Shown here piece after piece: positions 1 through 64,000 of a stretch of DNA of 64,000 nt; position 1 is the stretch's first letter; each line of letters opens with the position of its first letter. The notes beneath the pieces were generated by a model, which saw nothing but the letters and a program-made list of their open reading frames with translations, was not told the DNA's origin and did not search any database. The DNA lies in the NCBI GenBank assembly GCA_002309195.1, contig DBWY01000003.1:131449-195448 (forward strand), given 5' to 3'. The translations under genes and the position numbers were made by a program. The stretch comes from Treponema sp. UBA1226. GTDB taxonomy: Bacteria; Spirochaetota; Spirochaetia; Treponematales; Treponemataceae.

Positions 1-1257
1 ATTGAACGTTCTTGGTTTTGTAAACGGATAGAACTGAGCAGTCCACATCTGGTGCTGACCAACTTCTGTCGTGATGAATGTATCTTCACCTGCAGCTTTG
101 TTAATATATTCGCAGATAAATTTCGGATTAATAGAATCTTTAGGCTGCTTAAAATAACATGAAGGAACTTCTTTCATCCATCTGTGAACCATATCAAGCC
201 ACGGAGTGTGTTTTGCTTTACTTACATGCGGAATCAAAGCAGAAAGAACATTTTTTACGTCGCCTACAAGACTTTTGTCTGTCGTAACGTTTTTGTTTAT
301 TTCTGCAGGATCAACATCGATATGAAGAATCTTTGAGTTAGCTGCAAAACGCGAAGGATCTCCGAGAACACGGTCACTGAACCTTGCACCAATTGCAATA
401 ACTAAGTCGCTGTTTGTAATTGCAAAGTTCGAAGCCTTTGTTCCGTGCATGCCGACCATCCATGTACACAAAGGATGTGTTGCAGGGAAAACATCGCGGC
501 CCATAAGACTTTCTGAAACAGGAATGTCTGCTTTTTCTGCGAGAGCCAGAAGTTCTTTTTCTGCCCCGGAAATTTTTACACCACCGCCTGCATAGATTAC
601 AGGACGTTCTGCGCTGTTGATTAATGCTGCAGCTTCTTTAATCTGTTCAGCTGTAGGAACTTTTACAGAAATCGCGCGCTTTAAGTTTGCATGATTGCCC
701 GCATTTTTAATTACAGCTTCATCAGGATTTTTTAATGGTTCAAAATCATAGAGGGCTGCAGTAACATCTTTAGGAATATCGATGAGTACAGGCCCCGGAC
801 GACCAGACTTCGCAATCACAAATGCTTCGCGAATTGTTTCTGCAAGGTCCTTTACATCCATTACGATTGAGTTATGTTTTGTAATCGGCATTGTCACGCC
901 GGTAATATCAATTTCCTGGAAAGAATCTTTTCCCAAAAGAGGTTTAATAACGTTACATGTAATTGCAACAATCGGAACGCTGTCCATGTATGCGTTTGCA
1001 ATTCCTGTTACGAGGTTTGTAGCACCAGGACCAGAAGTTGCCATGCAGACTCCGACTTTACCGGTTGAACGTGCATAACCGTCTGCAGCGTGACATGCTG
1101 CCTGTTCATGTGCGGTTAAAATGTGAGTTATTCTGTCAGAATTTTTATAAAGTTCATCGTAAATATTTAAGATTGCACCGCCCGGATAACCGAAAACAGT
1201 CTTAACGCCCTGTTCAACAAGACATTCAATAACAATCTGAGCACCAGTAATTTTCAT
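1..1257 (-). CDS. ilvB: Acetolactate synthase large subunit (partial, C-terminus outside window)
   Basis: Catalytic subunit of acetohydroxyacid synthase, a cytosolic ThDP-dependent enzyme. It condenses pyruvate with pyruvate or 2-oxobutyrate in the first shared step of valine, leucine and isoleucine synthesis. About 419 codons are visible and the window edge cuts the gene; the family is usually 550-600 residues. Visible marks are FGYPGG near residue 22, the ThDP-activating Glu at about 51 in AHEQAA, SGPGATN, and the central FAD-type domain ending in TTEVGQHQMW. The ATG at 1257 is preceded by AGAGG at a good distance, which fixes the start. The gene would continue to the left; a small regulatory subunit (ilvN) is not visible. 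Nothing looks broken. Confidence 0.96.
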   Translation of the reverse strand, partial: MKITGAQIVIECLVEQGVKTVFGYPGGAILNIYDELYKNSDRITHILTAHEQAACHAADGYARSTGKVGVCMATSGPGATNLVTGIANAYMDSVPIVAITCNVIKPLLGKDSFQEIDITGVTMPITKHNSIVMDVKDLAETIREAFVIAKSGRPGPVLIDIPKDVTAALYDFEPLKNPDEAVIKNAGNHANLKRAISVKVPTAEQIKEAAALINSAERPVIYAGGGVKISGAEKELLALAEKADIPVSESLMGRDVFPATHPLCTWMVGMHGTKASNFAITNSDLVIAIGARFSDRVLGDPSRFAANSKILHIDVDPAEINKNVTTDKSLVGDVKNVLSALIPHVSKAKHTPWLDMVHRWMKEVPSCYFKQPKDSINPKFICEYINKAAGEDTFITTEVGQHQMWTAQFYPFTKPRTFN

Positions 1258-1358
1258 CTTTACCTCTTATAGTTGTTCCATAGTAATGCTTTTTGAGAAT
1301 ATGTTCAAGACTTTAAAAATAATTAATTTTTTAAGTGTGAATTACGCACGAAAAACTG

Positions 1359-1997
1359 CTAGATTGCGGCAAGTTTACTGATTTCTTCTTCTACCATTTT
1401 ATAAAAGAGATCAATCTGGTAGACGTCCACAACCGCATGGTGAATCTGTATCGTAATCGGAATCATAAGACGGCCCTTAAAATCTTCTTCATATCTTCCC
1501 CATGAGATTCGTGGATTTGAGTCGCGTGAACTCATATAAGGAAGCGTAAGGTGTTCGTAATGCCTCATCGGGATGCCGTTAAGATATATAAAGTTAAGGA
1601 TGTCGGTATTTTCGAGCGAAGTTGGATTTTTTCTGCTCTTTTTACGTTCCTCATCCGCATATTTTAAATATGAATCCCAGTCCATATTATGGTTGAGATA
1701 GCAGTAGCTGTATGAATTATCATCAAGAATTTCGATATTTGACGAAATACAGTTGTCGTATTCGATTATTCCGTCATTGTATATACGCTGGCGAAATTCT
1801 GGAATTCTGTTTGCGGCAATTGATACTATATGGATGAATACCGTGTAAAAGGAAACTCCACGGCGCTTTGAAAACTCGACAGCCTTTTTTACGTCCATCT
1901 TAAGCGTTACAGAAAGGAATGGATTTTCCATCCTGTTAAAAAGCTTAAAAACCGGCAGACGCTTATATGTCGATAAATCAATTATCTTACATTCCAT
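1359..1997 (-). CDS. Chloramphenicol acetyltransferase-family (CatA-like) acyltransferase
   Basis: A 212-residue protein, the usual CatA length, matching the trimeric CAT fold. This fold moves an acetyl group from acetyl-CoA to a hydroxyl of chloramphenicol or a related small molecule. The diagnostic HHAVVD motif, with the catalytic His and the structural Asp, lies near residue 187, preceded by the typical strand IPITIQI. The Gly that normally follows the Asp is Val here (HHAVVDV). The N-terminal SVTLKMDV strand and the SFYTVFIH helix also fit. GGAGAG stands about 7 bases before the ATG. It is a single gene between ilvB and dnaE with no mobile-element neighbours. Chromosomal CAT homologues in anaerobes often have no proven resistance role, so the substrate is unknown. 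Confidence 0.85.
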   Translation of the reverse strand: MECKIIDLSTYKRLPVFKLFNRMENPFLSVTLKMDVKKAVEFSKRRGVSFYTVFIHIVSIAANRIPEFRQRIYNDGIIEYDNCISSNIEILDDNSYSYCYLNHNMDWDSYLKYADEERKKSRKNPTSLENTDILNFIYLNGIPMRHYEHLTLPYMSSRDSNPRISWGRYEEDFKGRLMIPITIQIHHAVVDVYQIDLFYKMVEEEISKLAAI

Positions 1998-2136
1998 AAT
2001 TAACTCTCCATAATTACTTTTTTCTATTTTCTCTAAAATGTAGTTTTTAGAGATTCTCTATAATAATACAATTTTTTTAATTTTGTTCAAGTAAATTACT
2101 GCTACTAAATATATAAATAAGTATATTCTTATTTTG

Positions 2137-2176
2137 TTACTCGACTATAAGGCTAATCTCGGGTAAAATACAGAAT
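2137..2176 (+). promoter_or_regulatory. dnaE promoter with box shared with dnaX; leaderless start predicted
   Basis: The -10 hexamer TAAAAT (2164-2169) ends 7 bases before the dnaE ATG at 2177. With a 17-base spacer the -35 is TCGACT (2141-2146). It lies inside TACTCGACTATAAG (2138-2151), which is repeated exactly upstream of dnaX at 63334-63347. No Shine-Dalgarno is present, so transcription should start at or next to the ATG. Confidence 0.65.
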
Positions 2177-5100
2177 ATGGCAGACATTCATATTTTCCCA
2201 GACGCACCGGAAGGAACGCCGGTTTCTAATTTTGTTCACCTTCATGTACACTCTGATTACTCGCTTCTCGACAGCTGTGCAAAGCTTGATGACTTGATTG
2301 CAAAAGCAAAGAGCCTCAATATGCCGGCGCTCGCCCTTACCGACCACGGAAACATGTTTGGTGTACTTAATTTTGAGCACATCTGCCACGCAAACGGGAT
2401 TAACCCCATCGTCGGTGAAGAATTTTATGTCGCTTACGGAAGCCATTTAGAAAAAAATGACGTACCCTACTCGCGAAAAGGCGAGGATGGCGAGCGCCAT
2501 GCCCATTACTTTCACCTGATTCTTCTGTGCGAAAACGAAACCGGCTACAAAAATATGAGCTGGCTTTCTTCCATCGGCTTTACAGAAGGAATGTACTACG
2601 GCAAACCTCGAATCGATTTTGAGCTTCTCGAAAAATATCATGAAGGGCTTGTATGTTGTTCAGCATGTATCGCAGGAGAACTGCCGCAGCTTTTACTTGC
2701 AGGAAAAGATGATGAAGCAAAAGAACTTGCTTTAAAATATAAAAATCTTTTTGGGCCGGATCACTATTATATTGAGATTCAGGATCACGGACTCGAAGAA
2801 CAGAAATTTGTAAATAAAAAATTAATTGCACTTGCACATGAACTTGATATTCCGCTTGTAGCTACAAACGATGTTCATTATATAGAAAAAGAAGATGCTG
2901 TTGCGCAGGATGTTTTACGCTGCATCGGATTTAAAAAACTTTACAACGAACCGCATCAGACGATGGGTGGAGCAGGAAACGACAACTGGTATTTTAAAAC
3001 AGAAGAAGAAATGCGCTCTCTCTTTCCTGACTGTCCCGAAGCAATAGAGAATACAATTAAAATCGCAAACATGTGTAATCTTACGATTCCGCAGTACAAA
3101 ACTCAGGAATTAAAAGATTGTCTTCCGCGATTTAAATTACCGGATGAGTTCTGCACACATGGTGACGATTATAAATCTGATCAGGATGATTATGTACGCC
3201 ACATTGTCGAAGAAGGATTAAAAAAACGATATAAAGAAATTACTCCAGAGATCCGCGAAAGAGCCGAATACGAATTAGGAATTATTTTTCAGATGGGATT
3301 TTCCGGATACTTTCTTATCGTATGGGAATTTATCAACTGGGCAAAATCTACATGGGATAATGTAAACAACAGACCAAAGCCTTACATTCCTATCGGACCT
3401 GGACGAGGTTCGGGAGCAGGTTCTCTTGTTGCTTATGCGATGACGATTACCGACATCGATCCTTTTAAATACGGACTTATCTTTGAACGATTCTTAAATC
3501 CTGAACGTGTATCAATGCCAGATTTTGACGTTGATATGGATTTCGACTTCAGGCAGGATATCATTCAGCATACGAGAGATCTTTACGGAGATTCGCAGGT
3601 AGGACACATCGTAACATTCGGTACTTTAAAAGCAAAACAGGTACTTGCAGATGTTGGACGTGTTTTAAATATTCCGCTTGCAGAAGTAAACATGTTAAAA
3701 AAATGTATTCCTGACAACCCTAAGGCAAAGTTAAAGAATGCATTTGAACCTGCTAATGACAAGTTTCCTGACGGCGGACAGTTGATTCAGTATAAAGATG
3801 ATCCAAGATACCAGCAGCTTTTTAAGCTTGCATTTAAACTCGAAAACATAAACCGCAATACCGGTCTTCATGCTTCGGGAATGGTAATCGGACTTACAGC
3901 ACTTCCTAACTGGGCACCGGTATTTGTTGCAGAAGGTAAAGTTGCAGTTCAGTATACGATGGATATCATCGAACCGTGTGGACTTGTAAAGTTTGACTAT
4001 CTTGGATTAAAAACACTTTCGTTAATCCGTTATACAGAAAACATCATAAACAAACATAAAAAACCTGGCGAACCGGATTTTTTAACTTCTGAAGTTTCTG
4101 AAACAGATGAAAAAACTTTTGATTTGTTTGACAGAGGAGATTCTGTTGCAGTATTCCAGTTTGAAAGTGCCGGCATGCAGAAAATTCTTAGACAGGCAAA
4201 GCCACGCCGTATTGAAGAACTTGTTGCGTTAAACGCACTTTACCGCCCGGGTCCATTGGATTATATTCCGCAGTACATCGACGGAAAATGGAAACCAGAA
4301 ACAATCCACTACCCTGACCCATGTCTTGAAGACATTCTAAAAGAAACTTACGGTGTAATGGTTTATCAGGAACAGGTAATGCAGGTTTCACAGCGCATTG
4401 CAGGATTCTCTCTGGGTGGTGCAGACATGCTTCGCCGTGCAATGGGAAAAAAGAAACCAGAAGTTTTGATGGGAAAGAAAAAAGAATTTATCGAAGGAGC
4501 TTTAAAGCAGGGCTTTACAGAACAGCATGCCGATGAAATTTTTGAAATCATGATTCCGTTTGCAGGATACGGATTTAATAAATCTCACGCCGCAGCTTAT
4601 TCTGTTCTTGCTTACAGAACAGGATGGCTTAAAGCACATTACCCTGCAGAGTTCATGGCTGCAAACCTTACAAACGAAATTACTTCGACAGACGGTCTTC
4701 CTTTTTACATTGCAGAAGCAAGACGAATCGGTATTGCAGTAGACCCGCCTGACGTAAACCGCTCTGATATCATTTTTGACGTTGTCGACGGAAGAATCGT
4801 TTTTGGTCTTAAAGGAATTAAGGGAATGGGAGACGGTGCTTCTGCTGCAATTGTTGCAGAACGCGAAGAAAACGGTCCTTATAAATCATTCATCGATTTT
4901 ATTGAGCGAGTCGGAATAAAAGTAGTTGACGGCAAACGCGCTGTAAACAACAAAGCGATTGAAGTCCTCATAAAAACAGGCGGCTTTGATCATGTTGGAG
5001 AAGCAGAAGGAAAAGTTTACAACCGCCCTACACTTTTACAGAATATGGAACGAGCCGTAGATTATGCAGAAGCAAAACACCACGGCTCAGAAAACGGACA

Positions 5101-5872
5101 GGTTTCTCTCTTTGAAGAATCCGGCGAAAAAGAATTTGTAGATTTTGAATTTGAAGAAGTAGAAGATCTCCCTACGATGGAAAAACTCAATATGGAAAAA
5201 GAATGTATCGGAATCTACATTTCGGGACATCCTCTTGATGATTACAGAAAAGCAATTGAACAGTCTGCTACGATTACATCAAAAACCTGGGAACGCGAAG
5301 CAAAGCTTACGAAAGAACAGAATGCATCGCAGGCAGATAACTCAAATCCATGGCAGAGAAGAAACAGCGGTAAAACCTACATCGTTATCGGAATGATTAC
5401 CGAGCTTCGTGTAATAAGAACAAAGAAAGGCGATGAGATGGCGTTTGTAAAACTCGAAGACTTTGATGGAACTATGGACCTTACTTTCTTTCCAAAAACA
5501 TGGGGAACGCTTCGAAGCCAGATAGAAGTTGATAAAGTATATGCATTTAAGGGAAAACTTGACGCTCCGGAAAATCGTCCTGACGCTTCTTTAATCGTAG
5601 ATTCCCTTGAGGATATAAACGCACTGCAGGTACGTTCAATCCACGAACTTCATATCCAGATGGAAAGTAATTTTAAGGATGAGATTGAAATCCAGAAGTT
5701 AAGGGATTTTTTATTTGGCACTCAAGGCAATTGTTCAGTATATTTTCATATAGAGACAGGAAACGGTTCTTTTACTGTTAAGGCAAATACACAGATGACA
5801 GCTCCGAGCGATGAAGAGTTTATCGATTCTCTGCGTAACATTCCTTATGTAAAGGATGTCTGGACAGCTTAA
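2177..5872 (+). CDS. dnaE: DNA polymerase III alpha subunit
   Basis: Replicative DNA polymerase catalytic subunit of the DnaE1 type, 1231 residues, close to the family's usual 1150-1200 plus a short N-terminal tail. Order of parts: PHP domain (from about residue 15, HLHVHSDYS, with LTDHGNMFG near 55), palm with GPGRGSGAGS and the catalytic PDFDVDMDFD near 447, fingers with LNALYRPGPLDYIP, the conserved GYGFNKSHAAAYS, a helix-hairpin-helix region, and a C-terminal OB fold (TYIVIGMITELR from about 1069). No 3'-5' exonuclease is fused, as expected for DnaE. The ATG at 2177 has no ribosome-binding site but sits 7 bases after a -10. yggT and recG follow on the same strand. Confidence 0.98.
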   Translation: MADIHIFPDAPEGTPVSNFVHLHVHSDYSLLDSCAKLDDLIAKAKSLNMPALALTDHGNMFGVLNFEHICHANGINPIVGEEFYVAYGSHLEKNDVPYSRKGEDGERHAHYFHLILLCENETGYKNMSWLSSIGFTEGMYYGKPRIDFELLEKYHEGLVCCSACIAGELPQLLLAGKDDEAKELALKYKNLFGPDHYYIEIQDHGLEEQKFVNKKLIALAHELDIPLVATNDVHYIEKEDAVAQDVLRCIGFKKLYNEPHQTMGGAGNDNWYFKTEEEMRSLFPDCPEAIENTIKIANMCNLTIPQYKTQELKDCLPRFKLPDEFCTHGDDYKSDQDDYVRHIVEEGLKKRYKEITPEIRERAEYELGIIFQMGFSGYFLIVWEFINWAKSTWDNVNNRPKPYIPIGPGRGSGAGSLVAYAMTITDIDPFKYGLIFERFLNPERVSMPDFDVDMDFDFRQDIIQHTRDLYGDSQVGHIVTFGTLKAKQVLADVGRVLNIPLAEVNMLKKCIPDNPKAKLKNAFEPANDKFPDGGQLIQYKDDPRYQQLFKLAFKLENINRNTGLHASGMVIGLTALPNWAPVFVAEGKVAVQYTMDIIEPCGLVKFDYLGLKTLSLIRYTENIINKHKKPGEPDFLTSEVSETDEKTFDLFDRGDSVAVFQFESAGMQKILRQAKPRRIEELVALNALYRPGPLDYIPQYIDGKWKPETIHYPDPCLEDILKETYGVMVYQEQVMQVSQRIAGFSLGGADMLRRAMGKKKPEVLMGKKKEFIEGALKQGFTEQHADEIFEIMIPFAGYGFNKSHAAAYSVLAYRTGWLKAHYPAEFMAANLTNEITSTDGLPFYIAEARRIGIAVDPPDVNRSDIIFDVVDGRIVFGLKGIKGMGDGASAAIVAEREENGPYKSFIDFIERVGIKVVDGKRAVNNKAIEVLIKTGGFDHVGEAEGKVYNRPTLLQNMERAVDYAEAKHHGSENGQVSLFEESGEKEFVDFEFEEVEDLPTMEKLNMEKECIGIYISGHPLDDYRKAIEQSATITSKTWEREAKLTKEQNASQADNSNPWQRRNSGKTYIVIGMITELRVIRTKKGDEMAFVKLEDFDGTMDLTFFPKTWGTLRSQIEVDKVYAFKGKLDAPENRPDASLIVDSLEDINALQVRSIHELHIQMESNFKDEIEIQKLRDFLFGTQGNCSVYFHIETGNGSFTVKANTQMTAPSDEEFIDSLRNIPYVKDVWTA

Positions 5873-5892
5873 TTTTTTTTGGATGGTAATAT

Positions 5893-6492
5893 ATGAATAC
5901 ACTCAAAACAGTTTTTTCGATTCTTGCAACATTAATTTTATTTTACGGTTTTGCATGTTCTATAAGAATAATTTTTTCGTGGATTCCTGATTTTAAAAAC
6001 GGCTTTACGAATTTCCTTTCAAAAATATGCGATCCGTATTTAGATTTTTTTGACAGACACACTCCGCTTTATATAGGCGAATTTAATTTTTCGTGCCTCG
6101 TTGCTTTAGCTGTTTTAAGTTTCTTTTCAATACTCTTTTTTAATCTTTCTGTTTCACTTACACTGACTTTTGCATCGGTCTTTGCACTGATAGTAACCAC
6201 AATAGAGCATATCGGTTCTTCAATTCTTTTCTGGTTTATAATTATTCTTATAATCCGATTAGTTATTCTTATTTTTCAAAGAAATTCTTACAATGGTTCA
6301 GAATTTATAAAGCGTTTTGATTATGCTTTAAATCCAATCGTTTATCGTATCGCACGCACTTTTACAGGCGGCAAGCTGGTTTCTTATAAAGCAACTTTAA
6401 TTATTTCGATAATTGCACTTATTGCAGCTTATATAATAATCCAGATTTTCTTTATACACCTCATTCGTCTTATTATGTTGATTCCATTTTAA
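5893..6492 (+). CDS. YggT-family membrane protein (tandem domains)
   Basis: A 199-residue, very hydrophobic inner-membrane protein. The N-terminal half matches a YggT unit: two transmembrane helices with SIRIIFSWIP and the CDPYLDFFDRHTP stretch before the second helix. The second half repeats the pattern (RLVILIFQRN..., ...RFDYALNPIVYRIARTF, then a C-terminal helix), so two YggT-like units are joined, as is common. The family is linked loosely to osmotic tolerance, division and sec-related functions, but no reaction is known. It starts 20 bases after dnaE and ends 20 bases before recG, so the three are probably co-transcribed. A weak GGATGG lies 6-11 bases before the ATG. Confidence 0.75.
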   Translation: MNTLKTVFSILATLILFYGFACSIRIIFSWIPDFKNGFTNFLSKICDPYLDFFDRHTPLYIGEFNFSCLVALAVLSFFSILFFNLSVSLTLTFASVFALIVTTIEHIGSSILFWFIIILIIRLVILIFQRNSYNGSEFIKRFDYALNPIVYRIARTFTGGKLVSYKATLIISIIALIAAYIIIQIFFIHLIRLIMLIPF

Positions 6493-6512
6493 TCATAAGC
6501 GGAATAAAACAA

Positions 6513-8645
6513 ATGAAGATTGCGGATATCAAAAATCCTGTTTCTACTCTTTCGGGAGCAGGTCCTGCTACAGTTAAAGCTTTATCAAACTTAAATATTT
6601 TTACAATCGGTGACCTTCTTTCTTTTTATCCGAGAGATTACGAAGACAGAAGCCACCGCGTTTCTCTAAATCAATTTGAACTTTCAAAAAAAATTCATAC
6701 AGCGGCAAAAGTAATTTCTCACGAATACTTCGGCTACGGAAAAATGAAGACTCTTAAAATCATAATCCGGGACGAAACAGGTTCTGCTTCGCTTATTGCC
6801 TTTAACAGAAATTTCTTAGAAAAGTCACTCCCTGTAGGATCAATCATAAGCGTAACAGGAACTTTTGCCGTAAAATACAATGAGCTGCAGTCATCAAGCT
6901 TCGAAGCTGTCATGATAAGTCCTGACGGGAACCTTGAAGATTATAAAAATACAATTCTTCCTGACTCAGGAATAATTCCCGTTTACCATCTTACTGCAGG
7001 AATTACAAGAAAGATTCTTACAAAGCTCATTTCTTCTGCATTAAAACAGTATGTAATTGGAATCGACAGCGAAGTTCCCGAAGATATAATTAAAAAACGC
7101 GCTCTGCTTTCTAAAAAAGATGCGATAAAGAAAATACACCAGCCAGAAAACCTGCAGGATGTTACAGAAGCGCGAAAAACACTTATCTATGAAGAACTTT
7201 ATCTTTTTGAAAAAACAATGCTGAAAAGAGCTTACACTCATAAAGGCGCACTTCCAGGTATTGATTTTAAAGAAGATGCCAAAGATGAAAGATGCGAAAT
7301 TTCAGATACTCAGAATGACTTTTCCCCAAAACAGGCTGCCCTTCTTGAGACTCTTCCTTTTTCTCTTACAAAAGACCAGCTTGCGGTAATCTGTAAAATG
7401 AACGAAGAAATAGACAGAGGCTACAAAGAAAGAGCTTCTCTTACACAAGAATCAACTGCACCTCTTTTTACGATGCAGCGGCTATTACAGGGAGATGTAG
7501 GCTCTGGGAAAACACTTGTTGCACTTTTTGCTTCTCTTCGTGTAATTGACTGGGGCGGTCAGGCGGTTTTTATGGCACCTACAGAAATTCTTGCACGGCA
7601 GCACGCAGAAAACATCGCGCAGTATACAGAAAAGCTCGGTATTCGCGTTGCATTCCTTACAGGAAACGTAAAGGCTGCAGGAAGAAAAACATTGCTTAAA
7701 GCGCTCAAAGAAGGCGAAATAAATATTTTAATCGGAACACATGCAGTTTTTTCACGCGATGTAGTTTATAAAGATCTTCAGCTTGCGGTAATAGATGAAC
7801 AGCACAGATTTGGAGTTTTACAGAGACAGGCGATTATCGAAAAAGGGAAGCAGCTTTTTAACAATACATACGCGTGTCCTCACCTTCTTATGATGAGCGC
7901 AACACCGATTCCGCAGACACTTGCGCTTACAGTTTTCGGAGACCTTGATATTTCTACGATAAAAACAATGCCAAAGGGAAGAAAACCAGTAATCACATAT
8001 CTTGTTTCTGAAGGACACGAACAGAATGCATACAACGCGGTGCGCCAGGAACTTGATAAAGGTCACCAGGCATATTTTGTTTATCCTGCAATCGAAGAAT
8101 CAGAAGATGATACAGAAAACGAAAGCATAAAATCTGCAGAAAGAGCATTTGCAGAACTTTCGAAGAACTATTTTTCTAATTATAAATGCGCGCTTATTCA
8201 TTCAAAGATAGAAGAAGAACAACAGTCAAGAATTCTTGATGACTTTAGATACGGGAAAATCCAGCTTTTATTTGCTACGACTGTTGTAGAAGTCGGAGTT
8301 GATGTTTCAAACGCAACATGCATGGTAATAGAACAGGCAGACAGATTTGGTTTAAGCCAGCTGCATCAGCTTAGAGGACGAGTTGGACGCGGCAGCAGTC
8401 AGGGATACTGCTTTCTCATTTACAGAAAAAATATTACCGAAAACGGAATCGAGCGCATAAAAGTTTTAAAAGAAACAACCGACGGTTTTGTAATTGCAGA
8501 AAAGGATTTAAAACTACGAGGTCCCGGAGAAATTACCGGAACAATTCAAAGCGGAGATTTACAGCTTGAAATTGCAGATTTCTCGCGAGACCACGAAATA
8601 CTTCTTCTTGCAAGAGAAGATGCGCTTAAAAGTTTTTCGAATTAA
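6513..8645 (+). CDS. recG: ATP-dependent DNA helicase RecG
   Basis: Branch-migrating DNA helicase that remodels stalled forks and Holliday junctions; 710 residues, standard length. The N-terminal wedge/OB domain occupies about residues 1-200 (SLSGAGPATVKAL opening, DLLSFYPRDYEDR). Next come helicase motif I QGDVGSGKT near 326, a DEQH box (DEQHRFGVLQR) near 428, MSATPIPQTL, and the C-terminal lobe with TTVVEVGVDV and QLRGRVGRG. The gene stops 3 bases before the convergent sigma-factor gene and no terminator is visible between them. Its upstream sequence contains AAGCGGAATAAAAC, a variant of a motif seen before three other genes. No clear Shine-Dalgarno is present; translation may be coupled to yggT. 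Confidence 0.97.
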   Translation: MKIADIKNPVSTLSGAGPATVKALSNLNIFTIGDLLSFYPRDYEDRSHRVSLNQFELSKKIHTAAKVISHEYFGYGKMKTLKIIIRDETGSASLIAFNRNFLEKSLPVGSIISVTGTFAVKYNELQSSSFEAVMISPDGNLEDYKNTILPDSGIIPVYHLTAGITRKILTKLISSALKQYVIGIDSEVPEDIIKKRALLSKKDAIKKIHQPENLQDVTEARKTLIYEELYLFEKTMLKRAYTHKGALPGIDFKEDAKDERCEISDTQNDFSPKQAALLETLPFSLTKDQLAVICKMNEEIDRGYKERASLTQESTAPLFTMQRLLQGDVGSGKTLVALFASLRVIDWGGQAVFMAPTEILARQHAENIAQYTEKLGIRVAFLTGNVKAAGRKTLLKALKEGEINILIGTHAVFSRDVVYKDLQLAVIDEQHRFGVLQRQAIIEKGKQLFNNTYACPHLLMMSATPIPQTLALTVFGDLDISTIKTMPKGRKPVITYLVSEGHEQNAYNAVRQELDKGHQAYFVYPAIEESEDDTENESIKSAERAFAELSKNYFSNYKCALIHSKIEEEQQSRILDDFRYGKIQLLFATTVVEVGVDVSNATCMVIEQADRFGLSQLHQLRGRVGRGSSQGYCFLIYRKNITENGIERIKVLKETTDGFVIAEKDLKLRGPGEITGTIQSGDLQLEIADFSRDHEILLLAREDALKSFSN

Positions 8646-8648
8646 AAA

Positions 8649-9485
8649 TTAAGCAACATAAGTTTCGAGTATTCTGCTTCTTGCAGGATGCTGGAGTCTT
8701 ACGATTGCATGTTTTTCGATCTGACGGATTCTTTCTTTTGTAAGATTACATACATCACCGATTTCTTTTAATGACATCGGTTTGTCTCCATCAAGACCAT
8801 ATCTTAAACGGATTACTTTCTGTTCATTAGGTTTTAAAGAATCAAGCACATCGTTGATATCATCTTTCATTGAAGAATTGATTACATCTTCATCAGGATT
8901 TCCGTAGCGACTTTCTTCGATAAAGTCACCGATTGAAGAAGAATTATCGTCTTTACCAACAGATGCATCAAGAGAAATAAATTCTTTTGAAAGATTAAGC
9001 ATATCGCGGATATGAGAAGGTTCAAGATTTAAAAGTGAACCAATCTCGCGTATTTCCTGTTCTTCTGTCTTGTTGTGACCGACAATCTTTTTTGCGTTTT
9101 TAATCTGATTCAACTCGTTAACGCGGTTAAGAGGAAGTCTTATGCGAGAACCTTTTTCGCTGATTGCTTTTGTAATGCTCTGACGGATCCACCATACTGC
9201 GTAAGAAATAAAATGATATCCTTTTGAAACATCAAAGCGATCGATTGCAGTCATAAGTCCGATGTTTCCTTCGCTTATGAGATCTGTAAGTTCAAGACCG
9301 CGGTTCTGATATTTTTTTGCAACATTTACGACAAAGCGCAGGTTGGATCTGACGATTTTATCTTTTGCTGCTTTAGAACCGTTCTGGGCTTCGAGCGCAA
9401 GAGCAGTTTCTTCTTCACGTGTTAAAAGCGGAATCGAATTAATTTCTTTGAGGTAGATTCCTAAGATTTCGTCGTCGTATTTCAT
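8649..9485 (-). CDS. Group-2 sigma-70-family sigma factor (RpoS/SigA-like, small)
   Basis: A 278-residue RNA polymerase sigma factor with regions 1.2 to 4.2 but without the long region 1.1 and non-conserved insert of the primary factor (which is usually over 550 residues in spirochaetes). Visible are region 2 (NLRFVVNVAKKYQNRG, LISEGNIGL, YAVWWIRQSI), region 3 (SGS-type RIRLPLNR...), and region 4.2 with the helix-turn-helix MSLKEIGDVCNLTKERIRQI. This size and architecture match stationary/stress-type factors such as RpoS. Upstream lies a perfect sigma-54 -24/-12 element and two dyads, so it is probably switched on by RpoN and an enhancer-binding protein. GGGAG precedes the ATG by about 7 bases. 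Calling it RpoS is inference; I give no symbol. Confidence 0.9.
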   Translation of the reverse strand: MKYDDEILGIYLKEINSIPLLTREEETALALEAQNGSKAAKDKIVRSNLRFVVNVAKKYQNRGLELTDLISEGNIGLMTAIDRFDVSKGYHFISYAVWWIRQSITKAISEKGSRIRLPLNRVNELNQIKNAKKIVGHNKTEEQEIREIGSLLNLEPSHIRDMLNLSKEFISLDASVGKDDNSSSIGDFIEESRYGNPDEDVINSSMKDDINDVLDSLKPNEQKVIRLRYGLDGDKPMSLKEIGDVCNLTKERIRQIEKHAIVRLQHPARSRILETYVA

Positions 9486-9534
9486 CGCATTCTCCCGAAT
9501 TTTAATTTAAAAGCACATTGTCTTTGCCATATAT

Positions 9535-9553
9535 CAAGCAAAAAGTGTGCCAA
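9535..9553 (-). promoter_or_regulatory. Sigma-54 (RpoN) promoter, -24/-12 element
   Basis: On the minus strand the sequence reads TTGGCACACTTTTTGCTTG. The -24 GG (9551-9550) and -12 GC (9539-9538) have exact RpoN spacing, and every position of the TGGCAC-N5-TTGC core matches. Predicted transcription start is near 9526, about 41 bases before the sigma-factor ATG at 9485, leaving room for the visible GGGAG site. Confidence 0.8.
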
Positions 9554-9560
9554 GTTTTTA

Positions 9561-9614
9561 TTTTATGCTGAATCAAACAAAAAACTTCATTTTTTTACAG
9601 AATTCAGCATAAAA
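9561..9614. repeat. Inverted repeat between sigma-54 promoter and upstream dyads
   Basis: Perfect 13-base arms TTTTATGCTGAAT (9561-9573) and ATTCAGCATAAAA (9602-9614) enclose 28 AT-rich bases. It lies about 35-90 bases upstream of the predicted sigma-54 start, where a DNA-bending protein or second regulator would sit. The core GCTGAAT recurs in other leaders of this window. Function not known. Confidence 0.5.
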
Positions 9615-9682
9615 ATGGAGAAATTTTACGAATTTTATTGACGTTCTGGGGATTTTTTCTTAATTTTAATATTGAATAAAGT

Positions 9683-9709
9683 AAGACTGTAGTATTTTGA
9701 CACAGTCTT
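9683..9709. promoter_or_regulatory. Upstream dyad 1, possible enhancer site (or hairpin)
   Basis: Arms AAGACTGT and ACAGTCTT surround an 11-base loop and are followed on the plus strand by a T run. No plus-strand gene ends upstream, so a terminator role is doubtful. The right half contains TTGACACAGT, the same half-site as the next dyad, centred about 170 bases upstream of the predicted RpoN start. Confidence 0.4.
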
Positions 9710-9725
9710 TTTTTTTCGCGCTTTT

Positions 9726-9746
9726 ACTGTGTCAGATTGACACAGT
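9726..9746. promoter_or_regulatory. Upstream dyad 2, possible enhancer-binding site
   Basis: Perfect 9-base arms ACTGTGTCA and TGACACAGT with a 3-base centre, about 210 bases upstream of the predicted sigma-54 start. NtrC-family activators bind such dyads upstream of RpoN promoters. It could also serve as a weak transcript end for pcrA, whose stop codon is 36 bases away. Confidence 0.45.
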
Positions 9747-9781
9747 TCACCCTTCATAACGCAGCCCGTGTCCATGCGTTT

Positions 9782-12070
9782 CTAGTCTTTTACAATCATC
9801 AGAGAGGATTTCTGATATTCAGGGAAAAACTTTTTCGTGTCGCCGCGGCGCGATGACTCAAACTGAACTTCTATGACAAGTTCACCGTCAGAATGGCTTG
9901 ATTTTACAATCTGACCGTAGCCGTAGTCATCATGATAAATTCTTGTTCCTTTTGACCATGGATTATTTTTATCTGAGCGCGAGTGAGAATTTTTATAATC
10001 AGATTCAGCATACGAGTCAAAATCGCCGGATGGAACGCCAGACACCTGGTAAACATATTCTTCTGGTTTTTCGCCTATCACGCGAAACGGCTTGTCGCCT
10101 GCTTCGATTAAAAAGCGGCTCGGTTCCATGGCTTCTGTGCGGCCATAGAAAAGTCGTTGTGCACAGCTTGTAATATAAAGTTCGTCTTTAGCACGAGTAA
10201 TTCCGACATAAAAAAGGCGGCGTTCTTCTTCGAGCTCTTCTTCGTTTTTATCCTGGCGTGGAAAGATTCCGTTTTCGAGCCCTGTAATTATTACGCGCTC
10301 AAACTCAAGACCCTTCGTATTATGAAGTGTAATAAGCGTGACTTTGTCAGAGCTTTCATCCTCGTCATTTTCAAGAGTGCGGTCAAGCTCGATGTGATCA
10401 AGAAAACTTAAAAGTCCGTCACGCGAAAACTCATAAAAGACTGCACTGTTTACAAGTTCCTGCATGTTTGCAGCTTTCTGCGTTTCTGCAATTTCATCCT
10501 GAGCAGTATAATAATCTAAAAGTCCGGATTTATTCATTATCACGTTAACAAACTCTGATAATTTTTTTTCTTTATTTTTAGCATCGTCGATTAAATTTTT
10601 AAGTTCATCCATGAGAGAAACAAAATGGTTTACACCCTCTTTTGCTTTTTTAGAAAGACCGTCTGCATTTTTTCTGCACGACTCAACTAAATCCGTAAGT
10701 CCCTCATCACCGATTGCAGCCTGGATTAATTTTTCCTGAGTCACTTCCCCTATTCCGCGGCTCGGCTTATTTATTATTCGCCTGAACGACACTTCGTCTT
10801 TTGAATTGGCGACGAGGCTTAAAAAACAGAGCATGTCCTTAATCTCTTCGCGTTCATAAAAACGAAGCGTTCCCACAACCTGATACGGAATTTTTTCCTT
10901 TAAGAAAACATGTTCAAACGTAAGTGACTGCGCGTTCGTTCTGTAAAGGATTGCCCAGTCAGAATACGGACAACCTTTTTCGTAAGATTTTTCTATCATG
11001 TTTGCACAGAAAGAAGCCTCGTCGTCCTGATTAGGAAGAAAAACAAGCACAGGCTTTTTGCCTTCGCCGCGTTCTGCGATTAAAGTTTTTCCAAGTCTGT
11101 CTTCGTTCTGGCTTACGATTTTATCTGCAGCAAAAAGAATTTTTGATGTAGACCTGTAGTTTCTCTCAAGTCTTATGAGTGTAGTTCCTTCAAATTCATC
11201 TTCGAACGAAAGAATATTCTGAACTTCTGCGCCGCGAAATTTATAAATCGACTGATCATCATCACCTACAACGCATACATAAGTGTCAGGAGAAGAAAGC
11301 GCTTTTAATAATTTAAACTGCGCTACGTTTGAGTCCTGGTATTCATCTACCATAATTACTTTAAATCTGTAATGCATCTGGCGGCGCACTGCTTCGAATT
11401 TTTCTAAAACCATTACGGGAAGCATAATTAAATCGCCAAAGTCTACATTCCCTGTCTGGCGAAGTCTTGTCTGATAGTTTCTGTATGCATCGCGAAATTC
11501 CTGACGGCTTGAAATTTTATCAAGTTCAATACTGTCGGGAGTATAACAGTAATCTTTTGCAAGTGATATTTTATGTGCAACTGACTGTGCCTGTTGTTTT
11601 GTTAAAGAAGGATTTGCTTTTGAAACAAGAGTTGTCATATCATCGTCGTCATAAACCGTAAAATTTTTATCGACTCCTGCTTCTTCATAATACTTTCTTA
11701 AAAACCATGAACCGAACGAGTGAAAAGTTCTTATCATAGAATCTTTTGCACGTTCTTCCATCGAAACGGCTCTGTCCTGCATTTCCTTTGCTGCTTTTTT
11801 TGTAAACGTAACTGCAAGGATCTGATAAGGCTCGTAACCTTTCTGATTTATAAGATATGCAATCTTTGTAGTAATTACACGTGTTTTACCACTTCCTGCT
11901 CCTGCTAAAATTAAAAGAGGAGAACCGCAGTGTTCTACTGCTTTTTTCTGTTCGGAATTTAAAAGTTCAAGATATCGTTTTAATTCTAAAGATGGTTCAG
12001 AAGGTTCAAAGGGCTTTGATTTTTTCTGATTGAGATTATGAATAAAATCAAGTGCAAAATCATCACTCAT
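9782..12070 (-). CDS. pcrA: UvrD/PcrA-type superfamily 1 DNA helicase
   Basis: 3'-5' DNA helicase for repair and for stripping proteins or recombination intermediates from DNA; 762 residues from the chosen start. Motifs in order: LNSEQKKAVEH (Q motif), Walker A AGAGSGKT, TFTKKAAKEM (Ia), VDEYQDSN (II), GDDDQSIYKFRGA (III), LERNYRS (IV), VTLITLHNTKGLEFERV (V) and EEERRLFYVGITRAKDEL (VI). The C-terminus after about 690 (GTRIYHDDYGYGQIV) is the typical beta-hairpin tail that contacts RNA polymerase in PcrA. AGGGAGG stands 5 bases before the ATG at 12070; an ATG seven codons upstream has no such site. It follows rimO on the same strand. Confidence 0.95.
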   Translation of the reverse strand: MSDDFALDFIHNLNQKKSKPFEPSEPSLELKRYLELLNSEQKKAVEHCGSPLLILAGAGSGKTRVITTKIAYLINQKGYEPYQILAVTFTKKAAKEMQDRAVSMEERAKDSMIRTFHSFGSWFLRKYYEEAGVDKNFTVYDDDDMTTLVSKANPSLTKQQAQSVAHKISLAKDYCYTPDSIELDKISSRQEFRDAYRNYQTRLRQTGNVDFGDLIMLPVMVLEKFEAVRRQMHYRFKVIMVDEYQDSNVAQFKLLKALSSPDTYVCVVGDDDQSIYKFRGAEVQNILSFEDEFEGTTLIRLERNYRSTSKILFAADKIVSQNEDRLGKTLIAERGEGKKPVLVFLPNQDDEASFCANMIEKSYEKGCPYSDWAILYRTNAQSLTFEHVFLKEKIPYQVVGTLRFYEREEIKDMLCFLSLVANSKDEVSFRRIINKPSRGIGEVTQEKLIQAAIGDEGLTDLVESCRKNADGLSKKAKEGVNHFVSLMDELKNLIDDAKNKEKKLSEFVNVIMNKSGLLDYYTAQDEIAETQKAANMQELVNSAVFYEFSRDGLLSFLDHIELDRTLENDEDESSDKVTLITLHNTKGLEFERVIITGLENGIFPRQDKNEEELEEERRLFYVGITRAKDELYITSCAQRLFYGRTEAMEPSRFLIEAGDKPFRVIGEKPEEYVYQVSGVPSGDFDSYAESDYKNSHSRSDKNNPWSKGTRIYHDDYGYGQIVKSSHSDGELVIEVQFESSRRGDTKKFFPEYQKSSLMIVKD

Positions 12071-12091
12071 AAAAACCTCCCTTAACGGCAC

Positions 12092-13459
12092 TTAAACAAG
12101 TACGCTGTCTATATCGATTCCGCTTACGCGAACTGCTTTAACCTTAACAATCTTTCCTGGACATACAGCCTTAACTGCTTTTTTATCATCTTTGTCATAA
12201 CGAACGACAAAAGCACCGTCAACATCCGGCGCCTGAAACCATGCCCTTGCAATTGCATAACCGTTATCGTCTTCGCCGTCTATAACTTCTTCGATAAGCA
12301 CATCGTATTCTTTACCGATTCTCGAAGCAAGTTTTTTCTGTGTTATTTCTTCCTGAGTGCTTTCAAGAATCGAAGTTCTTTTTTTTGCGATTCCTTTTGG
12401 GACTTTATTTTTAAAGCCCTTTGCAGGAGTATCATCTTCTGCACTGTATGTAAAACATCCGGACCAGTCAGGCTTTATTGCTTTCATAAAACAAAGAGTA
12501 TTTTCAAAAGCCTCGTCAGTTTCGCCCGGGAAACCTGTCATAAAAGTAGTTCTTATTACGCAGTCACCAAGCTCTTTTCTTATATTCTTTACAAGAGCTT
12601 CATATTTTTTCCTGGAACCGGTTCTGTTCATAAGATGGATTATATCAGTATCACCGCTTTGGAAAGGAATGTCAAAATAAGAAAGAATTCGTTTATCTTT
12701 TTTGATTGATTCAACTATATCAGAAGAAAAGTGATCCGGGTGAATATACAAAAGACGAAGCCAGAAATTGCCTTTTATCTTTGAAATTTCATCAAGAAGG
12801 AGCGAAAGATACGATTTGTCCGAATGCTTAAAAATACTTTTATCTTCTTTTCCTGTTCCGTAAGCTGCAAGGTCCTGACCGATAAGATTTATCTCAAAAA
12901 AGCCCTGCTTTAAAAGAGACTTGATTTCTGCAATCACTTCTTTTACAGGACGACTTCGAAGCTCGCCGCGTATAACAGGAATTGCACAGAATGAACAGTG
13001 ATTTGAACATCCTTCAGTTATTTTTACATATGCAGAGTTTTTGAACGTCGCAAAATAATTTCTCTTATAGCAGCATACACCTTTCTGCTCTGATTTTAAA
13101 ACCTGATGCTTTTTCTTTTTTACAGAATTTAAAAACTGCGAAATTAAAAGAAGATCGCCGTTTCCAAAAATTCCATCTGCTTCGGGAAGATTTTCTTTTA
13201 AAGTTTCTGCATAGCGTTCAGCAAGACAACCTGTAAGAATTATTTTCTTTTTTGGATATGCTCTTCGTATTGAGTAAACAGCTTCGAGGGATTCTTTTTT
13301 TGCGCTTTCGATAAAGCCGCATGAATTGACTATAATAAAATCGGCTGCGTCATAACTGTCTGCCATTTCAAAACCATCGTCGATTAATTTAGAAGCGATG
13401 ATTTCTGCATCAACCTGATTTTTTGCGCAGCCGTGCTGATCTATATAAAATTTATTCAA
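12092..13459 (-). CDS. rimO: Ribosomal protein S12 methylthiotransferase RimO
   Basis: Radical-SAM enzyme that methylthiolates the conserved Asp of ribosomal protein S12. From the chosen start it has 455 residues. The N-terminal MTTase domain carries Cys 11 (GCAKNQVDAE, the RimO signature), 47 and 78 for one 4Fe-4S cluster. The radical-SAM motif CSNHCSFC at 151-158 holds the second, followed by AIPVIRGELRSR. A TRAM domain ends the protein. The start is uncertain. I prefer TTG at 13459, which gives MNKFYIDQHGC and overlaps the rodZ stop; GGTGG lies about 9 bases upstream. ATGs at 13492 and 13489 would add a tail unlike the family. Confidence 0.93.
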   Translation of the reverse strand: MNKFYIDQHGCAKNQVDAEIIASKLIDDGFEMADSYDAADFIIVNSCGFIESAKKESLEAVYSIRRAYPKKKIILTGCLAERYAETLKENLPEADGIFGNGDLLLISQFLNSVKKKKHQVLKSEQKGVCCYKRNYFATFKNSAYVKITEGCSNHCSFCAIPVIRGELRSRPVKEVIAEIKSLLKQGFFEINLIGQDLAAYGTGKEDKSIFKHSDKSYLSLLLDEISKIKGNFWLRLLYIHPDHFSSDIVESIKKDKRILSYFDIPFQSGDTDIIHLMNRTGSRKKYEALVKNIRKELGDCVIRTTFMTGFPGETDEAFENTLCFMKAIKPDWSGCFTYSAEDDTPAKGFKNKVPKGIAKKRTSILESTQEEITQKKLASRIGKEYDVLIEEVIDGEDDNGYAIARAWFQAPDVDGAFVVRYDKDDKKAVKAVCPGKIVKVKAVRVSGIDIDSVLV

Positions 13460-14537
13460 TCGGTTCAACCACCAGTCTGCAGCGGCCATCATCAAGACGA
13501 ATCCACTTGATGTCTTCTACCATACACTCACCGGCTTTACCGATTTCGAGTTCATAAGTCTGGCTTGCAGCAATAACCTGGAACTTAACTGTGTTTCCGT
13601 TTGAAACCCAGACACGGACTTTGTTATTTGCAGTCATCGTAACAACATCACCGTTTGTATAATAGTTTTCTACAGAATTTTTTCTGTCAACTTCATAACG
13701 GAATACACACGGCTTTCTGAACGAAGCATTAAGTGTAAACGGATATGTTCTGTTGTCTTCGAAAATCATTGTCTGATTTACATTTTCTTTCTGCTGCATC
13801 GGAATGATTGTACTGTCAGCAACTTCCAGAGTTGCACTTTCATCTTTTCTTACAATGTAAACTTCTGCACCACGCGACTGATTGTTAGAAGAAATTTCCC
13901 AGACGTCAAGTACAAAATCTATTGCAGCATCACCATCGATATCAAGTTCACGGGTTTCTGAAAGTTCAAAGTACTGAGTTCCGACCGGAGTATTTAAACC
14001 AAGTTTTGAATCTGTATCAGAAGTAACAGTTAAGATTACATTTCCATTTTTAGACGGAACAACAATCTGGTCTCCGATATAAACTCTTGCATTAATAGGC
14101 TTGTCAGAAAGTTCATATGTTTTCTGCTGAACTTTTTCTGAAATTGCATACGAGTTTTGTTTTGCAATCTGCTGCCTTCTGTAAACTGCAAAATAAATTA
14201 TAAGCACAGTCGCAAGGACAACAGTTATACATCCTGCAACAATCGCAGGAACTAAATATGTAGGTTTTGGTTTTTCGATTAATCCTTCAGGAACCGGTGA
14301 TTCCTGAATCATCATGTTACGATACAGGCTTATAAGTTTCTTTGAGTCAAGTTCAAGGTATTCTGCATAATTTCTCAAGAATCCTACTAAATACGCTTCG
14401 CCATGAAAAACTTCTGTATTTTCGTTTTCGAGTCCTTCGAGAAAATCTTTGCTTATCGAAGTCTCGCGTTCAACAGCTTCGAGAGTTAATCTTTTTGCTT
14501 CACGCGCATTTCTAAGAAGTGCACCGTAACTTTCCAT
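13452..14537 (-). CDS. RodZ-like HTH / membrane / beta-domain protein
   Basis: A 361-residue single-pass membrane protein. Residues 1-80 form a helix-turn-helix of the RodZ type (GALLRNAREAKRLTLEAVERETSISKDFL is the opening, in pieces). A transmembrane helix follows at about 93-117 (AIVAGCITVVLATVL), then a periplasmic beta-rich region ending in the DUF4115-like segment VRVWVSNGNTVKFQV. RodZ links the MreB cytoskeleton to the cell-wall machine and controls cell shape. The end overlaps rimO by a few bases, so the two are translationally coupled, and the lolA-like gene ends 20 bases upstream. Symbol withheld because the periplasmic half is divergent. Confidence 0.8.
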   Translation of the reverse strand: MESYGALLRNAREAKRLTLEAVERETSISKDFLEGLENENTEVFHGEAYLVGFLRNYAEYLELDSKKLISLYRNMMIQESPVPEGLIEKPKPTYLVPAIVAGCITVVLATVLIIYFAVYRRQQIAKQNSYAISEKVQQKTYELSDKPINARVYIGDQIVVPSKNGNVILTVTSDTDSKLGLNTPVGTQYFELSETRELDIDGDAAIDFVLDVWEISSNNQSRGAEVYIVRKDESATLEVADSTIIPMQQKENVNQTMIFEDNRTYPFTLNASFRKPCVFRYEVDRKNSVENYYTNGDVVTMTANNKVRVWVSNGNTVKFQVIAASQTYELEIGKAGECMVEDIKWIRLDDGRCRLVVEPIE

Positions 14538-14557
14538 AGTTTTAAAGTCCTTAAATA

Positions 14558-15214
14558 CTAGTCAGAATACAAAAAATTATCTATAGAGTTTGCACCAGAC
14601 GGAATATCATACTGGAATCTTTTTTCTGTAATTCCCTGATTGATTTCGTAATTTTTAAAATCAAACTGATATGTAGTTCCGCCAGGAGTAACAGCAACAA
14701 TTCTTCTGATTAATTTTGTGTTAGGATCAACACTGATCTTTAAATAACGGAAGCTTTCTGATGCTGTTCTTCGCCAGAAAATAAGTTTAACAACTTTTTC
14801 ATCAGAACCATCTTCGAGCGGAACAACAGCCTGACTTTCTTCGTATGAAACAGAATAATAACGTCTTAAAAGAGAAAGACCTTCTGCAGTTGCAGGATTT
14901 GTATTTGCAGATTCCTGTGTGAGAACAGAAGTATTTTCCGGAAGATAGCAGATTAATTTTTTGCCATCATATACGATTGTCTGAGAAGCTGGTTCAGAAA
15001 AATCCATTCTCATTTTATCCGGAGCAAGATAAAGCACCGTTGCAGACATATCTTTTTTATCAACCGTAATATCTACAGTTGCAGAATAATCCTTGAATGA
15101 GGCATATTTGTCAGAAACTTCTTTGAAAAACTCGTTTGCAGTCGTAATTCCCTGAGAAAAACCTGCAAAACCGCAGAAAGCAGCCATAACTGCCGCAAAA
15201 AAATGCTTTTTCAT
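14558..15214 (-). CDS. LolA-like outer-membrane lipoprotein carrier
   Basis: Secreted protein of about 218 residues with a cleavable signal peptide (MKKHFFAAVMAAFCGFAGFSQG in two parts). The LolA/LppC-like beta fold follows: FKDYSATVDITVD, MRMDFSEPASQTIVYDGKKL, LRRYYSVSYE, and a late VAVTPGGTTYQFDFKNYEIN. LolA carries lipoproteins across the periplasm to the outer membrane. Spirochaete lipoproteins need such sorting, and several lipoproteins are encoded in this window. I take the ATG at 15214 because it opens a normal signal peptide; an ATG at 15241 is also in frame and neither has a clear ribosome-binding site. It lies between ftsH and rodZ on the same strand. Confidence 0.75.
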   Translation of the reverse strand: MKKHFFAAVMAAFCGFAGFSQGITTANEFFKEVSDKYASFKDYSATVDITVDKKDMSATVLYLAPDKMRMDFSEPASQTIVYDGKKLICYLPENTSVLTQESANTNPATAEGLSLLRRYYSVSYEESQAVVPLEDGSDEKVVKLIFWRRTASESFRYLKISVDPNTKLIRRIVAVTPGGTTYQFDFKNYEINQGITEKRFQYDIPSGANSIDNFLYSD

Positions 15215-15309
15215 AGTACAATTCAATTTAAATAACTTCATAAAGTACATTTTATTGAAGAAAATGCGGCTAGTCAACTACGAAAAGCAGGTTAAAGCCG
15301 CCATCAAAG

Positions 15310-17337
15310 CTATTTCTCCACGCTCTTTTTAGCCTTAGGTGCTTTGGAAGGCTTTTTTGCGACAGAGGCAACGGTTTTTTCTGCCTCAAGAAGAGCATAG
15401 AATTCCTTGCCTTCGAGGGTTTCAACTTCGAGCAGGCGTTTTGCAACCGTTTCAAGAAGGCTTTTGTGCTTTCTAAGGAGTTTTAATACATATTCATAAC
15501 GCTCTTCGAGGATGCGTGCGATTTCTTCGTCAACATATTTCTGAGTTTCTTCACTAAACTCGCGCACTAAAGCCGGTTCGCCGCCCATACGGCCAAGAAC
15601 GCCACGGCCCAAAGTCATGTTCTTAAAGCGGTCACTCATTCCGTAATTTACAATCATGTTCTTTACAAGATCTGTCGCACGCGCGATGTCGTTTGAAGCT
15701 CCTGTAGAAATATCACCGAGAATGATTTCTTCTGCTGCTCTTCCGCCGAGCATAGAATCGATTTCGTTTATCATGTCTTTTCTCGTGAGGAAATTCTTTT
15801 CTTCTTCTTCGCGATACTGTGTAAAGCCGCCGATTCCATGGCTGCGCGGAACGACTGTAATTTTATTTACAGGTTCATGATCCGGAGTAAGCGCTGCGAC
15901 AAGGGCATGTCCTGTTTCGTGAACAGATACAAGGCGCATTTCTTTTTTATTATCCTTGCGGGATTTCTTTTTAAGACCGATGCTTACTTTATCGATGGCT
16001 TCGTTAAAATCTTCCATCGTTACTTTTTTTCTTCCGTTTCGTACGGCAAGCAGCGCGGCTTCGTTTACTACGTTAGCAAGATCGGCACCTGCAAAGCCTA
16101 CAGTTCCGTGCGCGATTGATTCAAAGTCTACATCTTCTGCAAGCTTTACATTCTTAGAGTGAATGCGTAAAATTTCTTCGCGTCCCTTAACATCAGGGCG
16201 TTCAACCGGAACCTGTCTGTCAAATCTTCCGGGACGAAGAAGTGCCGGGTCAAGAATATCTGCTCGGTTTGTTGCTGCAAGAATAATAAGACCTTTCTCG
16301 TTTTCAAAACCGTCCATCTCAACAAGCAGCTGGTTTAAAGTCTGTTCACGCTCATCGTTACCGCCGCCAAATCCATTTACGCGGCTTTTTCCGAGAGCAT
16401 CAATTTCATCGATAAATACGATACATGGTGCCTTTTCGCGAGCCTGCTTAAAAAGATCACGGACGCGGCTTGCACCTACACCGACAAACATTTCTACAAA
16501 GTCAGAACCAGAAATACTAAAGAACGGAACTCCTGCTTCTCCTGCAACTGCACGTGCAAGCAGAGTTTTACCTGTTCCCGGAGGTCCGACAAGAAGAACA
16601 CCTTTAGGAATTTTTCCACCGATGTCGGTATATTTTTTCGGAGACTTTAAAAAGTCTACGACTTCGACAAGTTCTTCTTTTGCTTCGTCAACTCCCGCAA
16701 CATCAGAAAAGCGTGTCTTCACTTTTCCTTCTTCAACTGCTTTTGCACGCGACTGGCCTGCACCAAAAATGCTTCCCATTCCGCCGCCGATACCGTTTCC
16801 CATTTTCCTGAAAAAATAAATCAGGAAGAAAATTATTAAAATCGGCATTCCAAACTGAAACAAAAATGCAATCAGATAATTATTCTGAGCTCTTACATAT
16901 TTATAAGGAATATTTTTTTCATCGAGAAGTTTTACAAAATCTTTTAAAGTCTCTGGGAATGATGCAGATTTATATTCTTTTCTTATATTTTTAGGATCTA
17001 AATTAAAAGTCCATGAAGATACGCCTGTATTTTTCTGCTGAACTGAATCATAACCAATGACATGAGTTTCTGTGATTTCAACTTCTTTTATTTCACCAGA
17101 CTCAACTTTCTGCCTGAACTCGCTGAATTGAATTTCTGAATTTGATTTCTGAGACGACATAACATGAAAGATGCCTAAAATGAGCATCGTTGCAAAAATC
17201 ATGCTCCATAAAGGAAAGCGCGGCCCTTTCTTATTGTCATTTTCCTTGCCGTCTTTATCTGTATTCAGTATGAAAAAATCATACGGATCATTTTCTTTCT
17301 TTTTTTTGTCATCTTCGTTTTTGTTGTTTTCGCTCAT
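15310..17337 (-). CDS. ftsH: ATP-dependent zinc metalloprotease FtsH
   Basis: Membrane-anchored AAA+ protease that degrades misfolded and regulatory membrane proteins; 675 residues. A charged, Lys-rich cytosolic N-terminus is followed by transmembrane helix 1 (about 41-60), a periplasmic domain and helix 2 (about 154-176). The AAA domain has Walker A GPPGTGKT at 251-258, Walker B IVFIDEID near 306 and the SRH arginines in LRPGRFDR. The zinc motif HETGH is at 473-477. The C-terminus is Lys/Ala-rich. AGGA precedes the ATG by about 8 bases. An 18-base perfect palindrome lies just upstream (17351-17368). Confidence 0.98.
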
Positions 17338-17350
17338 GGTGTTTCCTGGG

Positions 17351-17368
17351 ATTCAATTTAAATTGAAT
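17351..17368. promoter_or_regulatory. 18-base palindrome upstream of ftsH
   Basis: ATTCAATTTAAATTGAAT is perfectly self-complementary and begins 13 bases before the ftsH start codon. Its position fits an operator in the 5' leader, but AT-rich palindromes also arise by chance and no regulator gene is adjacent. Confidence 0.35.
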
Positions 17369-17460
17369 TAACTAAAATGTCGTTTTTTTCTATTAATAAG
17401 TATACGAAAATAATTGAAAATAGTCATTAAAAAACATAAAAAACAGCATAAATATTCTCC

Positions 17461-17487
17461 TAAAGTTATAATTTTAAATACCGACAT
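17461..17487 (+). promoter_or_regulatory. Possible sigma-28 (FliA) promoter for fliS-flgN
   Basis: TAAA (17461-17464), then 15 bases, then ACCGACAT (17480-17487). This resembles the flagellar consensus TAAA-N15-GCCGATAA with the central CCGA kept. It stands about 37 bases before the fliS ATG at 17524 and fits late flagellar gene control. The match is imperfect. Confidence 0.45.
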
Positions 17488-17523
17488 TTAAAGCGATATA
17501 CCTTGAATTTTTTAGGGGGAAAT

Positions 17524-17964
17524 ATGGCTTATAACCAGGCGTACAATGCATATAAAACCACAAATGTTAAGACAGCAAGCCAGGGTCGCTTAGTAGTTCT
17601 TTTATACGAAGAGGCTGTGCGCCAGCTTAGTTCTGCTTCGTCTATGTATGATGCAGATAAAAAACTACCAGTCAAAAATATAGAGAAATTTGGAAACGCT
17701 ATACTAAAAGCGCAGGAAATAATTACAGAGCTTCAGGTTTCGCTTGATATGGAAAAAGGCGGTGAGATTGCATCAAATCTCATGGCACTTTACATTTTCT
17801 TTAATAAGCAGCTTACAGAAGCAAACATAAAGAAAGACAAAGATGTTCTTGATTCGATTCTTAAAATGATGAAAGACCTTTGTGAATCATGGACACAGGC
17901 AGCAGCTTCAAGTGCAAACGCACCGGCTGCACCTGTTCAGCAGACATTGAATATTGAGGGGTAA
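17524..17964 (+). CDS. fliS: Flagellar export chaperone FliS
   Basis: A 146-residue helical cytosolic chaperone that binds the C-terminus of flagellin and keeps it unfolded for export. The family opening is clear: YNQAYNAYKTTNVKTASQGRL, in two parts, then LVVLLYEEAVRQL, AQEIITELQVSLDMEKGGEIASNL (in parts) and IFFNKQLTEAN. The Ala/Pro-rich end is normal. AGGGGGA lies 5-6 bases before the ATG at 17524; an upstream in-frame start at 17503 would place the ribosome-binding site inside the gene. flgN follows after 6 bases. Confidence 0.95.
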   Translation: MAYNQAYNAYKTTNVKTASQGRLVVLLYEEAVRQLSSASSMYDADKKLPVKNIEKFGNAILKAQEIITELQVSLDMEKGGEIASNLMALYIFFNKQLTEANIKKDKDVLDSILKMMKDLCESWTQAAASSANAPAAPVQQTLNIEG

Positions 17965-17970
17965 AACAAT

Positions 17971-18447
17971 ATGGAACAGATTACAAAGGAAGAACTTGAA
18001 CAGAGAATTGCACTCTTAAAAAAATTCCGCGAGCTTCTTGAAAAACAGCGCGCAAAATTCCGCGAATATCTTTCTGTTCTCGAAAAGCAGGAAACTTCTA
18101 TTACAACAGAAAATCCAGAAACACTTCTTGCTCATACAGAACTTGAACAGCAGGTTGTTGCAAATATCATGAGTCTTCAGAAAGTAATCGTTCCAATGTC
18201 AGAATTATACAAAGAACGCGGAGCACACCTCGAAGAAGAATCTGTAAACACGATTCAGAAAGATCTTGAGGATCTTCAGCATAAAGTACTTATCCAGAAT
18301 CAGAAAAACCGTGAGCTTTTAAAAACTCATATCGTACAGATAAGACAGCAGATTGCAACACTTAAGAATCCGTACAAGACTGCAAGAAGCGTTTACGCAG
18401 AAAAATCCACAGTCGGTGTAGGACACTTAGTAGCAGTTGAGGCATAA
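17971..18447 (+). CDS. flgN: FlgN-like flagellar chaperone
   Basis: A 158-residue, almost fully helical coiled-coil protein directly after fliS. Heptad-like helices (KFRELLEKQRAKFREYL, TELEQQVVANIMSLQKVI, LKTHIVQIRQQIATLK) and the late NPYKTARSVY segment fit FlgN, the chaperone of hook-associated proteins FlgK and FlgL. Sequence identity in this family is low, so the call rests on length, helix pattern and the fliS neighbour. GAGGGG at the end of fliS can serve as ribosome-binding site, which couples the two. A strong intrinsic terminator follows at 18468-18502. Confidence 0.75.
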   Translation: MEQITKEELEQRIALLKKFRELLEKQRAKFREYLSVLEKQETSITTENPETLLAHTELEQQVVANIMSLQKVIVPMSELYKERGAHLEEESVNTIQKDLEDLQHKVLIQNQKNRELLKTHIVQIRQQIATLKNPYKTARSVYAEKSTVGVGHLVAVEA

Positions 18448-18467
18448 AATAAACTTATGCATTCTGT

Positions 18468-18502
18468 GAGCCGCCTAGACAAAGGGCGGCTCTACTTTTA
18501 TT
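18468..18502 (+). terminator. Intrinsic terminator of fliS-flgN
   Basis: Stem GAGCCGCC (18468-18475) with GGCGGCTC (18485-18492), 9-base loop, then a U-rich tail TACTTTTATT. The last codons and the stop (18475-18477) of the convergent cation transporter lie inside this hairpin, so it doubles as coding sequence on the other strand. Confidence 0.8.
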
Positions 18503-19647
18503 ACGCAATAATAATTTTTCTTTGCAGCAAGAACTTTATCAAAAATAATTTTCGAAAGTTCATTGTCACTGATCTTGCACTCATGCGGTTTAACAAGATC
18601 AAAAACTACATTTGTATGAGTTACACCCGGAACAATTCTTAAGTCGTGAATCGTAAGGTCAGAATAAATATCTTTTGCAATTGATCTTATAAGTTCACTT
18701 ATTTCTTTTATTTCCGGCGAATCAACTTCTATCGGATCCATATGAATCGTTGCCGTACAGTTAAACTTCTGTCCGATTTCAACTTCGATTACATCAATTT
18801 CATCGTGAATGTCAAAAATATTTTTTTCACCGTTTACTTCGATATGAAGAGTTATCATTCTTCTTCCAGGACCGTAATCATGCACGATAAGGTCATGGAT
18901 TCCTTCTGCGATTTCGTGAGCCATTACGGTTTTTTCGATTTCATCAACCAGTTCTTTTTCTGGAGGCTGTCCGAGCAAAGGATTTATCGTATCCTGAATT
19001 GATTCAATTCCGTTTTTAAGAATAAAAGCCGAAACTAAAAGTCCTGCAATTCCATCTACAGGAAGCGTCGTTACATCAAGCATGTATATTATCGTAGAAA
19101 CAAGAACTACAAAAGTAGAAATCGTATCAGAAAGACTGTCTTTTGCTGTAGCTTCCATTGAAGGAGAATTTATTTTTTTTGAAACATTGTGATTAAAAAA
19201 ATACATGTAGGCTTTAACAAGAATCGAAACAACCAGAATGATTATTGATATAAGCGAGCCTGTAACTTTTTCTGGATGAATAATCGAAAGAACAGAAGAT
19301 TTTAAAAGTTCAAAACCCATCATGAGAATTAAGAACGATACAAAAAGCCCTGCAATGTATTCAAAGCGGCCATGTCCAAACGGATGATCACGGTCTGGCT
19401 TTTTTCCTGCAAGCTTAAATCCAAGAACAGTGACAATCGAAGCACCTGCATCAGAAAGGTTGTTCATTGCATCTGCAGTAATAGCAAGTGATTTAGAAAT
19501 AAGTCCTGCAATAAGTTTTATAATGAATAAAACGACATTTAAAAATATTCCGTATGCACCAGAAAGTGTTCCATATGCTTCCCGCACTTTAGGATCCGAA
19601 ACATTGTCACGGTCTTTTATAAAAATTTTTGTAAGGATTGAAAACAT
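18475..19647 (-). CDS. Cation diffusion facilitator family transporter (possibly Mn2+)
   Basis: A 390-residue inner-membrane antiporter exporting a divalent metal in exchange for protons. Six helices fill residues 25-220. The TM2 metal site is NNLSD (Asn-x3-Asp) and the TM5 site is DSLSD (Asp-x3-Asp). The cytosolic domain carries VHDYGPGRRMITLHIEV and is extended by a second ferredoxin-like segment (DLTIHDLRIVPGVTHTNV). Asn in the TM2 site resembles manganese exporters of the MntE group rather than zinc exporters with His; this is an inference from family knowledge. AGGGG precedes the ATG. It stands alone between the flagellar pair and the U32 gene, and no metal-responsive operator is recognisable. 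Confidence 0.88.
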   Translation of the reverse strand: MFSILTKIFIKDRDNVSDPKVREAYGTLSGAYGIFLNVVLFIIKLIAGLISKSLAITADAMNNLSDAGASIVTVLGFKLAGKKPDRDHPFGHGRFEYIAGLFVSFLILMMGFELLKSSVLSIIHPEKVTGSLISIIILVVSILVKAYMYFFNHNVSKKINSPSMEATAKDSLSDTISTFVVLVSTIIYMLDVTTLPVDGIAGLLVSAFILKNGIESIQDTINPLLGQPPEKELVDEIEKTVMAHEIAEGIHDLIVHDYGPGRRMITLHIEVNGEKNIFDIHDEIDVIEVEIGQKFNCTATIHMDPIEVDSPEIKEISELIRSIAKDIYSDLTIHDLRIVPGVTHTNVVFDLVKPHECKISDNELSKIIFDKVLAAKKNYYCVIKVEPPFV

Positions 19648-19674
19648 AAAATACCCCTGTGATGATGTAAAAAT

Positions 19675-21123
19675 TTATCGTCCTGTATCGCGTACTTTTC
19701 CTGCAATATAGCCGTTATCTTTAGTTCTTAAAAGCGTTCCATTCTGAAGCTCATATTGAGTATAAAGCACACATGGATGTCCGTTGCAGACCCAGTTACG
19801 AACGGTTCCGTTTTCAGGATCTACTAAAAGCCATTTACCCTTCTCTGCTTTTACAGAAACAACATCAGGTGAGATAAACTCAAGTTCACTGTCATAGTCT
19901 ACCATATTAAGAGGCTCGTATTTATACATATGCCAGCCGCTGTTTTCTTTTACCGTAACTATGCGCCGGTCAGGATTTTTTTCTAAATCGCGTTCGCGTG
20001 CTTCGCGTGCCTTAGGGTGCATTGCATCAAGTTCATCATCGATTGCCTTTTGAGTTAGAGAAGCACGATTTAAAACCGCGCGCTGCTCATCATCGGTTAA
20101 TTTAGTTCCGATTGTAGCCGCAAGATCATAAGCGCTGTCAGAAGCACCCTGAGTTGTTTTATCTGCATCGGCTCTCGAATAATAAAAGCCTGTAGTTGAT
20201 TCTCTGTGACTTACGTTTTCAAGCTCTGCAATAAAAGGAGCTGCTTCTTCCTGTTTTATTTTTCCTTCAAGCGCATCAAGTGCTTTTCTGTAAGCGCGCG
20301 TAACGAGGGCTACATAATAAGTACTTTTCATCCGGCCTTCAATCTTTAAAGAATCAAGACCTGCATCCTTCATGTCTTTAAGATGTTCTATCATGCGTAT
20401 ATCTTTGCTCGAAAGAATCTCTGTAAAATCATCGCCTTCGTAAACAGGAAAATATTCACCGCGTCGTGAACGTTCTTCTAAAACAAGTTCTCCGCTTTCT
20501 GCAATTTTTTTTGCAGACTTTAAATCAAATTCCCAGCGGCATGTATGAGAACAAAATCCGCTCTGTGCACTTCGTCCGGTTAAAAGCGCGCTCATAAGAC
20601 AGCGACCACTGTATGCAATACACATTGCTCCGTGCACGAATGCTTCAAGCTCAATATCAGGAACTGCATCTTTTATTTCGCGGATTTCTTTTAAACTGGC
20701 TTCTCTTCCGAGAACAACGCGTTTAAATCCAAGAGACTTATACATTTTAACTGCTTCGCGGTTTATACAGCTTGCCTGTGTACTTAAATGCAGATCTGCA
20801 TCAGGAAATTCTTTTTGTATAAGCGGAACAATACCAAGGTCCTGCACGATAAACGCATCAATCGGATACTGTTTAAAATAATCGATGTCGCGGATAAAAT
20901 TATCTATATCGTTATTATGAAATGCAATGTTAAGTGCGCAGTGAAGTTTTCTTCCCGGAAATTTATTTTTTAATTCAATTACTTTTTTATATTCATCTTC
21001 GTAAAAATTATCTGCCTTTACGCGAAGAGAAAATCTTTTAAGTCCTATATAGGCTGCATCTGCTCCGTACGCATATGCATAATATAATTTTTCGACATTA
21101 CCGGCAGGTGATAAAAGTTCCAT
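19675..21123 (-). CDS. Peptidase U32 family protein (TrhP/YegQ-like)
   Basis: About 482 residues of the U32 family. The TIM-barrel half opens ELLSPAGNVEKL and contains AYIGLKRFSLR, ADLHLSTQASC, GFKRVVLGREASL, ELEAFVHGAMCIAYSGRCLMS (in parts) and SGFCSHTCRWEF. The last holds the Cys residues expected for an iron-sulfur site in tRNA-hydroxylation relatives. Bacterial members take part in 5-hydroxyuridine formation at tRNA wobble positions; older annotation calls them collagenases. The Cys-rich pattern favours the tRNA-modification role, though substrate cannot be settled here. A charged insert lies around residues 370-395. AGAGG suits the second of two adjacent ATGs. It follows the esterase-like gene after about 11 bases. 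Confidence 0.85.
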   Translation of the reverse strand: MELLSPAGNVEKLYYAYAYGADAAYIGLKRFSLRVKADNFYEDEYKKVIELKNKFPGRKLHCALNIAFHNNDIDNFIRDIDYFKQYPIDAFIVQDLGIVPLIQKEFPDADLHLSTQASCINREAVKMYKSLGFKRVVLGREASLKEIREIKDAVPDIELEAFVHGAMCIAYSGRCLMSALLTGRSAQSGFCSHTCRWEFDLKSAKKIAESGELVLEERSRRGEYFPVYEGDDFTEILSSKDIRMIEHLKDMKDAGLDSLKIEGRMKSTYYVALVTRAYRKALDALEGKIKQEEAAPFIAELENVSHRESTTGFYYSRADADKTTQGASDSAYDLAATIGTKLTDDEQRAVLNRASLTQKAIDDELDAMHPKAREARERDLEKNPDRRIVTVKENSGWHMYKYEPLNMVDYDSELEFISPDVVSVKAEKGKWLLVDPENGTVRNWVCNGHPCVLYTQYELQNGTLLRTKDNGYIAGKVRDTGR

Positions 21124-21134
21124 CATTATGCCTC

Positions 21135-22139
21135 TTATGCTTCTGAATCAAGACTGCTTTCGAGAACAGGTGCGCGCGTTAAAGTAAGTTCATCAGTTTT
21201 TTCTTCCTGATATGTAATAAGCCTTCCGATTTTTTCTATTGCAAGATGAGACTCTTCTAAATATTCATCTGCAAGCTGGAACATAAACATCATGTCAGGC
21301 CATATATCAAGTTCACACCCACATCCTGCGTTATGAAGGTTTCTCTGGAACTGTTTTGCATCATCAAGAAGAATTTCTTTTTCACCAATCTGGATATAAA
21401 CCGGCGGAAATCCCAGAAGCTGTTCCTTTGATGCAAGAATCGGAGAAACAAGCGGATTAGAAAGATTTGTTTCGTAAGTATAGATATCTGCACTTCGTCT
21501 TAAACAGTCGCCGCTCATAACCTCGTCATGAACTTTCTTTTCTTTTATTAAAGGTGAATCAGAAGTCAAGTTAAGCCATGGAGAAAATAAAATTACACGG
21601 CTTATACATTCACGATAACGTTCACGAAGATTTAAAAGGAGTGCGAGTGCAATTGACGCACCCGAGCCATCTGCTGCAATTATTATTTCTGGATTTTCCG
21701 CTTTTCCAGGATTTGCAGAATCGAGTGATTTTGCAATCTGTTCCTCGGTAAAAACAGAACGGAACACAAGCTGTAAATCTTCGATTCCTTTAGGAAAAGT
21801 ATTTGCAGGAGCAAGAGAATAATCAGGAACTACTACCCTGCATGAAGTTGCACTTGCAAGAGAAGCACAGAAAGATCTGTATGCTTTTTTTGAACCGCCT
21901 ACAAAAGAGCCGCCGTGGATATAAAGCATGATTTTACCGGTAGAATAAATCTCAGGCATGAGGATATCGCAGTTTACCTGTGAATATGTATGCTCAGAAA
22001 ATTCAACATGATTAGGTAAAATCGGTGAATAAAAAGTCTTTTCTATATTCTTTCTAAAAACATCAAGATCCTGCCTTGTAGAATAGACAAGGGTCTTTAA
22101 TTTTTTTATGGCTGCTTTTCTGTCCTGTGAACTGTTCAT
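21135..22139 (-). CDS. Alpha/beta hydrolase of the HSL family with substituted catalytic His
   Basis: A 334-residue cytosolic alpha/beta hydrolase of the hormone-sensitive-lipase group. The oxyanion-hole HGGSFVGG lies at 75-82 and PDYSLAP near 105. The nucleophile elbow DGSGAS puts the Ser at about 159, and the acid region is IGEKEILLDDA near 251-261. In relatives the catalytic His follows W-P-x-M-x; here that stretch is WPDMMFMFQ and the His position (about 285) is Phe. The enzyme may therefore be inactive, or may use His 298 nearby (EESHLA). The ATG at 22139 lies 9 bases after a TATACT with extended -10, back to back with the metA promoter, so its mRNA is almost leaderless. Confidence 0.85.
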   Translation of the reverse strand: MNSSQDRKAAIKKLKTLVYSTRQDLDVFRKNIEKTFYSPILPNHVEFSEHTYSQVNCDILMPEIYSTGKIMLYIHGGSFVGGSKKAYRSFCASLASATSCRVVVPDYSLAPANTFPKGIEDLQLVFRSVFTEEQIAKSLDSANPGKAENPEIIIAADGSGASIALALLLNLRERYRECISRVILFSPWLNLTSDSPLIKEKKVHDEVMSGDCLRRSADIYTYETNLSNPLVSPILASKEQLLGFPPVYIQIGEKEILLDDAKQFQRNLHNAGCGCELDIWPDMMFMFQLADEYLEESHLAIEKIGRLITYQEEKTDELTLTRAPVLESSLDSEA

Positions 22140-22148
22140 AGTATACAA

Positions 22149-22182
22149 AGTATAGCATTAAATTGCCTTTTTGTGCTATATT
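22149..22182. promoter_or_regulatory. Divergent extended -10 promoters of metA and the hydrolase
   Basis: Plus strand: TGCTATATT (-10 TATATT at 22177-22182) ends 6 bases before the metA ATG. Minus strand: TGCTATACT (-10 at 22154-22149) ends 9 bases before the hydrolase ATG. Together they create a 7-base inverted repeat that could be mistaken for an operator. No Shine-Dalgarno is seen for either gene. Confidence 0.55.
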
Positions 22183-22188
22183 TTGCGT

Positions 22189-23097
22189 ATGCCAATTAAA
22201 ATAAAATCCGGATTACCGGCAGTAAAAATACTAGAAAGCGAAAATATCTTCGTAATGACCGACAAAAGGGCCGTTACACAGGACATACGTCCGCTTAAAA
22301 TTGCAATAATTAACCTCATGCCTACAAAGGAGACCACGGAGACTCAGCTTCTGCGCCTTCTCGGAAACACTCCGCTCCAGATAGAAGTTTCTCTCGTGCG
22401 CATGGAAAATCATGTTTCAAAGCACGTAGGCTCTGATCACCTTGAAAAATTTTATATCAGCTCAGAAGAAGTGTTCAAGCACAAGTATGATGGTATGATT
22501 ATCACAGGCGCTCCTGTTGAGCAGATGGAATTTGAGCAGGTCGACTATTGGAATGACCTTTGCCGTATAATGGATTATGCAAAGACAAATGTTTTCTCGA
22601 CTTTATACATCTGCTGGGGTGCACAGGCAGGACTTTACCACCATTACGGAATTCCAAAATACAGCCTCGACCAGAAAATGTTCGGGATTTTCAAGAATAC
22701 AAGATCTGCAGGACCAGATCCTCTCCTTCGCGGTTTTGATGACCAGTTTCCTATTCCGCAGTCGCGCCATACGACGATAAAGAAAGAAGACATCATCAAG
22801 CACAAGGATTTAAAGATTCTTGCAGAAAGTAAAGATATCGGAGTTTCTATAATCAAGACAAAAGATAACCGTGCAATTTTTATGACAGGCCACCTTGAAT
22901 ACGATACAGAAACACTCAAGACAGAGTATGTGCGTGACGTTAAAAAGGGTCTTAAGATTGAAATTCCGCAGAATTATTTTCCTTCTGATGACCCTTCAAA
23001 AGAACCATACTCAACATGGAGAAGTACTGCTCACCTTTTCTACTCAAACTGGCTCAACTATTACGTATACCAGGAAACTCCATTTAATTTTGCATAA
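22189..23097 (+). CDS. metA: Homoserine O-acetyltransferase (MetA type)
   Basis: Acylates the hydroxyl of L-homoserine at the start of methionine synthesis; 302 residues, family length. The catalytic Cys 142 is in YICWGAQAG, His 235 and Glu 237 are in GHLEYD, and numbering matches E. coli MetA without gaps to these points. Position 111, which sets acyl-CoA choice in this family, is Glu (GAPVEQMEF). E. coli succinyltransferase has Gly here, and Glu blocks the larger succinyl group, so acetyl-CoA is the expected donor. The ATG at 22189 is 6 bases after a -10 hexamer and has no ribosome-binding site; an upstream TTG at 22171 is unlikely. aroA follows after 38 bases. Confidence 0.95.
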
Positions 23098-23135
23098 TTT
23101 TTTTATGCGGAATTTACTAAATAAGGAAAATCTGT

Positions 23136-24494
23136 ATGAATATAAAAGCATTTAAATCGCAGAACTTCGGAAAAGGAAAATCAATAAGAGTTCCCGGCTC
23201 TAAAAGTCATACGATACGAGCACTCATTCTTGCCGCAATGAGCGAAGGAACTACAAAAATTTTTAATCCGTTAAAAAGTGCAGACGCTCTTTCTACAGCA
23301 GCTGCAATAAAAAAAATCGGAGCCGAAGTTACATTTAATGATGAACAGAACGTATGGATTGTAAAAGGAGCCGGTAAAAACCTTCATCTTCCTGATACAG
23401 AAATCGATGTAGGAAATTCTGGTTCACTGATGTATTTTTTAACACCAGTTCTTGCAACTTTAAAAGGAAGATGCGAAGTTACAGGAGATGAATCAATACA
23501 AAAACGTCCGGTAGATCATCTTATCGATGCATTAAATCAGCTTGGTGCAGATGCTTTCTGTAAAAAAGAAAATTCTGTAACACCTCCATATGAGTTTACA
23601 GGACCGATTTCAAACGAAAATATTTTATTTACAGAAGGAAAACTTTCTCAATATATTTCTGGCTTTATGATGGCCGCTACAAGAATGACGGGACTTACAC
23701 AAATTCAACTTACCAACCCGCAGGAAACACCATATCTGTCGATGACAAAATACTGGCTTGATAAATACGGTGTTCAAAGTTCAATTTCTGATGATTATAA
23801 ATCAATATGCGTTGCAGGACCTGTCGAGTTAAAGGCAGAAGATGTAACGATTCCGTCTGACTGGGAAGCAGTTGCGTTTCCTTTGATTGCAGCCTTAATT
23901 GCAAATGAACAGATTGTAATTACAGACATTGATGACTCAGGTACTCAGGGCGATGAAAAAATCGTTGACCTTTTAAAAGATTATGGTGCCGACATCGAAT
24001 GGAATAAAAAAGAAAAGACAATTACAGTAAACAAAAACAGTTTTCTTTCTGCTCCAGGCGGAACAAAAAAAATAAGCATGGCAGAATATCCTGATGCAAT
24101 ATGTGCACTCTGTGTAATCGCATGCTTTGCAGAAGGTAAGACAGTATTTACAGATATAGACATCTGCCGCAAAAAAGAAACAGACAGAATCAAAGTAATG
24201 ACAGAGCTTTTATCTTTTCTCGGAGCAGATATAAAAGATAACGGTGACACACTCGTTATAAACGGACACTCGCCTGTCCAGAAAGACAGAAGCAAAAACG
24301 AAGCTTTCGCTCTCCACGGCGGAGCCGTAGATTCATATCTTGATCACCGCGTTGCAATGAGTCTTGCATGCATGGGACTTTACTTTACAGAAGAAAATGC
24401 GATTGTAATTAAAGACGCAGAATGCTGCAATGTTTCATTCCCGCACTTTTTTGATGTAATGAACGAAAGCCTCGGATGTGAGTTTAGAGAATAA
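23136..24494 (+). CDS. aroA: 3-phosphoshikimate 1-carboxyvinyltransferase (EPSP synthase), divergent
   Basis: Shikimate-pathway enzyme joining PEP to shikimate-3-phosphate; 452 residues, two-domain beta-alpha fold. The opening VPGSKSHTIRAL keeps Lys 23, Ser 24 and Arg 28. QKRPVDHLI keeps the Arg at 124, and PDAICAL, RKKETDRI and LDHRVAMS are present. Three substrate-site residues depart from E. coli. The GNAGTxxR loop is GNSGSLMYF with Tyr at position 100. The SSQ serine pair is LSQ (GKLSQYISG). The late Lys before TFP is Val (NVSFPHFF). It may have altered kinetics or inhibitor response. AAGGAAA precedes the ATG. It stops 6 bases before the convergent dipeptidase. Confidence 0.85.
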   Translation: MNIKAFKSQNFGKGKSIRVPGSKSHTIRALILAAMSEGTTKIFNPLKSADALSTAAAIKKIGAEVTFNDEQNVWIVKGAGKNLHLPDTEIDVGNSGSLMYFLTPVLATLKGRCEVTGDESIQKRPVDHLIDALNQLGADAFCKKENSVTPPYEFTGPISNENILFTEGKLSQYISGFMMAATRMTGLTQIQLTNPQETPYLSMTKYWLDKYGVQSSISDDYKSICVAGPVELKAEDVTIPSDWEAVAFPLIAALIANEQIVITDIDDSGTQGDEKIVDLLKDYGADIEWNKKEKTITVNKNSFLSAPGGTKKISMAEYPDAICALCVIACFAEGKTVFTDIDICRKKETDRIKVMTELLSFLGADIKDNGDTLVINGHSPVQKDRSKNEAFALHGGAVDSYLDHRVAMSLACMGLYFTEENAIVIKDAECCNVSFPHFFDVMNESLGCEFRE

Positions 24495-24499
24495 ATAAT

Positions 24500-25726
24500 T
24501 TATTTCCCAATCAAAACCGCAAGAGTAAGCGCATCTTTTATAAGATTATCGATTATACAATACTCGTTAGGCATGTGACATCTTTCATCGAGGGTGCCCC
24601 AGACAACACAGTCGTAGCCAAGGTTTCGAAGTTCTGCGCCGACTGTTCCGCCACCAATCCCGATTATCTTTGAATCAATTCCGTGTGTTTCTTTTAAGCT
24701 CTCAGAAAGAAGCTTTACGACACGCGCGTCAGATGGCGTAGGCAAAGACTGCGCTTTCTGAAGAATTTCATAAGTTATTTTTACACCGTATTCTTTTTCG
24801 ATTTCTGCACAGATTTTATCTGTTTCGCGAAGAACTTCTTCACATGAATAGCACGGCAAAATCCTGCAGTCCATGCAGAATACATCGCTTCCAGGAATTA
24901 TATTAACGCCGTCAACGTTTGCTTTTCTCATTGTAGGTTCAAAAGTTGAATATGACGGAGAAAACATTTTGTCGCACTTTTTAAATTTCTTTTTAAGCTG
25001 CTCGTGAAGTTTTAAGGCAAGATGAGAGCCTGCAAGACATGCGTTATTTCCTTCGTCAGGGCGTGAACCGTGACTCTGTTTTCCAGAAGTAGTAAACTTA
25101 AGCCACAGAATATTTTTTTCTGCAACTTCGATTGTTTCACCTTTCGGATCACCACCATCAGGGATTATGATAAGATCTTCTTTTTTAAAAATATCAGTAT
25201 TCTTTAAAAGCCAGATAATTCCGTATTTACTTCCAACTTCTTCGTCGGCTGCAAACAAGAGCTTTACAGTGTGCTTTGGTTTTACACCAAGCGAAACATA
25301 GGCCCACGCAGCAGCAAAGGCACTTGTAAGTCCCTGCTGGTCATCTTCTACCCCGCGGCCGAACAGTCTGCCGTCTTTTTCGACAACAGTCCATGGATCT
25401 GTTTCCCATAAAGACAAATCTCCTGCAGGTACAACATCTAAGTGAGCAATAATCCAGATTGAGTAATCATCGTTTTCGCCGTCAATTGTTGCAACGAGAT
25501 TTGGTCTTATTCCGCCTGCGGCACGGCTGTCGGCCGCGTCAAAGCGTTCGAGTTTTGTAATACCATGTTCTTTTAAGAAAGCCTCGAGGGCTTCGCACTT
25601 TTTAAGTTCACCGTCGCCGCCGTTTTCCGGAGCGAGTGCTTTATTCGAAGTCAAAAGACTTTCAAGCTTTATATATTCAGCACGATTATTTTTTATAAAA
25701 TCTTTTATAGAGGAAATGTCTGCCAT
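24500..25726 (-). CDS. M20-family dipeptidase / aminoacyl peptidase (PepV-like)
   Basis: A 408-residue cytosolic metallopeptidase of the M20 family. Zinc ligands are visible in AHLDVVPAG (His, Asp), GRGVEDDQQG (Asp), ADEEVGSKYG (Glu pair), IIPDGGDPKG (Asp) and ERCHMPNEY (His). The lid/dimer domain lies between about 180 and 300 and contains GKQSHGSRPDEG. It probably cleaves dipeptides taken up from outside for use of amino acids. Relatives also include carnosinases, so the exact substrate is open. AGGAAG lies about 8 bases before the ATG. Further upstream, 22 bases from the ATG, is AAGCTGAATAAAAC, a motif repeated before other genes in this window. galE ends 42 bases upstream. Confidence 0.85.
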   Translation of the reverse strand: MADISSIKDFIKNNRAEYIKLESLLTSNKALAPENGGDGELKKCEALEAFLKEHGITKLERFDAADSRAAGGIRPNLVATIDGENDDYSIWIIAHLDVVPAGDLSLWETDPWTVVEKDGRLFGRGVEDDQQGLTSAFAAAWAYVSLGVKPKHTVKLLFAADEEVGSKYGIIWLLKNTDIFKKEDLIIIPDGGDPKGETIEVAEKNILWLKFTTSGKQSHGSRPDEGNNACLAGSHLALKLHEQLKKKFKKCDKMFSPSYSTFEPTMRKANVDGVNIIPGSDVFCMDCRILPCYSCEEVLRETDKICAEIEKEYGVKITYEILQKAQSLPTPSDARVVKLLSESLKETHGIDSKIIGIGGGTVGAELRNLGYDCVVWGTLDERCHMPNEYCIIDNLIKDALTLAVLIGK

Positions 25727-25768
25727 ATGTTCTTCCTAGCGGGGCTTTGTTTTATTCAGCTTAAAAAA

Positions 25769-26746
25769 TTATTTCTTCAAAAATTTTTTATAAGCTTTAT
25801 AAGTTGAATCAATCAAAGTGTTGATGTCTGAATACTGAGCCTTCCAGTTTAATTTTTCTTCTGCAAGTTTTGCCGATGCAACGAGTGTTGCAGGGTCTCC
25901 AGGACGACGCTCAACATAATCTGCAGGAATTGCATGTCCTGTGATTTTTCTTGCAGCATCAACCATTTCTGTTACAGAAGTTCCTGTTTCACTTCCAAGG
26001 TTAACTGTAAGGCTTTCATTTTTAGAAGTAATGTATTCGAGTGCCTTAACGTGTGCGCTTGCAAGGTCTGTAACATGAACATAATCTCTGATACATGTTC
26101 CGTCACGTGTATCATAATCGTTTCCGAAGATTTTCATTTTTTCACGCATTCCGCATGCAACTTCCATGATGATAGGAAGAAGATTTGCAGGGTTCTGTTC
26201 AAGTCCGTAAAGAACTCCTTCTGGATCATAACCTGCTGCGTTAAAATATCTTAATGCTGCAAATTTGAGTCCTTTAAGTTTATCATACCATGCCATGAAC
26301 TCTTCGATTTTTAATTTTGTAAAACCGTAATAGTTTTCTGGTTTTTTAGGATGATTTTCATCGATAGGTAAATATTCCGGTTCGCCGAAAACTGCAGCGC
26401 TTGAAGAGAAAACCATGTACTTACAGTCGTGTTCAACAGCAGAGTTTAAAATATTTAATGTACCGGTAATATTATTTACTGAATATTTTTCTGGTTTTAC
26501 CATTGATTCACCTGCTGCTTTAAATGCTGCAAGATGAACGAACGCGTCAAAGTTTTTTGAGAACGCTTTATCAAGGTCTTTTTTATTAAGGATATCACCT
26601 TTGATAAATCCGTTTTCTTTAAAAAGGTTTTGTTTTAATCCGCTTGAAAGATTGTCAAAAACAGTAACACTGTGTCCTTTTGCCATAAGTTCTTTAACAA
26701 CATGGCTTCCGATATATCCTGCTCCACCAATTACTAAAACTTTCAT
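25769..26746 (-). CDS. galE: UDP-glucose 4-epimerase
   Basis: Interconverts UDP-glucose and UDP-galactose using bound NAD+, serving galactose use and envelope glycan synthesis; 325 residues, typical. The Rossmann motif GGAGYIGSHVV is at the N-terminus, then FDNLSSG, FSSSAAVFGEP with the catalytic Ser, YYGFTKLKIE with the Tyr-x3-Lys pair, ALRYFNAAG and RDYVHVTDLA. AGGAGA lies 8 bases before the ATG. A consensus promoter (26795-26823) overlaps the end of the upstream lipoprotein gene, so galE has its own transcript with a leader of about 45 bases. Confidence 0.96.
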   Translation of the reverse strand: MKVLVIGGAGYIGSHVVKELMAKGHSVTVFDNLSSGLKQNLFKENGFIKGDILNKKDLDKAFSKNFDAFVHLAAFKAAGESMVKPEKYSVNNITGTLNILNSAVEHDCKYMVFSSSAAVFGEPEYLPIDENHPKKPENYYGFTKLKIEEFMAWYDKLKGLKFAALRYFNAAGYDPEGVLYGLEQNPANLLPIIMEVACGMREKMKIFGNDYDTRDGTCIRDYVHVTDLASAHVKALEYITSKNESLTVNLGSETGTSVTEMVDAARKITGHAIPADYVERRPGDPATLVASAKLAEEKLNWKAQYSDINTLIDSTYKAYKKFLKK

Positions 26747-26794
26747 ATTAATTATCTCCTATAAAAACTCCGCGTTAGCGGTCGCGTATAACCA

Positions 26795-26823
26795 ATTATA
26801 CCACAGAATTACCACTCAGGCAA
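26795..26823 (-). promoter_or_regulatory. galE promoter
   Basis: -35 TTGCCT (26823-26818), 17-base spacer, -10 TATAAT (26800-26795). It overlaps the last codons of the upstream lipoprotein gene. The leader then carries a small CCGC/GCGG stem and a standard AGGAGA site, in contrast to the leaderless genes elsewhere in this window. Confidence 0.65.
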
Positions 26824-28791
26824 AACCCAGTCTTCGTGCGATTTAAGAACATAAATCTGAGGATCCTCATCAAGTGGCCCATAACTCCAGAGTTCACTTA
26901 CCACCCAGCGTTCATGCTCTGTTTTACCATTACGATTGTAAACTGCACGATGTAAAAGATATCCGAAAGAAAGATCGTACCAGCATTCGTAATCACCTTC
27001 CTCACTCCTGTATGCCTGAAACTCAAGATAATTATACATTCTTCCTTCTTTTACAGTATAAGCATAAACATTTTCTGTATAATCATTGCTGTAACGGTCA
27101 CTTGTGGTTCTGTCATGAATTACGATTATCGGGAAGTTTTTCTTTGTTCTTTCATTATATTCACTAATAACTTCTATTTCATCTAAAAAGAAATACGTTC
27201 TGTTTCCAGGAAGAAAAAGCGGTTCTACATGTCCGTCAGGATAAACACATGCAATTTCATACATTTTCTGACTGCCAAATGTTGATCTATCCTCAGCAAC
27301 TACATTACACAGAACAGTAAAATCACTTCTTCTTTCCATTTTGTTTGAAATATCACGGGAATTTATAACGCCGGCTTTTCCACTCGGCGTTCTTACAACA
27401 CATACAGGGAAAATATAATTTCCTTTTCGATAAACATATGGGGAATCCGAAGGGAAAACTTTAAGGATTTTAATTCTAGTATTAGGCTTTAGTTTCTCTT
27501 CGCTGAAATCTTCATAAAAAACCTTTGTCTCCCACATTACAAAAGAATCTTCGTTTTCAAAAAATTTTGCAACATATTCGAGAACACGGTCATCCTGCTT
27601 TGGATTTTCATCAAATTCTGCATAAACAAATCCGCCGAAAACCCAGCCTTCATCCCCTTCTGATGACTTTATCTTTAGCCAGTTTGAAACAACCCCTTCT
27701 ATAACGTCAGTTTCTTTTGACATATCAAGAACAGTAACAAGAGAACCGTCGTACACAGAACCTGCTTTTTCTGATTCTACATCAGGCTCTGTCCTCATAT
27801 TTACTTTTGAACCGTCATCCGTTTTTATATATGCGTTTTCAAATCTGTAATCTTCGATATCATGTTCATGAAAATATTTTGTAAGTCTCCATTCATATTT
27901 TTTAGGAGAGTTGTCTACATTTATTCCATCTGATTCAAGAAGTTTTTCTGCAACCTTTTCATAAAAACTTATATCATTTGAAAAACTAAAAAGATTAATA
28001 ACTTTTTCATTCTTTGATTCAGAAGCAAGGCTCTGATATTTTTTCCACTTATCAATCGGAATAGATCTGATATAACTTGCATAAGAGCCGTTTAGTATAT
28101 ATTCAAGCACATCTGCCGAACCGTTTTTTATAGCACACTCAATTATCGTCATTCCGTAGGGTTCAATCACAGAATCACTATCTTCTACAAACCATCTCTC
28201 AACTTTTTCATAAACTTCTTTATAATCATATTTTGCAGCAGTAAAAAGCGGATTTTTAATTTTTCTCATACTGTCATCAGAATAACCGGAAAGAACATAA
28301 TAACAGGCCGTATCCATACGATATGCTATTTCATCTTCCTTGATTCCGTTTTTATGACCTTCTTCAATTATATTACAGAAAAAATTATGAAACTGCTCTG
28401 TAGGACCTTCACCGCAATTTCTTATAAAGATTTCAGCATAACTGTAGCCCAATATATATGGCCCTGCAACTTTTTCAAGATCATCAATTGAAATTTTAAT
28501 TTTTTCTACACTGCACCAGCCGGTAATTTTTTTACCGTTCTCAGCTATTGTCTTTATTTTTACACGAATATCTTCTGGAGAACTTTCATTTACTTCAAGA
28601 ATTGTTCCGGTCGTTTGTTTATTAACCCTTCCAATTTCTTCTTCAAAAGATGCAGTTTTATAAATACAAATATCATCTTCCATAAAAACTGCTTCAAGAT
28701 TGTTTGCACTGTCTGCATATGAAGCACTTTTTTCTTTTCCGCAGGAGAAAAAAAGCATTACTACAGACAAAAGAATCAAAAACTTTTTCAT
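26809..28791 (-). CDS. Lipoprotein with SH3 domain
   Basis: A 660-residue predicted lipoprotein: short signal peptide and lipobox LFFSC (Cys about 17). Residues 35-90 look like a first small SH3-like barrel (GRVNKQTTGTILEVNES). A region around 190-250 resembles ankyrin-type helices (GMTIIECAIKNGSADVLEYIL). A clear bacterial SH3 domain follows near 325-390 (VNMRTEPDVESEKAGSVY, WVFGGFVYAE). The C-terminal half matches nothing I recognise. SH3 domains often bind peptidoglycan or mediate protein contacts at the envelope. No enzyme function can be assigned. TGAGG stands about 8 bases before the ATG, and the motif ACGCTGAATAAAAT lies at 28808-28821. Confidence 0.65.
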   Translation of the reverse strand: MKKFLILLSVVMLFFSCGKEKSASYADSANNLEAVFMEDDICIYKTASFEEEIGRVNKQTTGTILEVNESSPEDIRVKIKTIAENGKKITGWCSVEKIKISIDDLEKVAGPYILGYSYAEIFIRNCGEGPTEQFHNFFCNIIEEGHKNGIKEDEIAYRMDTACYYVLSGYSDDSMRKIKNPLFTAAKYDYKEVYEKVERWFVEDSDSVIEPYGMTIIECAIKNGSADVLEYILNGSYASYIRSIPIDKWKKYQSLASESKNEKVINLFSFSNDISFYEKVAEKLLESDGINVDNSPKKYEWRLTKYFHEHDIEDYRFENAYIKTDDGSKVNMRTEPDVESEKAGSVYDGSLVTVLDMSKETDVIEGVVSNWLKIKSSEGDEGWVFGGFVYAEFDENPKQDDRVLEYVAKFFENEDSFVMWETKVFYEDFSEEKLKPNTRIKILKVFPSDSPYVYRKGNYIFPVCVVRTPSGKAGVINSRDISNKMERRSDFTVLCNVVAEDRSTFGSQKMYEIACVYPDGHVEPLFLPGNRTYFFLDEIEVISEYNERTKKNFPIIVIHDRTTSDRYSNDYTENVYAYTVKEGRMYNYLEFQAYRSEEGDYECWYDLSFGYLLHRAVYNRNGKTEHERWVVSELWSYGPLDEDPQIYVLKSHEDWVLPEW

Positions 28792-28828
28792 AATAAAACC
28801 TCACTAAATTTTATTCAGCGTAAAAAAA

Positions 28829-30214
28829 CTAAACAATCCCCGTGACAAGGTAAAGAATAACGCATAAATACGGGACTGCAAACTTTAAAAGCATAATCAT
28901 AAGAAGATCAAAATAACTTTCTTTGTGCGAAAGGCCGCAGATACCGAACATCGTAACGAGAGCGCCACACTGAGGAGCAGGATCGATTCCGGCACCGGCA
29001 AGAGTTATGATTCTGTGAAATGCATCAAGTGAAATACCGCGTGCAACTGCCATGTCCTTCCACATCTGACCGAACTTTGAAAGTGCAATTGTAATTCCGC
29101 TTGATGCAGAACCTGTAATACCTCCTGTGATATTTGTCGTAAGAACTGCAGACCACAGCGGATTACCGTTTGAAGAAAGCTTCATCAGTAAATCCTGAAT
29201 TACGACAAAACCTACAACGCTTGTAACTACACAGCCAAATGCAAATCCGCTTGCAACATTAAATACTGCTGTACCCGAAGAAACTGCTGAACCGTTTATT
29301 ATTTTTATAAACTTAGGACGCTCGCCCTCTGATTTTTTTACAAAAATATTTTTTCTTCCGATTATGAGAGTTGCAATTGATGCAAGAACTGTTGCAATCG
29401 AAACTGCCCACAATGATGGTATCTGCCAGCTGCTCGCAAACTTCCAGTTAAACGGATTGCTTAAAAAAATGTTAAAGAATATTACGATTAAAAGCGGAAT
29501 AAGAGAAATGCGCCAGTCTGGAAGCGAAGATTCATCAAGCTCGAGATTACCTTCATTTGCATGAACGCCGTAGCCTTCGCCTGCAGCATTTAACTTTTTA
29601 ATTCTATATCCGATCCACAAAAGTCCTGTGGCAATAAAACATACAGAAGCAAAAATACCAAGCCCGATACCAGACCAGGTTGATGTTCCGAAGAATTCTG
29701 TCGGGATAATATTCTGTGTCTGCGGAGTTCCAGGAAGCGCAACCATTGCAAAGGTAAAAATGCCGACCCAGAGTGCTGCAGGCAGAAGGCGTTTAGGAGC
29801 GCCGGCCTTGCGAAACAGTACAGCCCCAAAAGGGTACATTACAAACGCAACGACAAAAACGCTTAAACCGCCGTAAGTTAAAATTCCGCAGCCGATTATT
29901 ACTGCAAGAACCGCCCTTTTTGCTCCGAGCACTTTTGATATCTTGCTTGCAATTGATGAAGCAAGGCCGCCTTCTTCCATTAACTTTGCAAACACTGCAC
30001 CAAATAAAAATACCGGGAAAAATTTTCCGATATACTCTGCTGCCTTTACAAAATAAACTTTACCAAGTATATCGATTAAAGGCTGACCGCAGCCGATTGA
30101 AGCAACAACTGCAAGAAGCGGTGCTACTAAAATAATCGATACGCCGCAGTATGCAAGATAAATCAAACCGATTATTGCAACGATGATTGCAATTGTACTT
30201 ATTACAGATGCCAT
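28829..30214 (-). CDS. GntP-family (COG2610-like) permease at end of redox operon
   Basis: A 461-residue inner-membrane transporter with about 12 helices, covering the whole chain from YLAYCGVSIILVAPLLAVVASI to the C-terminus. Family marks are LMEEGGLASSIA, TYGGLSVFVVAFVMYPF, LPGTPQTQNIIP, and the late GAGIDPAPQCGALVTMFGICGLSHKESY (in parts), typical of gluconate/hydroxyacid:H+ symporters. Substrate is unknown. It starts 2 bases after the fumarate-reductase flavoprotein gene, with AAGGAAA before the ATG, so it is almost surely in the same transcript. An organic acid linked to the C4 pathway is a reasonable guess for its cargo, but this is inference only. Confidence 0.8.
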   Translation of the reverse strand: MASVISTIAIIVAIIGLIYLAYCGVSIILVAPLLAVVASIGCGQPLIDILGKVYFVKAAEYIGKFFPVFLFGAVFAKLMEEGGLASSIASKISKVLGAKRAVLAVIIGCGILTYGGLSVFVVAFVMYPFGAVLFRKAGAPKRLLPAALWVGIFTFAMVALPGTPQTQNIIPTEFFGTSTWSGIGLGIFASVCFIATGLLWIGYRIKKLNAAGEGYGVHANEGNLELDESSLPDWRISLIPLLIVIFFNIFLSNPFNWKFASSWQIPSLWAVSIATVLASIATLIIGRKNIFVKKSEGERPKFIKIINGSAVSSGTAVFNVASGFAFGCVVTSVVGFVVIQDLLMKLSSNGNPLWSAVLTTNITGGITGSASSGITIALSKFGQMWKDMAVARGISLDAFHRIITLAGAGIDPAPQCGALVTMFGICGLSHKESYFDLLMIMLLKFAVPYLCVILYLVTGIV

Positions 30215-30216
30215 AA

Positions 30217-31845
30217 TTATTTTCCTTTTACTTCTTCAAATACAGGATTTCCGTGAGTATATTTTGGAAGAATCTTTGGAGAAACTTCGTCAGTATTAAT
30301 TCCTGCTTCTTTTCTCTGCTTTTCAAATTCTTTTACAAAATCAAGTGAAAGCTTATCAGAAAGTTCTGTTTTTGATGCAAGCTCTGCAGCTTCGATTCCT
30401 GCAACACGTCCAAATACAACAACATCAAGAAGTGAGTTTCCCATAAGACGGTTTGTTCCGTGAACACCGCCGGTTACTTCTCCAGCCGCTAAAAGATTTT
30501 TTACAGTTGAATGGCACTTCTTATCGATTTCGATTCCGCCGTTCTGATAATGCAGTGTAGGATAAACAAGAATCGGATCTACAGTAATGTCGATTCCGTA
30601 TTTAATGAACATATTGTACATAGCAGGGATTCTTTTTTTAATCGTTCCTTCTCCGTGAATTTTTTCAATCATCGGTGTATCAAGCCAGACTGCATCCTGT
30701 ACTTCGTTTTTTATTCCGCGGCCTTCTGATACTTCGCGGATAATTCCAGAAGCGTTTACGTCACGTGTTTCAAGCGGGTGAATATAAACATCGCCCTTTG
30801 CGTTTACAAGTTTAGCACCAAGAGAGCGTACTTTTTCTGTAACGAGCTTTCCCAAAATCTGCGAAGGATAAGCAGCTCCTGTAGGATGATACTGGAGAGA
30901 ATCCTGATACATAAGCTTTGCTCCTGCACGATATGCAAGAACAAGACCGTCTGCTGTTGCGCCGTAATGATTTGATGTAGGAAATCCCTGATAGTGCATA
31001 CGGCCGGCGCCGCCTGTTGCGATGATTACTACTTTTGCCTTTGCAATTCTTATTTCGCCTGTTTCGATATTCATAAGAACGGCGCCGGCCGCGTCGCCCT
31101 GCTCGTTCTTGATTATTTCTATCGCTGCAGTAAAATCGACTACATTGATTTTATCAGGACGATTAAAGGTCTCATCACGCAGCGTTCTCATGATTTCGGC
31201 GCCCGAGTAATCTTTACAAGCATGCATACGCTTTCTGCTTGTTCCACCGCCGTGAGTTGTAATCATAGTTCCGTCTTTTTCTTTGTCAAATTCAACTCCA
31301 AGTTCGTTGAGCCACTTTATTGCATCCGGTGCATTGTTAACGAGTGTATAAACAAGTTCAGGCTTACCGTCAAAGTGTCCGCCACCGAATGCATCAAGAT
31401 AATGCTGGGCAGGTGAATCATTTGGCTTGTCTGCTGCCTGAATTCCGCCTTCTGCCATCATCGTGTTTGCATCTCCGACACGGAGTTTTGTAATGAGAAG
31501 AACTTTTGAACCGCGGTTACTTGCTTCGATTGCAGCAGAACAACCTGCTCCACCGCCGCCGATGATAAGAACATCAGTTTCGTAATCTGCTTTTGAAAGA
31601 TTTATTTTATCAAAATCAATTCTGGATTTTGCTTCGAGCATGTCGGTAAGTTCTATCGGAGCTTTCTGTCCTTTGTTTGCACCAATCTTTATTTCTTTAA
31701 ACTGTTCTTTAATTCTATCCGGGTGAAAATTTAAGAGAAGTTCATCTTTCTGTTCTGCCGTCAAACGTGCAGGTTCGCACTTGATATTTTTTTCGCGGTT
31801 TTCTGCAACAATCTTTGCTTCTTCGTCTAAATAATTTCCGTACAT
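30217..31845 (-). CDS. frdA: Fumarate reductase-type flavoprotein subunit, non-covalent FAD predicted
   Basis: A 542-residue flavoprotein of the FrdA/SdhA family. An N-terminal extension of about 88 residues precedes the FAD motif DVLIIGGGGAG (91-101). Fumarate-site residues are conserved: His 320 (QYHPTG), Glu 337 and Arg 340 (TEKVR), Arg 361 (ETRD), His 432 (LHYQNGG) and Arg 466 (GTNRLMGN). The His that binds FAD covalently in respiratory FrdA/SdhA is Asn 127 (ANTMMAEGG), so FAD should be non-covalent, which in known relatives favours fumarate reduction over succinate oxidation. FrdB lies 8 bases upstream; no FrdC/FrdD anchor is present. Reduction of another enoate cannot be excluded, but fumC and mdh nearby favour fumarate. 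AGGAG precedes the ATG. Confidence 0.88.
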   Translation of the reverse strand: MYGNYLDEEAKIVAENREKNIKCEPARLTAEQKDELLLNFHPDRIKEQFKEIKIGANKGQKAPIELTDMLEAKSRIDFDKINLSKADYETDVLIIGGGGAGCSAAIEASNRGSKVLLITKLRVGDANTMMAEGGIQAADKPNDSPAQHYLDAFGGGHFDGKPELVYTLVNNAPDAIKWLNELGVEFDKEKDGTMITTHGGGTSRKRMHACKDYSGAEIMRTLRDETFNRPDKINVVDFTAAIEIIKNEQGDAAGAVLMNIETGEIRIAKAKVVIIATGGAGRMHYQGFPTSNHYGATADGLVLAYRAGAKLMYQDSLQYHPTGAAYPSQILGKLVTEKVRSLGAKLVNAKGDVYIHPLETRDVNASGIIREVSEGRGIKNEVQDAVWLDTPMIEKIHGEGTIKKRIPAMYNMFIKYGIDITVDPILVYPTLHYQNGGIEIDKKCHSTVKNLLAAGEVTGGVHGTNRLMGNSLLDVVVFGRVAGIEAAELASKTELSDKLSLDFVKEFEKQRKEAGINTDEVSPKILPKYTHGNPVFEEVKGK

Positions 31846-31853
31846 ATTTTCTC

Positions 31854-32531
31854 CTACTTCTCTATCTGGCGAGTTTCGTACAATTTTTTTATTTCATCGA
31901 GCGGCTTGTTCATAAGCTGTGCAATTTCTTCTTCGCATTTTCCTTCGCTTATTTCTGCAACACGGTCCATAAGATGCTGTGCTACAGGCTGAATGTATTT
32001 TCCATTAAGACGGCGTGCAAGTTCTGCAACCTGAGGATGAGAAATTCCTGCAGGGCATCTTGAAGAACAGCAGCCGCACATTACACAGTCAAAAGAAAGT
32101 TCTGCACATTTTTCAAAATCACCGCGCTGTGCATATGCAATGTACTGCATTACTTTTAAATCCTGTGTGCACGCTCTTGTACATGCGTTGCATCCGATGC
32201 ATGAATAAATTTCTGGATAAAGCTGCATCATTACAGACTGTTCCGGTTTTATTTTGTCTAAATCATAAATCTGTTTTACAAGAGGAAAAAACGGAAGCGT
32301 TGCTATAAACATTCCGTCTTCTACTTTTTTAGAACAGGCAAGACATGTCATAAGCTGATTTTTACCCTGAATGCGGTAAATCGTTGCACATGCGCCGCAA
32401 AATCCGTTACGGCATCCGCAGCCACGCTTTAACTGGTAGCCTGCGTATTCCATCGCATTCATGATTGTAAGTTCCGAAGGCACTTCATATTTTTTTCCAA
32501 AAAGATAAATTGTAGCCATCTGTTTATCCAT
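31854..32531 (-). CDS. frdB: Short FrdB-like iron-sulfur subunit ([2Fe-2S] + two [4Fe-4S])
   Basis: A 225-residue electron-transfer protein. The N-terminal plant-type [2Fe-2S] domain has Cys 40, 45, 48 and 63 (GCRNGFCGAC...LMTC). The C-terminal domain has two four-Cys sets: C111/114/117/121 (SCIGCNACTRAC) and C149/152/155/159 (CVMCGCCSSRCP). Respiratory FrdB carries [2Fe-2S], [4Fe-4S] and [3Fe-4S] with a quinone site. Here the third site has a full cysteine set, resembling HdrC, and no membrane subunit follows. It would wire FrdA to the HdrBC module. AGGAG lies 7 bases before the ATG; frdA starts 8 bases after the stop. Confidence 0.85.
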   Translation of the reverse strand: MDKQMATIYLFGKKYEVPSELTIMNAMEYAGYQLKRGCGCRNGFCGACATIYRIQGKNQLMTCLACSKKVEDGMFIATLPFFPLVKQIYDLDKIKPEQSVMMQLYPEIYSCIGCNACTRACTQDLKVMQYIAYAQRGDFEKCAELSFDCVMCGCCSSRCPAGISHPQVAELARRLNGKYIQPVAQHLMDRVAEISEGKCEEEIAQLMNKPLDEIKKLYETRQIEK

Positions 32532-32550
32532 TTTTTTCTCCTGTTTTTAA

Positions 32551-33381
32551 TTAGTACTCCGGTGGCAATTCGCCAAGCTGATCAAAGCTGAACACCGGTC
32601 CGTCCTTGCATACGAACTTATCTCCGATATTGCATCTTCCGCATTTACCGATTCCGCATTTCATCCTCATTTCCATCGTTGTAAAAATCTGTTCTTTTTT
32701 AAAACCAAGTTTAATGAGAGCATCAAGTGAAAGATGAATTAAAATCGGAGGCCCGCACATTATGACAGTCATTGACGGGTCTGGATTAAGTTCAGTTATA
32801 TAAGGCGGAACAAAACCAACGTGACCGCTCCATCCTTCTTCTTCTCTGTCAATCGTAAGATCAATCGAACAGTTACTCTGCTTCATCCAGACATTCTGCA
32901 TTTCATCAAGCCTTACTAAATCTGCCACAGAACGGCTGCCGTATATAACCTGAATTTTTCCGTAATCATTTCTTTTATCAAGCATGTAATTTACAACCGA
33001 ATGAACCGGAGCTATACCGATTCCGCCTGCAATTACAAGAATATCTTTTCCCTTTAATTTCGTATCAACAGGAAAACCGTTACCGATTGGTCCGCGCACG
33101 CAGATTTCCTGTCCGACTTCTGCACTATGAAGCCACTCAGTAACACAGCCGCATTTTTTAATAGAAAACTCCATATACTCTTCGAGAGTCGGAGACGATG
33201 TAATCGAAATCATCGATTCACCAACGCCCGGTACGATAAGCATCGCACACTGACCGGGAATATGCTCAAACAATTTTTTTCCATCAAGTCCTGTAACGCG
33301 GAATGTTTTAACGTCCGGAGTTTCCTGTTTTATATCAATTATTTTACCGACATACGGAATAAACGATTCTTTTGCTTCCAT
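32551..33381 (-). CDS. flxA: FAD/NAD(P)H-binding electron input protein (FlxA / sulfhydrogenase gamma-like)
   Basis: A 276-residue ferredoxin-NADP reductase-fold protein. The FAD barrel is about 1-105 (VKTFRV, then SMISITSSP as the flavin-binding strand). The NAD(P) domain starts with IAGGIGIAPVHSVV near 120 and has VIYGSRS and IMCGPP. The C-terminal segment KCGIGKCGRCNIGDKFVCKDG (in parts) binds a [2Fe-2S] cluster as in dihydroorotate dehydrogenase PyrK, AsrB and FlxA. Expected role: oxidise NADH and feed electrons to the neighbouring iron-sulfur proteins and HdrA. GAGGA lies about 5 bases before the ATG. The set FlxA-D plus HdrABC is known from Desulfovibrio and other anaerobes; pairing with frdBA is the unusual point. 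Confidence 0.83.
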   Translation of the reverse strand: MEAKESFIPYVGKIIDIKQETPDVKTFRVTGLDGKKLFEHIPGQCAMLIVPGVGESMISITSSPTLEEYMEFSIKKCGCVTEWLHSAEVGQEICVRGPIGNGFPVDTKLKGKDILVIAGGIGIAPVHSVVNYMLDKRNDYGKIQVIYGSRSVADLVRLDEMQNVWMKQSNCSIDLTIDREEEGWSGHVGFVPPYITELNPDPSMTVIMCGPPILIHLSLDALIKLGFKKEQIFTTMEMRMKCGIGKCGRCNIGDKFVCKDGPVFSFDQLGELPPEY

Positions 33382-33388
33382 ATTTTCC

Positions 33389-34453
33389 TCATTCAGTTCC
33401 CTGAATCATTTTAATAACCTTTACGATATTCATGTTTACAGGACAGCTTTCAAGACAGCGTCCGCATCCAACACATGCATACATTCCGTTATAAACATCC
33501 GGATAATATTTTAACTTGTGCATAAATCTCTGACGGCTTCTTTCTTTCTGCGAAGTTCTCGGGTTTGCAGCAGCCATCTGAGTAAAATCAGAATACATGC
33601 AGCTGTCCCAGCATCTTACCTGCTCAATATTTTTACCGTTATCAAAGTCGCGGACATCAAAGCACATACATGTAGGACAAACATAAGTACAGGTTCCGCA
33701 TCCAAGACAGCTTTCAGAAACTTTATCCCAGATTTTTAAGTTGAATAAATCAAGCATCGGTGTATTTTCTATTTTAGAAAAATCAAGCTTTGCAAACGGA
33801 AGTGCATTTATTTTTTCTTTTATCTCTTCTTTGATTTTTAAAACTTCTTTTTCATCAGAAGTTTCGTCTGTACTTTCGCCAGCGCCGGAAGTTTCGAAAA
33901 CAGAAAGACTTTCAAGAAGCTTCTTTCCTTTTTCTGTCACTTCTTCAAAAAAATATTTACCGCCGCTTTCCCAGCACGCAATATCAGCTCCAGACGGCTT
34001 AGAAGAAAGAGACGCGTCAATTTTATACGAAGAGCAAAAGCATGTTCTCTCAGGATTATTACATGCAAGTACGATTACAGTAGAATGGTCGCGGCGGTTT
34101 TTGTAATACGAGTCAACCGGTTCCTGTTTTAAATAAACGTTGTCGATTACACCAAAAGAAGAAGCGTCACAGGCGCGAACTCCAAAAATTACAAAATCTT
34201 CTACTTCGCTTCTCGGATCTTCTACTTTAAAAGATTTTCCTTCCTTAACATATTTTACAAGACACTCAGTTTTCGGGAAAAAGAAATCTTTTGCAGAACG
34301 CACTGTCTTTAATGCTGAACTTAACTTAACGCCGTTTTCATATTTTACATAATTAGCAGAGTCTTCTTTAACATCAGAAGGAAGATAGAGCTTTTGATTT
34401 TTACTTACAGCGTCAAAAAAATCATAGATTTTTTCTTTTAAAACCGTATACAT
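33389..34453 (-). CDS. flxB: 4Fe-4S dicluster protein (FlxB / AsrA / hydrogenase beta-like)
   Basis: About 354 residues. The first 200 form a domain seen in sulfhydrogenase beta and anaerobic sulfite reductase A subunits (DFVIFGVRACDASSF, ACNNPERTCFC). The C-terminal part has two cluster motifs: SCLGCGTCTYVCPTCMCFD near 248 and ACVGCGRCLESCPVN near 330. Between them are RCWDSCMYSDF and KERSRQRFMHKL, typical of the family. It passes electrons between FlxA and the Hdr part. Adjacent ATGs at 34456 and 34453 overlap the TGA of the previous gene; GGAGGAG spacing favours 34453. The stop is 7 bases from flxA. Confidence 0.78.
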   Translation of the reverse strand: MYTVLKEKIYDFFDAVSKNQKLYLPSDVKEDSANYVKYENGVKLSSALKTVRSAKDFFFPKTECLVKYVKEGKSFKVEDPRSEVEDFVIFGVRACDASSFGVIDNVYLKQEPVDSYYKNRRDHSTVIVLACNNPERTCFCSSYKIDASLSSKPSGADIACWESGGKYFFEEVTEKGKKLLESLSVFETSGAGESTDETSDEKEVLKIKEEIKEKINALPFAKLDFSKIENTPMLDLFNLKIWDKVSESCLGCGTCTYVCPTCMCFDVRDFDNGKNIEQVRCWDSCMYSDFTQMAAANPRTSQKERSRQRFMHKLKYYPDVYNGMYACVGCGRCLESCPVNMNIVKVIKMIQGTE

Positions 34454-35250
34454 CATTCATCTCCTCCATCACTGCTCCTTTCAAAAACAACCGAAGGTTC
34501 TGCATCGTCTTCTTTAAATGTAAGCATAGGCGGTTTAGTTTCCATATCACTTCCTGCCTGATACTCACCGTAAATCTCATTTATATCTTTAATATATTTT
34601 CTGTTAAGAAGATAAAGCGGAATATGTTCAGGGCATACACGACTGCATTCACCACAGTCAGTACAGCGGCCTGCAACATGCCATGCTCTTATTATGTGAT
34701 ACAAAGATTCTTCAAAAGACGTCTGCGCAACTTTCTGTGATGTATAAAGTTTATTGTTATCAAAAACACATTTTTCGCATGTACATGCAGGACAAATGTC
34801 GCGGCATGCATTACATCTTATACAGCGGCTGAATTCTTTTTTCCAGAACTCATATCTTTGGTCTGCAGACATCTTTTCGAGTTTTTCAACTTCTTCAAAG
34901 CGTTTCTGTTTTTCTTCCTTATCTTTTTCTGATTCAGGAAGTTCGATTATTACAACTTCGTCTGCATTAATTCTGTGTTCTTTTAAAAGCTGATTGTATG
35001 ACAAAACAAATTTAGGACGTAAGAAAATTCCGACTTTATGAGTTTTGTGTCTCATTAAAAATTTTACGAGGTTCCCGCAGTAGCGCTCATCATACACAAA
35101 ATCTTTTTTTAATTCTTCTACACTTTCAAAAACTGCAGGTGCTATATCTTCTTCAAATAAACCTTTTTTCCAGCCGATTATTTTTTCTACTGTTCCGTCT
35201 GCGAGGAGTTTTTCTGCTTTTTCGATAAGCTCTTTTTCTATCTGCTGCAT
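34453..35250 (-). CDS. flxC: 4Fe-4S dicluster protein (FlxC-like)
   Basis: A 265-residue iron-sulfur protein with an N-terminal helical/alpha-beta part (about 1-130, RPKFVLSYNQLLKEHRI) and two four-Cys sets: FSRCIRCNACRDICPACTCEKC near 140 and RCTDCGECSRVCPEHIP near 195. This matches the second iron-sulfur subunit of FlxABCD-type clusters. FlxB and FlxC names are not uniform between genomes, so the letter is tentative. It overlaps the mvhD/flxD gene by 13 bases and the next gene by the stop codon, which implies translational coupling and fixed ratio in a complex. GGAGG precedes the ATG. Confidence 0.75.
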   Translation of the reverse strand: MQQIEKELIEKAEKLLADGTVEKIIGWKKGLFEEDIAPAVFESVEELKKDFVYDERYCGNLVKFLMRHKTHKVGIFLRPKFVLSYNQLLKEHRINADEVVIIELPESEKDKEEKQKRFEEVEKLEKMSADQRYEFWKKEFSRCIRCNACRDICPACTCEKCVFDNNKLYTSQKVAQTSFEESLYHIIRAWHVAGRCTDCGECSRVCPEHIPLYLLNRKYIKDINEIYGEYQAGSDMETKPPMLTFKEDDAEPSVVFERSSDGGDE

Positions 35251-35675
35251 CTTACATCCTCCAGTTTTTTACATCTTCCGAGCTTTGTAATCTTTTCAAC
35301 AAAATCATTCATGATTCCCGCAAAGCGAACACCCTCTGCGGCACTGCACCACTCAACTCTCGTGCGGCTTTTTTCGATTCCGAGAAAATCAAGCATAGAA
35401 AAAAGTAAAGTCATTCTTCTTCGTGCAAAATAATTTCCAGTTGAATAATGACAGTCACCCGGATGACAGCCGCAGAGAATTACACCGTCTGCTCCACGCT
35501 GAAAAGCTCTTAAAATAAAAAGCGGATTCAATCTGCACGAACACGGGATGCGTATAATTTTTACGTTTGCAGGATATTCAAGGCGGTTATTACCGGCAAG
35601 ATCTGCTCCCGCATATGAACACCAGTTACAGCAGAATGCAACGATTTTTGGCTTAAAATAATTTGTCTCTTCCAT
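35238..35675 (-). CDS. flxD: MvhD/FlxD-type [2Fe-2S] electron-transfer subunit
   Basis: A 145-residue protein of the MvhD (FlpD) family, the adaptor that carries electrons to HdrA in HdrABC complexes. Conserved cysteines appear in FCCNWCSYAGADLAG, the PCSCRLNP motif, the LCGCHPGDCHYSTGN motif and a late EWCSAAEG, which together bind one [2Fe-2S] cluster. Two ATGs are possible; AAAGG favours 35675. It follows hdrA after an intercistronic gap with two strong hairpins (35689-35741) that may set different mRNA levels for the hdrBCA and flx-frd halves. Gene order hdrA-mvhD strongly supports the assignment. Confidence 0.88.
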   Translation of the reverse strand: MEETNYFKPKIVAFCCNWCSYAGADLAGNNRLEYPANVKIIRIPCSCRLNPLFILRAFQRGADGVILCGCHPGDCHYSTGNYFARRRMTLLFSMLDFLGIEKSRTRVEWCSAAEGVRFAGIMNDFVEKITKLGRCKKLEDVRCSR

Positions 35676-35688
35676 AATCATCCTTTCG

Positions 35689-35741
35689 CGAGTTTTCGAA
35701 GAAAACTCGACGTTATGTAAATCCGGCAGGATTTACATAAC
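35689..35741 (-). repeat. Two tandem intercistronic hairpins between hdrA and flxD
   Basis: Hairpin A: CGAGTTTTC (35689-35697) and GAAAACTCG (35701-35709), 9-base perfect stem, 3-base loop. Hairpin B: GTTATGTAAATCC (35712-35724) and GGATTTACATAAC (35729-35741), 13-base perfect stem, 4-base loop. In the mRNA hairpin B contains the last codons and stop of hdrA, and hairpin A sits directly before the flxD ribosome-binding site. No T run follows, so RNA stability, processing or translational control is more likely than termination. Confidence 0.8.
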
Positions 35742-37745
35742 AGCGTCCACCTCCGCCATAATCTGTTTATTTGAAAATCCCTTAAGATCCATTGCACCGC
35801 TCGGGCAGGCAACAGTACATGCACCGCAGCCCTGACACATTGCAGAGTTTACCTGACTTATGCGCCGTTTAATTGTCGTGCGGTTTGGACCGCGATAATC
35901 TTTTTCGATATAAGAAATTGCTCCGTAAGGACATACGTTTTCACACTGACCGCAGCCATTACAAGCCATCTCATCAGGCTCTGCCGTACACGGATTGTTT
36001 TTAAGTTCATCTTTTACAAGAAGACAGATTGCTTTTGCAGCAGCGCCCGATGACTGGGCAACAGTTTCCGGAATATCTTTTGGTCCCTGACAGCAACCTG
36101 CAAGAAAGATTCCTGCTGTAGGAGATTCTACCGGGCGAAGCTTTGTATGCGCTTCGAGGAAGAAATCGTTTGTGTCCATCGAAGTTGTAAGCATCGTTGC
36201 AAGAGGGCGCGCTGTTTTGTCGGCTTCGATACTTGCCGCTAAAACTACCATGTCGGCTTTAATTTTTACCTGACGATTTAAAATTAAATCTGAGCCCTGC
36301 ACTTCAAGTGTTCCGTCAGGCATTGGTTTTACTTTGCCGACCTGACCTTTTATATAGTGAACTCCATACTGCTCTACAGCGCGCCGGTAGAACTCGTCAA
36401 AGTTTTTACCAGGTGTTCTGACATCGATATAAAATACGTAGCATTCTGTATCAGGATAATGATCGCGTGTGAGCATCGCGTGTTTTGCAGTATACATACA
36501 GCAGATTTTTGAACAATACTCATGTCCTTTAGTTGATTCAGCAGAACATCTTGATCCTACACACTGAACAAAAACAATTTTCTTAGGTTCTTTCCCATCG
36601 GACGGACGCAAAAGATGCCCGTTAGTCGGACCTGACGCGTTGCACAGACGTTCAAACTCAAGAGAAGAAACTACATCAGGACTTGTGTTGTATGCATATT
36701 CATCAAACTTATCAAGCGGAATCGGATTATAACCTGTCGCTACAATTATTGCGCCGTACTTTTCTGTAATAATTTCTTCTTTCTGATTAAAGTTAATGGC
36801 TCCAGCCCCGCAGGCCTTTTCACACATTCCGCAGATATTATCCTTACCGTTAGAAAGTCCTTTCATATGAAGACAATAATCTGCGTTAATGCCTGCAACT
36901 TTTGGAACTGCCTGCGCAAACGGAATGTTTATCGCCTTGCAGTTATTTAAATTACAGTTAAATGCATTCGGAACTTTTGCGTTAGGACATTTTTCGATAC
37001 AAGCTCCACAGCCTGTACATTTTGTTTCATCTACATAACGTGGATGACGTTTTATATCAATCGTAAAGTTTCCGATGTAACCTTTTACACCGCAGACTTC
37101 ACTGTAAGATAAAATTCTTATGTTTGGGTTCTGACTTACTTCTGTCATCTTTGGTGTTACGATACACGAAGCACAGTCGAGAGTCGGGAAAGTCTTATCA
37201 AGCATTGCCATCTTTCCGCCGATGGAAACTGTTTTTTCTACGATATCAACAGGGAAGCCTGCATCTGCAATATCAAGAGCTGCAGTCATTCCGGCAATGC
37301 CGCCTCCGATAACAAGAGCGCGCTTTGTAACAGGCGTTGTTCCGGGAGTAAGCGGTGTATCTAAAATTGATTTTGCAATTGCAGCTTTACCGAGTGCGAT
37401 TGCTTTTTCTGTCGCCTTTTCCTTATCCTTTAAAACCCACGAATCCTGTTCGCGTATATTTGCAACTTCTACTTTATATGCATTTAAACCAGCTCGCTCT
37501 GCACATGCCCTGAAAGTTTTTTCGTGCATTCTCGGTGAACATGAACACAAAACTACACCGGTAAGAGAATCATTTTTGATATGTTCTTCTATCATCTGCT
37601 GACCCTGAGAAGAACACATATAAGTATAATGAGTTGAATAAACTACGCCGTCAACTTTACCAAGCTCTTCTGCGACGCGTTCTACATCAACTGTTCCTGC
37701 AATATTAGTTCCGCAGTGACAAACAAAAACACCAATTCTTTCCAT
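35733..37745 (-). CDS. hdrA: Heterodisulfide reductase subunit A, flavin/iron-sulfur (bifurcation) subunit
   Basis: A 670-residue HdrA. Order: N-terminal domain with VCHCGTN and VVLCSCSPRMHE (residues 8-75), FAD Rossmann motif ALVIGGGIAGMTAALDIADAG (split near 143-163), a Cys pair LDCASC near 190, ferredoxin motif CTGCGACIEKC at 243-253, a further Cys-rich insert (HMKGLSNGKDNICGMC), GCCQGPKDIPETVAQSSGAAA, and two C-terminal clusters (NGCGQCENVCP, CQGCGACTVACP). In methanogen HdrABC-MvhAGD the HdrA FAD splits electron pairs between ferredoxin and the HdrB site. The full-length architecture makes the same role plausible here. hdrC ends just upstream and flxD follows after the double hairpin. 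Confidence 0.93.
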   Translation of the reverse strand: MERIGVFVCHCGTNIAGTVDVERVAEELGKVDGVVYSTHYTYMCSSQGQQMIEEHIKNDSLTGVVLCSCSPRMHEKTFRACAERAGLNAYKVEVANIREQDSWVLKDKEKATEKAIALGKAAIAKSILDTPLTPGTTPVTKRALVIGGGIAGMTAALDIADAGFPVDIVEKTVSIGGKMAMLDKTFPTLDCASCIVTPKMTEVSQNPNIRILSYSEVCGVKGYIGNFTIDIKRHPRYVDETKCTGCGACIEKCPNAKVPNAFNCNLNNCKAINIPFAQAVPKVAGINADYCLHMKGLSNGKDNICGMCEKACGAGAINFNQKEEIITEKYGAIIVATGYNPIPLDKFDEYAYNTSPDVVSSLEFERLCNASGPTNGHLLRPSDGKEPKKIVFVQCVGSRCSAESTKGHEYCSKICCMYTAKHAMLTRDHYPDTECYVFYIDVRTPGKNFDEFYRRAVEQYGVHYIKGQVGKVKPMPDGTLEVQGSDLILNRQVKIKADMVVLAASIEADKTARPLATMLTTSMDTNDFFLEAHTKLRPVESPTAGIFLAGCCQGPKDIPETVAQSSGAAAKAICLLVKDELKNNPCTAEPDEMACNGCGQCENVCPYGAISYIEKDYRGPNRTTIKRRISQVNSAMCQGCGACTVACPSGAMDLKGFSNKQIMAEVDAVM

Positions 37746-37748
37746 ATA

Positions 37749-38144
37749 TTATCTCTTATATTTTCTGAAAGCAGAAACAAGTGCCTGCTGTGGAATATCA
37801 TCATCCAGAAACTCCGGAACTTTTTCTGCGCCAAGATGATCAGGATTTCTTGAAGTAATCACAAGCTGACGCACGGCTTCGATTATTTTTGCAGGTTCAA
37901 CCTGACGCGGGCATCTTTCAAGACATGCAAAACAACTGAGACATGAAAAAACAGATTTTGATTTTAAAAGTTTTTCTATTTCGCCGTTTTCTACCATCTG
38001 CACAAACTGATGCGGATGATATTCCATGTTATCGTAGTCAGGACAACTTGCGCTGCATTTACCGCATACCATGCACTTTTTTGTGTCAGTTCCGCTTATA
38101 TCCTTAATCATAAGTTTTAAATTTTCGATTTCTATATCTGTCAT
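37749..38144 (-). CDS. hdrC: Heterodisulfide reductase subunit C
   Basis: A 131-residue iron-sulfur protein with two complete ferredoxin-like sets: C24/27/30/34 (KCMVCGKCSASCP) and C68/71/74/78 (SCLSCFACLERCP). It passes electrons from HdrA to HdrB. The ATG at 38144 has GGAGGG about 6 bases upstream and lies one base after the hdrB stop codon; an earlier in-frame start inside hdrB is unlikely. hdrA follows after 3 bases. Length and Cys spacing are standard. Confidence 0.92.
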   Translation of the reverse strand: MTDIEIENLKLMIKDISGTDTKKCMVCGKCSASCPDYDNMEYHPHQFVQMVENGEIEKLLKSKSVFSCLSCFACLERCPRQVEPAKIIEAVRQLVITSRNPDHLGAEKVPEFLDDDIPQQALVSAFRKYKR

Positions 38145-38145
38145 T

Positions 38146-38964
38146 CTATGCCCTCCGTATTCCGAGAGCCTGTGCAAGCAGACGGGTAAAATAAACTATA
38201 TCCGGCGATGAAGCGCGGCGGTTTTTTGCAAGATTGTAAAGACACAATGGACAGCTTGTTACCATAATCTCTGCGCCAAAATCTTTTGCATTGCAAAGAA
38301 TTTTTTCTGCGCGGCCTTCAGAAATTTTTTTATCTTCAAAAACAGTGTAAGCACCGCAGCATTCATTGCGTTCAGAATAAATTACCGGAACACCACCGAT
38401 TGCTTTTATAAAATCTTCTATAATCTCTGGATTTTCAGGATCATCAAACTGCATTACTTTCGAAGGGCGAAGTAAAAGACATCCGTAATACGCACCGATT
38501 TTTTTATTGTAAAAAGGAGAATTCTTTATATCGCCGCCGTTTGCTTTTGCAACAGCGCTCTTAACTTTTTCCCAGCCGATTTCATCTCGAAGCACTTCAA
38601 GATAATGAAGGACTTCTGTATTTCCTTCATAAGAAATGTCATCATCTTTTAAATAATTGTTGGCTTTTTCTTTTATCGAAGAATCGGTTTTAATATCGTT
38701 ATTGACCTGTTTTAAAACATTATAACATGCTGAACACAACGTAACGATTTTTTTATTCTGTGATTCAGCACAGGCAAGTGCACGTACAGAAGAAAGTTTT
38801 GGAGCAATTTCCTGTTTAGAAAGCGGATAAGTTCCGCCACAGCACTGCCACTCAGGGATTTCTGAAAGTTCAAAGCCTAGAATTTCTGCACTTTCCCTTG
38901 CGTAAAAATCAAGATCTTCTGCCTTATTTTTAAGAGTACATCCCGGATAATATGCGTATGTCAT
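38146..38964 (-). CDS. hdrB: Heterodisulfide reductase subunit B, two CCG domains
   Basis: A 272-residue protein with two intact CCG domains. The first has Cys 9, Cys-Cys-Gly at 41-43 and CSAC at 77-80. The second has Cys 162, Cys-Cys-Gly at 202-204 and CPLC at 238-241. In methanogens these bind two non-cubane [4Fe-4S] clusters that reduce the CoM-S-S-CoB disulfide. A spirochaete has no known CoM/CoB, so the partner must differ; the linked frdBA suggests electrons go on to fumarate, or to a thiol protein. The ATG at 38964 has GGAG upstream and comes right after a strong hairpin (38982-39024). First gene of the ten-gene run. Confidence 0.92.
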   Translation of the reverse strand: MTYAYYPGCTLKNKAEDLDFYARESAEILGFELSEIPEWQCCGGTYPLSKQEIAPKLSSVRALACAESQNKKIVTLCSACYNVLKQVNNDIKTDSSIKEKANNYLKDDDISYEGNTEVLHYLEVLRDEIGWEKVKSAVAKANGGDIKNSPFYNKKIGAYYGCLLLRPSKVMQFDDPENPEIIEDFIKAIGGVPVIYSERNECCGAYTVFEDKKISEGRAEKILCNAKDFGAEIMVTSCPLCLYNLAKNRRASSPDIVYFTRLLAQALGIRRA

Positions 38965-38981
38965 AATTGTCTCCGCAAACG

Positions 38982-39031
38982 AAAAATGCCACATACCGTG
39001 CTTTTACACGACGATAGTGGCATTCATTTTA
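38982..39031 (-). promoter_or_regulatory. Terminator-like hairpin and possible -10 in front of hdrB
   Basis: On the minus strand, AATGCCAC (39024-39017) pairs with GTGGCATT (38992-38985) around an inner CGTG/CACG stem, followed by five T residues (38986-38982) and, 18 bases later, the hdrB ATG. A candidate -10 TAAAAT lies at 39031-39026. The hairpin may end transcripts of the upstream lipoprotein gene, or act as an attenuator for the hdr-flx-frd operon. Confidence 0.55.
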
Positions 39032-39061
39032 ACGTATTTCGCTCATTTAGGGAATAATACC

Positions 39062-41764
39062 CTATTTTTTCCTTACGACCAGAAGGTGATGTACTCTGAT
39101 TCCGTTTGAATCTACAGTATCAAGGCTTATCGTATTGCCGTGAACGTCCCTGAAGCTGTAAACAGTCTTGTTTTTGGTCATATTTATGCCGTTTACCTGG
39201 ACTGTTTTGTACTCAGAATCGCTCCAGCTTGCGACGCAGACCTCGATTTCGTCAGATGGAATGTCATAATACCATGTTTTTACGCCGCTTCCCCTTTCTG
39301 TAGTCACCGATGAACATGTGTAATAGCCTTTTTTGCCTACGAAAATGAGGGATGTACTTCCATTATATGCGCTTGCAGGAACTTTTGTGCCATTTATCGT
39401 AGAAGCAGTCTCGTATGCAGAAGCAGGCTTGTTGCCGCCCGAACCTGAGCTCGGTTTTGTCTCTGCAGGTTTCGTTTCTGCAGGCTTTGTCTCAGCGGGT
39501 TTCGTTTCTGCAGGCTTTGTCTCTACCGGCTTTGCTTCTGTATTCGAAGGCTTCTGTGTATTTCCCGTATCAACAGGCTTTGCAACTTCTTCATGCTGTA
39601 CTTCGTGCGGTTTTTCTATTGCAGGCGGAATATTTGCAATACCAGAGTTTTCTACCTTTGTCTCCTGAGTTTCTTTTACTTCTTTCTGTGTCGGAAGTCT
39701 TATCGAAACTTTATGCGATTGAGAAAGCTGTGCATAAGAGTTGTCTGCAAGATTTCTGAGGGAGAATGAGATTGGAACAATATCGCTTACTTCTACAGCC
39801 ATACTTGTTCCGATTTTAAGCCAGTTATAAATTCCGTCGAGGTCGTTGATAGAATAAATCTTTTCAGAAACCGTGATTGCGCTTACAGTTGTTCCGTTAT
39901 GAGACCACTTGTAACTTACTTCAGGGTTTACACGCATTCCTGTTGCACCGCTGTTCTTTCTGTCACGAGGACGACATGCAGTGATGTCTCTTATGATTTC
40001 TTCTGACGGTAAGTCTGAACAGATTACAAAATATGCTTTTCTTCCGTAGTCAACAGAAGAAACATAATAAGGAGTTACAGATTTTAAAGTAGCTTCTGTA
40101 ACGACATTTTTATCTGCAACAAAGAAATCAACAGGGAGCTTAGGAGGATACATCGAAGTTGAATAGAATTTCTGAGTTACCTTTACGAGTGTATAAGATT
40201 TTTCCGGATTCCAGTTATAAGAACCGATTGCATAAGAAACCTTATCACGACCTGCACCGATTCCTGTTGTAAGCGCAAGATCTTCCGGAGAGTAAACTGT
40301 ATGGAACTCATAAGTACAGTCAACTTCCATCTGACTTCCATATCTTGTCGCATGCTTTCTGATTTCGTTTACAGAATAAGCTCCGTCATGAGCATATGTA
40401 ACAACCCCGTCACCAAGATTTCTTCCTGAAGAACTTACAGAATAGTTGATCACATTTCTTGTACCGTATGCAAACTGATTGAACTTCTGATTTGCAATCG
40501 ATTCACCTGTTATGATTGAACCAGGATAAATTGTTTTTTCCATAGAAGGAATATAAACATCAATGTTCGAAGTCCTGCAAGAAACCGAAAGAGAACCCTT
40601 ACCGTTATCACCCGGTGTTAAATTTCTTGACATCGTAAACGGAACATAATTTCCGCTTGAAAGACTTATTCCATTTTCTGAATAAGTTTTACCGAGTGAT
40701 TTAAGTTTTTTATAGAAATTATAAAGTGATGCTTCATACGGAGAGTTCTTGTAATTTCCAAGTTCGACAAAAAGTTTTCCTGCAGTTTCATAAGATTTTG
40801 CAGTATGATCATCGAGATAAAGATATGCAAGATAATATTTTACTTTTAAGATGTAAGTTTTAGCATCTTTGTAATCACCTGCATTTTCAAGATAAGTTAA
40901 GATTTCTTTATAATCATCTTTTGTCTGTGCCCCATCAAGCAAAGCCATTGCAATTTCATAACTTAAAATCTGAACTTTTCTTGAAGCATCACGATAATTA
41001 TTTACCCATGTAAATGAATTTTTATACCATTCAATTGCAGTTTTATGTCCCTGTATTGAATTAAGCATTTCATAGTCATAACCGTTAAGGTAACAGAGTT
41101 CTGCACAGCGTTCATCACAATTTCCGATAGAACCTGCATAAGAGTTTGCATTCTTATAAAGATTGATTATCGAAGCACGCTCTTCTACATTCTGTCCCGG
41201 ATACAAAGCTTCTGCAAGGTTGTAGTAGAATTCTCCAAGTTCGTATTTTGCAGTTGCATACATCGAAGCAAAATCTTCTGTATACTTTACTACTTCATAT
41301 TCACCGGTTTTTGAATTTCCAATTCTTGCAGGAAGAACGCTTACAGCATTTTTAATTCTTACAAGACCGCTAAGATTATTAATAAGTTTAGAGCTTCGTG
41401 AGATTACAGAAGCAACATCCGGATGACTTGTTATTGTTTTTCCATTAGCAAGCTGATTGCGGCATTTTCTGATTGCTTCTGTTTCCGAAGCTGAATATTT
41501 AGAAGCAAATTCTTTTCTTATCTGCTTTACAGTTTCTTTTGTGTAAAGTTCTTCAACTGCAGAAGGATAAACGCTCACAAAAAGTTCAATTGCTTCTTCG
41601 TCATCACGCTTAGAAGAAATTCTTTTTGAAAGGATTTCGATTGCAGTTACTTTATCACCTGATGCAATAAGCCTTTTTGCACGTTCATTTGATACACAGC
41701 CTGTAAGACTTAATATCATGCTGAATAAAATCAAAATAAAACTCAACTTGATTTTTCTGTTCAT
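39062..41764 (-). CDS. Large lipoprotein with helical repeats and PAETK tract
   Basis: About 900 residues. Signal peptide with lipobox SLTGC (Cys near 23) marks an envelope lipoprotein. The first 330 residues are helical and resemble TPR/Sel1-like repeats (ASGDKVTAIEILSKRI, YDYEMLNSIQGHKTAIEWYKNSF and KDAKTYILKVKYYLAYLYL, each in pieces). The middle is beta-rich and unrecognised. Residues 741-770 are an ETKPA tandem tract, then a Gly/Ser linker and a C-terminal beta domain. I do not recognise the family. GTGAGG before the ATG at 41764 serves as ribosome-binding site, so the GTG at 41776 is not the start. It sits between fumC and the hdr operon on the same strand. Confidence 0.65.
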   Translation of the reverse strand: MNRKIKLSFILILFSMILSLTGCVSNERAKRLIASGDKVTAIEILSKRISSKRDDEEAIELFVSVYPSAVEELYTKETVKQIRKEFASKYSASETEAIRKCRNQLANGKTITSHPDVASVISRSSKLINNLSGLVRIKNAVSVLPARIGNSKTGEYEVVKYTEDFASMYATAKYELGEFYYNLAEALYPGQNVEERASIINLYKNANSYAGSIGNCDERCAELCYLNGYDYEMLNSIQGHKTAIEWYKNSFTWVNNYRDASRKVQILSYEIAMALLDGAQTKDDYKEILTYLENAGDYKDAKTYILKVKYYLAYLYLDDHTAKSYETAGKLFVELGNYKNSPYEASLYNFYKKLKSLGKTYSENGISLSSGNYVPFTMSRNLTPGDNGKGSLSVSCRTSNIDVYIPSMEKTIYPGSIITGESIANQKFNQFAYGTRNVINYSVSSSGRNLGDGVVTYAHDGAYSVNEIRKHATRYGSQMEVDCTYEFHTVYSPEDLALTTGIGAGRDKVSYAIGSYNWNPEKSYTLVKVTQKFYSTSMYPPKLPVDFFVADKNVVTEATLKSVTPYYVSSVDYGRKAYFVICSDLPSEEIIRDITACRPRDRKNSGATGMRVNPEVSYKWSHNGTTVSAITVSEKIYSINDLDGIYNWLKIGTSMAVEVSDIVPISFSLRNLADNSYAQLSQSHKVSIRLPTQKEVKETQETKVENSGIANIPPAIEKPHEVQHEEVAKPVDTGNTQKPSNTEAKPVETKPAETKPAETKPAETKPAETKPSSGSGGNKPASAYETASTINGTKVPASAYNGSTSLIFVGKKGYYTCSSVTTERGSGVKTWYYDIPSDEIEVCVASWSDSEYKTVQVNGINMTKNKTVYSFRDVHGNTISLDTVDSNGIRVHHLLVVRKK
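39453..39542 (-). repeat. Six 15-base units coding PAETK-type repeats
   Basis: Six consecutive 15-base units inside the lipoprotein gene, each encoding a Pro/Ala/Glu/Thr/Lys pentapeptide. Units 2 and 4 are identical and neighbouring pairs form a 30-base higher-order repeat. Such a tract can vary in copy number by slippage and acts as a flexible spacer. Confidence 0.85.
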
Positions 41765-41795
41765 CTTATACCTCACGTTTTAATATTTTCTTAAT

Positions 41796-43187
41796 CTATC
41801 TTCCGTATGGAAACGCCATTTTTTCTGGTTTAAATACTTCATCAAATTTTTCTGCAGTAAGAAAGCCAAGACTTACACATGCTTCTTTTAAAGAAATATT
41901 TTCTTCAAAAGCCTTGTGGGCTGTCTTTGCCGCATTTTCATAACCGATATATGGATTTAATGCAGTAACAAGCATAAGCGAGTTGTAAAGATTGTGATGC
42001 ATTTTTTCTTTATCGGCTTTTATTCCGACTGCACAGTTTTTATTAAAGCTTACAATCGCTTCTGCAAGTAATCTCGCACTCTGAATAAAATTGTACGCGA
42101 TTACCGGCATAAAAACGTTAAGCTCAAAATTACCCTGGCTCGCAGCAAAGGCGATTGCAGCGTCGTTTCCCATAACCTGGACTGCAACCATAGTGACGGC
42201 CTCACACTGTGTCGGATTTACTTTTCCAGGCATTATAGAAGAACCCGGTTCGTTTGCAGGAATTTTTATTTCTCCAAGGCCGTCACGCGGACCGGAAGCA
42301 AGCCATCTTACATCGTTTGCAATTTTCATCATGTCCGCTGCAAGCGCCTTAATCGCGCCGTGTGCAAAAACAAGTTCATCCTTGCTGGTAAGCGCATGAA
42401 ATTTATTTGGTGCAGTAATGAATTTTTTGCCGGTGAGGCGCGATAAGCAGGATGCAACTTTTTTGTCAAAGCCTTTAGGTGCGTTTAAACCCGTTCCAAC
42501 GGCTGTCCCGCCAAGTGCAAGCTGCTTAAGATAAGGCAATGAACTTTCGAGCATTTTTCTGTCACGCTCAAGTGATGTTCGCCAGCCGGATATTTCCTGA
42601 GAAAACGAAATCGGAACTGCATCCTGCAGATGCGTGCGGCCGGATTTTACGACCTTTATGTTTTCTTTTTCAAGTCTTTTAAATGTTTCTGTAAGAACAT
42701 CAATTGCAGGAAACAATTTATCTTCTATAGAGTAAACTGCAGAAATGTGGAGTGCAGTAGGAAAAGTATCGTTTGATGACTGCGACATATTGATGTCGTC
42801 ATTAGGATGACAGAGTTTTTTTCCTGCAATTTCATTTGCACGGTTTGCGATTACCTCGTTTGCGTTCATATTGCTCTGAGTTCCGCTTCCTGTCTGCCAT
42901 ACTACAAGCGGAAAATGCTCATCAAGAGCCCCGCTTATTACTTCGTCGCATGCTTTAGAAATGACTCTAAGTTTTTCTTTAGTCATTTTTTTAGGATTAA
43001 GAGAGCTGTTTGCCATTGCTGCAGCTTTTTTTAAGTAACCGAAAGCCTTCGTAATTTCGCGCGGCATCGTTTCAAGTCCGACTCCGATTTCGAAGTTTTC
43101 GTGACTGCGCTGTGTCTGGGCTCCCCAGTATCGGTCTTCAGGAACCTTTACTTCGCCCATTGAGTCATGTTCAATCTTATATTTCAT
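41796..43187 (-). CDS. fumC: Class II fumarate hydratase
   Basis: Oxygen-stable, iron-free fumarase interconverting malate and fumarate; 463 residues, standard for FumC. Visible signatures: GSGTQSNMNANEVIANRA (residues 100-118), PNDDINMSQSSNDTFPTALHI (in parts, B site), KSGRTHLQDAVPISF, the catalytic loop GSSIMPGKVNPTQCEA near 318 and the C-terminal LNPYIGYENAAKTAHKA. Residues separate it from aspartase and argininosuccinate lyase. It is 23 bases after mdh, with AAGGAAA before the ATG, so the two form one unit. In a succinate-producing anaerobe it would run malate to fumarate and supply FrdA encoded downstream. Confidence 0.95.
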   Translation of the reverse strand: MKYKIEHDSMGEVKVPEDRYWGAQTQRSHENFEIGVGLETMPREITKAFGYLKKAAAMANSSLNPKKMTKEKLRVISKACDEVISGALDEHFPLVVWQTGSGTQSNMNANEVIANRANEIAGKKLCHPNDDINMSQSSNDTFPTALHISAVYSIEDKLFPAIDVLTETFKRLEKENIKVVKSGRTHLQDAVPISFSQEISGWRTSLERDRKMLESSLPYLKQLALGGTAVGTGLNAPKGFDKKVASCLSRLTGKKFITAPNKFHALTSKDELVFAHGAIKALAADMMKIANDVRWLASGPRDGLGEIKIPANEPGSSIMPGKVNPTQCEAVTMVAVQVMGNDAAIAFAASQGNFELNVFMPVIAYNFIQSARLLAEAIVSFNKNCAVGIKADKEKMHHNLYNSLMLVTALNPYIGYENAAKTAHKAFEENISLKEACVSLGFLTAEKFDEVFKPEKMAFPYGR

Positions 43188-43210
43188 ACTTTTTCCTTAT
43201 GTAACTTCTG

Positions 43211-44158
43211 TTAGAATTTAAGCTGCTTTATTATATCTTTCAAACAATCGGCACTGTGTCTTAGTTTCAAAATTTCGTCATCTTTTAAAGGGGCTATAAG
43301 GTGAGATTTTATGCCCGAAGAACCTACTACGCAGAGAATACTTAAGGCAACGTCATCTATGCCGTATTCTCCGTTAAGAAGGGTCGAAACCGTAAGGGTT
43401 GAGTCCATTACATTGTCCACGCAGTCTACAAGATGGCATGTAGTTGCGGCAATCGCATAGTAAGTTGCTCCCTTTTCCTGAATTATTTTACTGCCCGATT
43501 TTTTGATGTAGTTTTCGACATCATCAAAATCAAGCGGCGGAAAAACGTCGTCCTTGTTCTGGATGCTCGGCTCGTATTCTAAAAGCGGGATTGTCGCGAT
43601 ATTTGCAAGTGACCACGGAACAAAAGAAGAATCGCCGTGCTCTCCAAATACATAACCGTGAACATTCGTCTGGGTAAGATAATAATATTCAGCAATTCTT
43701 GCCCTTAAACGTGCCGAGTCGAGCAGGGTTCCTGTTCCCATAATCTGGTTAGGCTTTAAGCCTGAGGTTTTATAGAACTGATATGTTAAAATATCGCACG
43801 GATTTGCAACGATTATGTATTTTGCGTCCGGTGCATATTTTGTTATCTGCGGAATTATAGTCTTAGTAATGTCCACGTTTGTCTGGGCAAGATCAAGCCT
43901 TGTCTGGCCTGGTTTTCTTGCAACTCCCGACGTGAGGATTACGATTTCCGAGTTCTTTGCATCGGTATAAGTTCCGGAATATATATTTACTGCCGGGCAG
44001 AACGGAAGCCCCTGTCTAATATCCAGCGCCTCACCGTGGGCTTTTTCGTTGTTTATGTCTATCATTACGATTTCTGTTGCAAGACCGCGTATCGTTAAAG
44101 TATACGCAATAGTAGAACCTACTGCTCCTGCTCCGATTATTGTTACTTTCTGTGCCAT
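43211..44158 (-). CDS. mdh: Malate dehydrogenase of the LDH-like type
   Basis: A 315-residue NAD-dependent 2-hydroxyacid dehydrogenase. GAGAVGST near 10 and Asp 34 (VMIDIN) point to NAD rather than NADP. Catalytic residues: Arg 87 (GQTRLDL), Asp 147 and Arg 150 (LLDSARLR), His 174 (FGEHGDSS). The substrate-choosing position (Gln 102 in lactate dehydrogenase numbering) is Arg 81 in VARKPG, as in malate dehydrogenases, although the rest of the loop looks like LDH. So oxaloacetate/malate is predicted, and the neighbour fumC fits. General annotation would call it L-lactate dehydrogenase. GGAG lies 6-9 bases before the ATG; the motif AAGCTGAATAAAAT lies 20 bases before the ATG. Confidence 0.82.
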   Translation of the reverse strand: MAQKVTIIGAGAVGSTIAYTLTIRGLATEIVMIDINNEKAHGEALDIRQGLPFCPAVNIYSGTYTDAKNSEIVILTSGVARKPGQTRLDLAQTNVDITKTIIPQITKYAPDAKYIIVANPCDILTYQFYKTSGLKPNQIMGTGTLLDSARLRARIAEYYYLTQTNVHGYVFGEHGDSSFVPWSLANIATIPLLEYEPSIQNKDDVFPPLDFDDVENYIKKSGSKIIQEKGATYYAIAATTCHLVDCVDNVMDSTLTVSTLLNGEYGIDDVALSILCVVGSSGIKSHLIAPLKDDEILKLRHSADCLKDIIKQLKF

Positions 44159-44359
44159 AAAATCTCCAGTCGATTGAATTTTATTCAGCTTACTGAATTT
44201 AATCTGTTATATAGAATATACACCTTTAGCCCGTTTTTTGGAACAGCAGAGGGCGCAATTGTACAAAAAAGACTAAAGTTATAGAATATTTTTCCGATAA
44301 TATAAAAAGTATACTAATCATTTTTAAAAGTAATAGCTTCATAAAGGAGGAGTTTGGCT

Positions 44360-45403
44360 GTGAACAAAAAAGAATTTTTCTCGTTACTTGAATCTGTTCC
44401 GAAAGCAGAACTCCATATTCATACAGAAGCTGTAATTACTATGTCATCTGTAAAAAAACTGTACAAAAAGCGCTTTGGCAAAGCCATGACAAAGGAAGAA
44501 GAAAAGGCTCTTTTTGATTATGACGATTTGTCTGGGTTTATTGCTGCGTTCCTCAAGGTACAGGATTTGTTTACAGATGTAAATGATTTTGATTTAGTAT
44601 ACAATGACTTTGCAAAATATCTCGAAAAAAACAATGTCAAATACTGCGAAGCTTTCTTTGCACCAAGTGCTTTCGTTAAAAAAGGCTTTAAGTATGCAGA
44701 CATGGTAGAAAATTTTTCTAAGAACATAAAAAAAATCAAAAAAGAAAAAGATATTACGATTAAACTTCTCGTAGACGTTTCGCGCACATTTGGTCTTGAA
44801 AACGCTCAGGCAAATTACGAAATGTTTAAAGAAGTTCCGTCACCTGATATCATCGGTATCGGTCTAGGCGGAAACGAAATCAAAGGCCCATGTAATCTCT
44901 TTGGACCGGTATTCGTTCAGGCACATAAAGACGGCTTCCATGCTGTGGCACATGCAGGAGAAGATGTAGGTCCGGAAAGTGTCTGGGATGCAATCAAAAT
45001 TTTAAATTCAGAAAGAATCGGTCACGGTATTACAACCGTTCAGGATAAAGAATTAGTTGAATACGTAAAGGAAAATAAAATTCCACTCGAAATCTGCCCT
45101 ACTTCGAATGTATTTACAAAGCATTTCGTAAAAACAATGGAAGAACATCCTGTACGTGAACTTTTCGATGCAGGCGTACTTGTTACAATCGGCTCTGATG
45201 ATCCTGTTTTCTTTAAGACAACTGTAAACGAAGAATACTGGAACCTTTACAGCAAGCTTGATTTTACTCTTTCAGAAATCGAACAGCTTATCTGCAACAG
45301 CTTTACCGCATCGTTCCTTCCAGAAAACAAAAAAGCTTCATACATCCGCGAAGTTAAAAAGATCTTTAAAGAATACAAGGCTTCCCAGCCTGAATTATTC
45401 TAA
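44360..45403 (+). CDS. add: Adenosine deaminase-family hydrolase
   Basis: A 347-residue amidohydrolase. Metal ligands: HIH at 19-21 (ELHIHTEAV), AHAGED near 200, RIGHG near 223 and GSDDPVFF near 279. The order is that of adenosine/AMP deaminases acting in purine salvage. The usual L-D/E-G after the first His pair is T-E-A, so the substrate pocket may differ; adenine or another aminopurine remain possible. AAGGAGG at 44344-44350 sits 9 bases before GTG 44360, while a TTG at 44354 would be only 3 bases away, so GTG is the better start. It diverges from mdh and converges on the xylanase gene. Confidence 0.85.
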   Translation: MNKKEFFSLLESVPKAELHIHTEAVITMSSVKKLYKKRFGKAMTKEEEKALFDYDDLSGFIAAFLKVQDLFTDVNDFDLVYNDFAKYLEKNNVKYCEAFFAPSAFVKKGFKYADMVENFSKNIKKIKKEKDITIKLLVDVSRTFGLENAQANYEMFKEVPSPDIIGIGLGGNEIKGPCNLFGPVFVQAHKDGFHAVAHAGEDVGPESVWDAIKILNSERIGHGITTVQDKELVEYVKENKIPLEICPTSNVFTKHFVKTMEEHPVRELFDAGVLVTIGSDDPVFFKTTVNEEYWNLYSKLDFTLSEIEQLICNSFTASFLPENKKASYIREVKKIFKEYKASQPELF

Positions 45404-45446
45404 ATAATTTTAAAACTACAGCCGCGCAATTACATTTCATAAGAAA

Positions 45447-46778
45447 CTACTCTTCTGCAGCTTCTATTACAGCATAAAATGCTTTTTTCGGAATATATGA
45501 TTTTCCTTTTTTCGTAAACAAAAGCGGATACTGATCGCAGTTTCCAAGCCATACTCTCTGAGAAGGACTGTTGAGCCATGTTGCTTCGTCGTTAAGTCCC
45601 CAGATTGTTACGCATTCGATTCCATGTTTATCTTCTGTTTTTCTGTTTCTGATAAACATAGCAAAGAAATCTTTATATGCTGCAGAAAGAGTTTTGTACT
45701 GTTTCCCTGTTATCTTTACTGCATCAGTATTCGGATTGTAGCCGTTCCATGTTCCGATATCAAGTTCTGTGATATGAACATCGATTCCGCGTAAAATAAA
45801 ATCTTTTATTTCTTTTTCAAAAATTGCTGCACCGTTTTTTACATTGCAGTGAGCCTGCAAACCCATCACGTCAATCCTTGTCGGGAGCGGATCTGATTTA
45901 TGTTTTAAAAGTAAATCAATTACACGAAGCATGCTCTCGTGTTTATCACTCATTCTGTTTTCATATATTCCGCCGTAGTCGTTGTAACAAAGCTTTACAT
46001 CTTTCGGAGCATATTTATTTGCAAACGCAAAAGCATTTATGATAAACTCTTCGCTATCGTAAATGTCAAACCATTTAGTTCCTGCAGTTCTTAACCAGTG
46101 TTCAGGATAAGAGCTTTTATAAGCCCCAGGCTGCGAATTATCAGAAGTTGCTTCGTTAACAACATCCCACGCCCAGATGATGTGCTTACCACCATTATTT
46201 TTCTTTTCCCATAAAGCAACGTGCTCTAAAACAGTTTTTATATACCACTCAAGTCTTGCATTCATTTCATCTTTGCCTACAAGATTTTTTGTCGTATCAT
46301 AATCTTCGTAAAAGAAAGCATCTTCTGTCTGAGAATGCCACACAAGAACATGTCCTCTCATCATAAGAGAATTTGCTTTACATATGGAAAGAATTTCATC
46401 AAGACGAGAGAGGCCTTTTAAAACAGGAGTCTTTATCGTAATGCCGTTTGACGCTTTAAAAGTTCCGGAAACTTCAGGCTTCTTTCCCCACCACGCCATG
46501 ATAAACTGAGGTTTAAATTCGTTTCCCATTGTAATTGTATTTGCATGCTTTACAAGTCCTTTCTGAACTTCTGAAAAATTAAGTTCTTTTTTCGTTCCCC
46601 AGTTAGAACCAAAGTTTCCGTATTCAACACCAAAGCCGACATAATCAAAATATTTTTCGTAGGTTTTATAAAGCGAAGGAACTTCATCATCAAGCCAGTC
46701 TTTAGGCGAGTCTGCAAAGACATTTGCCATGCGGAATATAATCAATAACATGATGAGGTACAAGAATTTAAATTTCAT
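45447..46778 (-). CDS. Secreted GH10 endo-1,4-beta-xylanase
   Basis: A 443-residue glycoside hydrolase family 10 enzyme cutting the xylan backbone outside the cytosol. A signal peptide covers about residues 1-22 (LIMLLIIFRMANVFA). Catalytic-domain marks: NEFKPQFIMAW, RGHVLVWHSQ, the acid/base Glu in WAWDVVNEA near 206, CYNDYGG, MGLQAHCNV and the nucleophile Glu in DVHITELDIGTW near 339, then TIWGLNDEATWL. No carbohydrate-binding module or dockerin is attached. AGGAG lies 5-6 bases before the ATG. It shows the organism lives on plant fibre, and its pentoses would feed the glycolytic and C4 genes nearby. Confidence 0.95.
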   Translation of the reverse strand: MKFKFLYLIMLLIIFRMANVFADSPKDWLDDEVPSLYKTYEKYFDYVGFGVEYGNFGSNWGTKKELNFSEVQKGLVKHANTITMGNEFKPQFIMAWWGKKPEVSGTFKASNGITIKTPVLKGLSRLDEILSICKANSLMMRGHVLVWHSQTEDAFFYEDYDTTKNLVGKDEMNARLEWYIKTVLEHVALWEKKNNGGKHIIWAWDVVNEATSDNSQPGAYKSSYPEHWLRTAGTKWFDIYDSEEFIINAFAFANKYAPKDVKLCYNDYGGIYENRMSDKHESMLRVIDLLLKHKSDPLPTRIDVMGLQAHCNVKNGAAIFEKEIKDFILRGIDVHITELDIGTWNGYNPNTDAVKITGKQYKTLSAAYKDFFAMFIRNRKTEDKHGIECVTIWGLNDEATWLNSPSQRVWLGNCDQYPLLFTKKGKSYIPKKAFYAVIEAAEE

Positions 46779-46803
46779 ATTTTACTCCTGAAAAATATTT
46801 TTA

Positions 46804-48879
46804 TCAGCGAAGGTAAACCATCAGAAGCATGATGTCGCTGTTTCTTATTCCGCTTATACGGCTTGCCTGACCAAGAGTTGCAGGTCTTATCTTTTCAAGT
46901 TTACCGCGCGACTCACTCGACAGCGACGGAATCGAAGAATAATCAAAGTCTTGAGGGATTCTGAAATTTTCCATGCGGTGCATTTTTTCTACGCGGCGAT
47001 CCTGTTTTTCGATGTAGTATTTATATTTAAAATCAATTTTTGCTTCTTCCCAGATTTTTTCAGGATAGCCCGGATTTTCTGAATGAGGCTTTTTTTCTAA
47101 GAGAGCAACAATTTCATCTGTCATCCGATATTTTTCCTGAACGGCTAAAAACTGTTTTTCTGTTTTTAATCCTGCTTCAAAAGCCTTCTGTGTAAGGCGA
47201 CGGTCGGCTGTATCATAGCGGAGTTTAAGACGATATTCTGCGCGTGCAGTAAACATTCTGTACGGCTCTTTTGTTCCAAGAGTTACAAGATCATCAATCA
47301 ATACACCGATGTAAGCTTCGTCACGGCCGAGCACCAGCGGTGCGTACTGCGGAATTTTTCTGTAGTTTTCAAAACCTGCGTCACGCTGTGCTTTTTCTAT
47401 TTTCTCACCAATCTGATGCGACTGCTTTTCTGAAAAATCCCAGTTTTCTTTTAATTCTTCTTTACTGTATGCAGCTTTAGGACAAAACGCGCCGCTTTCT
47501 CCAGATGCCGCACGAGAATCAACCGATGAGTCACTTAATACCAGAGGACCGCATGTTTTAATATGCTCACGCGCATAAAAACCTGCATTGATTCCTGCAA
47601 CAAGTCCCTGCCCTGCTGCTTCTTCATAACCCGAGGTTCCGTTTATCTGCCCTGCATTAAAAAGACCTGCAACTCTTTTTGTCTCAAGCGAATTAAACAA
47701 TTGAGTCGGTTCAACATAATCATATTCAACCGCATAACCTGGTCTGCTTACAACTGCGTTTTCAAAACCGTTCATCGTTCGTAAAAATTCATCCTGAACA
47801 CTTTCTGGAAGCGAAGAAGAAAATCCGTTTAAATAGATTTCTTCTGTTCCAAGTCCTTCAGGTTCAACAAAAATCTGATGACGATCACGCTCTGCAAAAC
47901 GCATGACTTTATCTTCGATACTCGGACAATAGCGCGGACCGATTCCAGAAATTTTTCCAGAATAAAGCGGAGAACGTCCGATATTTTTTCTTATTATCTC
48001 GTGAGTTTTTTCATTTGTATAAACGACATGGCACGGAACCATAGGACGTTCAACTTTTTCTGTTTCAAATGAAAACGGAATAACTTCTTCATCGCCATCC
48101 TGTTTTTCGAGCACGTCAAAGTTTACAGACGAACGCAAAATTCTTGGAGGCGTTCCGGTTTTTAAACGGCCTGTCGTAAATCCAAGTCTGTGTAAATTAG
48201 AAGTCAAACCAAAGGCTGCACTTTCACCAAGACGACCGCATGGCGCATCATATTCACCGATAAAAATTCTTCCGCCTAAAAAAGTTCCTGTTGTAAGAAC
48301 AATCGAGCGAACAGGAATTACACGGCCTCGTTCAGTTACCAGTGCGATAACCTTCTGTCTTTTCCCGTTTTTATGAATCGAAAAATTTTCACTTCCACTT
48401 ATCTGACCTGAGCGCACTTCACCCGGAATCGAACCAACTTCTGCACTGCTGTCTGTGTTCGGAGGAAGATTTTCATCTGAGTCTGTCGTAAGAATATCAA
48501 CAACCGTATCCATCAGAGTTGAAAGATTCGGAGTACTTTCTAAAGTTTTTCTTGCCAAAGCTGAATAAGTCAATTTGTCTGCCTGGCTTCTCGGTGCCTG
48601 CACTGCAGGACCACGACTTTTATTTAAAAGCCTGAACTGAATCATCGAATGGTCGATGAGCTTTCCCATTTCACCGCCAAGCGCATCAATTTCACGTACA
48701 ATATTTCCTTTTGCAATTCCACCGATAGAAGGATTACAGCTCATCCTTCCGATTGCATCGATTGACTGAGTAATAACTAAAGTTTTTAATCCCATTCTCG
48801 CGCAGGCCAAACATGCTTCGATTCCCGCATGCCCTGCTCCAACAACGGCTACATCAAAATAATCATAAAAACCGCTCAT
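46804..48879 (-). CDS. mnmG: tRNA uridine-5-carboxymethylaminomethyl enzyme MnmG (GidA) with two inserts
   Basis: FAD enzyme that works with MnmE to modify wobble uridines (cmnm5U). FAD motif DVAVVGAGHAGIEA near 9-22, MSCNPSIGGIAKG, GTFLGGRIFIGE, CPSIEDKV, GQINGTSGYEEAAGQGL and the C-terminal MnmE-contact region are all present. The protein has 691 residues against the usual 620-630. Two extra segments explain this: about 131-176, polar and low complexity, and a stretch of roughly 70 residues between two PLVL motifs before GRDEAYIGV. The ATG at 48879 is 7 bases after a consensus -10 and has no Shine-Dalgarno; an earlier start at 48915 would lie in the promoter. Confidence 0.95.
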   Translation of the reverse strand: MSGFYDYFDVAVVGAGHAGIEACLACARMGLKTLVITQSIDAIGRMSCNPSIGGIAKGNIVREIDALGGEMGKLIDHSMIQFRLLNKSRGPAVQAPRSQADKLTYSALARKTLESTPNLSTLMDTVVDILTTDSDENLPPNTDSSAEVGSIPGEVRSGQISGSENFSIHKNGKRQKVIALVTERGRVIPVRSIVLTTGTFLGGRIFIGEYDAPCGRLGESAAFGLTSNLHRLGFTTGRLKTGTPPRILRSSVNFDVLEKQDGDEEVIPFSFETEKVERPMVPCHVVYTNEKTHEIIRKNIGRSPLYSGKISGIGPRYCPSIEDKVMRFAERDRHQIFVEPEGLGTEEIYLNGFSSSLPESVQDEFLRTMNGFENAVVSRPGYAVEYDYVEPTQLFNSLETKRVAGLFNAGQINGTSGYEEAAGQGLVAGINAGFYAREHIKTCGPLVLSDSSVDSRAASGESGAFCPKAAYSKEELKENWDFSEKQSHQIGEKIEKAQRDAGFENYRKIPQYAPLVLGRDEAYIGVLIDDLVTLGTKEPYRMFTARAEYRLKLRYDTADRRLTQKAFEAGLKTEKQFLAVQEKYRMTDEIVALLEKKPHSENPGYPEKIWEEAKIDFKYKYYIEKQDRRVEKMHRMENFRIPQDFDYSSIPSLSSESRGKLEKIRPATLGQASRISGIRNSDIMLLMVYLR

Positions 48880-48886
48880 GAGAAAC

Positions 48887-48915
48887 AGTATATTGATTTT
48901 AAGTCCCCGTTGCAA
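48887..48915 (-). promoter_or_regulatory. mnmG promoter (leaderless)
   Basis: -35 TTGCAA (48915-48910), 17-base spacer, -10 TATACT (48892-48887), then 7 bases to the ATG at 48879. Transcription should begin at the start codon. Confidence 0.7.
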
Positions 48916-48955
48916 TTATGGGGTTAATTCAGCAAAAATACCCTCGCCCATTTTA

Positions 48956-48984
48956 TTGAACGAATGCAAAAAAACGAGTAAAAT
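48956..48984 (+). promoter_or_regulatory. Promoter of the 48992 lipoprotein gene (leaderless)
   Basis: -35 TTGAAC (48956-48961), 17-base spacer, -10 TAAAAT (48979-48984), then 7 bases to the ATG at 48992. No ribosome-binding site. It is divergent from the mnmG promoter. Confidence 0.7.
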
Positions 48985-48991
48985 ATAAGAT

Positions 48992-49777
48992 ATGAAAATG
49001 ACTAAATTACTTAAAATATTTACAATAACACTCGCAATCGCATCGCTTGCATTCATTTCATGTTCAAGAAAAAAGAACACAGCAGACCAGAACGGAGCAG
49101 CTGCAGAAAACACTCAGAAAGAAAACGCTCGCCCGCAGTGGCAGCCGACTAAAAAGAAAATCTGCATAGTTTTCGGCTACGGATATAATTCAGAAGAGTT
49201 TGTAAAAAACGAAGTAAAAAGGCTTGAGGCAAACTTCGGACTTTCGGACGAAGAAGCATCAGAAAACTCAGGGCTCATAATTCCTTATGTTTTCCCGGAT
49301 GATTTAAAAGTCGGAAGCACGGGCCGCATCTCGCGCCTTACAACACTTCTTGAAGACGTTGATCTTACAGGAATCATCACAATCGGCGCACCGGAATATA
49401 CAAGCAACACTCTTGCAAATCTCCGCGATGACGAAAAGCATCCGTTACTTGCAATCTATACACTCTTTCCGCAGGATGACATCCTTGCAATCGAAGCAAC
49501 AAGTGACTTCGTATTAGACAGGGCAGTTGAACAGTCAGATAATGTTCAGGAAGTAAAAGAAGAAGCTGAACAGAAAGATATAGGCGAAATCGAAGAAATA
49601 ATCGACAACGCAATCGATTATATGACAATGATTGAAGAACCTTTAAAAAGTAATTCAGAATTACTTACTCACGTAAACAACATTGCAGGCGCTTACTATA
49701 AAATCAAGCGCTATGTCGACCCAGAAACAGGACTTTCTTCAATCAATCATTTTATTATAGAAGAGAAGAATAAATAA
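48992..49777 (+). CDS. Predicted lipoprotein of unknown function
   Basis: A 261-residue protein with a signal peptide and lipobox AFISC (Cys about 25), then a polar linker to residue 50. The mature part opens with KKICIVFGYGYNSEEFVKNEV and continues TGIITIGAPEYTSNTLANL and PLLAIYTLFPQDD, an alternating alpha/beta pattern like periplasmic substrate-binding or receptor-type domains. It faintly recalls the DUF3798 group, but I cannot confirm that. A charged Glu-rich stretch lies at about 188-205. The ATG is 7 bases after a -10, so a leaderless mRNA is likely. The phosphodiesterase gene starts 7 bases after its stop and is probably co-transcribed. Confidence 0.7.
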   Translation: MKMTKLLKIFTITLAIASLAFISCSRKKNTADQNGAAAENTQKENARPQWQPTKKKICIVFGYGYNSEEFVKNEVKRLEANFGLSDEEASENSGLIIPYVFPDDLKVGSTGRISRLTTLLEDVDLTGIITIGAPEYTSNTLANLRDDEKHPLLAIYTLFPQDDILAIEATSDFVLDRAVEQSDNVQEVKEEAEQKDIGEIEEIIDNAIDYMTMIEEPLKSNSELLTHVNNIAGAYYKIKRYVDPETGLSSINHFIIEEKNK

Positions 49778-49784
49778 ACGCTGT

Positions 49785-50492
49785 ATGAATCTACTCATTC
49801 AGACAAAAAATTTATTAATCGGCTCGGACGAAGCTGTTTCTCATCTTGAACAGAAAGAAAATGCCGTAATCCTTGCCGTTTCTGACTCTCACGGAAATCC
49901 TTCAATCATAAAAAAAATCTTAGAAGAATTTTCTGAGCGCTCAGATGTTTTTGTTTTTTCCGGTGACGGTGCACAGGATATAACCGACATTTTAGATTCA
50001 TTAAAAAAAGATAAAAAGCTTGCAAAAAATTTTCCGCCGGTTGCAGTAATCGCCGGGGGAAACGGAGACGACAGCTCTTATCCTGTTTCTTTTAACCCGA
50101 CAAAAGAAAAAATTTCAAAAGATGATTTTATTTTACAGATTCCACGTACAGTAAATTTTGCAGCCGCAGGAAAAAAGATTCTCGTTACGCACGGTCACAT
50201 ATTCGGCGTTTATTACGGAATGTCAGAAATAGAAAAACAGGCTTCTCTTGATAAAGCAGACGTTGTAATATACGGTCACAGTCACATCGCATCAAAAAGT
50301 GAAACTCCATCCGTAACCTTCATAAATCCCGGAAGCTGCACTTTACCACGCCGCGGACTTCCGCCGTCATTTGCTTTGATAGAAATTTCACGTGAACAAA
50401 AAAAAATCGGGTGCACGTTTTACGAAATAAAAATCTCCCTTTCTGAAGGAATAAGTTTTATTCCGTTTGCACCCGAAATGCGTCAGTGGTAA
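49785..50492 (+). CDS. YfcE/MJ0936-type metallophosphoesterase
   Basis: A 235-residue calcineurin-like phosphodiesterase. Metal-site motifs in order: AVSDSHGN near 32, FSGDGAQD near 58, AGGNGDD near 88 (Asn-Gly-Asp), VTHGH near 130 and YGHSHIA near 162. INPGSCTLPR, typical of the YfcE subgroup, follows. Relatives cleave artificial phosphodiesters or small cyclic nucleotides, and the physiological substrate is uncertain. The 25 residues before the first motif are longer than usual. It follows the lipoprotein gene closely and stops one base before the convergent RNA-binding-protein gene. Confidence 0.85.
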   Translation: MNLLIQTKNLLIGSDEAVSHLEQKENAVILAVSDSHGNPSIIKKILEEFSERSDVFVFSGDGAQDITDILDSLKKDKKLAKNFPPVAVIAGGNGDDSSYPVSFNPTKEKISKDDFILQIPRTVNFAAAGKKILVTHGHIFGVYYGMSEIEKQASLDKADVVIYGHSHIASKSETPSVTFINPGSCTLPRRGLPPSFALIEISREQKKIGCTFYEIKISLSEGISFIPFAPEMRQW

Positions 50493-51227
50493 TTATACCA
50501 GATAGCCGTTTGAGTCAGCAGCTTTTTCTGCAGCAGCGTAAGCTTCTGCATCATCTTTCTGTGCTACACTTGACGGATCAGTATATCCGCTGTCTACATT
50601 TGAAGGAATAGATTCTTCTGCAGGATTTTCATCAGACTTCTGACGAGAATAACTTACAGAAAGTTTTCTTCCGCGGTATTCATAACCATTGAGGGCTTCG
50701 ATTGCCTTTGAAGCATCTTCTGTAAAAAGCTGAACAAAAGAATAATTTGCAAGAACACGGATATCTCCGATTCTATCACGGTCAAGTCCGCCCACACTTA
50801 TAAGAAGACCAACAAGGTCACGTGCATAAACACGGCGGTTTCTTCCGATTCCTACGAAGATTGTTGTTGCAAGAGCTTCATCAATCTGTACTCTTGGATG
50901 CGATGCGCGAGCTTCTGTATTATCTGCTGTTTCGTCTTCACGAACAGAATTCTGTCTGTATGATGATTTTAAAACATCCTTGCGGTAATCGCGGTTTCTT
51001 GAGCGATCGTTTTTAAAATCTTTTCTTGGTCTAAAGTGACTTCCGCTTAATTTTGTTAAATAAGCAGCCACATACATGCGCAATGAAAATGGAACATTCT
51101 TTTTGTAAACTTTCTTAATGTCGTTAAGCAAATCTGGATTTTCTTCTGTCTTTACTTTTTCTACTGCATTCTGCAAAAAAGCTGCAAGCTGATCCAGATC
51201 AATTTCGTTTTCTCTTCTAAATGACAT
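50493..51227 (-). CDS. RNA-binding protein with DbpA-like C-terminal RBD
   Basis: A 244-residue protein. The N-terminal third is helical (LDQLAAFLQNAVEKV, LRMYVAAYLTKLSG). A basic linker follows (HFRPRKDFKNDRSRNRDYRK, split). A DbpA-type RNA-binding domain covers residues 112-195: IFVGIGRNRRVYARDLVGLL, then GDIRVLANYSFVQL and YRGRKLSVSYSR. This domain normally ends DEAD-box helicases such as DbpA and CsdA that bind rRNA. Here no helicase core is attached, so the protein may act as a stand-alone RNA chaperone. AAGGAG precedes the ATG by 8 bases. The fused GNAT gene ends 22 bases upstream on the same strand. Confidence 0.78.
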   Translation of the reverse strand: MSFRRENEIDLDQLAAFLQNAVEKVKTEENPDLLNDIKKVYKKNVPFSLRMYVAAYLTKLSGSHFRPRKDFKNDRSRNRDYRKDVLKSSYRQNSVREDETADNTEARASHPRVQIDEALATTIFVGIGRNRRVYARDLVGLLISVGGLDRDRIGDIRVLANYSFVQLFTEDASKAIEALNGYEYRGRKLSVSYSRQKSDENPAEESIPSNVDSGYTDPSSVAQKDDAEAYAAAEKAADSNGYLV

Positions 51228-51249
51228 AAAACATACTCCTTAAATTAAA

Positions 51250-52155
51250 TTATTCTGAAAACAAATCTGCAACATACACTGAACCAAACTGTTTAAAACC
51301 TGTTCTAAGCAATAAAGGTGTAATAGATTCAGGTAAAATTACATTTGCCAGAAATACCCACTTAAAATGACGCTTCTTTAGTTCGGCTAATGACATTTCA
51401 AAAAGCTGTCTGCCTATTCCAAGACCGCGATAATTTTCCTGCACAAAATAACCGGTGAGTAAAACGGTATTAGGTGCATTTTTAAGACATGGTGCAAAAA
51501 CAGCGCATCCTGCAAATTCTTTTGATAACGAACGGCATACAAAACCACAGGCTTTATCGCCAAATTTTACGTCTTCGTCTGCTTTCCACAATTCAGGTAA
51601 AGCATTTGCAATTTCTTCAGGAAGAACCGCACTATAGTCTCTGGCAACAGATTCAATACATTTTAAAACTTCTTCTCTGTCGCATTTAAAATCATAATTT
51701 GAAAACACAAAGTCGTCGCAAAGTAAATCCTCTGTCTCTTCTACTTCGCGGTCTAATTTTTCAAGACCCCATGTTTCCCTTAAATCGTTATACCATCTGT
51801 TGATGTAATTAATAAGCTGTCTGTTCTTAAAAAAATGCCAGCGTTTTTCAACTTCCGGATAAGATTTTAAAACATCTTTAAATCCTCTAAATACCCCCCT
51901 TCCAGAACGAAGAACATTAAGTAAATCATTTCTGGCCATCGGTGAATGAAGTTCATTTACAAAGCCCTCCATCAAATCAAATCCGTCTTTCGAATCCCAC
52001 GACGGAAGCTCGTAAAAGTTTTCTTCATCACACACAAAATCCTGTGTTTTTTCTGCAAGCAAGCCCGACTTAGAATCAACGACAAATCTTTTTTCCTGAT
52101 TTTCAAGAGCCGAGATTATAGAATCTGCAAGTTCATCCGTTAATTCAAAAGTCAT
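51250..52155 (-). CDS. UPF0158 domain fused to GNAT acetyltransferase
   Basis: A 301-residue two-part protein. Residues about 1-130 match the UPF0158 family: MEGFVNELHSPMARNDLLNVLRSGRGVFRGFKDVL (in parts), then KRWHFFKNRQLINYINRWYNDL. Residues about 170-298 are a GNAT N-acetyltransferase with the acetyl-CoA loop NYRGLGIGRQLFEMSL (R/Q-x2-G-x-G/A type) and LLRTGFKQFGSVYV. Neither the acceptor nor the role of UPF0158 is known to me. The fusion suggests that UPF0158 recognises the acceptor or its regulator. It starts 6 bases after clpP with no clear ribosome-binding site, so translation may be coupled. Confidence 0.78.
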   Translation of the reverse strand: MTFELTDELADSIISALENQEKRFVVDSKSGLLAEKTQDFVCDEENFYELPSWDSKDGFDLMEGFVNELHSPMARNDLLNVLRSGRGVFRGFKDVLKSYPEVEKRWHFFKNRQLINYINRWYNDLRETWGLEKLDREVEETEDLLCDDFVFSNYDFKCDREEVLKCIESVARDYSAVLPEEIANALPELWKADEDVKFGDKACGFVCRSLSKEFAGCAVFAPCLKNAPNTVLLTGYFVQENYRGLGIGRQLFEMSLAELKKRHFKWVFLANVILPESITPLLLRTGFKQFGSVYVADLFSE

Positions 52156-52161
52156 ACAACT

Positions 52162-52767
52162 TTATTTTATTTCTTTTAATTCATTACGCGAAGCAATGAT
52201 TTTACCGATGAGACCGTACTCTTTTGCTTCCTCTGCATCGAGCCAGTGATCTCTGTCAGTATCTTTTTCTACCTGTTTAACATCCTTACCGGTAGCATCT
52301 GCAATAATCTTATTAATTTTTGCCTTTGTCTTCGTAAGGTTTTCTGCATGAATCAGAATTTCTGTTGCAGTTCCACGCATTCCGCTTAGAGGCTGATGAA
52401 TAAGATATTCAGAATTTGCAAATCCAACCCTTCTTTCTTTTGGAACAGCAAGGAGAATTAATGCAGCAGCACTTGCAATAAGTCCGTTTCCTACAAGAAC
52501 AACAGGACAGCTTACAAAGCGGATCATATCGTAAATTGCAAATCCCGCACTAACATCCCCACCAGGAGAATCAATATAAACATAAACAGGATCATTTCCA
52601 TCTGATTCTAAAAGCAGAAGCTGCTTGTTAAATTTCTCTGCAAGCTCTTTATTGATTTCACCAGAAAGAAGAATCTGGCGTGTTTTAAGAAATTTTTCTG
52701 CAAGTGCATCAGGTGCCTTGTCTTTTTTTTCATCGTCTTTTTCGTCGCTAAAATAAATTCCACTCAT
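52162..52767 (-). CDS. clpP: ATP-dependent Clp protease proteolytic subunit
   Basis: A 201-residue serine protease that forms the barrel partner of ClpX/ClpA/ClpC. Motifs: YIDSPGGDVSAGFAIYD, the nucleophile Ser in GNGLIASAAAL near 98, the His in YLIHQPLSGMRG near 123, and a late Asp in DRDHWLDAEEAKEYGLI. The segment around the Ser (IASAAALI rather than AASMGA) and the acidic N-terminal extension (DEKDDEKKDKAPD) are divergent, as in a second ClpP paralogue. The ATG at 52767 is 6 bases after a -10; an ATG two codons earlier would overlap the promoter spacing. The GNAT fusion gene follows at once. Confidence 0.9.
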   Translation of the reverse strand: MSGIYFSDEKDDEKKDKAPDALAEKFLKTRQILLSGEINKELAEKFNKQLLLLESDGNDPVYVYIDSPGGDVSAGFAIYDMIRFVSCPVVLVGNGLIASAAALILLAVPKERRVGFANSEYLIHQPLSGMRGTATEILIHAENLTKTKAKINKIIADATGKDVKQVEKDTDRDHWLDAEEAKEYGLIGKIIASRNELKEIK

Positions 52768-52773
52768 AATCAT

Positions 52774-52802
52774 AATATAGTAAAAAAATAGTCAAATAAC
52801 AA
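52774..52802 (-). promoter_or_regulatory. clpP promoter (leaderless)
   Basis: -35 TTGTTA (52802-52797), 17-base spacer, -10 TATATT (52779-52774), then 6 bases to the ATG at 52767. No ribosome-binding site. Confidence 0.6.
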
Positions 52803-52857
52803 GTATAAAACCTCACGGGACGCCCGCAAGAAAACCTTAAAAAGCCCCGCCGAAAGC

Positions 52858-53772
52858 CTATAAACCCTTCTTTTTTGCCTCGTCCCAGAATTTATCCATT
52901 ACAGCAAGAGCTCCGTTAACCATTTCATGCCCATTTTCCTGCATTTTATCCTGAACATAAGAAAAGCGCCTGTAAAATTTCTTATTTGCACGGCTAAGCG
53001 CTGTTTCAGGATCTACACCAAGCTTTCTGGCATAATTTACGAGCGCAAAGAAAAAGTCCCCGATTTCTTCTTCGAGCCTTTTTTGAGCTTCATCTGCTTC
53101 TCTGGCTGAATTCCGCTCAAAGACCTTCGCGTTTTGTTTTGAAACAGCAGTATCGCGCTCAATTCTTGCGCTTTCTGCTTCTTCAAATTCTTCACGCACT
53201 TTTGCCTTAACGTCATCGATGTTATCCCAGTCAAAGCCTTTTTTAGCAGCCTTTTTCTGAAACTTATACGCCTTTAAAAGCGGCGGAAACCCTTCCGGAA
53301 CTTCATCGAGTATGCAGCCGGTTTTTCTTCCTTCTACATTTTCTTTAATTCTGTCCCACTGATTTAAAACCTGGTCAGGATTCTTTACTTTTTCAACTGC
53401 AGCAACCTGTCCTTCACTGTCAGGAAAAACATGAGGATGACGGCGGATAAGCTTTTCTGAAAGTTCGTTAAAAACATCTGCAACTGCAAAGTTTCCTTTC
53501 TGCTCGTACATATAACTTATCATCGTCGCATTAAGAAGAACATCACCAAGTTCTTCCTTTGCATGAGAAGCATCGTTCTGCGTAATTGCATCAACTGCCT
53601 CAAAAGTTTCTTCGATTAAATCCTGTCTCATAGATAAAGGAGTCTGCTCCTTATCCCATGGACATCCGTTTTCTGACCTTAAAATCGAAACGACATTATA
53701 AAGTCTGTTAAAAGCTTTTTCGGCAGTAGAAAAATCACCTTTTAATACTTTATCAAAATCAAGCGTTGACAT
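52858..53772 (-). CDS. mazG: Nucleoside triphosphate pyrophosphohydrolase MazG
   Basis: A 304-residue tandem all-alpha NTP pyrophosphatase that removes unwanted or surplus (d)NTPs, giving NMP plus PPi. The first MazG domain has CPWDKEQT, LIEETFEAVDAI and EELGDVLLNATM with the metal-binding Glu/Asp set, then HPHVF. The second has EEIGDFFFALVNYAR and ALSRANKKFYRRF. Between them a charged segment (about 195-235) is longer than in E. coli MazG (263 residues). It overlaps the end of pth by 14 bases and is the last gene of the prfA operon. Confidence 0.93.
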   Translation of the reverse strand: MSTLDFDKVLKGDFSTAEKAFNRLYNVVSILRSENGCPWDKEQTPLSMRQDLIEETFEAVDAITQNDASHAKEELGDVLLNATMISYMYEQKGNFAVADVFNELSEKLIRRHPHVFPDSEGQVAAVEKVKNPDQVLNQWDRIKENVEGRKTGCILDEVPEGFPPLLKAYKFQKKAAKKGFDWDNIDDVKAKVREEFEEAESARIERDTAVSKQNAKVFERNSAREADEAQKRLEEEIGDFFFALVNYARKLGVDPETALSRANKKFYRRFSYVQDKMQENGHEMVNGALAVMDKFWDEAKKKGL

Positions 53773-54412
53773 TTACTTTTCCCCACTGTGTTAAAAGTCT
53801 TGAAGGGTCAGATGAAAGCAAGGCCTTTACAAGAAGAACTCCTGCTTTTTTAAAAACAGTTTCCATCAAAGGCATTTCATCTTTTGTAAAATTACTCAAA
53901 ACATAATCTGCAATATTTATATCCGCCGGCTTTCCGATTCCAAAACGGAGTCTCCAGAAATCTGCAGTTCCAAGAGCATCTTTTGTAGAACGAAGCCCGT
54001 TATGTCCTGCAAGCCCGCCTGACCATTTAAGACTAAAAAATCCGTTTTTAAGTTCGAGTTCATCGTGAACTACTAAAACTTCTTCTGGTTTTATTTTATA
54101 GAACTTACATAACTGTCCGATACTCTGACCAGAAAGATTCATGTAAGTCTGCGGTTTAAGAAAATAAATTTTTGCAGGTGCATTTTTTGGAACTGCAATC
54201 TGACCGTCATCTTTACAAAGTTCAGGATAAGAATTTGAAACAAGATTTACAAATTCACTGTAATCAAGAGATGCGAGCTCTCCGTCAAATTTAGAAAGAA
54301 AATTTAAGCGTGAATAAAAAGGAAGCGTGTCTGCAAAAAGCCACGCCGCATTATGTCTTGTATTTTTATATTCATTTCCGTAATTTCCTAAAAAAGCTAC
54401 GACACTTATCAT
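53759..54412 (-). CDS. pth: Peptidyl-tRNA hydrolase
   Basis: Releases tRNA from peptidyl-tRNA that drops off the ribosome; 217 residues. Marks: FLGNYGNEYKNTRHNAAW at the N-terminus (Asn and catalytic His of the GNPGxxYxxTRHN motif, with G-N-Y replacing G-N-P), FLKPQTYMNLSGQS near 92, VVHDELEL near 115, and SGGLAGHNGLRS near 130. About 25 residues around 45-75 are extra relative to E. coli Pth. It overlaps prmC by 4 bases (ATGA) and mazG by 14, so all three are translationally coupled in one operon with prfA. Confidence 0.93.
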   Translation of the reverse strand: MISVVAFLGNYGNEYKNTRHNAAWLFADTLPFYSRLNFLSKFDGELASLDYSEFVNLVSNSYPELCKDDGQIAVPKNAPAKIYFLKPQTYMNLSGQSIGQLCKFYKIKPEEVLVVHDELELKNGFFSLKWSGGLAGHNGLRSTKDALGTADFWRLRFGIGKPADINIADYVLSNFTKDEMPLMETVFKKAGVLLVKALLSSDPSRLLTQWGKVNVNA

Positions 54413-55371
54413 TGTTTTTCTCCGGCTGTAACTCTTTCCTGACCTTCAAGATCTTTGTAAGTTACAACATTTTTAAAACCTGCATCATTAAAAAGTTTTC
54501 TCACGCTCTCTGCCTGATACTCACCGCTTTCCATTAAGAACGAACCGCCTTTATTTAAAGCCTTATACACATCCGGAACAAGTCGTCTTATTATCGAAAG
54601 CCCGTCATCAGATTTTGCTTCAGAACTGTTATAAAGGTCTATATCGCCGTCAAGTGCAGAGCGAGGCTCGCAGCGGCCATCACGTAAAAGTTCATCAACC
54701 ATCTTGTGCGGCACATAAGGTGGATTTGAAAAAATAAAATCAAATTGCGTCTGCGAGCAAAGCAGGTCACCGTTGACCAGCTTGATCATCGCACGATGAT
54801 CCCCGCTCTGCACTATGCCGGCTTCGCATAAAATGGTGGTAGAGGCATCAAGTATATCGTAAACATTTTTTCGTGCTACAGAAATTGCTTCGAGACTTAA
54901 ATCTGTCATCACTACTTCAAACTGGACGTTCTGTGTTTTAGAAAGAACTTCTTTTACAACGCTTATTGCAATACAGCCGCTTCCGGTGCAGATATCTGCA
55001 ATTCTTATAAACAGAGTTCTTTCTGTTTCGCGTTTTGCAAATTCTAAAATTTTATTTACAGCTTCCTGTACTAAAATTTCTGTATCAGGCTTTGGAATAA
55101 GAACATCTTCTGTTACATAAAATTCTGTATTAAAAAATTCTTTTTTATGAGTGATATAGGCAACAGGAAGTCCTGTTTTTCTTTTTTCTACGTATTCAGC
55201 AAACTTTTTTTCCTGTTCCTCTGTAATTTCTAAATCACGGTTCATGAGGACAAAAGTTTTATCTTTGTTTAAAAGAAACTGTAAAAGACAATCTGCATCA
55301 AGTTCTGCAGTCGGCAACCCTGCATCTGCAAACTGAGATACGGCATTTTTTTTAATTTCAAATAGTGTCAT
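54409..55371 (-). CDS. prmC: Release factor glutamine methyltransferase PrmC
   Basis: Methylates the Gln of the GGQ loop of release factors RF1 and RF2. 320 residues. The helical N-domain (about 1-85, AELDADCLLQFLL, GLPVAYITHKKEFF) is followed by a SAM-binding Rossmann core with IADICTGSGCIAISV, MTDLSLEAISVARKN, the substrate-binding FSNPPYVP, and a late GQERVTAG. An insert after the fourth strand (TTILCEAGIVQSGDHRAMIKL, split) makes it longer than the usual 280. Its 5' end overlaps the c-di-GMP regulator gene by 14 bases, and pth overlaps its stop. prfA, its substrate, heads the same operon. Confidence 0.94.
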   Translation of the reverse strand: MTLFEIKKNAVSQFADAGLPTAELDADCLLQFLLNKDKTFVLMNRDLEITEEQEKKFAEYVEKRKTGLPVAYITHKKEFFNTEFYVTEDVLIPKPDTEILVQEAVNKILEFAKRETERTLFIRIADICTGSGCIAISVVKEVLSKTQNVQFEVVMTDLSLEAISVARKNVYDILDASTTILCEAGIVQSGDHRAMIKLVNGDLLCSQTQFDFIFSNPPYVPHKMVDELLRDGRCEPRSALDGDIDLYNSSEAKSDDGLSIIRRLVPDVYKALNKGGSFLMESGEYQAESVRKLFNDAGFKNVVTYKDLEGQERVTAGEKQ

Positions 55372-58300
55372 CTGGATTCATCAGCTTATCAATTAATGAA
55401 GAATTTTTTTTCTGTATGTACTGAACACGAGCAGGAGCACCGCCCCAGCTTATAAGCTTTGTTCTCATCATACAGTTCTCACCGTTTATAACAACCTTTG
55501 TTTCGATAAAATCTTTCGAAGGCTCAAGATCTTTAGGACAATGAGGACAAGGCTTTTTTCTTCCCCATAAAACTTCGTAGCATTTTTTACCCATGCACTC
55601 ACGTTTTTCTTTTCCTGCAATTTCACATGCATTCTTGTTTATATAGAGAAGTTCAAAAGAATCTTTTGCACATACAATTACCGCATCATTAAATTCATCA
55701 AGCAGCCAGTCCATATTTCTGTAGAACACATAAGAAGGAAGCACCGTCTGCCCGGAGAAAATCTGGAATTGATTTTTTCCGTAGCGTTTACTTGCAAGAA
55801 GTGCCATATCAGAATTGTTGTAAAGCGTCTGATAATCCTGACCGTACTTTGGAGCAAGACATGCACCAATCGAACATGTTACCTGAATTTTTTCTATCAT
55901 GAAAACAAGATTATCACAAAGACGTGTAAGTTTAAGTTCAAGCTGTTTCCTTTCAAATTTCTTCGGAATAAAAATAGCAAACTCATCGCCACCCATTCGA
56001 CAGATGATATCTTCATCCCTAAACGACGAGCGCAAGATTTCTCCGACGTGCTTTAATGTTTCATCACCCTTTATATGTCCGTAAATATCATTTACGTCTT
56101 TAAAGTTATCAACGTCAATCATTACAAAAACAGCACCAGAGTTTTCTGAGTTTGCAAAGAAGTCATTTACTTTTGATTCAAGAACTTTTCTTGTAGAAAG
56201 CCCCGTAAGCGCATCTTTATTTACAGCAAGTTCGGCTTCAAGAAGTTCCTTGTTCATCTGGCGTTCAAGTTCAATCTTCTTTACTTTTGAATTCATTACT
56301 GCGTTTCGTACACGATGACGAAGAATAACAGGATTATATGGTTTTGAAATAAAATCTTCTGCACTCATCGAAAGTGCACGCTCTTCTGATTTTTCATCGC
56401 CCTGTGATGTTACAACAATCGGAATCTCTCGAGTCGGTTCAAAATCCCTAATCTTCTTTAAAAGCTGAAAGCCGTCCATAACCGGCATAAGAAGGTCAAG
56501 AAGTACAATCGTAATTTCTGTCGGATTTTCCCTTATGTAATTCCATGCCTGGAGTCCGTCAACTGCTTCTACGATATCGTATTCTTCTAAGAATATCTGT
56601 TTAATTACTTCGCGGCTCAATTCGATATCGTCAACTACAAGCATTGTTCCGAGTTTTGTTCCGACAGATTTATTTATAACAAGTTTTTCTTTATCGATAT
56701 GTGTAACGCTCGAACTTGTAAGGTACATATCCTTTATGTCACCTTCTTTCATGAGCTTAAAGAAATCTTCCTTGCAAAGAGGTTTTTCAAAATAAAATCC
56801 CTGAACATAATTACATTCCATCGAACTTAAAATCTTAATCTGTTCAGGAGTTTCGACACCTTCTGCAACAACTGCAAGATTGAGCCACTTTGCAAGACTG
56901 ATGACAAATCCTAAAATTCCCTTGCCGCTTGATTTTTCAAGCTCGTTTTTAACAAAGCCCATATCAAGCTTTAAGATATCGATAGGAATTTCAGAAAGCA
57001 TATTGAGCGAAGAATATCCCGAACCAAAGTCGTCCATTTCAATAGGGAACCCTTTTTCCCTCAATAATTTAACGGTCTTTATAATCTGTTCAGGATTATC
57101 AGTATAAGCACTTTCTGTTATTTCAAGGTGAATGTATTTTCTTTCTATTTCATATTTTTCGCTTAAGTCGACAAGAATCTTAATAAGCTTAGGATTATAA
57201 ATATCTGCGCGCGAAACATTGAGCGAAACTGCAAAAGGTTTTCCGCCCTGGCTTATCCATTCATGCATGTCACGGCATACACTTTCCCATACAAAAATAT
57301 CAAGCGAAGTAATAAATCCGTTTTTTTCAAACAGCGGAACAAACGCAGAAGGCGACATAAAGCCCATCTCAGGATTTTCCCAGCGCACAAGAGCTTCGGC
57401 TCCGGCAATGCACTCAGAAGCAAGTTCATATTTAGGCTGATAGAAAACCTTAAACTCGCCGTTCTTTAATGCCTGCTCCATCGTATTTGTAATCGCCTGG
57501 ATGTTATGCATCTGGCGTCTGATGTCGTCCTGATAATATGCAAGAACTTTTCCGTATTTACCCTTGATATTCTGAGTTGCAAGCTGAGCTCTGTCACACA
57601 TAGCCGCAACAGGAATTAATTTATCATGAATATAATAAACACCGCAGCATATCTTTAACTTAATCTTTACACCGATTCTCGGAAGATATTTATGAAGTGT
57701 TGCAGAAACTTTTTCTACGAAAGGCTCGTAAAAACTTTCGTCATACGACATAAAAATAAAAAATTCATCTGCCGTAAAACGAGAACAGACAGCACCTTCA
57801 GGAATTTCAGAGCAAAGAATTTCACTAAGCTTGTAAAGAATCTTATCACCAGCCGAAATACCGTAAGAGTCGTTGACCATTTTAAACTGTTCAACATCGA
57901 TACAAAGAATTCCAAATTTTTCATCGGCATGCTCTGTAAGAATTTCACGAACCTTTGTCATAAAATAAGATTTATTGTAACACGGAGTCAAATCATCTTT
58001 TATAACAAGATTTACAACCTTTACGGCTTCCATCAGCTCGATTGTATTTGAAAGTCTGTGCTTGATGATTTCTGGTTTATACGGTTTAAAAATAAAATCG
58101 TGCGCACCGAGCGAGAGGGCTTTTTCTTCTTCCTCTTCAGAACCAATCTGGCTCGAAACAACGATTGGGATTTTTGCGTAATTTTTATCTGCATGAATTT
58201 TTTCGAGAACTTTATAACCGTCTTCTGTCGAAGGCATCTCAAGATCAAGAATGATTGCAGAAATTCTTTTGTAATTTGTTTTTAAAATTCTTGAAGCTTC

Positions 58301-58408
58301 TGCTTCATTTGTAACAAGAATAAGAGTGTATTCATCCTGCAGGATATTTGCGAGAATTCTTCTATTTATCTGATCCTGATCAATGATTAATACTGTTCTC
58401 TTATTCAT
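55358..58408 (-). CDS. Hybrid response regulator: REC-GGDEF(degenerate)-EAL-REC-GGDEF-PAS
   Basis: A 1016-residue cytosolic signalling protein for cyclic-di-GMP. REC 1 covers 1-125 with phospho-Asp in ILDLEMP. GGDEF 1 (about 140-300) has the signature changed to FTADEF near 213, so no cyclase activity is expected. EAL (about 305-560) keeps EALVRW, LEITES, DDFGSGYSSL and AEGVET and should hydrolyse c-di-GMP. REC 2 (585-705) has VVDD and LLDLLMP. GGDEF 2 (725-885) has MGGDEF and an RDED inhibition site 5 residues before it. A PAS-like tail has two CxxC-like Cys sites (KPCPHCP). It may both make and break c-di-GMP under two phospho-inputs. It lies between prfA and prmC. Confidence 0.92.
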   Translation of the reverse strand: MNKRTVLIIDQDQINRRILANILQDEYTLILVTNEAEASRILKTNYKRISAIILDLEMPSTEDGYKVLEKIHADKNYAKIPIVVSSQIGSEEEEEKALSLGAHDFIFKPYKPEIIKHRLSNTIELMEAVKVVNLVIKDDLTPCYNKSYFMTKVREILTEHADEKFGILCIDVEQFKMVNDSYGISAGDKILYKLSEILCSEIPEGAVCSRFTADEFFIFMSYDESFYEPFVEKVSATLHKYLPRIGVKIKLKICCGVYYIHDKLIPVAAMCDRAQLATQNIKGKYGKVLAYYQDDIRRQMHNIQAITNTMEQALKNGEFKVFYQPKYELASECIAGAEALVRWENPEMGFMSPSAFVPLFEKNGFITSLDIFVWESVCRDMHEWISQGGKPFAVSLNVSRADIYNPKLIKILVDLSEKYEIERKYIHLEITESAYTDNPEQIIKTVKLLREKGFPIEMDDFGSGYSSLNMLSEIPIDILKLDMGFVKNELEKSSGKGILGFVISLAKWLNLAVVAEGVETPEQIKILSSMECNYVQGFYFEKPLCKEDFFKLMKEGDIKDMYLTSSSVTHIDKEKLVINKSVGTKLGTMLVVDDIELSREVIKQIFLEEYDIVEAVDGLQAWNYIRENPTEITIVLLDLLMPVMDGFQLLKKIRDFEPTREIPIVVTSQGDEKSEERALSMSAEDFISKPYNPVILRHRVRNAVMNSKVKKIELERQMNKELLEAELAVNKDALTGLSTRKVLESKVNDFFANSENSGAVFVMIDVDNFKDVNDIYGHIKGDETLKHVGEILRSSFRDEDIICRMGGDEFAIFIPKKFERKQLELKLTRLCDNLVFMIEKIQVTCSIGACLAPKYGQDYQTLYNNSDMALLASKRYGKNQFQIFSGQTVLPSYVFYRNMDWLLDEFNDAVIVCAKDSFELLYINKNACEIAGKEKRECMGKKCYEVLWGRKKPCPHCPKDLEPSKDFIETKVVINGENCMMRTKLISWGGAPARVQYIQKKNSSLIDKLMNPDDTI

Positions 58409-58415
58409 GTTATCT

Positions 58416-59504
58416 TTATGCGCCCATCTCTGTTATATCTGCTTTAAGCTGTTCTTCTTTTGCATAAACGTTTAAAGCATCGAGCATGTCATCCATGTTT
58501 CCCATCATAAATCCCGGAAGATTATGAGCACTATAGTTAATGCGGTGATCTGTTACGCGGTCCTGAGGATAATTGTATGTGCGGATTTTTTCTGAACGAT
58601 CTCCGTTTCCAACCATACTCTTTCTCGCAGCAGATCTCTCTGCATCTTTTTTACTCTGTTCAAGATCAAAAAGTCGTGCGCGCAAAACTGACCACGCCTT
58701 TTCTTTATTTTTAATCTGTGATTTCTGATCCTGCTGAATTACAACAAGTCCCGTCGGAATATGTGTAAGTCGCACGGCAGAGTCTGTCGTATTAACACAC
58801 TGTCCTCCAGGTCCACCGGCACGCATTACGTCAACGCGAACATCGTTCGGGTTAATCTGAATATCAACTTCATCTGCTTCTGGTAAAACCGCAACTGTTG
58901 CAGTAGAAGTCTGCAATCTTCCCTGGCTTTCTGTCTGTGGTACACGCTGAACTCTGTGAACACCCGATTCCCATCGCAATGTTCCGTATACGAATTTTCC
59001 TGAAATATTAGTTACGATTTTGTTAAAGCCACCAACTTCTGTTTCCTGAGCTTCCATCGTTTCTGTTTTCCAGCCTTTGCGTTCTGCAAGATGGCAGTAC
59101 ATTTCCCAGAGGTCACGAACAAAAAGACTTGCTTCGTCTCCACCTGCTGCACTTCGTATTTCAAGAATAATATTTTTTTCATCAAGCGGGTCAGGCGGAA
59201 TTAATTTAAGTTTTATTTCTTCTTCAAGTTTCGGCTGACGTTCTTCGAGTTCCTTTAGCTCTTCGCGTGCCATTTCTTTCATATCAACATCATCTTCTTC
59301 TGTGATGAGGCGTTTTGCGTCTTCGATTCCGGAAAGAACTTTTTTATACTCATCTCCCAATGCGCATACTTCTGTAAGATATCCGTTTTCACGCATAGTA
59401 TCCTTGTATTTTTTCGGATCCTTTACCAGATCCGGCGACTGAACAAGTTCTGAAACTTCCTTAAATCGTTTTTCGCACTGTTCCAATTTTTTAAGTAAAT
59501 CCAT
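58416..59504 (-). CDS. prfA: Peptide chain release factor 1
   Basis: Recognises UAA and UAG stop codons and triggers peptide release; 362 residues. The anticodon-mimic tripeptide is Pro-Gln-Thr (RVPQTESQGR), the P-x-T type that marks RF1, against SPF of RF2. The GGQ loop is AGGPGGQCVNTTDSAVRL, followed by KIRTYNYPQDRVTDHRI. The coiled N-domain occupies residues 1-110. The ATG at 59504 is 8 bases after a consensus -10 (TATAAT) and has no ribosome-binding site. It heads an operon with the c-di-GMP regulator, prmC (its own methylase), pth and mazG. Confidence 0.97.
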   Translation of the reverse strand: MDLLKKLEQCEKRFKEVSELVQSPDLVKDPKKYKDTMRENGYLTEVCALGDEYKKVLSGIEDAKRLITEEDDVDMKEMAREELKELEERQPKLEEEIKLKLIPPDPLDEKNIILEIRSAAGGDEASLFVRDLWEMYCHLAERKGWKTETMEAQETEVGGFNKIVTNISGKFVYGTLRWESGVHRVQRVPQTESQGRLQTSTATVAVLPEADEVDIQINPNDVRVDVMRAGGPGGQCVNTTDSAVRLTHIPTGLVVIQQDQKSQIKNKEKAWSVLRARLFDLEQSKKDAERSAARKSMVGNGDRSEKIRTYNYPQDRVTDHRINYSAHNLPGFMMGNMDDMLDALNVYAKEEQLKADITEMGA

Positions 59505-59512
59505 AATTTTCT

Positions 59513-59541
59513 ATTATACACATATTAATAGAATTTTTCAA
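59513..59541 (-). promoter_or_regulatory. prfA promoter (near leaderless)
   Basis: -35 TTGAAA (59541-59536), 17-base spacer, -10 TATAAT (59518-59513) with TGTG just upstream, then 8 bases to the ATG at 59504. Best consensus match in the window. Confidence 0.75.
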
Positions 59542-59565
59542 TTTACCCCGTATTTTTTATATTTT

Positions 59566-59613
59566 TTAAGGCTGAATGAACCAGAAAACGGCATTTGTTT
59601 TATTCCGCCTTAA
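59566..59613. repeat. Imperfect inverted repeat between prfA and pfkA
   Basis: TTAAGGCTGAATGAAC-like left arm and GTTTTATTCCGCCTTAA right arm pair over about 14 of 17 positions around a 15-base loop. It lies between the two divergent promoters and contains the GCTGAAT / GCGGAATAAAA motif seen before other genes. Regulator site or remnant element; unproven. Confidence 0.4.
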
Positions 59614-59698
59614 GTAAATAACTACTTGAATAACTGGCCTTATTTAGGATATTCTAATTAAACTTACCTATTTATATAGTAAAATCAGGAGTTTTTTC

Positions 59699-61093
59699 AT
59701 GGGCGATACATTGGATTTTTCAATTGAATCTTTAGGAACTTGTACAGTTGATTCACCTATCGAACTTTCTCGCGTAATCGGCGACAACAGGGCAAATTAT
59801 GTCAGGGACGATCAGTTTATCAGAAACAACATTTATGTTTCCGGAGATAAGGCAAACGATCCGCTCGACATGACAAACCTCATGGAAAAAGCCGGACCTC
59901 GCGAAAAAATATACTTTGACCCTAAACACGTTAAAGCCGGAATCTGCACATGCGGCGGTCTCTGTCCTGGCTTAAACGACGTTATTCGTGCAATCGTACG
60001 CTGTCTTAACACACGTTACGGCGTAAAAACGATAAAGGGCTACCAGTTCGGATTCCACGGCTTCTTTGCAGAAGAAGGATACGAACCAATTGACCTTGAC
60101 CGCTACTTAATCGACGAAATCCACAAAATCGGCGGTACATATCTTGGTACAAGCCGCGGTGGCGGACAGAGAGTCGGCGAAATCGTTGACTGTCTCGAAC
60201 GCGACAACATCAACATGCTTTTCATCATCGGCGGCGACGGAACACAGCGCGGTTCTTATGACATCGCATGCGAAGTAGAAAAACGCGGTTACAAATGCGC
60301 AGTTGTAGGAATCCCAAAGACTGTAGACAACGACCTTATGTTCATCGACCGTTCATTCGGATTTGAAACAGCAGTTCAGAGAGCAAAAGAAGCTATCGCT
60401 GCAATCCACATGGAAGCTGCAAGTCAGATTAACGGAATCGGTCTTGTAAAACTTATGGGACGCGAAGCAGGATTTATTGCAACAGCAGCAACTCTCGCAA
60501 GCCACGAAACAAACTTCTGTTTAATTCCAGAAGTTCCATTTGAACTCGAAGGAGAAAACGGTTTCCTTGCATGTCTTGAACGCCGTCTTGCAAAACGTGG
60601 TCACGCAGTAATCGTAGTATCTGAAGGTGCAGGACAGGATTTACTTACAAGCACAAACGCAACAGACGCATCTGGAAACAAAAAACTTGCAGACATCGGT
60701 GTTTACCTTAAAGCACAGATCGAAAAATACTTCAAAGAAAAGAAAATCGAAATTAACCTTAAATACATTGACCCGGGTTACCAGATCCGCGCATCAGTTA
60801 CAGTTGCATCAGACTCTGTTTACTGCGAACGCCTTGGTAACAATGCAGTTCATGCTGCAATGGCAGGAAAAACAAAACTTGTTATCGGACTTGTTCATGA
60901 CAAATTTGTTCACCTTCCTATCAAGATGGTTACACAGCACAGAAATGCAGTTAACCCGGAAGGTTCTTTGTGGCGTGATACACTTGATGCTACAGGACAG
61001 CCTATTCTTATGGTAAATGACATGGAAGCTGCAAAAGCTAAAATGGCAAAAGCTGTAGCAGACGCAAAGAAAAAACCGTCTGAACAAAAATAA
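59699..61093 (+). CDS. pfkA: 6-phosphofructokinase, ATP-type by sequence (clade shared with trypanosomatids)
   Basis: Phosphorylates fructose-6-phosphate in glycolysis; 464 residues, longer than the 320 of E. coli PfkA because of an N-terminal extension of about 75 residues. Motifs: [14 protein letters not shown] (81-94), GTSRGGG (150-156), [10 protein letters not shown] (177-185), IPKTVDNDL (205-213), and MGREAGFIA. The residue after GGD is Gly, which allows ATP, while the Lys in PKTVDND is typical of the PPi-type lineage. The same pair occurs in ATP-dependent trypanosomatid and plant enzymes, so ATP is predicted, with PPi not excluded. AGGAG lies 7 bases before the ATG. The cyclase gene starts 4 bases after its stop. 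Confidence 0.92.
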
Positions 61094-61097
61094 ATAA

Positions 61098-63311
61098 ATG
61101 GTAAAGATTAATAAAACAAAATTCTTTTTTTATTTCTGTAGAATTTTTCCTGCACTTGTTATAACGGTGCTTTTCTGCTGTCCGTTAAGCATGATGCAGG
61201 TTAATCTTTACGATACCGAAACCCCGCACACACTTTTATTTCCTTTTTTAATTCCACTTGTAAAAGACGCAAACTTTTACGCACCTATATTAAAGCTTCT
61301 TTTTTATTCAGTTTATTTTTTACCTGCAACAGTAATCGTTTTAATTACTTCGATTTTTGTAAAAAAGATTTCAAATAAAATACTTTATTATTTAGTTCTG
61401 GTTTCACTTACATTATATTTGTTCTGTTCAATTTCGTGCATGATTATCTGCGCAAATACAAGTCTCTGGTTCATTCAGCTGCCGCGATACATCTACACGC
61501 TCTTTGTTTTTGCAGTTCTTGCGCATCTTGCACTAAGCATAACAGGCATTACATACAGAAGAATAAACACAACAGAATACGCAGAATTTAAGCAGCTTAA
61601 AAACGAAGAAGAAGATAAAAAGAAAAAAAAGATAAGCATCAAGACAAAGCTTACACTTTCGATAATCGGTGCAATTACAGTCATTCTTTTTTCTTTTATG
61701 GTTTTGATTTTACGAAGATATCAAAACCTCATTACAGAAACCGTTACAGATGCAGGAAGAACTCACGCAGAACAGACAGCAGCAATTTACGAAACTGCAG
61801 AAGGTAAAAACGACAAGATTTCCTACTTCTTTAGCCAGCAGAAAAAATCAAACACTTATGCAGATTCTCCGTTTGAAAGAATCGACATCATAATTTCAAG
61901 CGTAAATGCTCATATCTATCTTGAATCAATCGACGCAGAAACAGAACTTCCGCCGTTTGATGTTCTTGCCTACACTACTTCTAAAGCATCTGCAATTCCT
62001 CAGGAAGAAAAATCGCTTACAGAAGAACAGGCACGCGACTACTTAAAACGATATGAAACAGGCGCATACAGAAAAACTCCTGTTTACAACAAGACATACG
62101 GAACATGTAAATTTATTTACCCTGTTACGCTTACACGCCAGGCAGGTTCAAAGCTTGTAGGATTTACAATCGTTACTTACAGAGAAGATGTTCTGATGAA
62201 GCCATACTTTCAGACAAAGGTTGCAGTCTTTGCACTCTCTGCAGTCTTTTTATATCTTTCGGTAATCTTAACTTTATTCCTTGCAGATTATATTGCAGAT
62301 CCACTTCTTCTTTTAAGGACAAATGTAAGAAAAACTTCCAACTCACTTTCGACTCTGCTTTCTGGAAGAGGAAAAGTTTTACCTGAGACAATTCAATTTG
62401 AAGACGTAATAAAAACTCATGACGAAATCAAAGACCTCTCAAATGAAATAAGCGACATGGTTACTTTGATACGCGGAACAGTTCCATACATTTCTTTTTC
62501 TACACTCAAGCACGCAGACAACGAATCTAAAAAAAGCCTGAGTCGTGAACTGTGCTTTTTGTTTACAGATATCCGCGGTTTTACGACATTATGCGAAGGA
62601 CGCGCTCCAAAAGAAATAGTTTCGATGTTAAATCATTATCTTGATTTAGAAACAGAAATCATCCTTAAAAACGGCGGTGACATCGACAAGTTTGTCGGAG
62701 ACGAAATGATGGCATTCTTTGCCGGCCCTAGAAAAGAATACAACGCGTGCAAAGCCGCAATGGAAATAAGAACCGCGATGAAAGAACAGCAGCAGCTTTC
62801 TAAAGAATCGGGAGACGATGTAATCCAGATGGGTATCGGAATCAACACAGGAAACGTCGTATTTGGTTCTGTAGGCTCTAAAACAAGAATGGACTTTACT
62901 TCTATCGGCGACACAGTAAACCTTGCCAACCGCCTCGAAGGAGCAAATAAAGCATACGGTTCTAAGGCAATAATCACAGAAGCAGTTTACGAAAAACTTA
63001 ACGACAGCTTCATCTGCCGCGAGCTTGACTTTATAACGGTTAAAGGTAAAACAGAACCTGTACGTATTTATGAAATCTTACAGCTTAAGACAAAATCATC
63101 TGCTAAACTTCTGGAAATAAAAACACTTTTTGAACGCGGCCTTTATTTTTACAGAAAAAAGCAGTGGGAAAAAAGTTCAGAATATTTTATGGCATGTTAT
63201 AAAAAATACAACGACATGCCAAGCAAAATCTTTATTGACCGCATCCGTCATTTTAAGATTTCCCCGCCACCTGCAAAATGGGACGGAGTTTTTGAAATGC
63301 GTGTAAAATAA
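61098..63311 (+). CDS. Membrane-bound class III adenylate/guanylate cyclase
   Basis: A 737-residue inner-membrane receptor cyclase. Several transmembrane helices occupy about 10-160. A Lys-rich linker and another helix (about 183-205) lead to an extracytoplasmic sensor domain (about 210-365). Another helix near 372-395 and a HAMP-like segment follow, then the catalytic domain from about 475. Metal Asp is in LFTDIRGFTTL, substrate-site Lys and Asp in IDKFVGDEMMAFF, and the second metal/transition-state part in MDFTSIGDTVNLANRLEG. All catalytic positions needed for a homodimer appear present; Lys plus the DFT segment suits ATP. No ribosome-binding site is visible; it is probably coupled to pfkA, 4 bases upstream. 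Confidence 0.92.
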   Translation: MVKINKTKFFFYFCRIFPALVITVLFCCPLSMMQVNLYDTETPHTLLFPFLIPLVKDANFYAPILKLLFYSVYFLPATVIVLITSIFVKKISNKILYYLVLVSLTLYLFCSISCMIICANTSLWFIQLPRYIYTLFVFAVLAHLALSITGITYRRINTTEYAEFKQLKNEEEDKKKKKISIKTKLTLSIIGAITVILFSFMVLILRRYQNLITETVTDAGRTHAEQTAAIYETAEGKNDKISYFFSQQKKSNTYADSPFERIDIIISSVNAHIYLESIDAETELPPFDVLAYTTSKASAIPQEEKSLTEEQARDYLKRYETGAYRKTPVYNKTYGTCKFIYPVTLTRQAGSKLVGFTIVTYREDVLMKPYFQTKVAVFALSAVFLYLSVILTLFLADYIADPLLLLRTNVRKTSNSLSTLLSGRGKVLPETIQFEDVIKTHDEIKDLSNEISDMVTLIRGTVPYISFSTLKHADNESKKSLSRELCFLFTDIRGFTTLCEGRAPKEIVSMLNHYLDLETEIILKNGGDIDKFVGDEMMAFFAGPRKEYNACKAAMEIRTAMKEQQQLSKESGDDVIQMGIGINTGNVVFGSVGSKTRMDFTSIGDTVNLANRLEGANKAYGSKAIITEAVYEKLNDSFICRELDFITVKGKTEPVRIYEILQLKTKSSAKLLEIKTLFERGLYFYRKKQWEKSSEYFMACYKKYNDMPSKIFIDRIRHFKISPPPAKWDGVFEMRVK

Positions 63312-63333
63312 GCAGAAAACCCGTAAATTTCTC

Positions 63334-63371
63334 TACTCGACTATAAGCCGGATTTGCGCTATAGTATGAAT
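63334..63371 (+). promoter_or_regulatory. dnaX promoter with box shared with dnaE; leaderless start predicted
   Basis: TACTCGACTATAAG (63334-63347) is identical to the dnaE copy. -35 TCGACT, 17-base spacer, -10 TATAGT (63360-63365), then 6 bases to the ATG at 63372. No ribosome-binding site. Confidence 0.65.
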
Positions 63372-64000
63372 ATGGCATATGAAGTAACAGCAACCAGACG
63401 CCGACCACAGACTTTTGACGCCCTTATAGGCCAGGAATTTGTTGCGGCGACTTTAAAAAATTCAATTGAAACAGGGAAAATTGCACACGCGTATCTTTTT
63501 ACAGGACCACGCGGCTGCGGGAAAACATCAACAGCCCGCATTCTTGCAAAAGCCCTTAACTGTCAGTCAGGACCAACTGCAACTCCATGCGGAACATGTT
63601 CAACATGTCAGGAAATTACAAAAGGCTCAAGTCTTGATGTAATCGAAATCGACGGTGCGTCAAATACAAGCGTAAATGACATCCGCCAGATTAAAGACGA
63701 AGTAATGTTTCCGCCAAACTCATGCCGTTACAAAATCTATATCATCGACGAAGTTCATATGCTTACGACAAGTGCATTTAATGCGCTTTTAAAAACAATC
63801 GAAGAACCACCACCATATGTAATTTTTATTTTTGCAACAACTGAACTGCAAAAAGTTCCGGCAACGATTAAAAGCCGCTGTCAGCAGTTTAACTTTCGTC
63901 TTGTCCCGATTGAAAAAGTTAAAGAACAGCTTGAACTTGCATGCAAAGATATCGGAATTACTGCAGAAGACGAAGCACTTTACTGGATTGCACGCGAATC
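63372..64000 (+). CDS. dnaX: DNA polymerase III tau/gamma subunit (partial, C-terminus outside window)
   Basis: AAA+ clamp-loader ATPase of the replisome; about 209 residues before the window ends. It opens YEVTATRRRPQTFDALIGQ and has Walker A TGPRGCGKTSTARI near 45. A zinc site follows (CGTCSTCQE with an earlier Cys near 65), then the DEVHML box near 125, FATTELQKVP and the SRC arginine-finger motif (KSRCQQF). All core motifs are in order, so the gene is intact as far as seen. Tau-specific domains and any frameshift site would lie beyond the edge. The ATG is fixed by the -10 hexamer 6 bases upstream, shared in style with dnaE. Confidence 0.96.
   Translation, partial: MAYEVTATRRRPQTFDALIGQEFVAATLKNSIETGKIAHAYLFTGPRGCGKTSTARILAKALNCQSGPTATPCGTCSTCQEITKGSSLDVIEIDGASNTSVNDIRQIKDEVMFPPNSCRYKIYIIDEVHMLTTSAFNALLKTIEEPPPYVIFIFATTELQKVPATIKSRCQQFNFRLVPIEKVKEQLELACKDIGITAEDEALYWIARE

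What the first reader, a model, noticed from the sequence alone, without database searches (positions are those of the whole stretch)
28829..44158. Candidate NADH-driven, electron-bifurcating soluble fumarate reductase: mdh-fumC plus hdrBCA-flxDCBA-frdBA
Seen: ten adjacent minus-strand genes with gaps or overlaps of a few bases (one gap of about 57 bases) encode a full HdrABC (all CCG and ferredoxin cysteines intact), an MvhD/FlxD adaptor, two dicluster proteins, an FAD/NAD-binding FlxA, a short FrdB and an FrdA with a complete fumarate site. Malate dehydrogenase and fumarase lie just upstream. No FrdC/FrdD anchor is present. Known: HdrA complexes bifurcate electrons in methanogens; FlxABCD-HdrABC oxidises NADH in other anaerobes; fumarate/succinate (about +30 mV) lies far above NADH (-320 mV). 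Inference: the spare energy could reduce ferredoxin while fumarate takes the high-potential electrons, giving succinate fermentation without quinones. I do not know of a described complex of exactly this composition.
Basis: partly seen in the sequence, partly recalled or inferred. Interest (0 to 1): 0.9.

Follow-up and report, generated by a model that had tools for sequence, protein, structure and literature searches.

The report
Quinone-free electron-bifurcating fumarate reductase operon
A gut-type Treponema carries a gene set that probably makes succinate by passing electrons from NADH to fumarate through a soluble complex that also charges ferredoxin; the same arrangement had already been proposed for a clostridium, so this is a well-supported new case of a known but, as far as my searches reach, untested idea.

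Summary
The genes are there. The nine-gene order is a fixed module: 56 of 58 relatives with enough flank keep it; both exceptions carry other genes between flxA and frdB. A fumarase gene belongs to the cluster in 50 of 53; where fumC is missing, an unrelated class I fumarase replaces it in 5 of 8. FrdA keeps the fumarate site but has Asn for the FAD-attaching His in 79 of 79, which favours fumarate reduction. UbiA, needed for quinones, is absent from 32 of 36 carrier genomes searched. Best reading: NADH-driven, electron-bifurcating, soluble fumarate reductase that charges ferredoxin (then Rnf). The idea is not new: PMC7282089 describes the same 'succinate operon' in Pseudoclostridium thermosuccinogenes and cites a 2019 preprint. 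Added here: its spread and apparent transfer between Clostridia and Treponema, the invariant Asn, and a multi-HdrA variant. My paper searches found no enzymology.

The parts
43211..44158 (-). mdh, LDH-family NAD dehydrogenase, probably malate dehydrogenase (Arg81)
   Evidence: NCBIfam, Pfam; Arg at the specificity position in 40 of 40; present upstream in 40 of 53 relatives with enough flank
41796..43187 (-). fumC, class II fumarase
   Evidence: NCBIfam fumC_II 702.8 bits, above its cut-off of 664.75; fumC upstream in 45 of 53 relatives
39062..41776 (-). 904-aa lipoprotein-like protein between fumC and hdrB; probably not part of the function
   Evidence: ORF; no Pfam match; not found in the 80 related loci at E<=1e-10
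38146..38994 (-). hdrB, two CCG stretches (likely start at Met11, by eye)
   Evidence: Pfam; 10 CCG cysteines invariant in 57 of 57; closest solved: HdrB 8rvv_B
37749..38177 (-). hdrC, dicluster [4Fe-4S] protein (TTG start listed; ATG at codon 12 more likely)
   Evidence: 8 Cys invariant in 52 of 52
35733..37745 (-). hdrA, bifurcating flavin subunit, full length
   Evidence: end-to-end match to 8rvu_a, 8rvv_A, 5odc_A, 9sfi_A, 7bkb_A; Glu365 and Lys421 (= 5odc Glu356, Lys409) in 58 of 58
35238..35681 (-). flxD (MvhD/FlpD adaptor)
   Evidence: Pfam FlpD 182 bits; in 33 of 34 FrdB-bearing Clostridia-class genomes, on the same contig in 32
34453..35250 (-). flxC, dicluster protein; shorter than the 62 relatives compared
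   Evidence: 265 aa against 293-334 aa
33389..34456 (-). flxB, AsrA/HydB-like Fe-S protein
   Evidence: Fer4_22; sulfhyd_HydB 157 bits and sulfite_red_A 134 bits, both below cut-off
32551..33381 (-). flxA, FAD/NAD(P)H dehydrogenase subunit
   Evidence: NAD_binding_1 plus DHODB_Fe-S_bind; NADH versus NADPH preference not tested
31854..32531 (-). frdB, [2Fe-2S] plus two CxxCxxCxxxC [4Fe-4S] motifs (read by eye)
   Evidence: best NCBIfam match is the N-terminal part of TfrB, far below cut-off; 7209 proteins at E<=1e-20
30217..31845 (-). frdA, fumarate reductase flavoprotein with Asn127 for the FAD-His and an ~85-residue N-terminal extension
   Evidence: best NCBIfam match TfrA, below cut-off; catalytic residues invariant; modelled fold matches FrdA/SdhA/Fcc3/NadB
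28829..30214 (-). GntP-like permease, candidate dicarboxylate exporter
   Evidence: PF02447 just under its cut-off; relatives carry PF02447/PF03600; 2 bp after frdA; stands where many relatives have an Asp-Al_Ex transporter

Best explanation
The nine genes hdrBCA-flxDCBA-frdBA encode one soluble cytoplasmic complex. FlxA takes a hydride from NADH; electrons pass through the Fe-S clusters of FlxB/FlxC and FlxD to the FAD of HdrA. HdrA bifurcates: one electron goes downhill to fumarate at FrdA by way of HdrC/HdrB and FrdB, the other uphill to ferredoxin. Net: 2 NADH + fumarate + oxidised ferredoxin -> 2 NAD+ + succinate + two-electron-reduced ferredoxin. With mdh and fumarase this is the reductive branch oxaloacetate -> malate -> fumarate -> succinate without quinones or a membrane anchor; Rnf can turn the reduced ferredoxin into an ion gradient, and a neighbouring permease probably exports succinate. 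SHOWN: genes, order, intact sites, near-fixed linkage, partner genes, absence of UbiA in most carriers searched. INFERRED: one physical complex, electron path, bifurcation, NADH as donor, direction, exporter role.
For: (a) Linkage: nine-gene order in 56 of 58 FrdA loci with >=7.2 kb upstream. In genome draws FrdB (E<=1e-20) occurs in 12 of 198 Spirochaetota and 34 of 245 Clostridia-class genomes; all 9 close spirochaete carriers have HdrA on the same contig and strand; 33 of 34 clostridial carriers have FlxD, 32 on the same contig. (b) FrdA: His320, Glu337, Arg340, Arg361, His432 in 79 of 79, Arg466 in 77 (2 gaps); the FAD-His position is Asn127 in 79 of 79; homologues with noncovalent FAD only reduce fumarate (PMC9557727, passages). 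(c) HdrB CCG Cys 57 of 57; HdrA Glu365/Lys421 58 of 58; HdrA matches archaeal bifurcating HdrA end to end. (d) Partners: fumC upstream in 45 of 53, class I fumarase downstream in 5 of the other 8, mdh in 40 of 53, an Asp-Al_Ex-type transporter within 6 kb downstream in 32 of 56; that family includes a succinate exporter (PMC9527358, abstract in listing). (e) UbiA absent in 32 of 36 carriers, control 14 of 14 positive; RnfC_N in 27 of 36. (f) The TfrB profile joins a FrdB-like and an HdrB-like half, both matched by this cluster's separate FrdB and HdrB. (g) In P. thermosuccinogenes the equivalent operon rises about 4-fold under CO2 limitation (passages).
Against: No biochemistry here or found in my paper searches. 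The permease and the 904-aa gene are absent from all 80 relatives at E<=1e-10, so the operon ends differ. frdBA is parted from flxA by 8.7 kb (L003) and 7.2 kb (L006) of other genes, and in L008 a flavodoxin-like and other ORFs stand before frdB, with no flxA before the contig ends, so joint transcription is not universal. Among distant relatives (47% identity) G011 has flxC(part)-flxB-flxA-frdB-frdA without adjacent Hdr genes. Distance correlations of FrdA/FrdB with Hdr/Flx proteins (0.69-0.87) overlap those of the neighbour mdh with the same proteins (0.67-0.79), so they do not show physical contact. 9 of 36 carriers lack an RnfC_N match. The FrdB model is poor (pTM 0.46) and gave no useful fold match. 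No whole genome of this organism is held, so its own quinone and Rnf genes are untested. P. thermosuccinogenes expression change was not significant for all subunits.
Confidence: 0.75

Rival explanations
1. Two enzymes linked by a diffusible thiol/disulfide: Flx-Hdr reduces a disulfide at HdrB, and FrdAB takes electrons from the thiols, as TfrAB does in methanogens.
For: HdrB keeps both CCG sites, which split a disulfide in methanogens (recalled); FrdA and FrdB match TfrA/TfrB best; PMC7282089 speaks of Flx-Hdr passing electrons to ferredoxin 'and thiols'.
Against: FrdB (225 aa) lacks the HdrB-like half of TfrB (488 positions) that would oxidise thiols; nine genes in one order in 56 of 58.
Confidence: 0.1
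2. A plain NADH:fumarate reductase: FlxABC hands electrons straight to FrdBA and no ferredoxin is reduced; Hdr has another job.
For: G011 has flxC(part)-flxB-flxA-frdB-frdA with no Hdr gene adjacent; flxCBA is closest to frdBA in gene order.
Against: In G011 FlxC is cut and joined to a LolA-like domain, so this looks like a rearranged remnant; its relative G047 keeps Hdr genes in the cluster; 56 of 58 testable relatives keep HdrABC, with the HdrA flavin-contact residues in 58 of 58 HdrA sequences.
Confidence: 0.07
3. The complex runs backwards: succinate is oxidised to fumarate with electron confurcation to NAD+.
For: Hdr and Flx enzymes are in principle reversible (recalled).
Against: Asn instead of the FAD-attaching His in 79 of 79 FrdA; noncovalent homologues cannot oxidise succinate (PMC9557727); mdh, fumarase and exporter context suits fermentation.
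Confidence: 0.03
4. FrdA reduces another unsaturated carboxylate, not fumarate.
For: FrdA is far below every curated cut-off listed (TfrA 354.6 bits against 718), and the superfamily includes urocanate reductase.
Against: Complete fumarate-site residues; a fumarase gene in 50 of 53 clusters, swapped for an unrelated one in 5 of 8 that lack fumC.
Confidence: 0.04

Closest known systems
'Succinate operon' of Pseudoclostridium thermosuccinogenes (PMC7282089, passages; preprint of Koendjbiharie and van Kranenburg 2019, seen only as a citation)
   Same: Fumarase, Flx-Hdr block (tags RS03360-30, which I read as seven genes), two-gene fumarate reductase and a putative succinate transporter in a row; same proposed coupling to ferredoxin reduction
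   Different: Thermophilic clostridium; its sequence was not compared here; mdh is not listed in that operon
FlxABCD-HdrABC of Desulfovibrio vulgaris (Ramos 2015, title seen in reference lists)
   Same: Same seven subunits
   Different: No FrdAB attached (recalled); linked to ethanol metabolism (title)
Thiol:fumarate reductase TfrAB of methanogens
   Same: FrdA/FrdB with an HdrB-like electron partner; best NCBIfam match for FrdA and FrdB
   Different: TfrB joins FrdB-like and HdrB-like halves; uses CoM-SH and CoB-SH (recalled); no HdrA bifurcation (recalled); scores here far below the family cut-offs
HdrABC-MvhAGD of methanogens (5odc and relatives)
   Same: HdrABC core with FlxD/MvhD-type adaptor and conserved HdrA flavin residues
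   Different: H2 donor and heterodisulfide acceptor (recalled) instead of NADH and fumarate
8-Methylmenaquinol:fumarate reductase (MFR)
   Same: HdrB's best NCBIfam match is its subunit SdhE (143 bits, cut-off 500)
   Different: Quinol-linked; no HdrA or Flx (recalled)

Membership tests
Proposed electron-bifurcating fumarate reductase (P. thermosuccinogenes type) | fumarase + Flx-Hdr + FrdBA + transporter in one run | tested here: met
   but the 904-aa gene lies between fumC and hdrB, and the transporter is GntP-like
Proposed electron-bifurcating fumarate reductase (P. thermosuccinogenes type) | sequence kinship with the P. thermosuccinogenes operon | not tested
   that genome was not fetched; the one genome-contig scan kept only the best 80 loci
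Proposed electron-bifurcating fumarate reductase (P. thermosuccinogenes type) | NADH-driven fumarate reduction coupled to ferredoxin reduction | not testable with these tools
   needs enzymology; none seen in the listings and passages
Bifurcating HdrA | full-length HdrA with cluster cysteines and flavin-contact Glu/Lys | tested here: met
   the role of Glu356 and Lys409 in 5odc is recalled
FlxABCD-HdrABC | all seven subunits adjacent | tested here: met
Soluble fumarate reductase flavoprotein | complete dicarboxylate site | tested here: met
Soluble fumarate reductase flavoprotein | noncovalent FAD (no FAD-His) | tested here: met
   Asn in 79 of 79; the FAD itself was not observed
Membrane quinol:fumarate reductase (FrdABCD) | membrane anchor subunits and quinone | tested here: not met
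   no anchor gene seen among the cluster ORFs; UbiA absent in 32 of 36 carriers; the window's own genome could not be searched
TfrAB | TfrB with HdrB-like half; scores above curated cut-offs | tested here: not met
   TfrA 354.6 of 718 bits; TfrB 38.2 of 385 bits

The most novel reading that the evidence does not exclude
This is a widespread, horizontally traded energy-conserving enzyme that lets quinone-free gut bacteria (Treponema, Ruminococcus flavefaciens and other Clostridia) make succinate while charging ferredoxin, making fumarate the high-potential acceptor of an Hdr complex; the HdrB clusters deliver electrons directly to FrdB rather than to a disulfide, and one spirochaete lineage builds a larger version with three HdrA-type proteins in the same cluster.
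Probability: 0.5. Interest if true: 0.7.

Novelty: new member of a known kind. Interest (0 to 1): 0.45.

Why it matters
Gut and rumen bacteria form succinate, a precursor of host propionate (general knowledge), but 32 of 36 carriers searched here lack UbiA and so probably cannot use the textbook quinol-linked fumarate reductase. A bifurcating soluble enzyme would explain how they do it and would add energy (ferredoxin -> Rnf). It would also add a dicarboxylate to the acceptors served by Hdr complexes. The gene set is compact, nearly fixed and present in named cultured species such as Ruminococcus flavefaciens FD-1 (L079), so the question can be tested directly.

Tried and rejected
Chance adjacency: rejected by 56 of 58. 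Separate inheritance of Frd and Flx-Hdr: checked with genome draws; apparent exceptions G236 and G275 are contigs that end inside the cluster, and G211 has the genes on two contigs. In one search only 6 candidates per genome were scored, so a missing second HdrA there means little. Mirror-tree test: uninformative, since mdh correlates about as well. FrdB structure: too weak to use; one match at E<=1e-3 (8oh5_C, TM 0.25). FrdA structure: confirms the superfamily only; residues 127-143, 196-213 and 280-293 have pLDDT under 50. Promoter/terminator scan: 28 promoter-like sites against 35.4 expected; 26 terminator-like against 12.9 expected, both strands together; the minus-strand ones lie inside genes; of little use. 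Search for a stand-alone FlxABC-FrdAB lineage: both covered the same 8 genomes and gave only the three distant carriers already known. Paper searches gave one prior description (PMC7282089); papers looked into by passages: PMC7282089, PMC5861303, PMC13014828, PMC9044749, PMC12918512, PMC9557727; other listed papers were not opened, and the library lacks most subscription journals and preprints. On re-checking I found that L008, which I had counted among contig-edge loci that contradict nothing, also has other genes before frdB; now reported.
Full report
WHAT IS THERE. One search lists, on the minus strand in transcription order: mdh (44158-43211), fumC (43187-41796), a 904-aa lipoprotein-like gene (41776-39062), hdrB, hdrC, hdrA, flxD, flxC, flxB, flxA, frdB, frdA (38994-30217) and a permease (30214-28829). 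The core has overlaps or gaps up to 19 bp, with one of 51 bp between hdrA and flxD (57 from the second Met).

DOMAINS. Pfam and NCBIfam agree with the names. FrdA's best NCBIfam model is TfrA (354.6 bits, cut-off 718), then sdhA_frdA (297.5). FrdB's best is the N-terminal part of TfrB (38.2 bits, cut-off 385). HdrB's best is SdhE of 8-methylmenaquinol:fumarate reductase (143.4 bits), then HdrB (134.6). None of these passes its cut-off. The TfrB model (488 positions) is matched by FrdB in positions 19-148 and by HdrB in 261-480: the methanogen protein joins what is split here. That is the main hint that HdrB hands electrons to FrdB.

ACTIVE SITES. Aligned with E. coli FrdA, His232, Glu245, Arg248, Arg287, His355 and Arg390 (E. 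coli numbering and roles recalled) correspond to His320, Glu337, Arg340, Arg361, His432 and Arg466; the first five are identical in 79 of 79 sequences and Arg466 in 77 (two gaps). The residue that binds FAD covalently in E. coli (recalled) is Asn127 in all 79. PMC9557727 (passages) states that homologues with noncovalent FAD only reduce fumarate and cannot oxidise succinate. The ten CCG cysteines of HdrB are kept in 57 of 57, the eight of HdrC in 52 of 52; cluster cysteines of FlxB and FlxC are invariant (66 and 63 sequences), those of HdrA and FlxD nearly so (single exceptions). HdrA aligns end to end with solved archaeal HdrA; Glu356 and Lys409 of 5odc_A, recalled as flavin contacts, correspond to Glu365 and Lys421, identical in 58 of 58. 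FrdB has a [2Fe-2S] stretch and two full CxxCxxCxxxC motifs (by eye). FrdA begins with about 85 residues ahead of the FAD domain, containing invariant positions, and ends about 76 residues after Arg466; the modelled fold (mean pLDDT 78.7) matches FrdA, Fcc3 and L-aspartate oxidase structures.

A NEAR-FIXED MODULE. One scan of genome contigs with FrdA kept the best 80 loci of 563 confirmed relatives. Of 58 with at least 7.2 kb upstream, 56 have hdrB-C-A-flxD-C-B-A-frdB-A in this order and strand; the other 22 are cut by contig ends. The two exceptions, L003 and L006, have 8.7 and 7.2 kb between flxA and frdB, filled with other genes (transporters, a large sensor-like protein and others); in the genome of L003 HdrA still lies about 12 kb from frdB on the same strand. 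Among the 22 cut loci, L008 has a flavodoxin-like and another ORF before frdB and no flxA before the contig ends, so frdBA is parted from flxA in at least three loci. Where both flxA and frdB were found (72 loci), 70 lie within 760 bp. In genome draws, FrdB at E<=1e-20 occurs in 12 of 198 Spirochaetota (9 at 73-86% identity, 3 at 47%) and in 34 of 245 genomes of the class of R. flavefaciens. All 9 close spirochaete carriers have HdrA linked (two of the nine, G001 and G005, also came from my loci). Of the 34, 33 have FlxD, 32 on the same contig; FlxD without FrdB occurs in 6 genomes, five with only 51-59% identity and one (G236) on a contig that ends inside flxA.

PARTNER GENES. Of 53 loci with at least 9.5 kb upstream (L003 and L006 left out), 45 have fumC; of the 8 without, 5 have a class I fumarase (PF05681 in the two checked) downstream; 3 (L070, L076, L077) had neither by these searches. 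mdh is present in 40 of 53. Of 56 loci with at least 6 kb downstream, 32 have a transporter related to the Asp-Al_Ex family (PF06826 in the four checked) on the same strand within 6 kb, 22 within 350 bp. PMC9527358 (abstract in listing) says this family includes a succinate exporter. The window has instead a GntP-like permease 2 bp after frdA; many of its homologues carry PF02447 or PF03600. Replacement of fumarase and exporter by unrelated genes argues that the module works on fumarate and succinate.

NO QUINONES, RNF PRESENT. I gave 36 of 51 carrier genomes then known to two searches. UbiA (PF01040) is found in 4 of 36; the control search was positive in 14 of 14. None of the 12 spirochaete carriers given has it. 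RnfC_N (PF13375) is found in 27 of 36: 11 of 12 spirochaetes and 16 of 24 Bacillota. Completeness of these genomes is not told. They are relatives; no genome of the window's organism is held.

SPREAD BETWEEN PHYLA. In a FrdA tree of 40 rows (rooted at the midpoint) the window's spirochaete clade of 10 rows (100/99) sits among Bacillota, and two further loci titled Treponema (L048, L064) sit elsewhere among Bacillota. FrdA is 66-70% identical between window and the Bacillota loci, while the housekeeping MnmG is 73-79% identical in the close spirochaetes but 50-58% over its best-matching stretch in the Bacillota genomes searched. This suggests at least two transfers; deep forks are weakly supported, and a mis-binned MAG could mimic the second.

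DISTANT VARIANTS. Three Spirochaetota of another order carry FrdB at 47% identity. G047 has one cluster hdrC-hdrB-hdrA-(1599-aa HdrA-like)-FlxD-FlxC-like-HdrC-like-(1003-aa HdrA-like)-flxD-flxC-flxB-flxA-frdB-frdA. G011 keeps only the end of FlxC, joined in frame to a LolA-like domain, then flxB-flxA-frdB-frdA: real loss or assembly join, not decided. In G024 the short stretch read holds frdA and frdB only.

MECHANISM. With fumarate +33 mV and NADH -320 mV (PMC5861303 passages), and ferredoxin taken as -420 to -500 mV (recalled), my arithmetic gives about -49 to -33 kJ/mol for 2 NADH + fumarate + oxidised ferredoxin -> 2 NAD+ + succinate + two-electron-reduced ferredoxin, so bifurcation is feasible. 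Most likely path: FlxA-FlxB/FlxC-FlxD-HdrA, then HdrC/HdrB-FrdB-FrdA for the high-potential electron and ferredoxin for the other. The path beyond HdrA is inference.

PRIOR ART. PMC7282089 (passages and outline seen) describes in P. thermosuccinogenes a 'succinate operon' of fumarate hydratase, a Flx-Hdr complex (RS03360-30), fumarate reductase (RS03325-20) and a possible succinate transporter, assumes coupling to ferredoxin reduction, reports about 4-fold higher expression under CO2 limitation (not significant for all subunits), and cites a 2019 preprint on the idea, which I could not read. I found no purification or activity data for such a complex in the listings, nor a report of the module in Treponema. 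The case is therefore a new member of a proposed kind, with comparative evidence and a spread that the passages I read do not give.

VERDICT. Observation confirmed; interpretation largely right but unproven and not new in concept. Interest 0.45.

Noticed in passing
L173 366-15592 and L164 4083-20000 (G047 contig C38): A cluster with FrdBA, FlxABCD and three HdrA-type proteins (655, 1003 and 1599 aa; the last two composite) plus a second FlxD, a FlxC-like and two HdrC-like proteins: a possible larger Hdr-fumarate reductase assembly.
   Followed up: partly
L163 8818-9987 (G011): LolA-like domain joined in frame to the C-terminal part of FlxC, next to ABC/FtsX genes; Hdr genes are missing here. 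Rearrangement or assembly join.
   Followed up: partly
window 34453-35250: FlxC is 265 aa, shorter than the 62 relatives compared (293-334 aa); a middle segment with a CxxC pair, present in the 5 relatives whose rows were printed, is missing.
   Followed up: partly
window 39062-41776: 904-aa lipoprotein-like protein with a 30-bp tandem repeat (39456-39540), between fumC and hdrB; not found in 80 relatives.
   Followed up: partly
L008 1-1578: A flavodoxin-like ORF (886-1293) and part of a P-type-ATPase-like ORF stand directly before frdB, where flxA is expected; the contig ends there.
   Followed up: partly
L006 / G006:C69 and C32: Two frdB copies (82% and 80% to the window) in one genome, on different contigs.
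   Followed up: no
L052, L053, L059, L060, L063: fumC is missing upstream and a class I fumarase lies downstream of frdA in this Lachnospiraceae-type group.
   Followed up: yes
L054: A second FrdA-like match (33%) on the opposite strand near the cluster.
   Followed up: no
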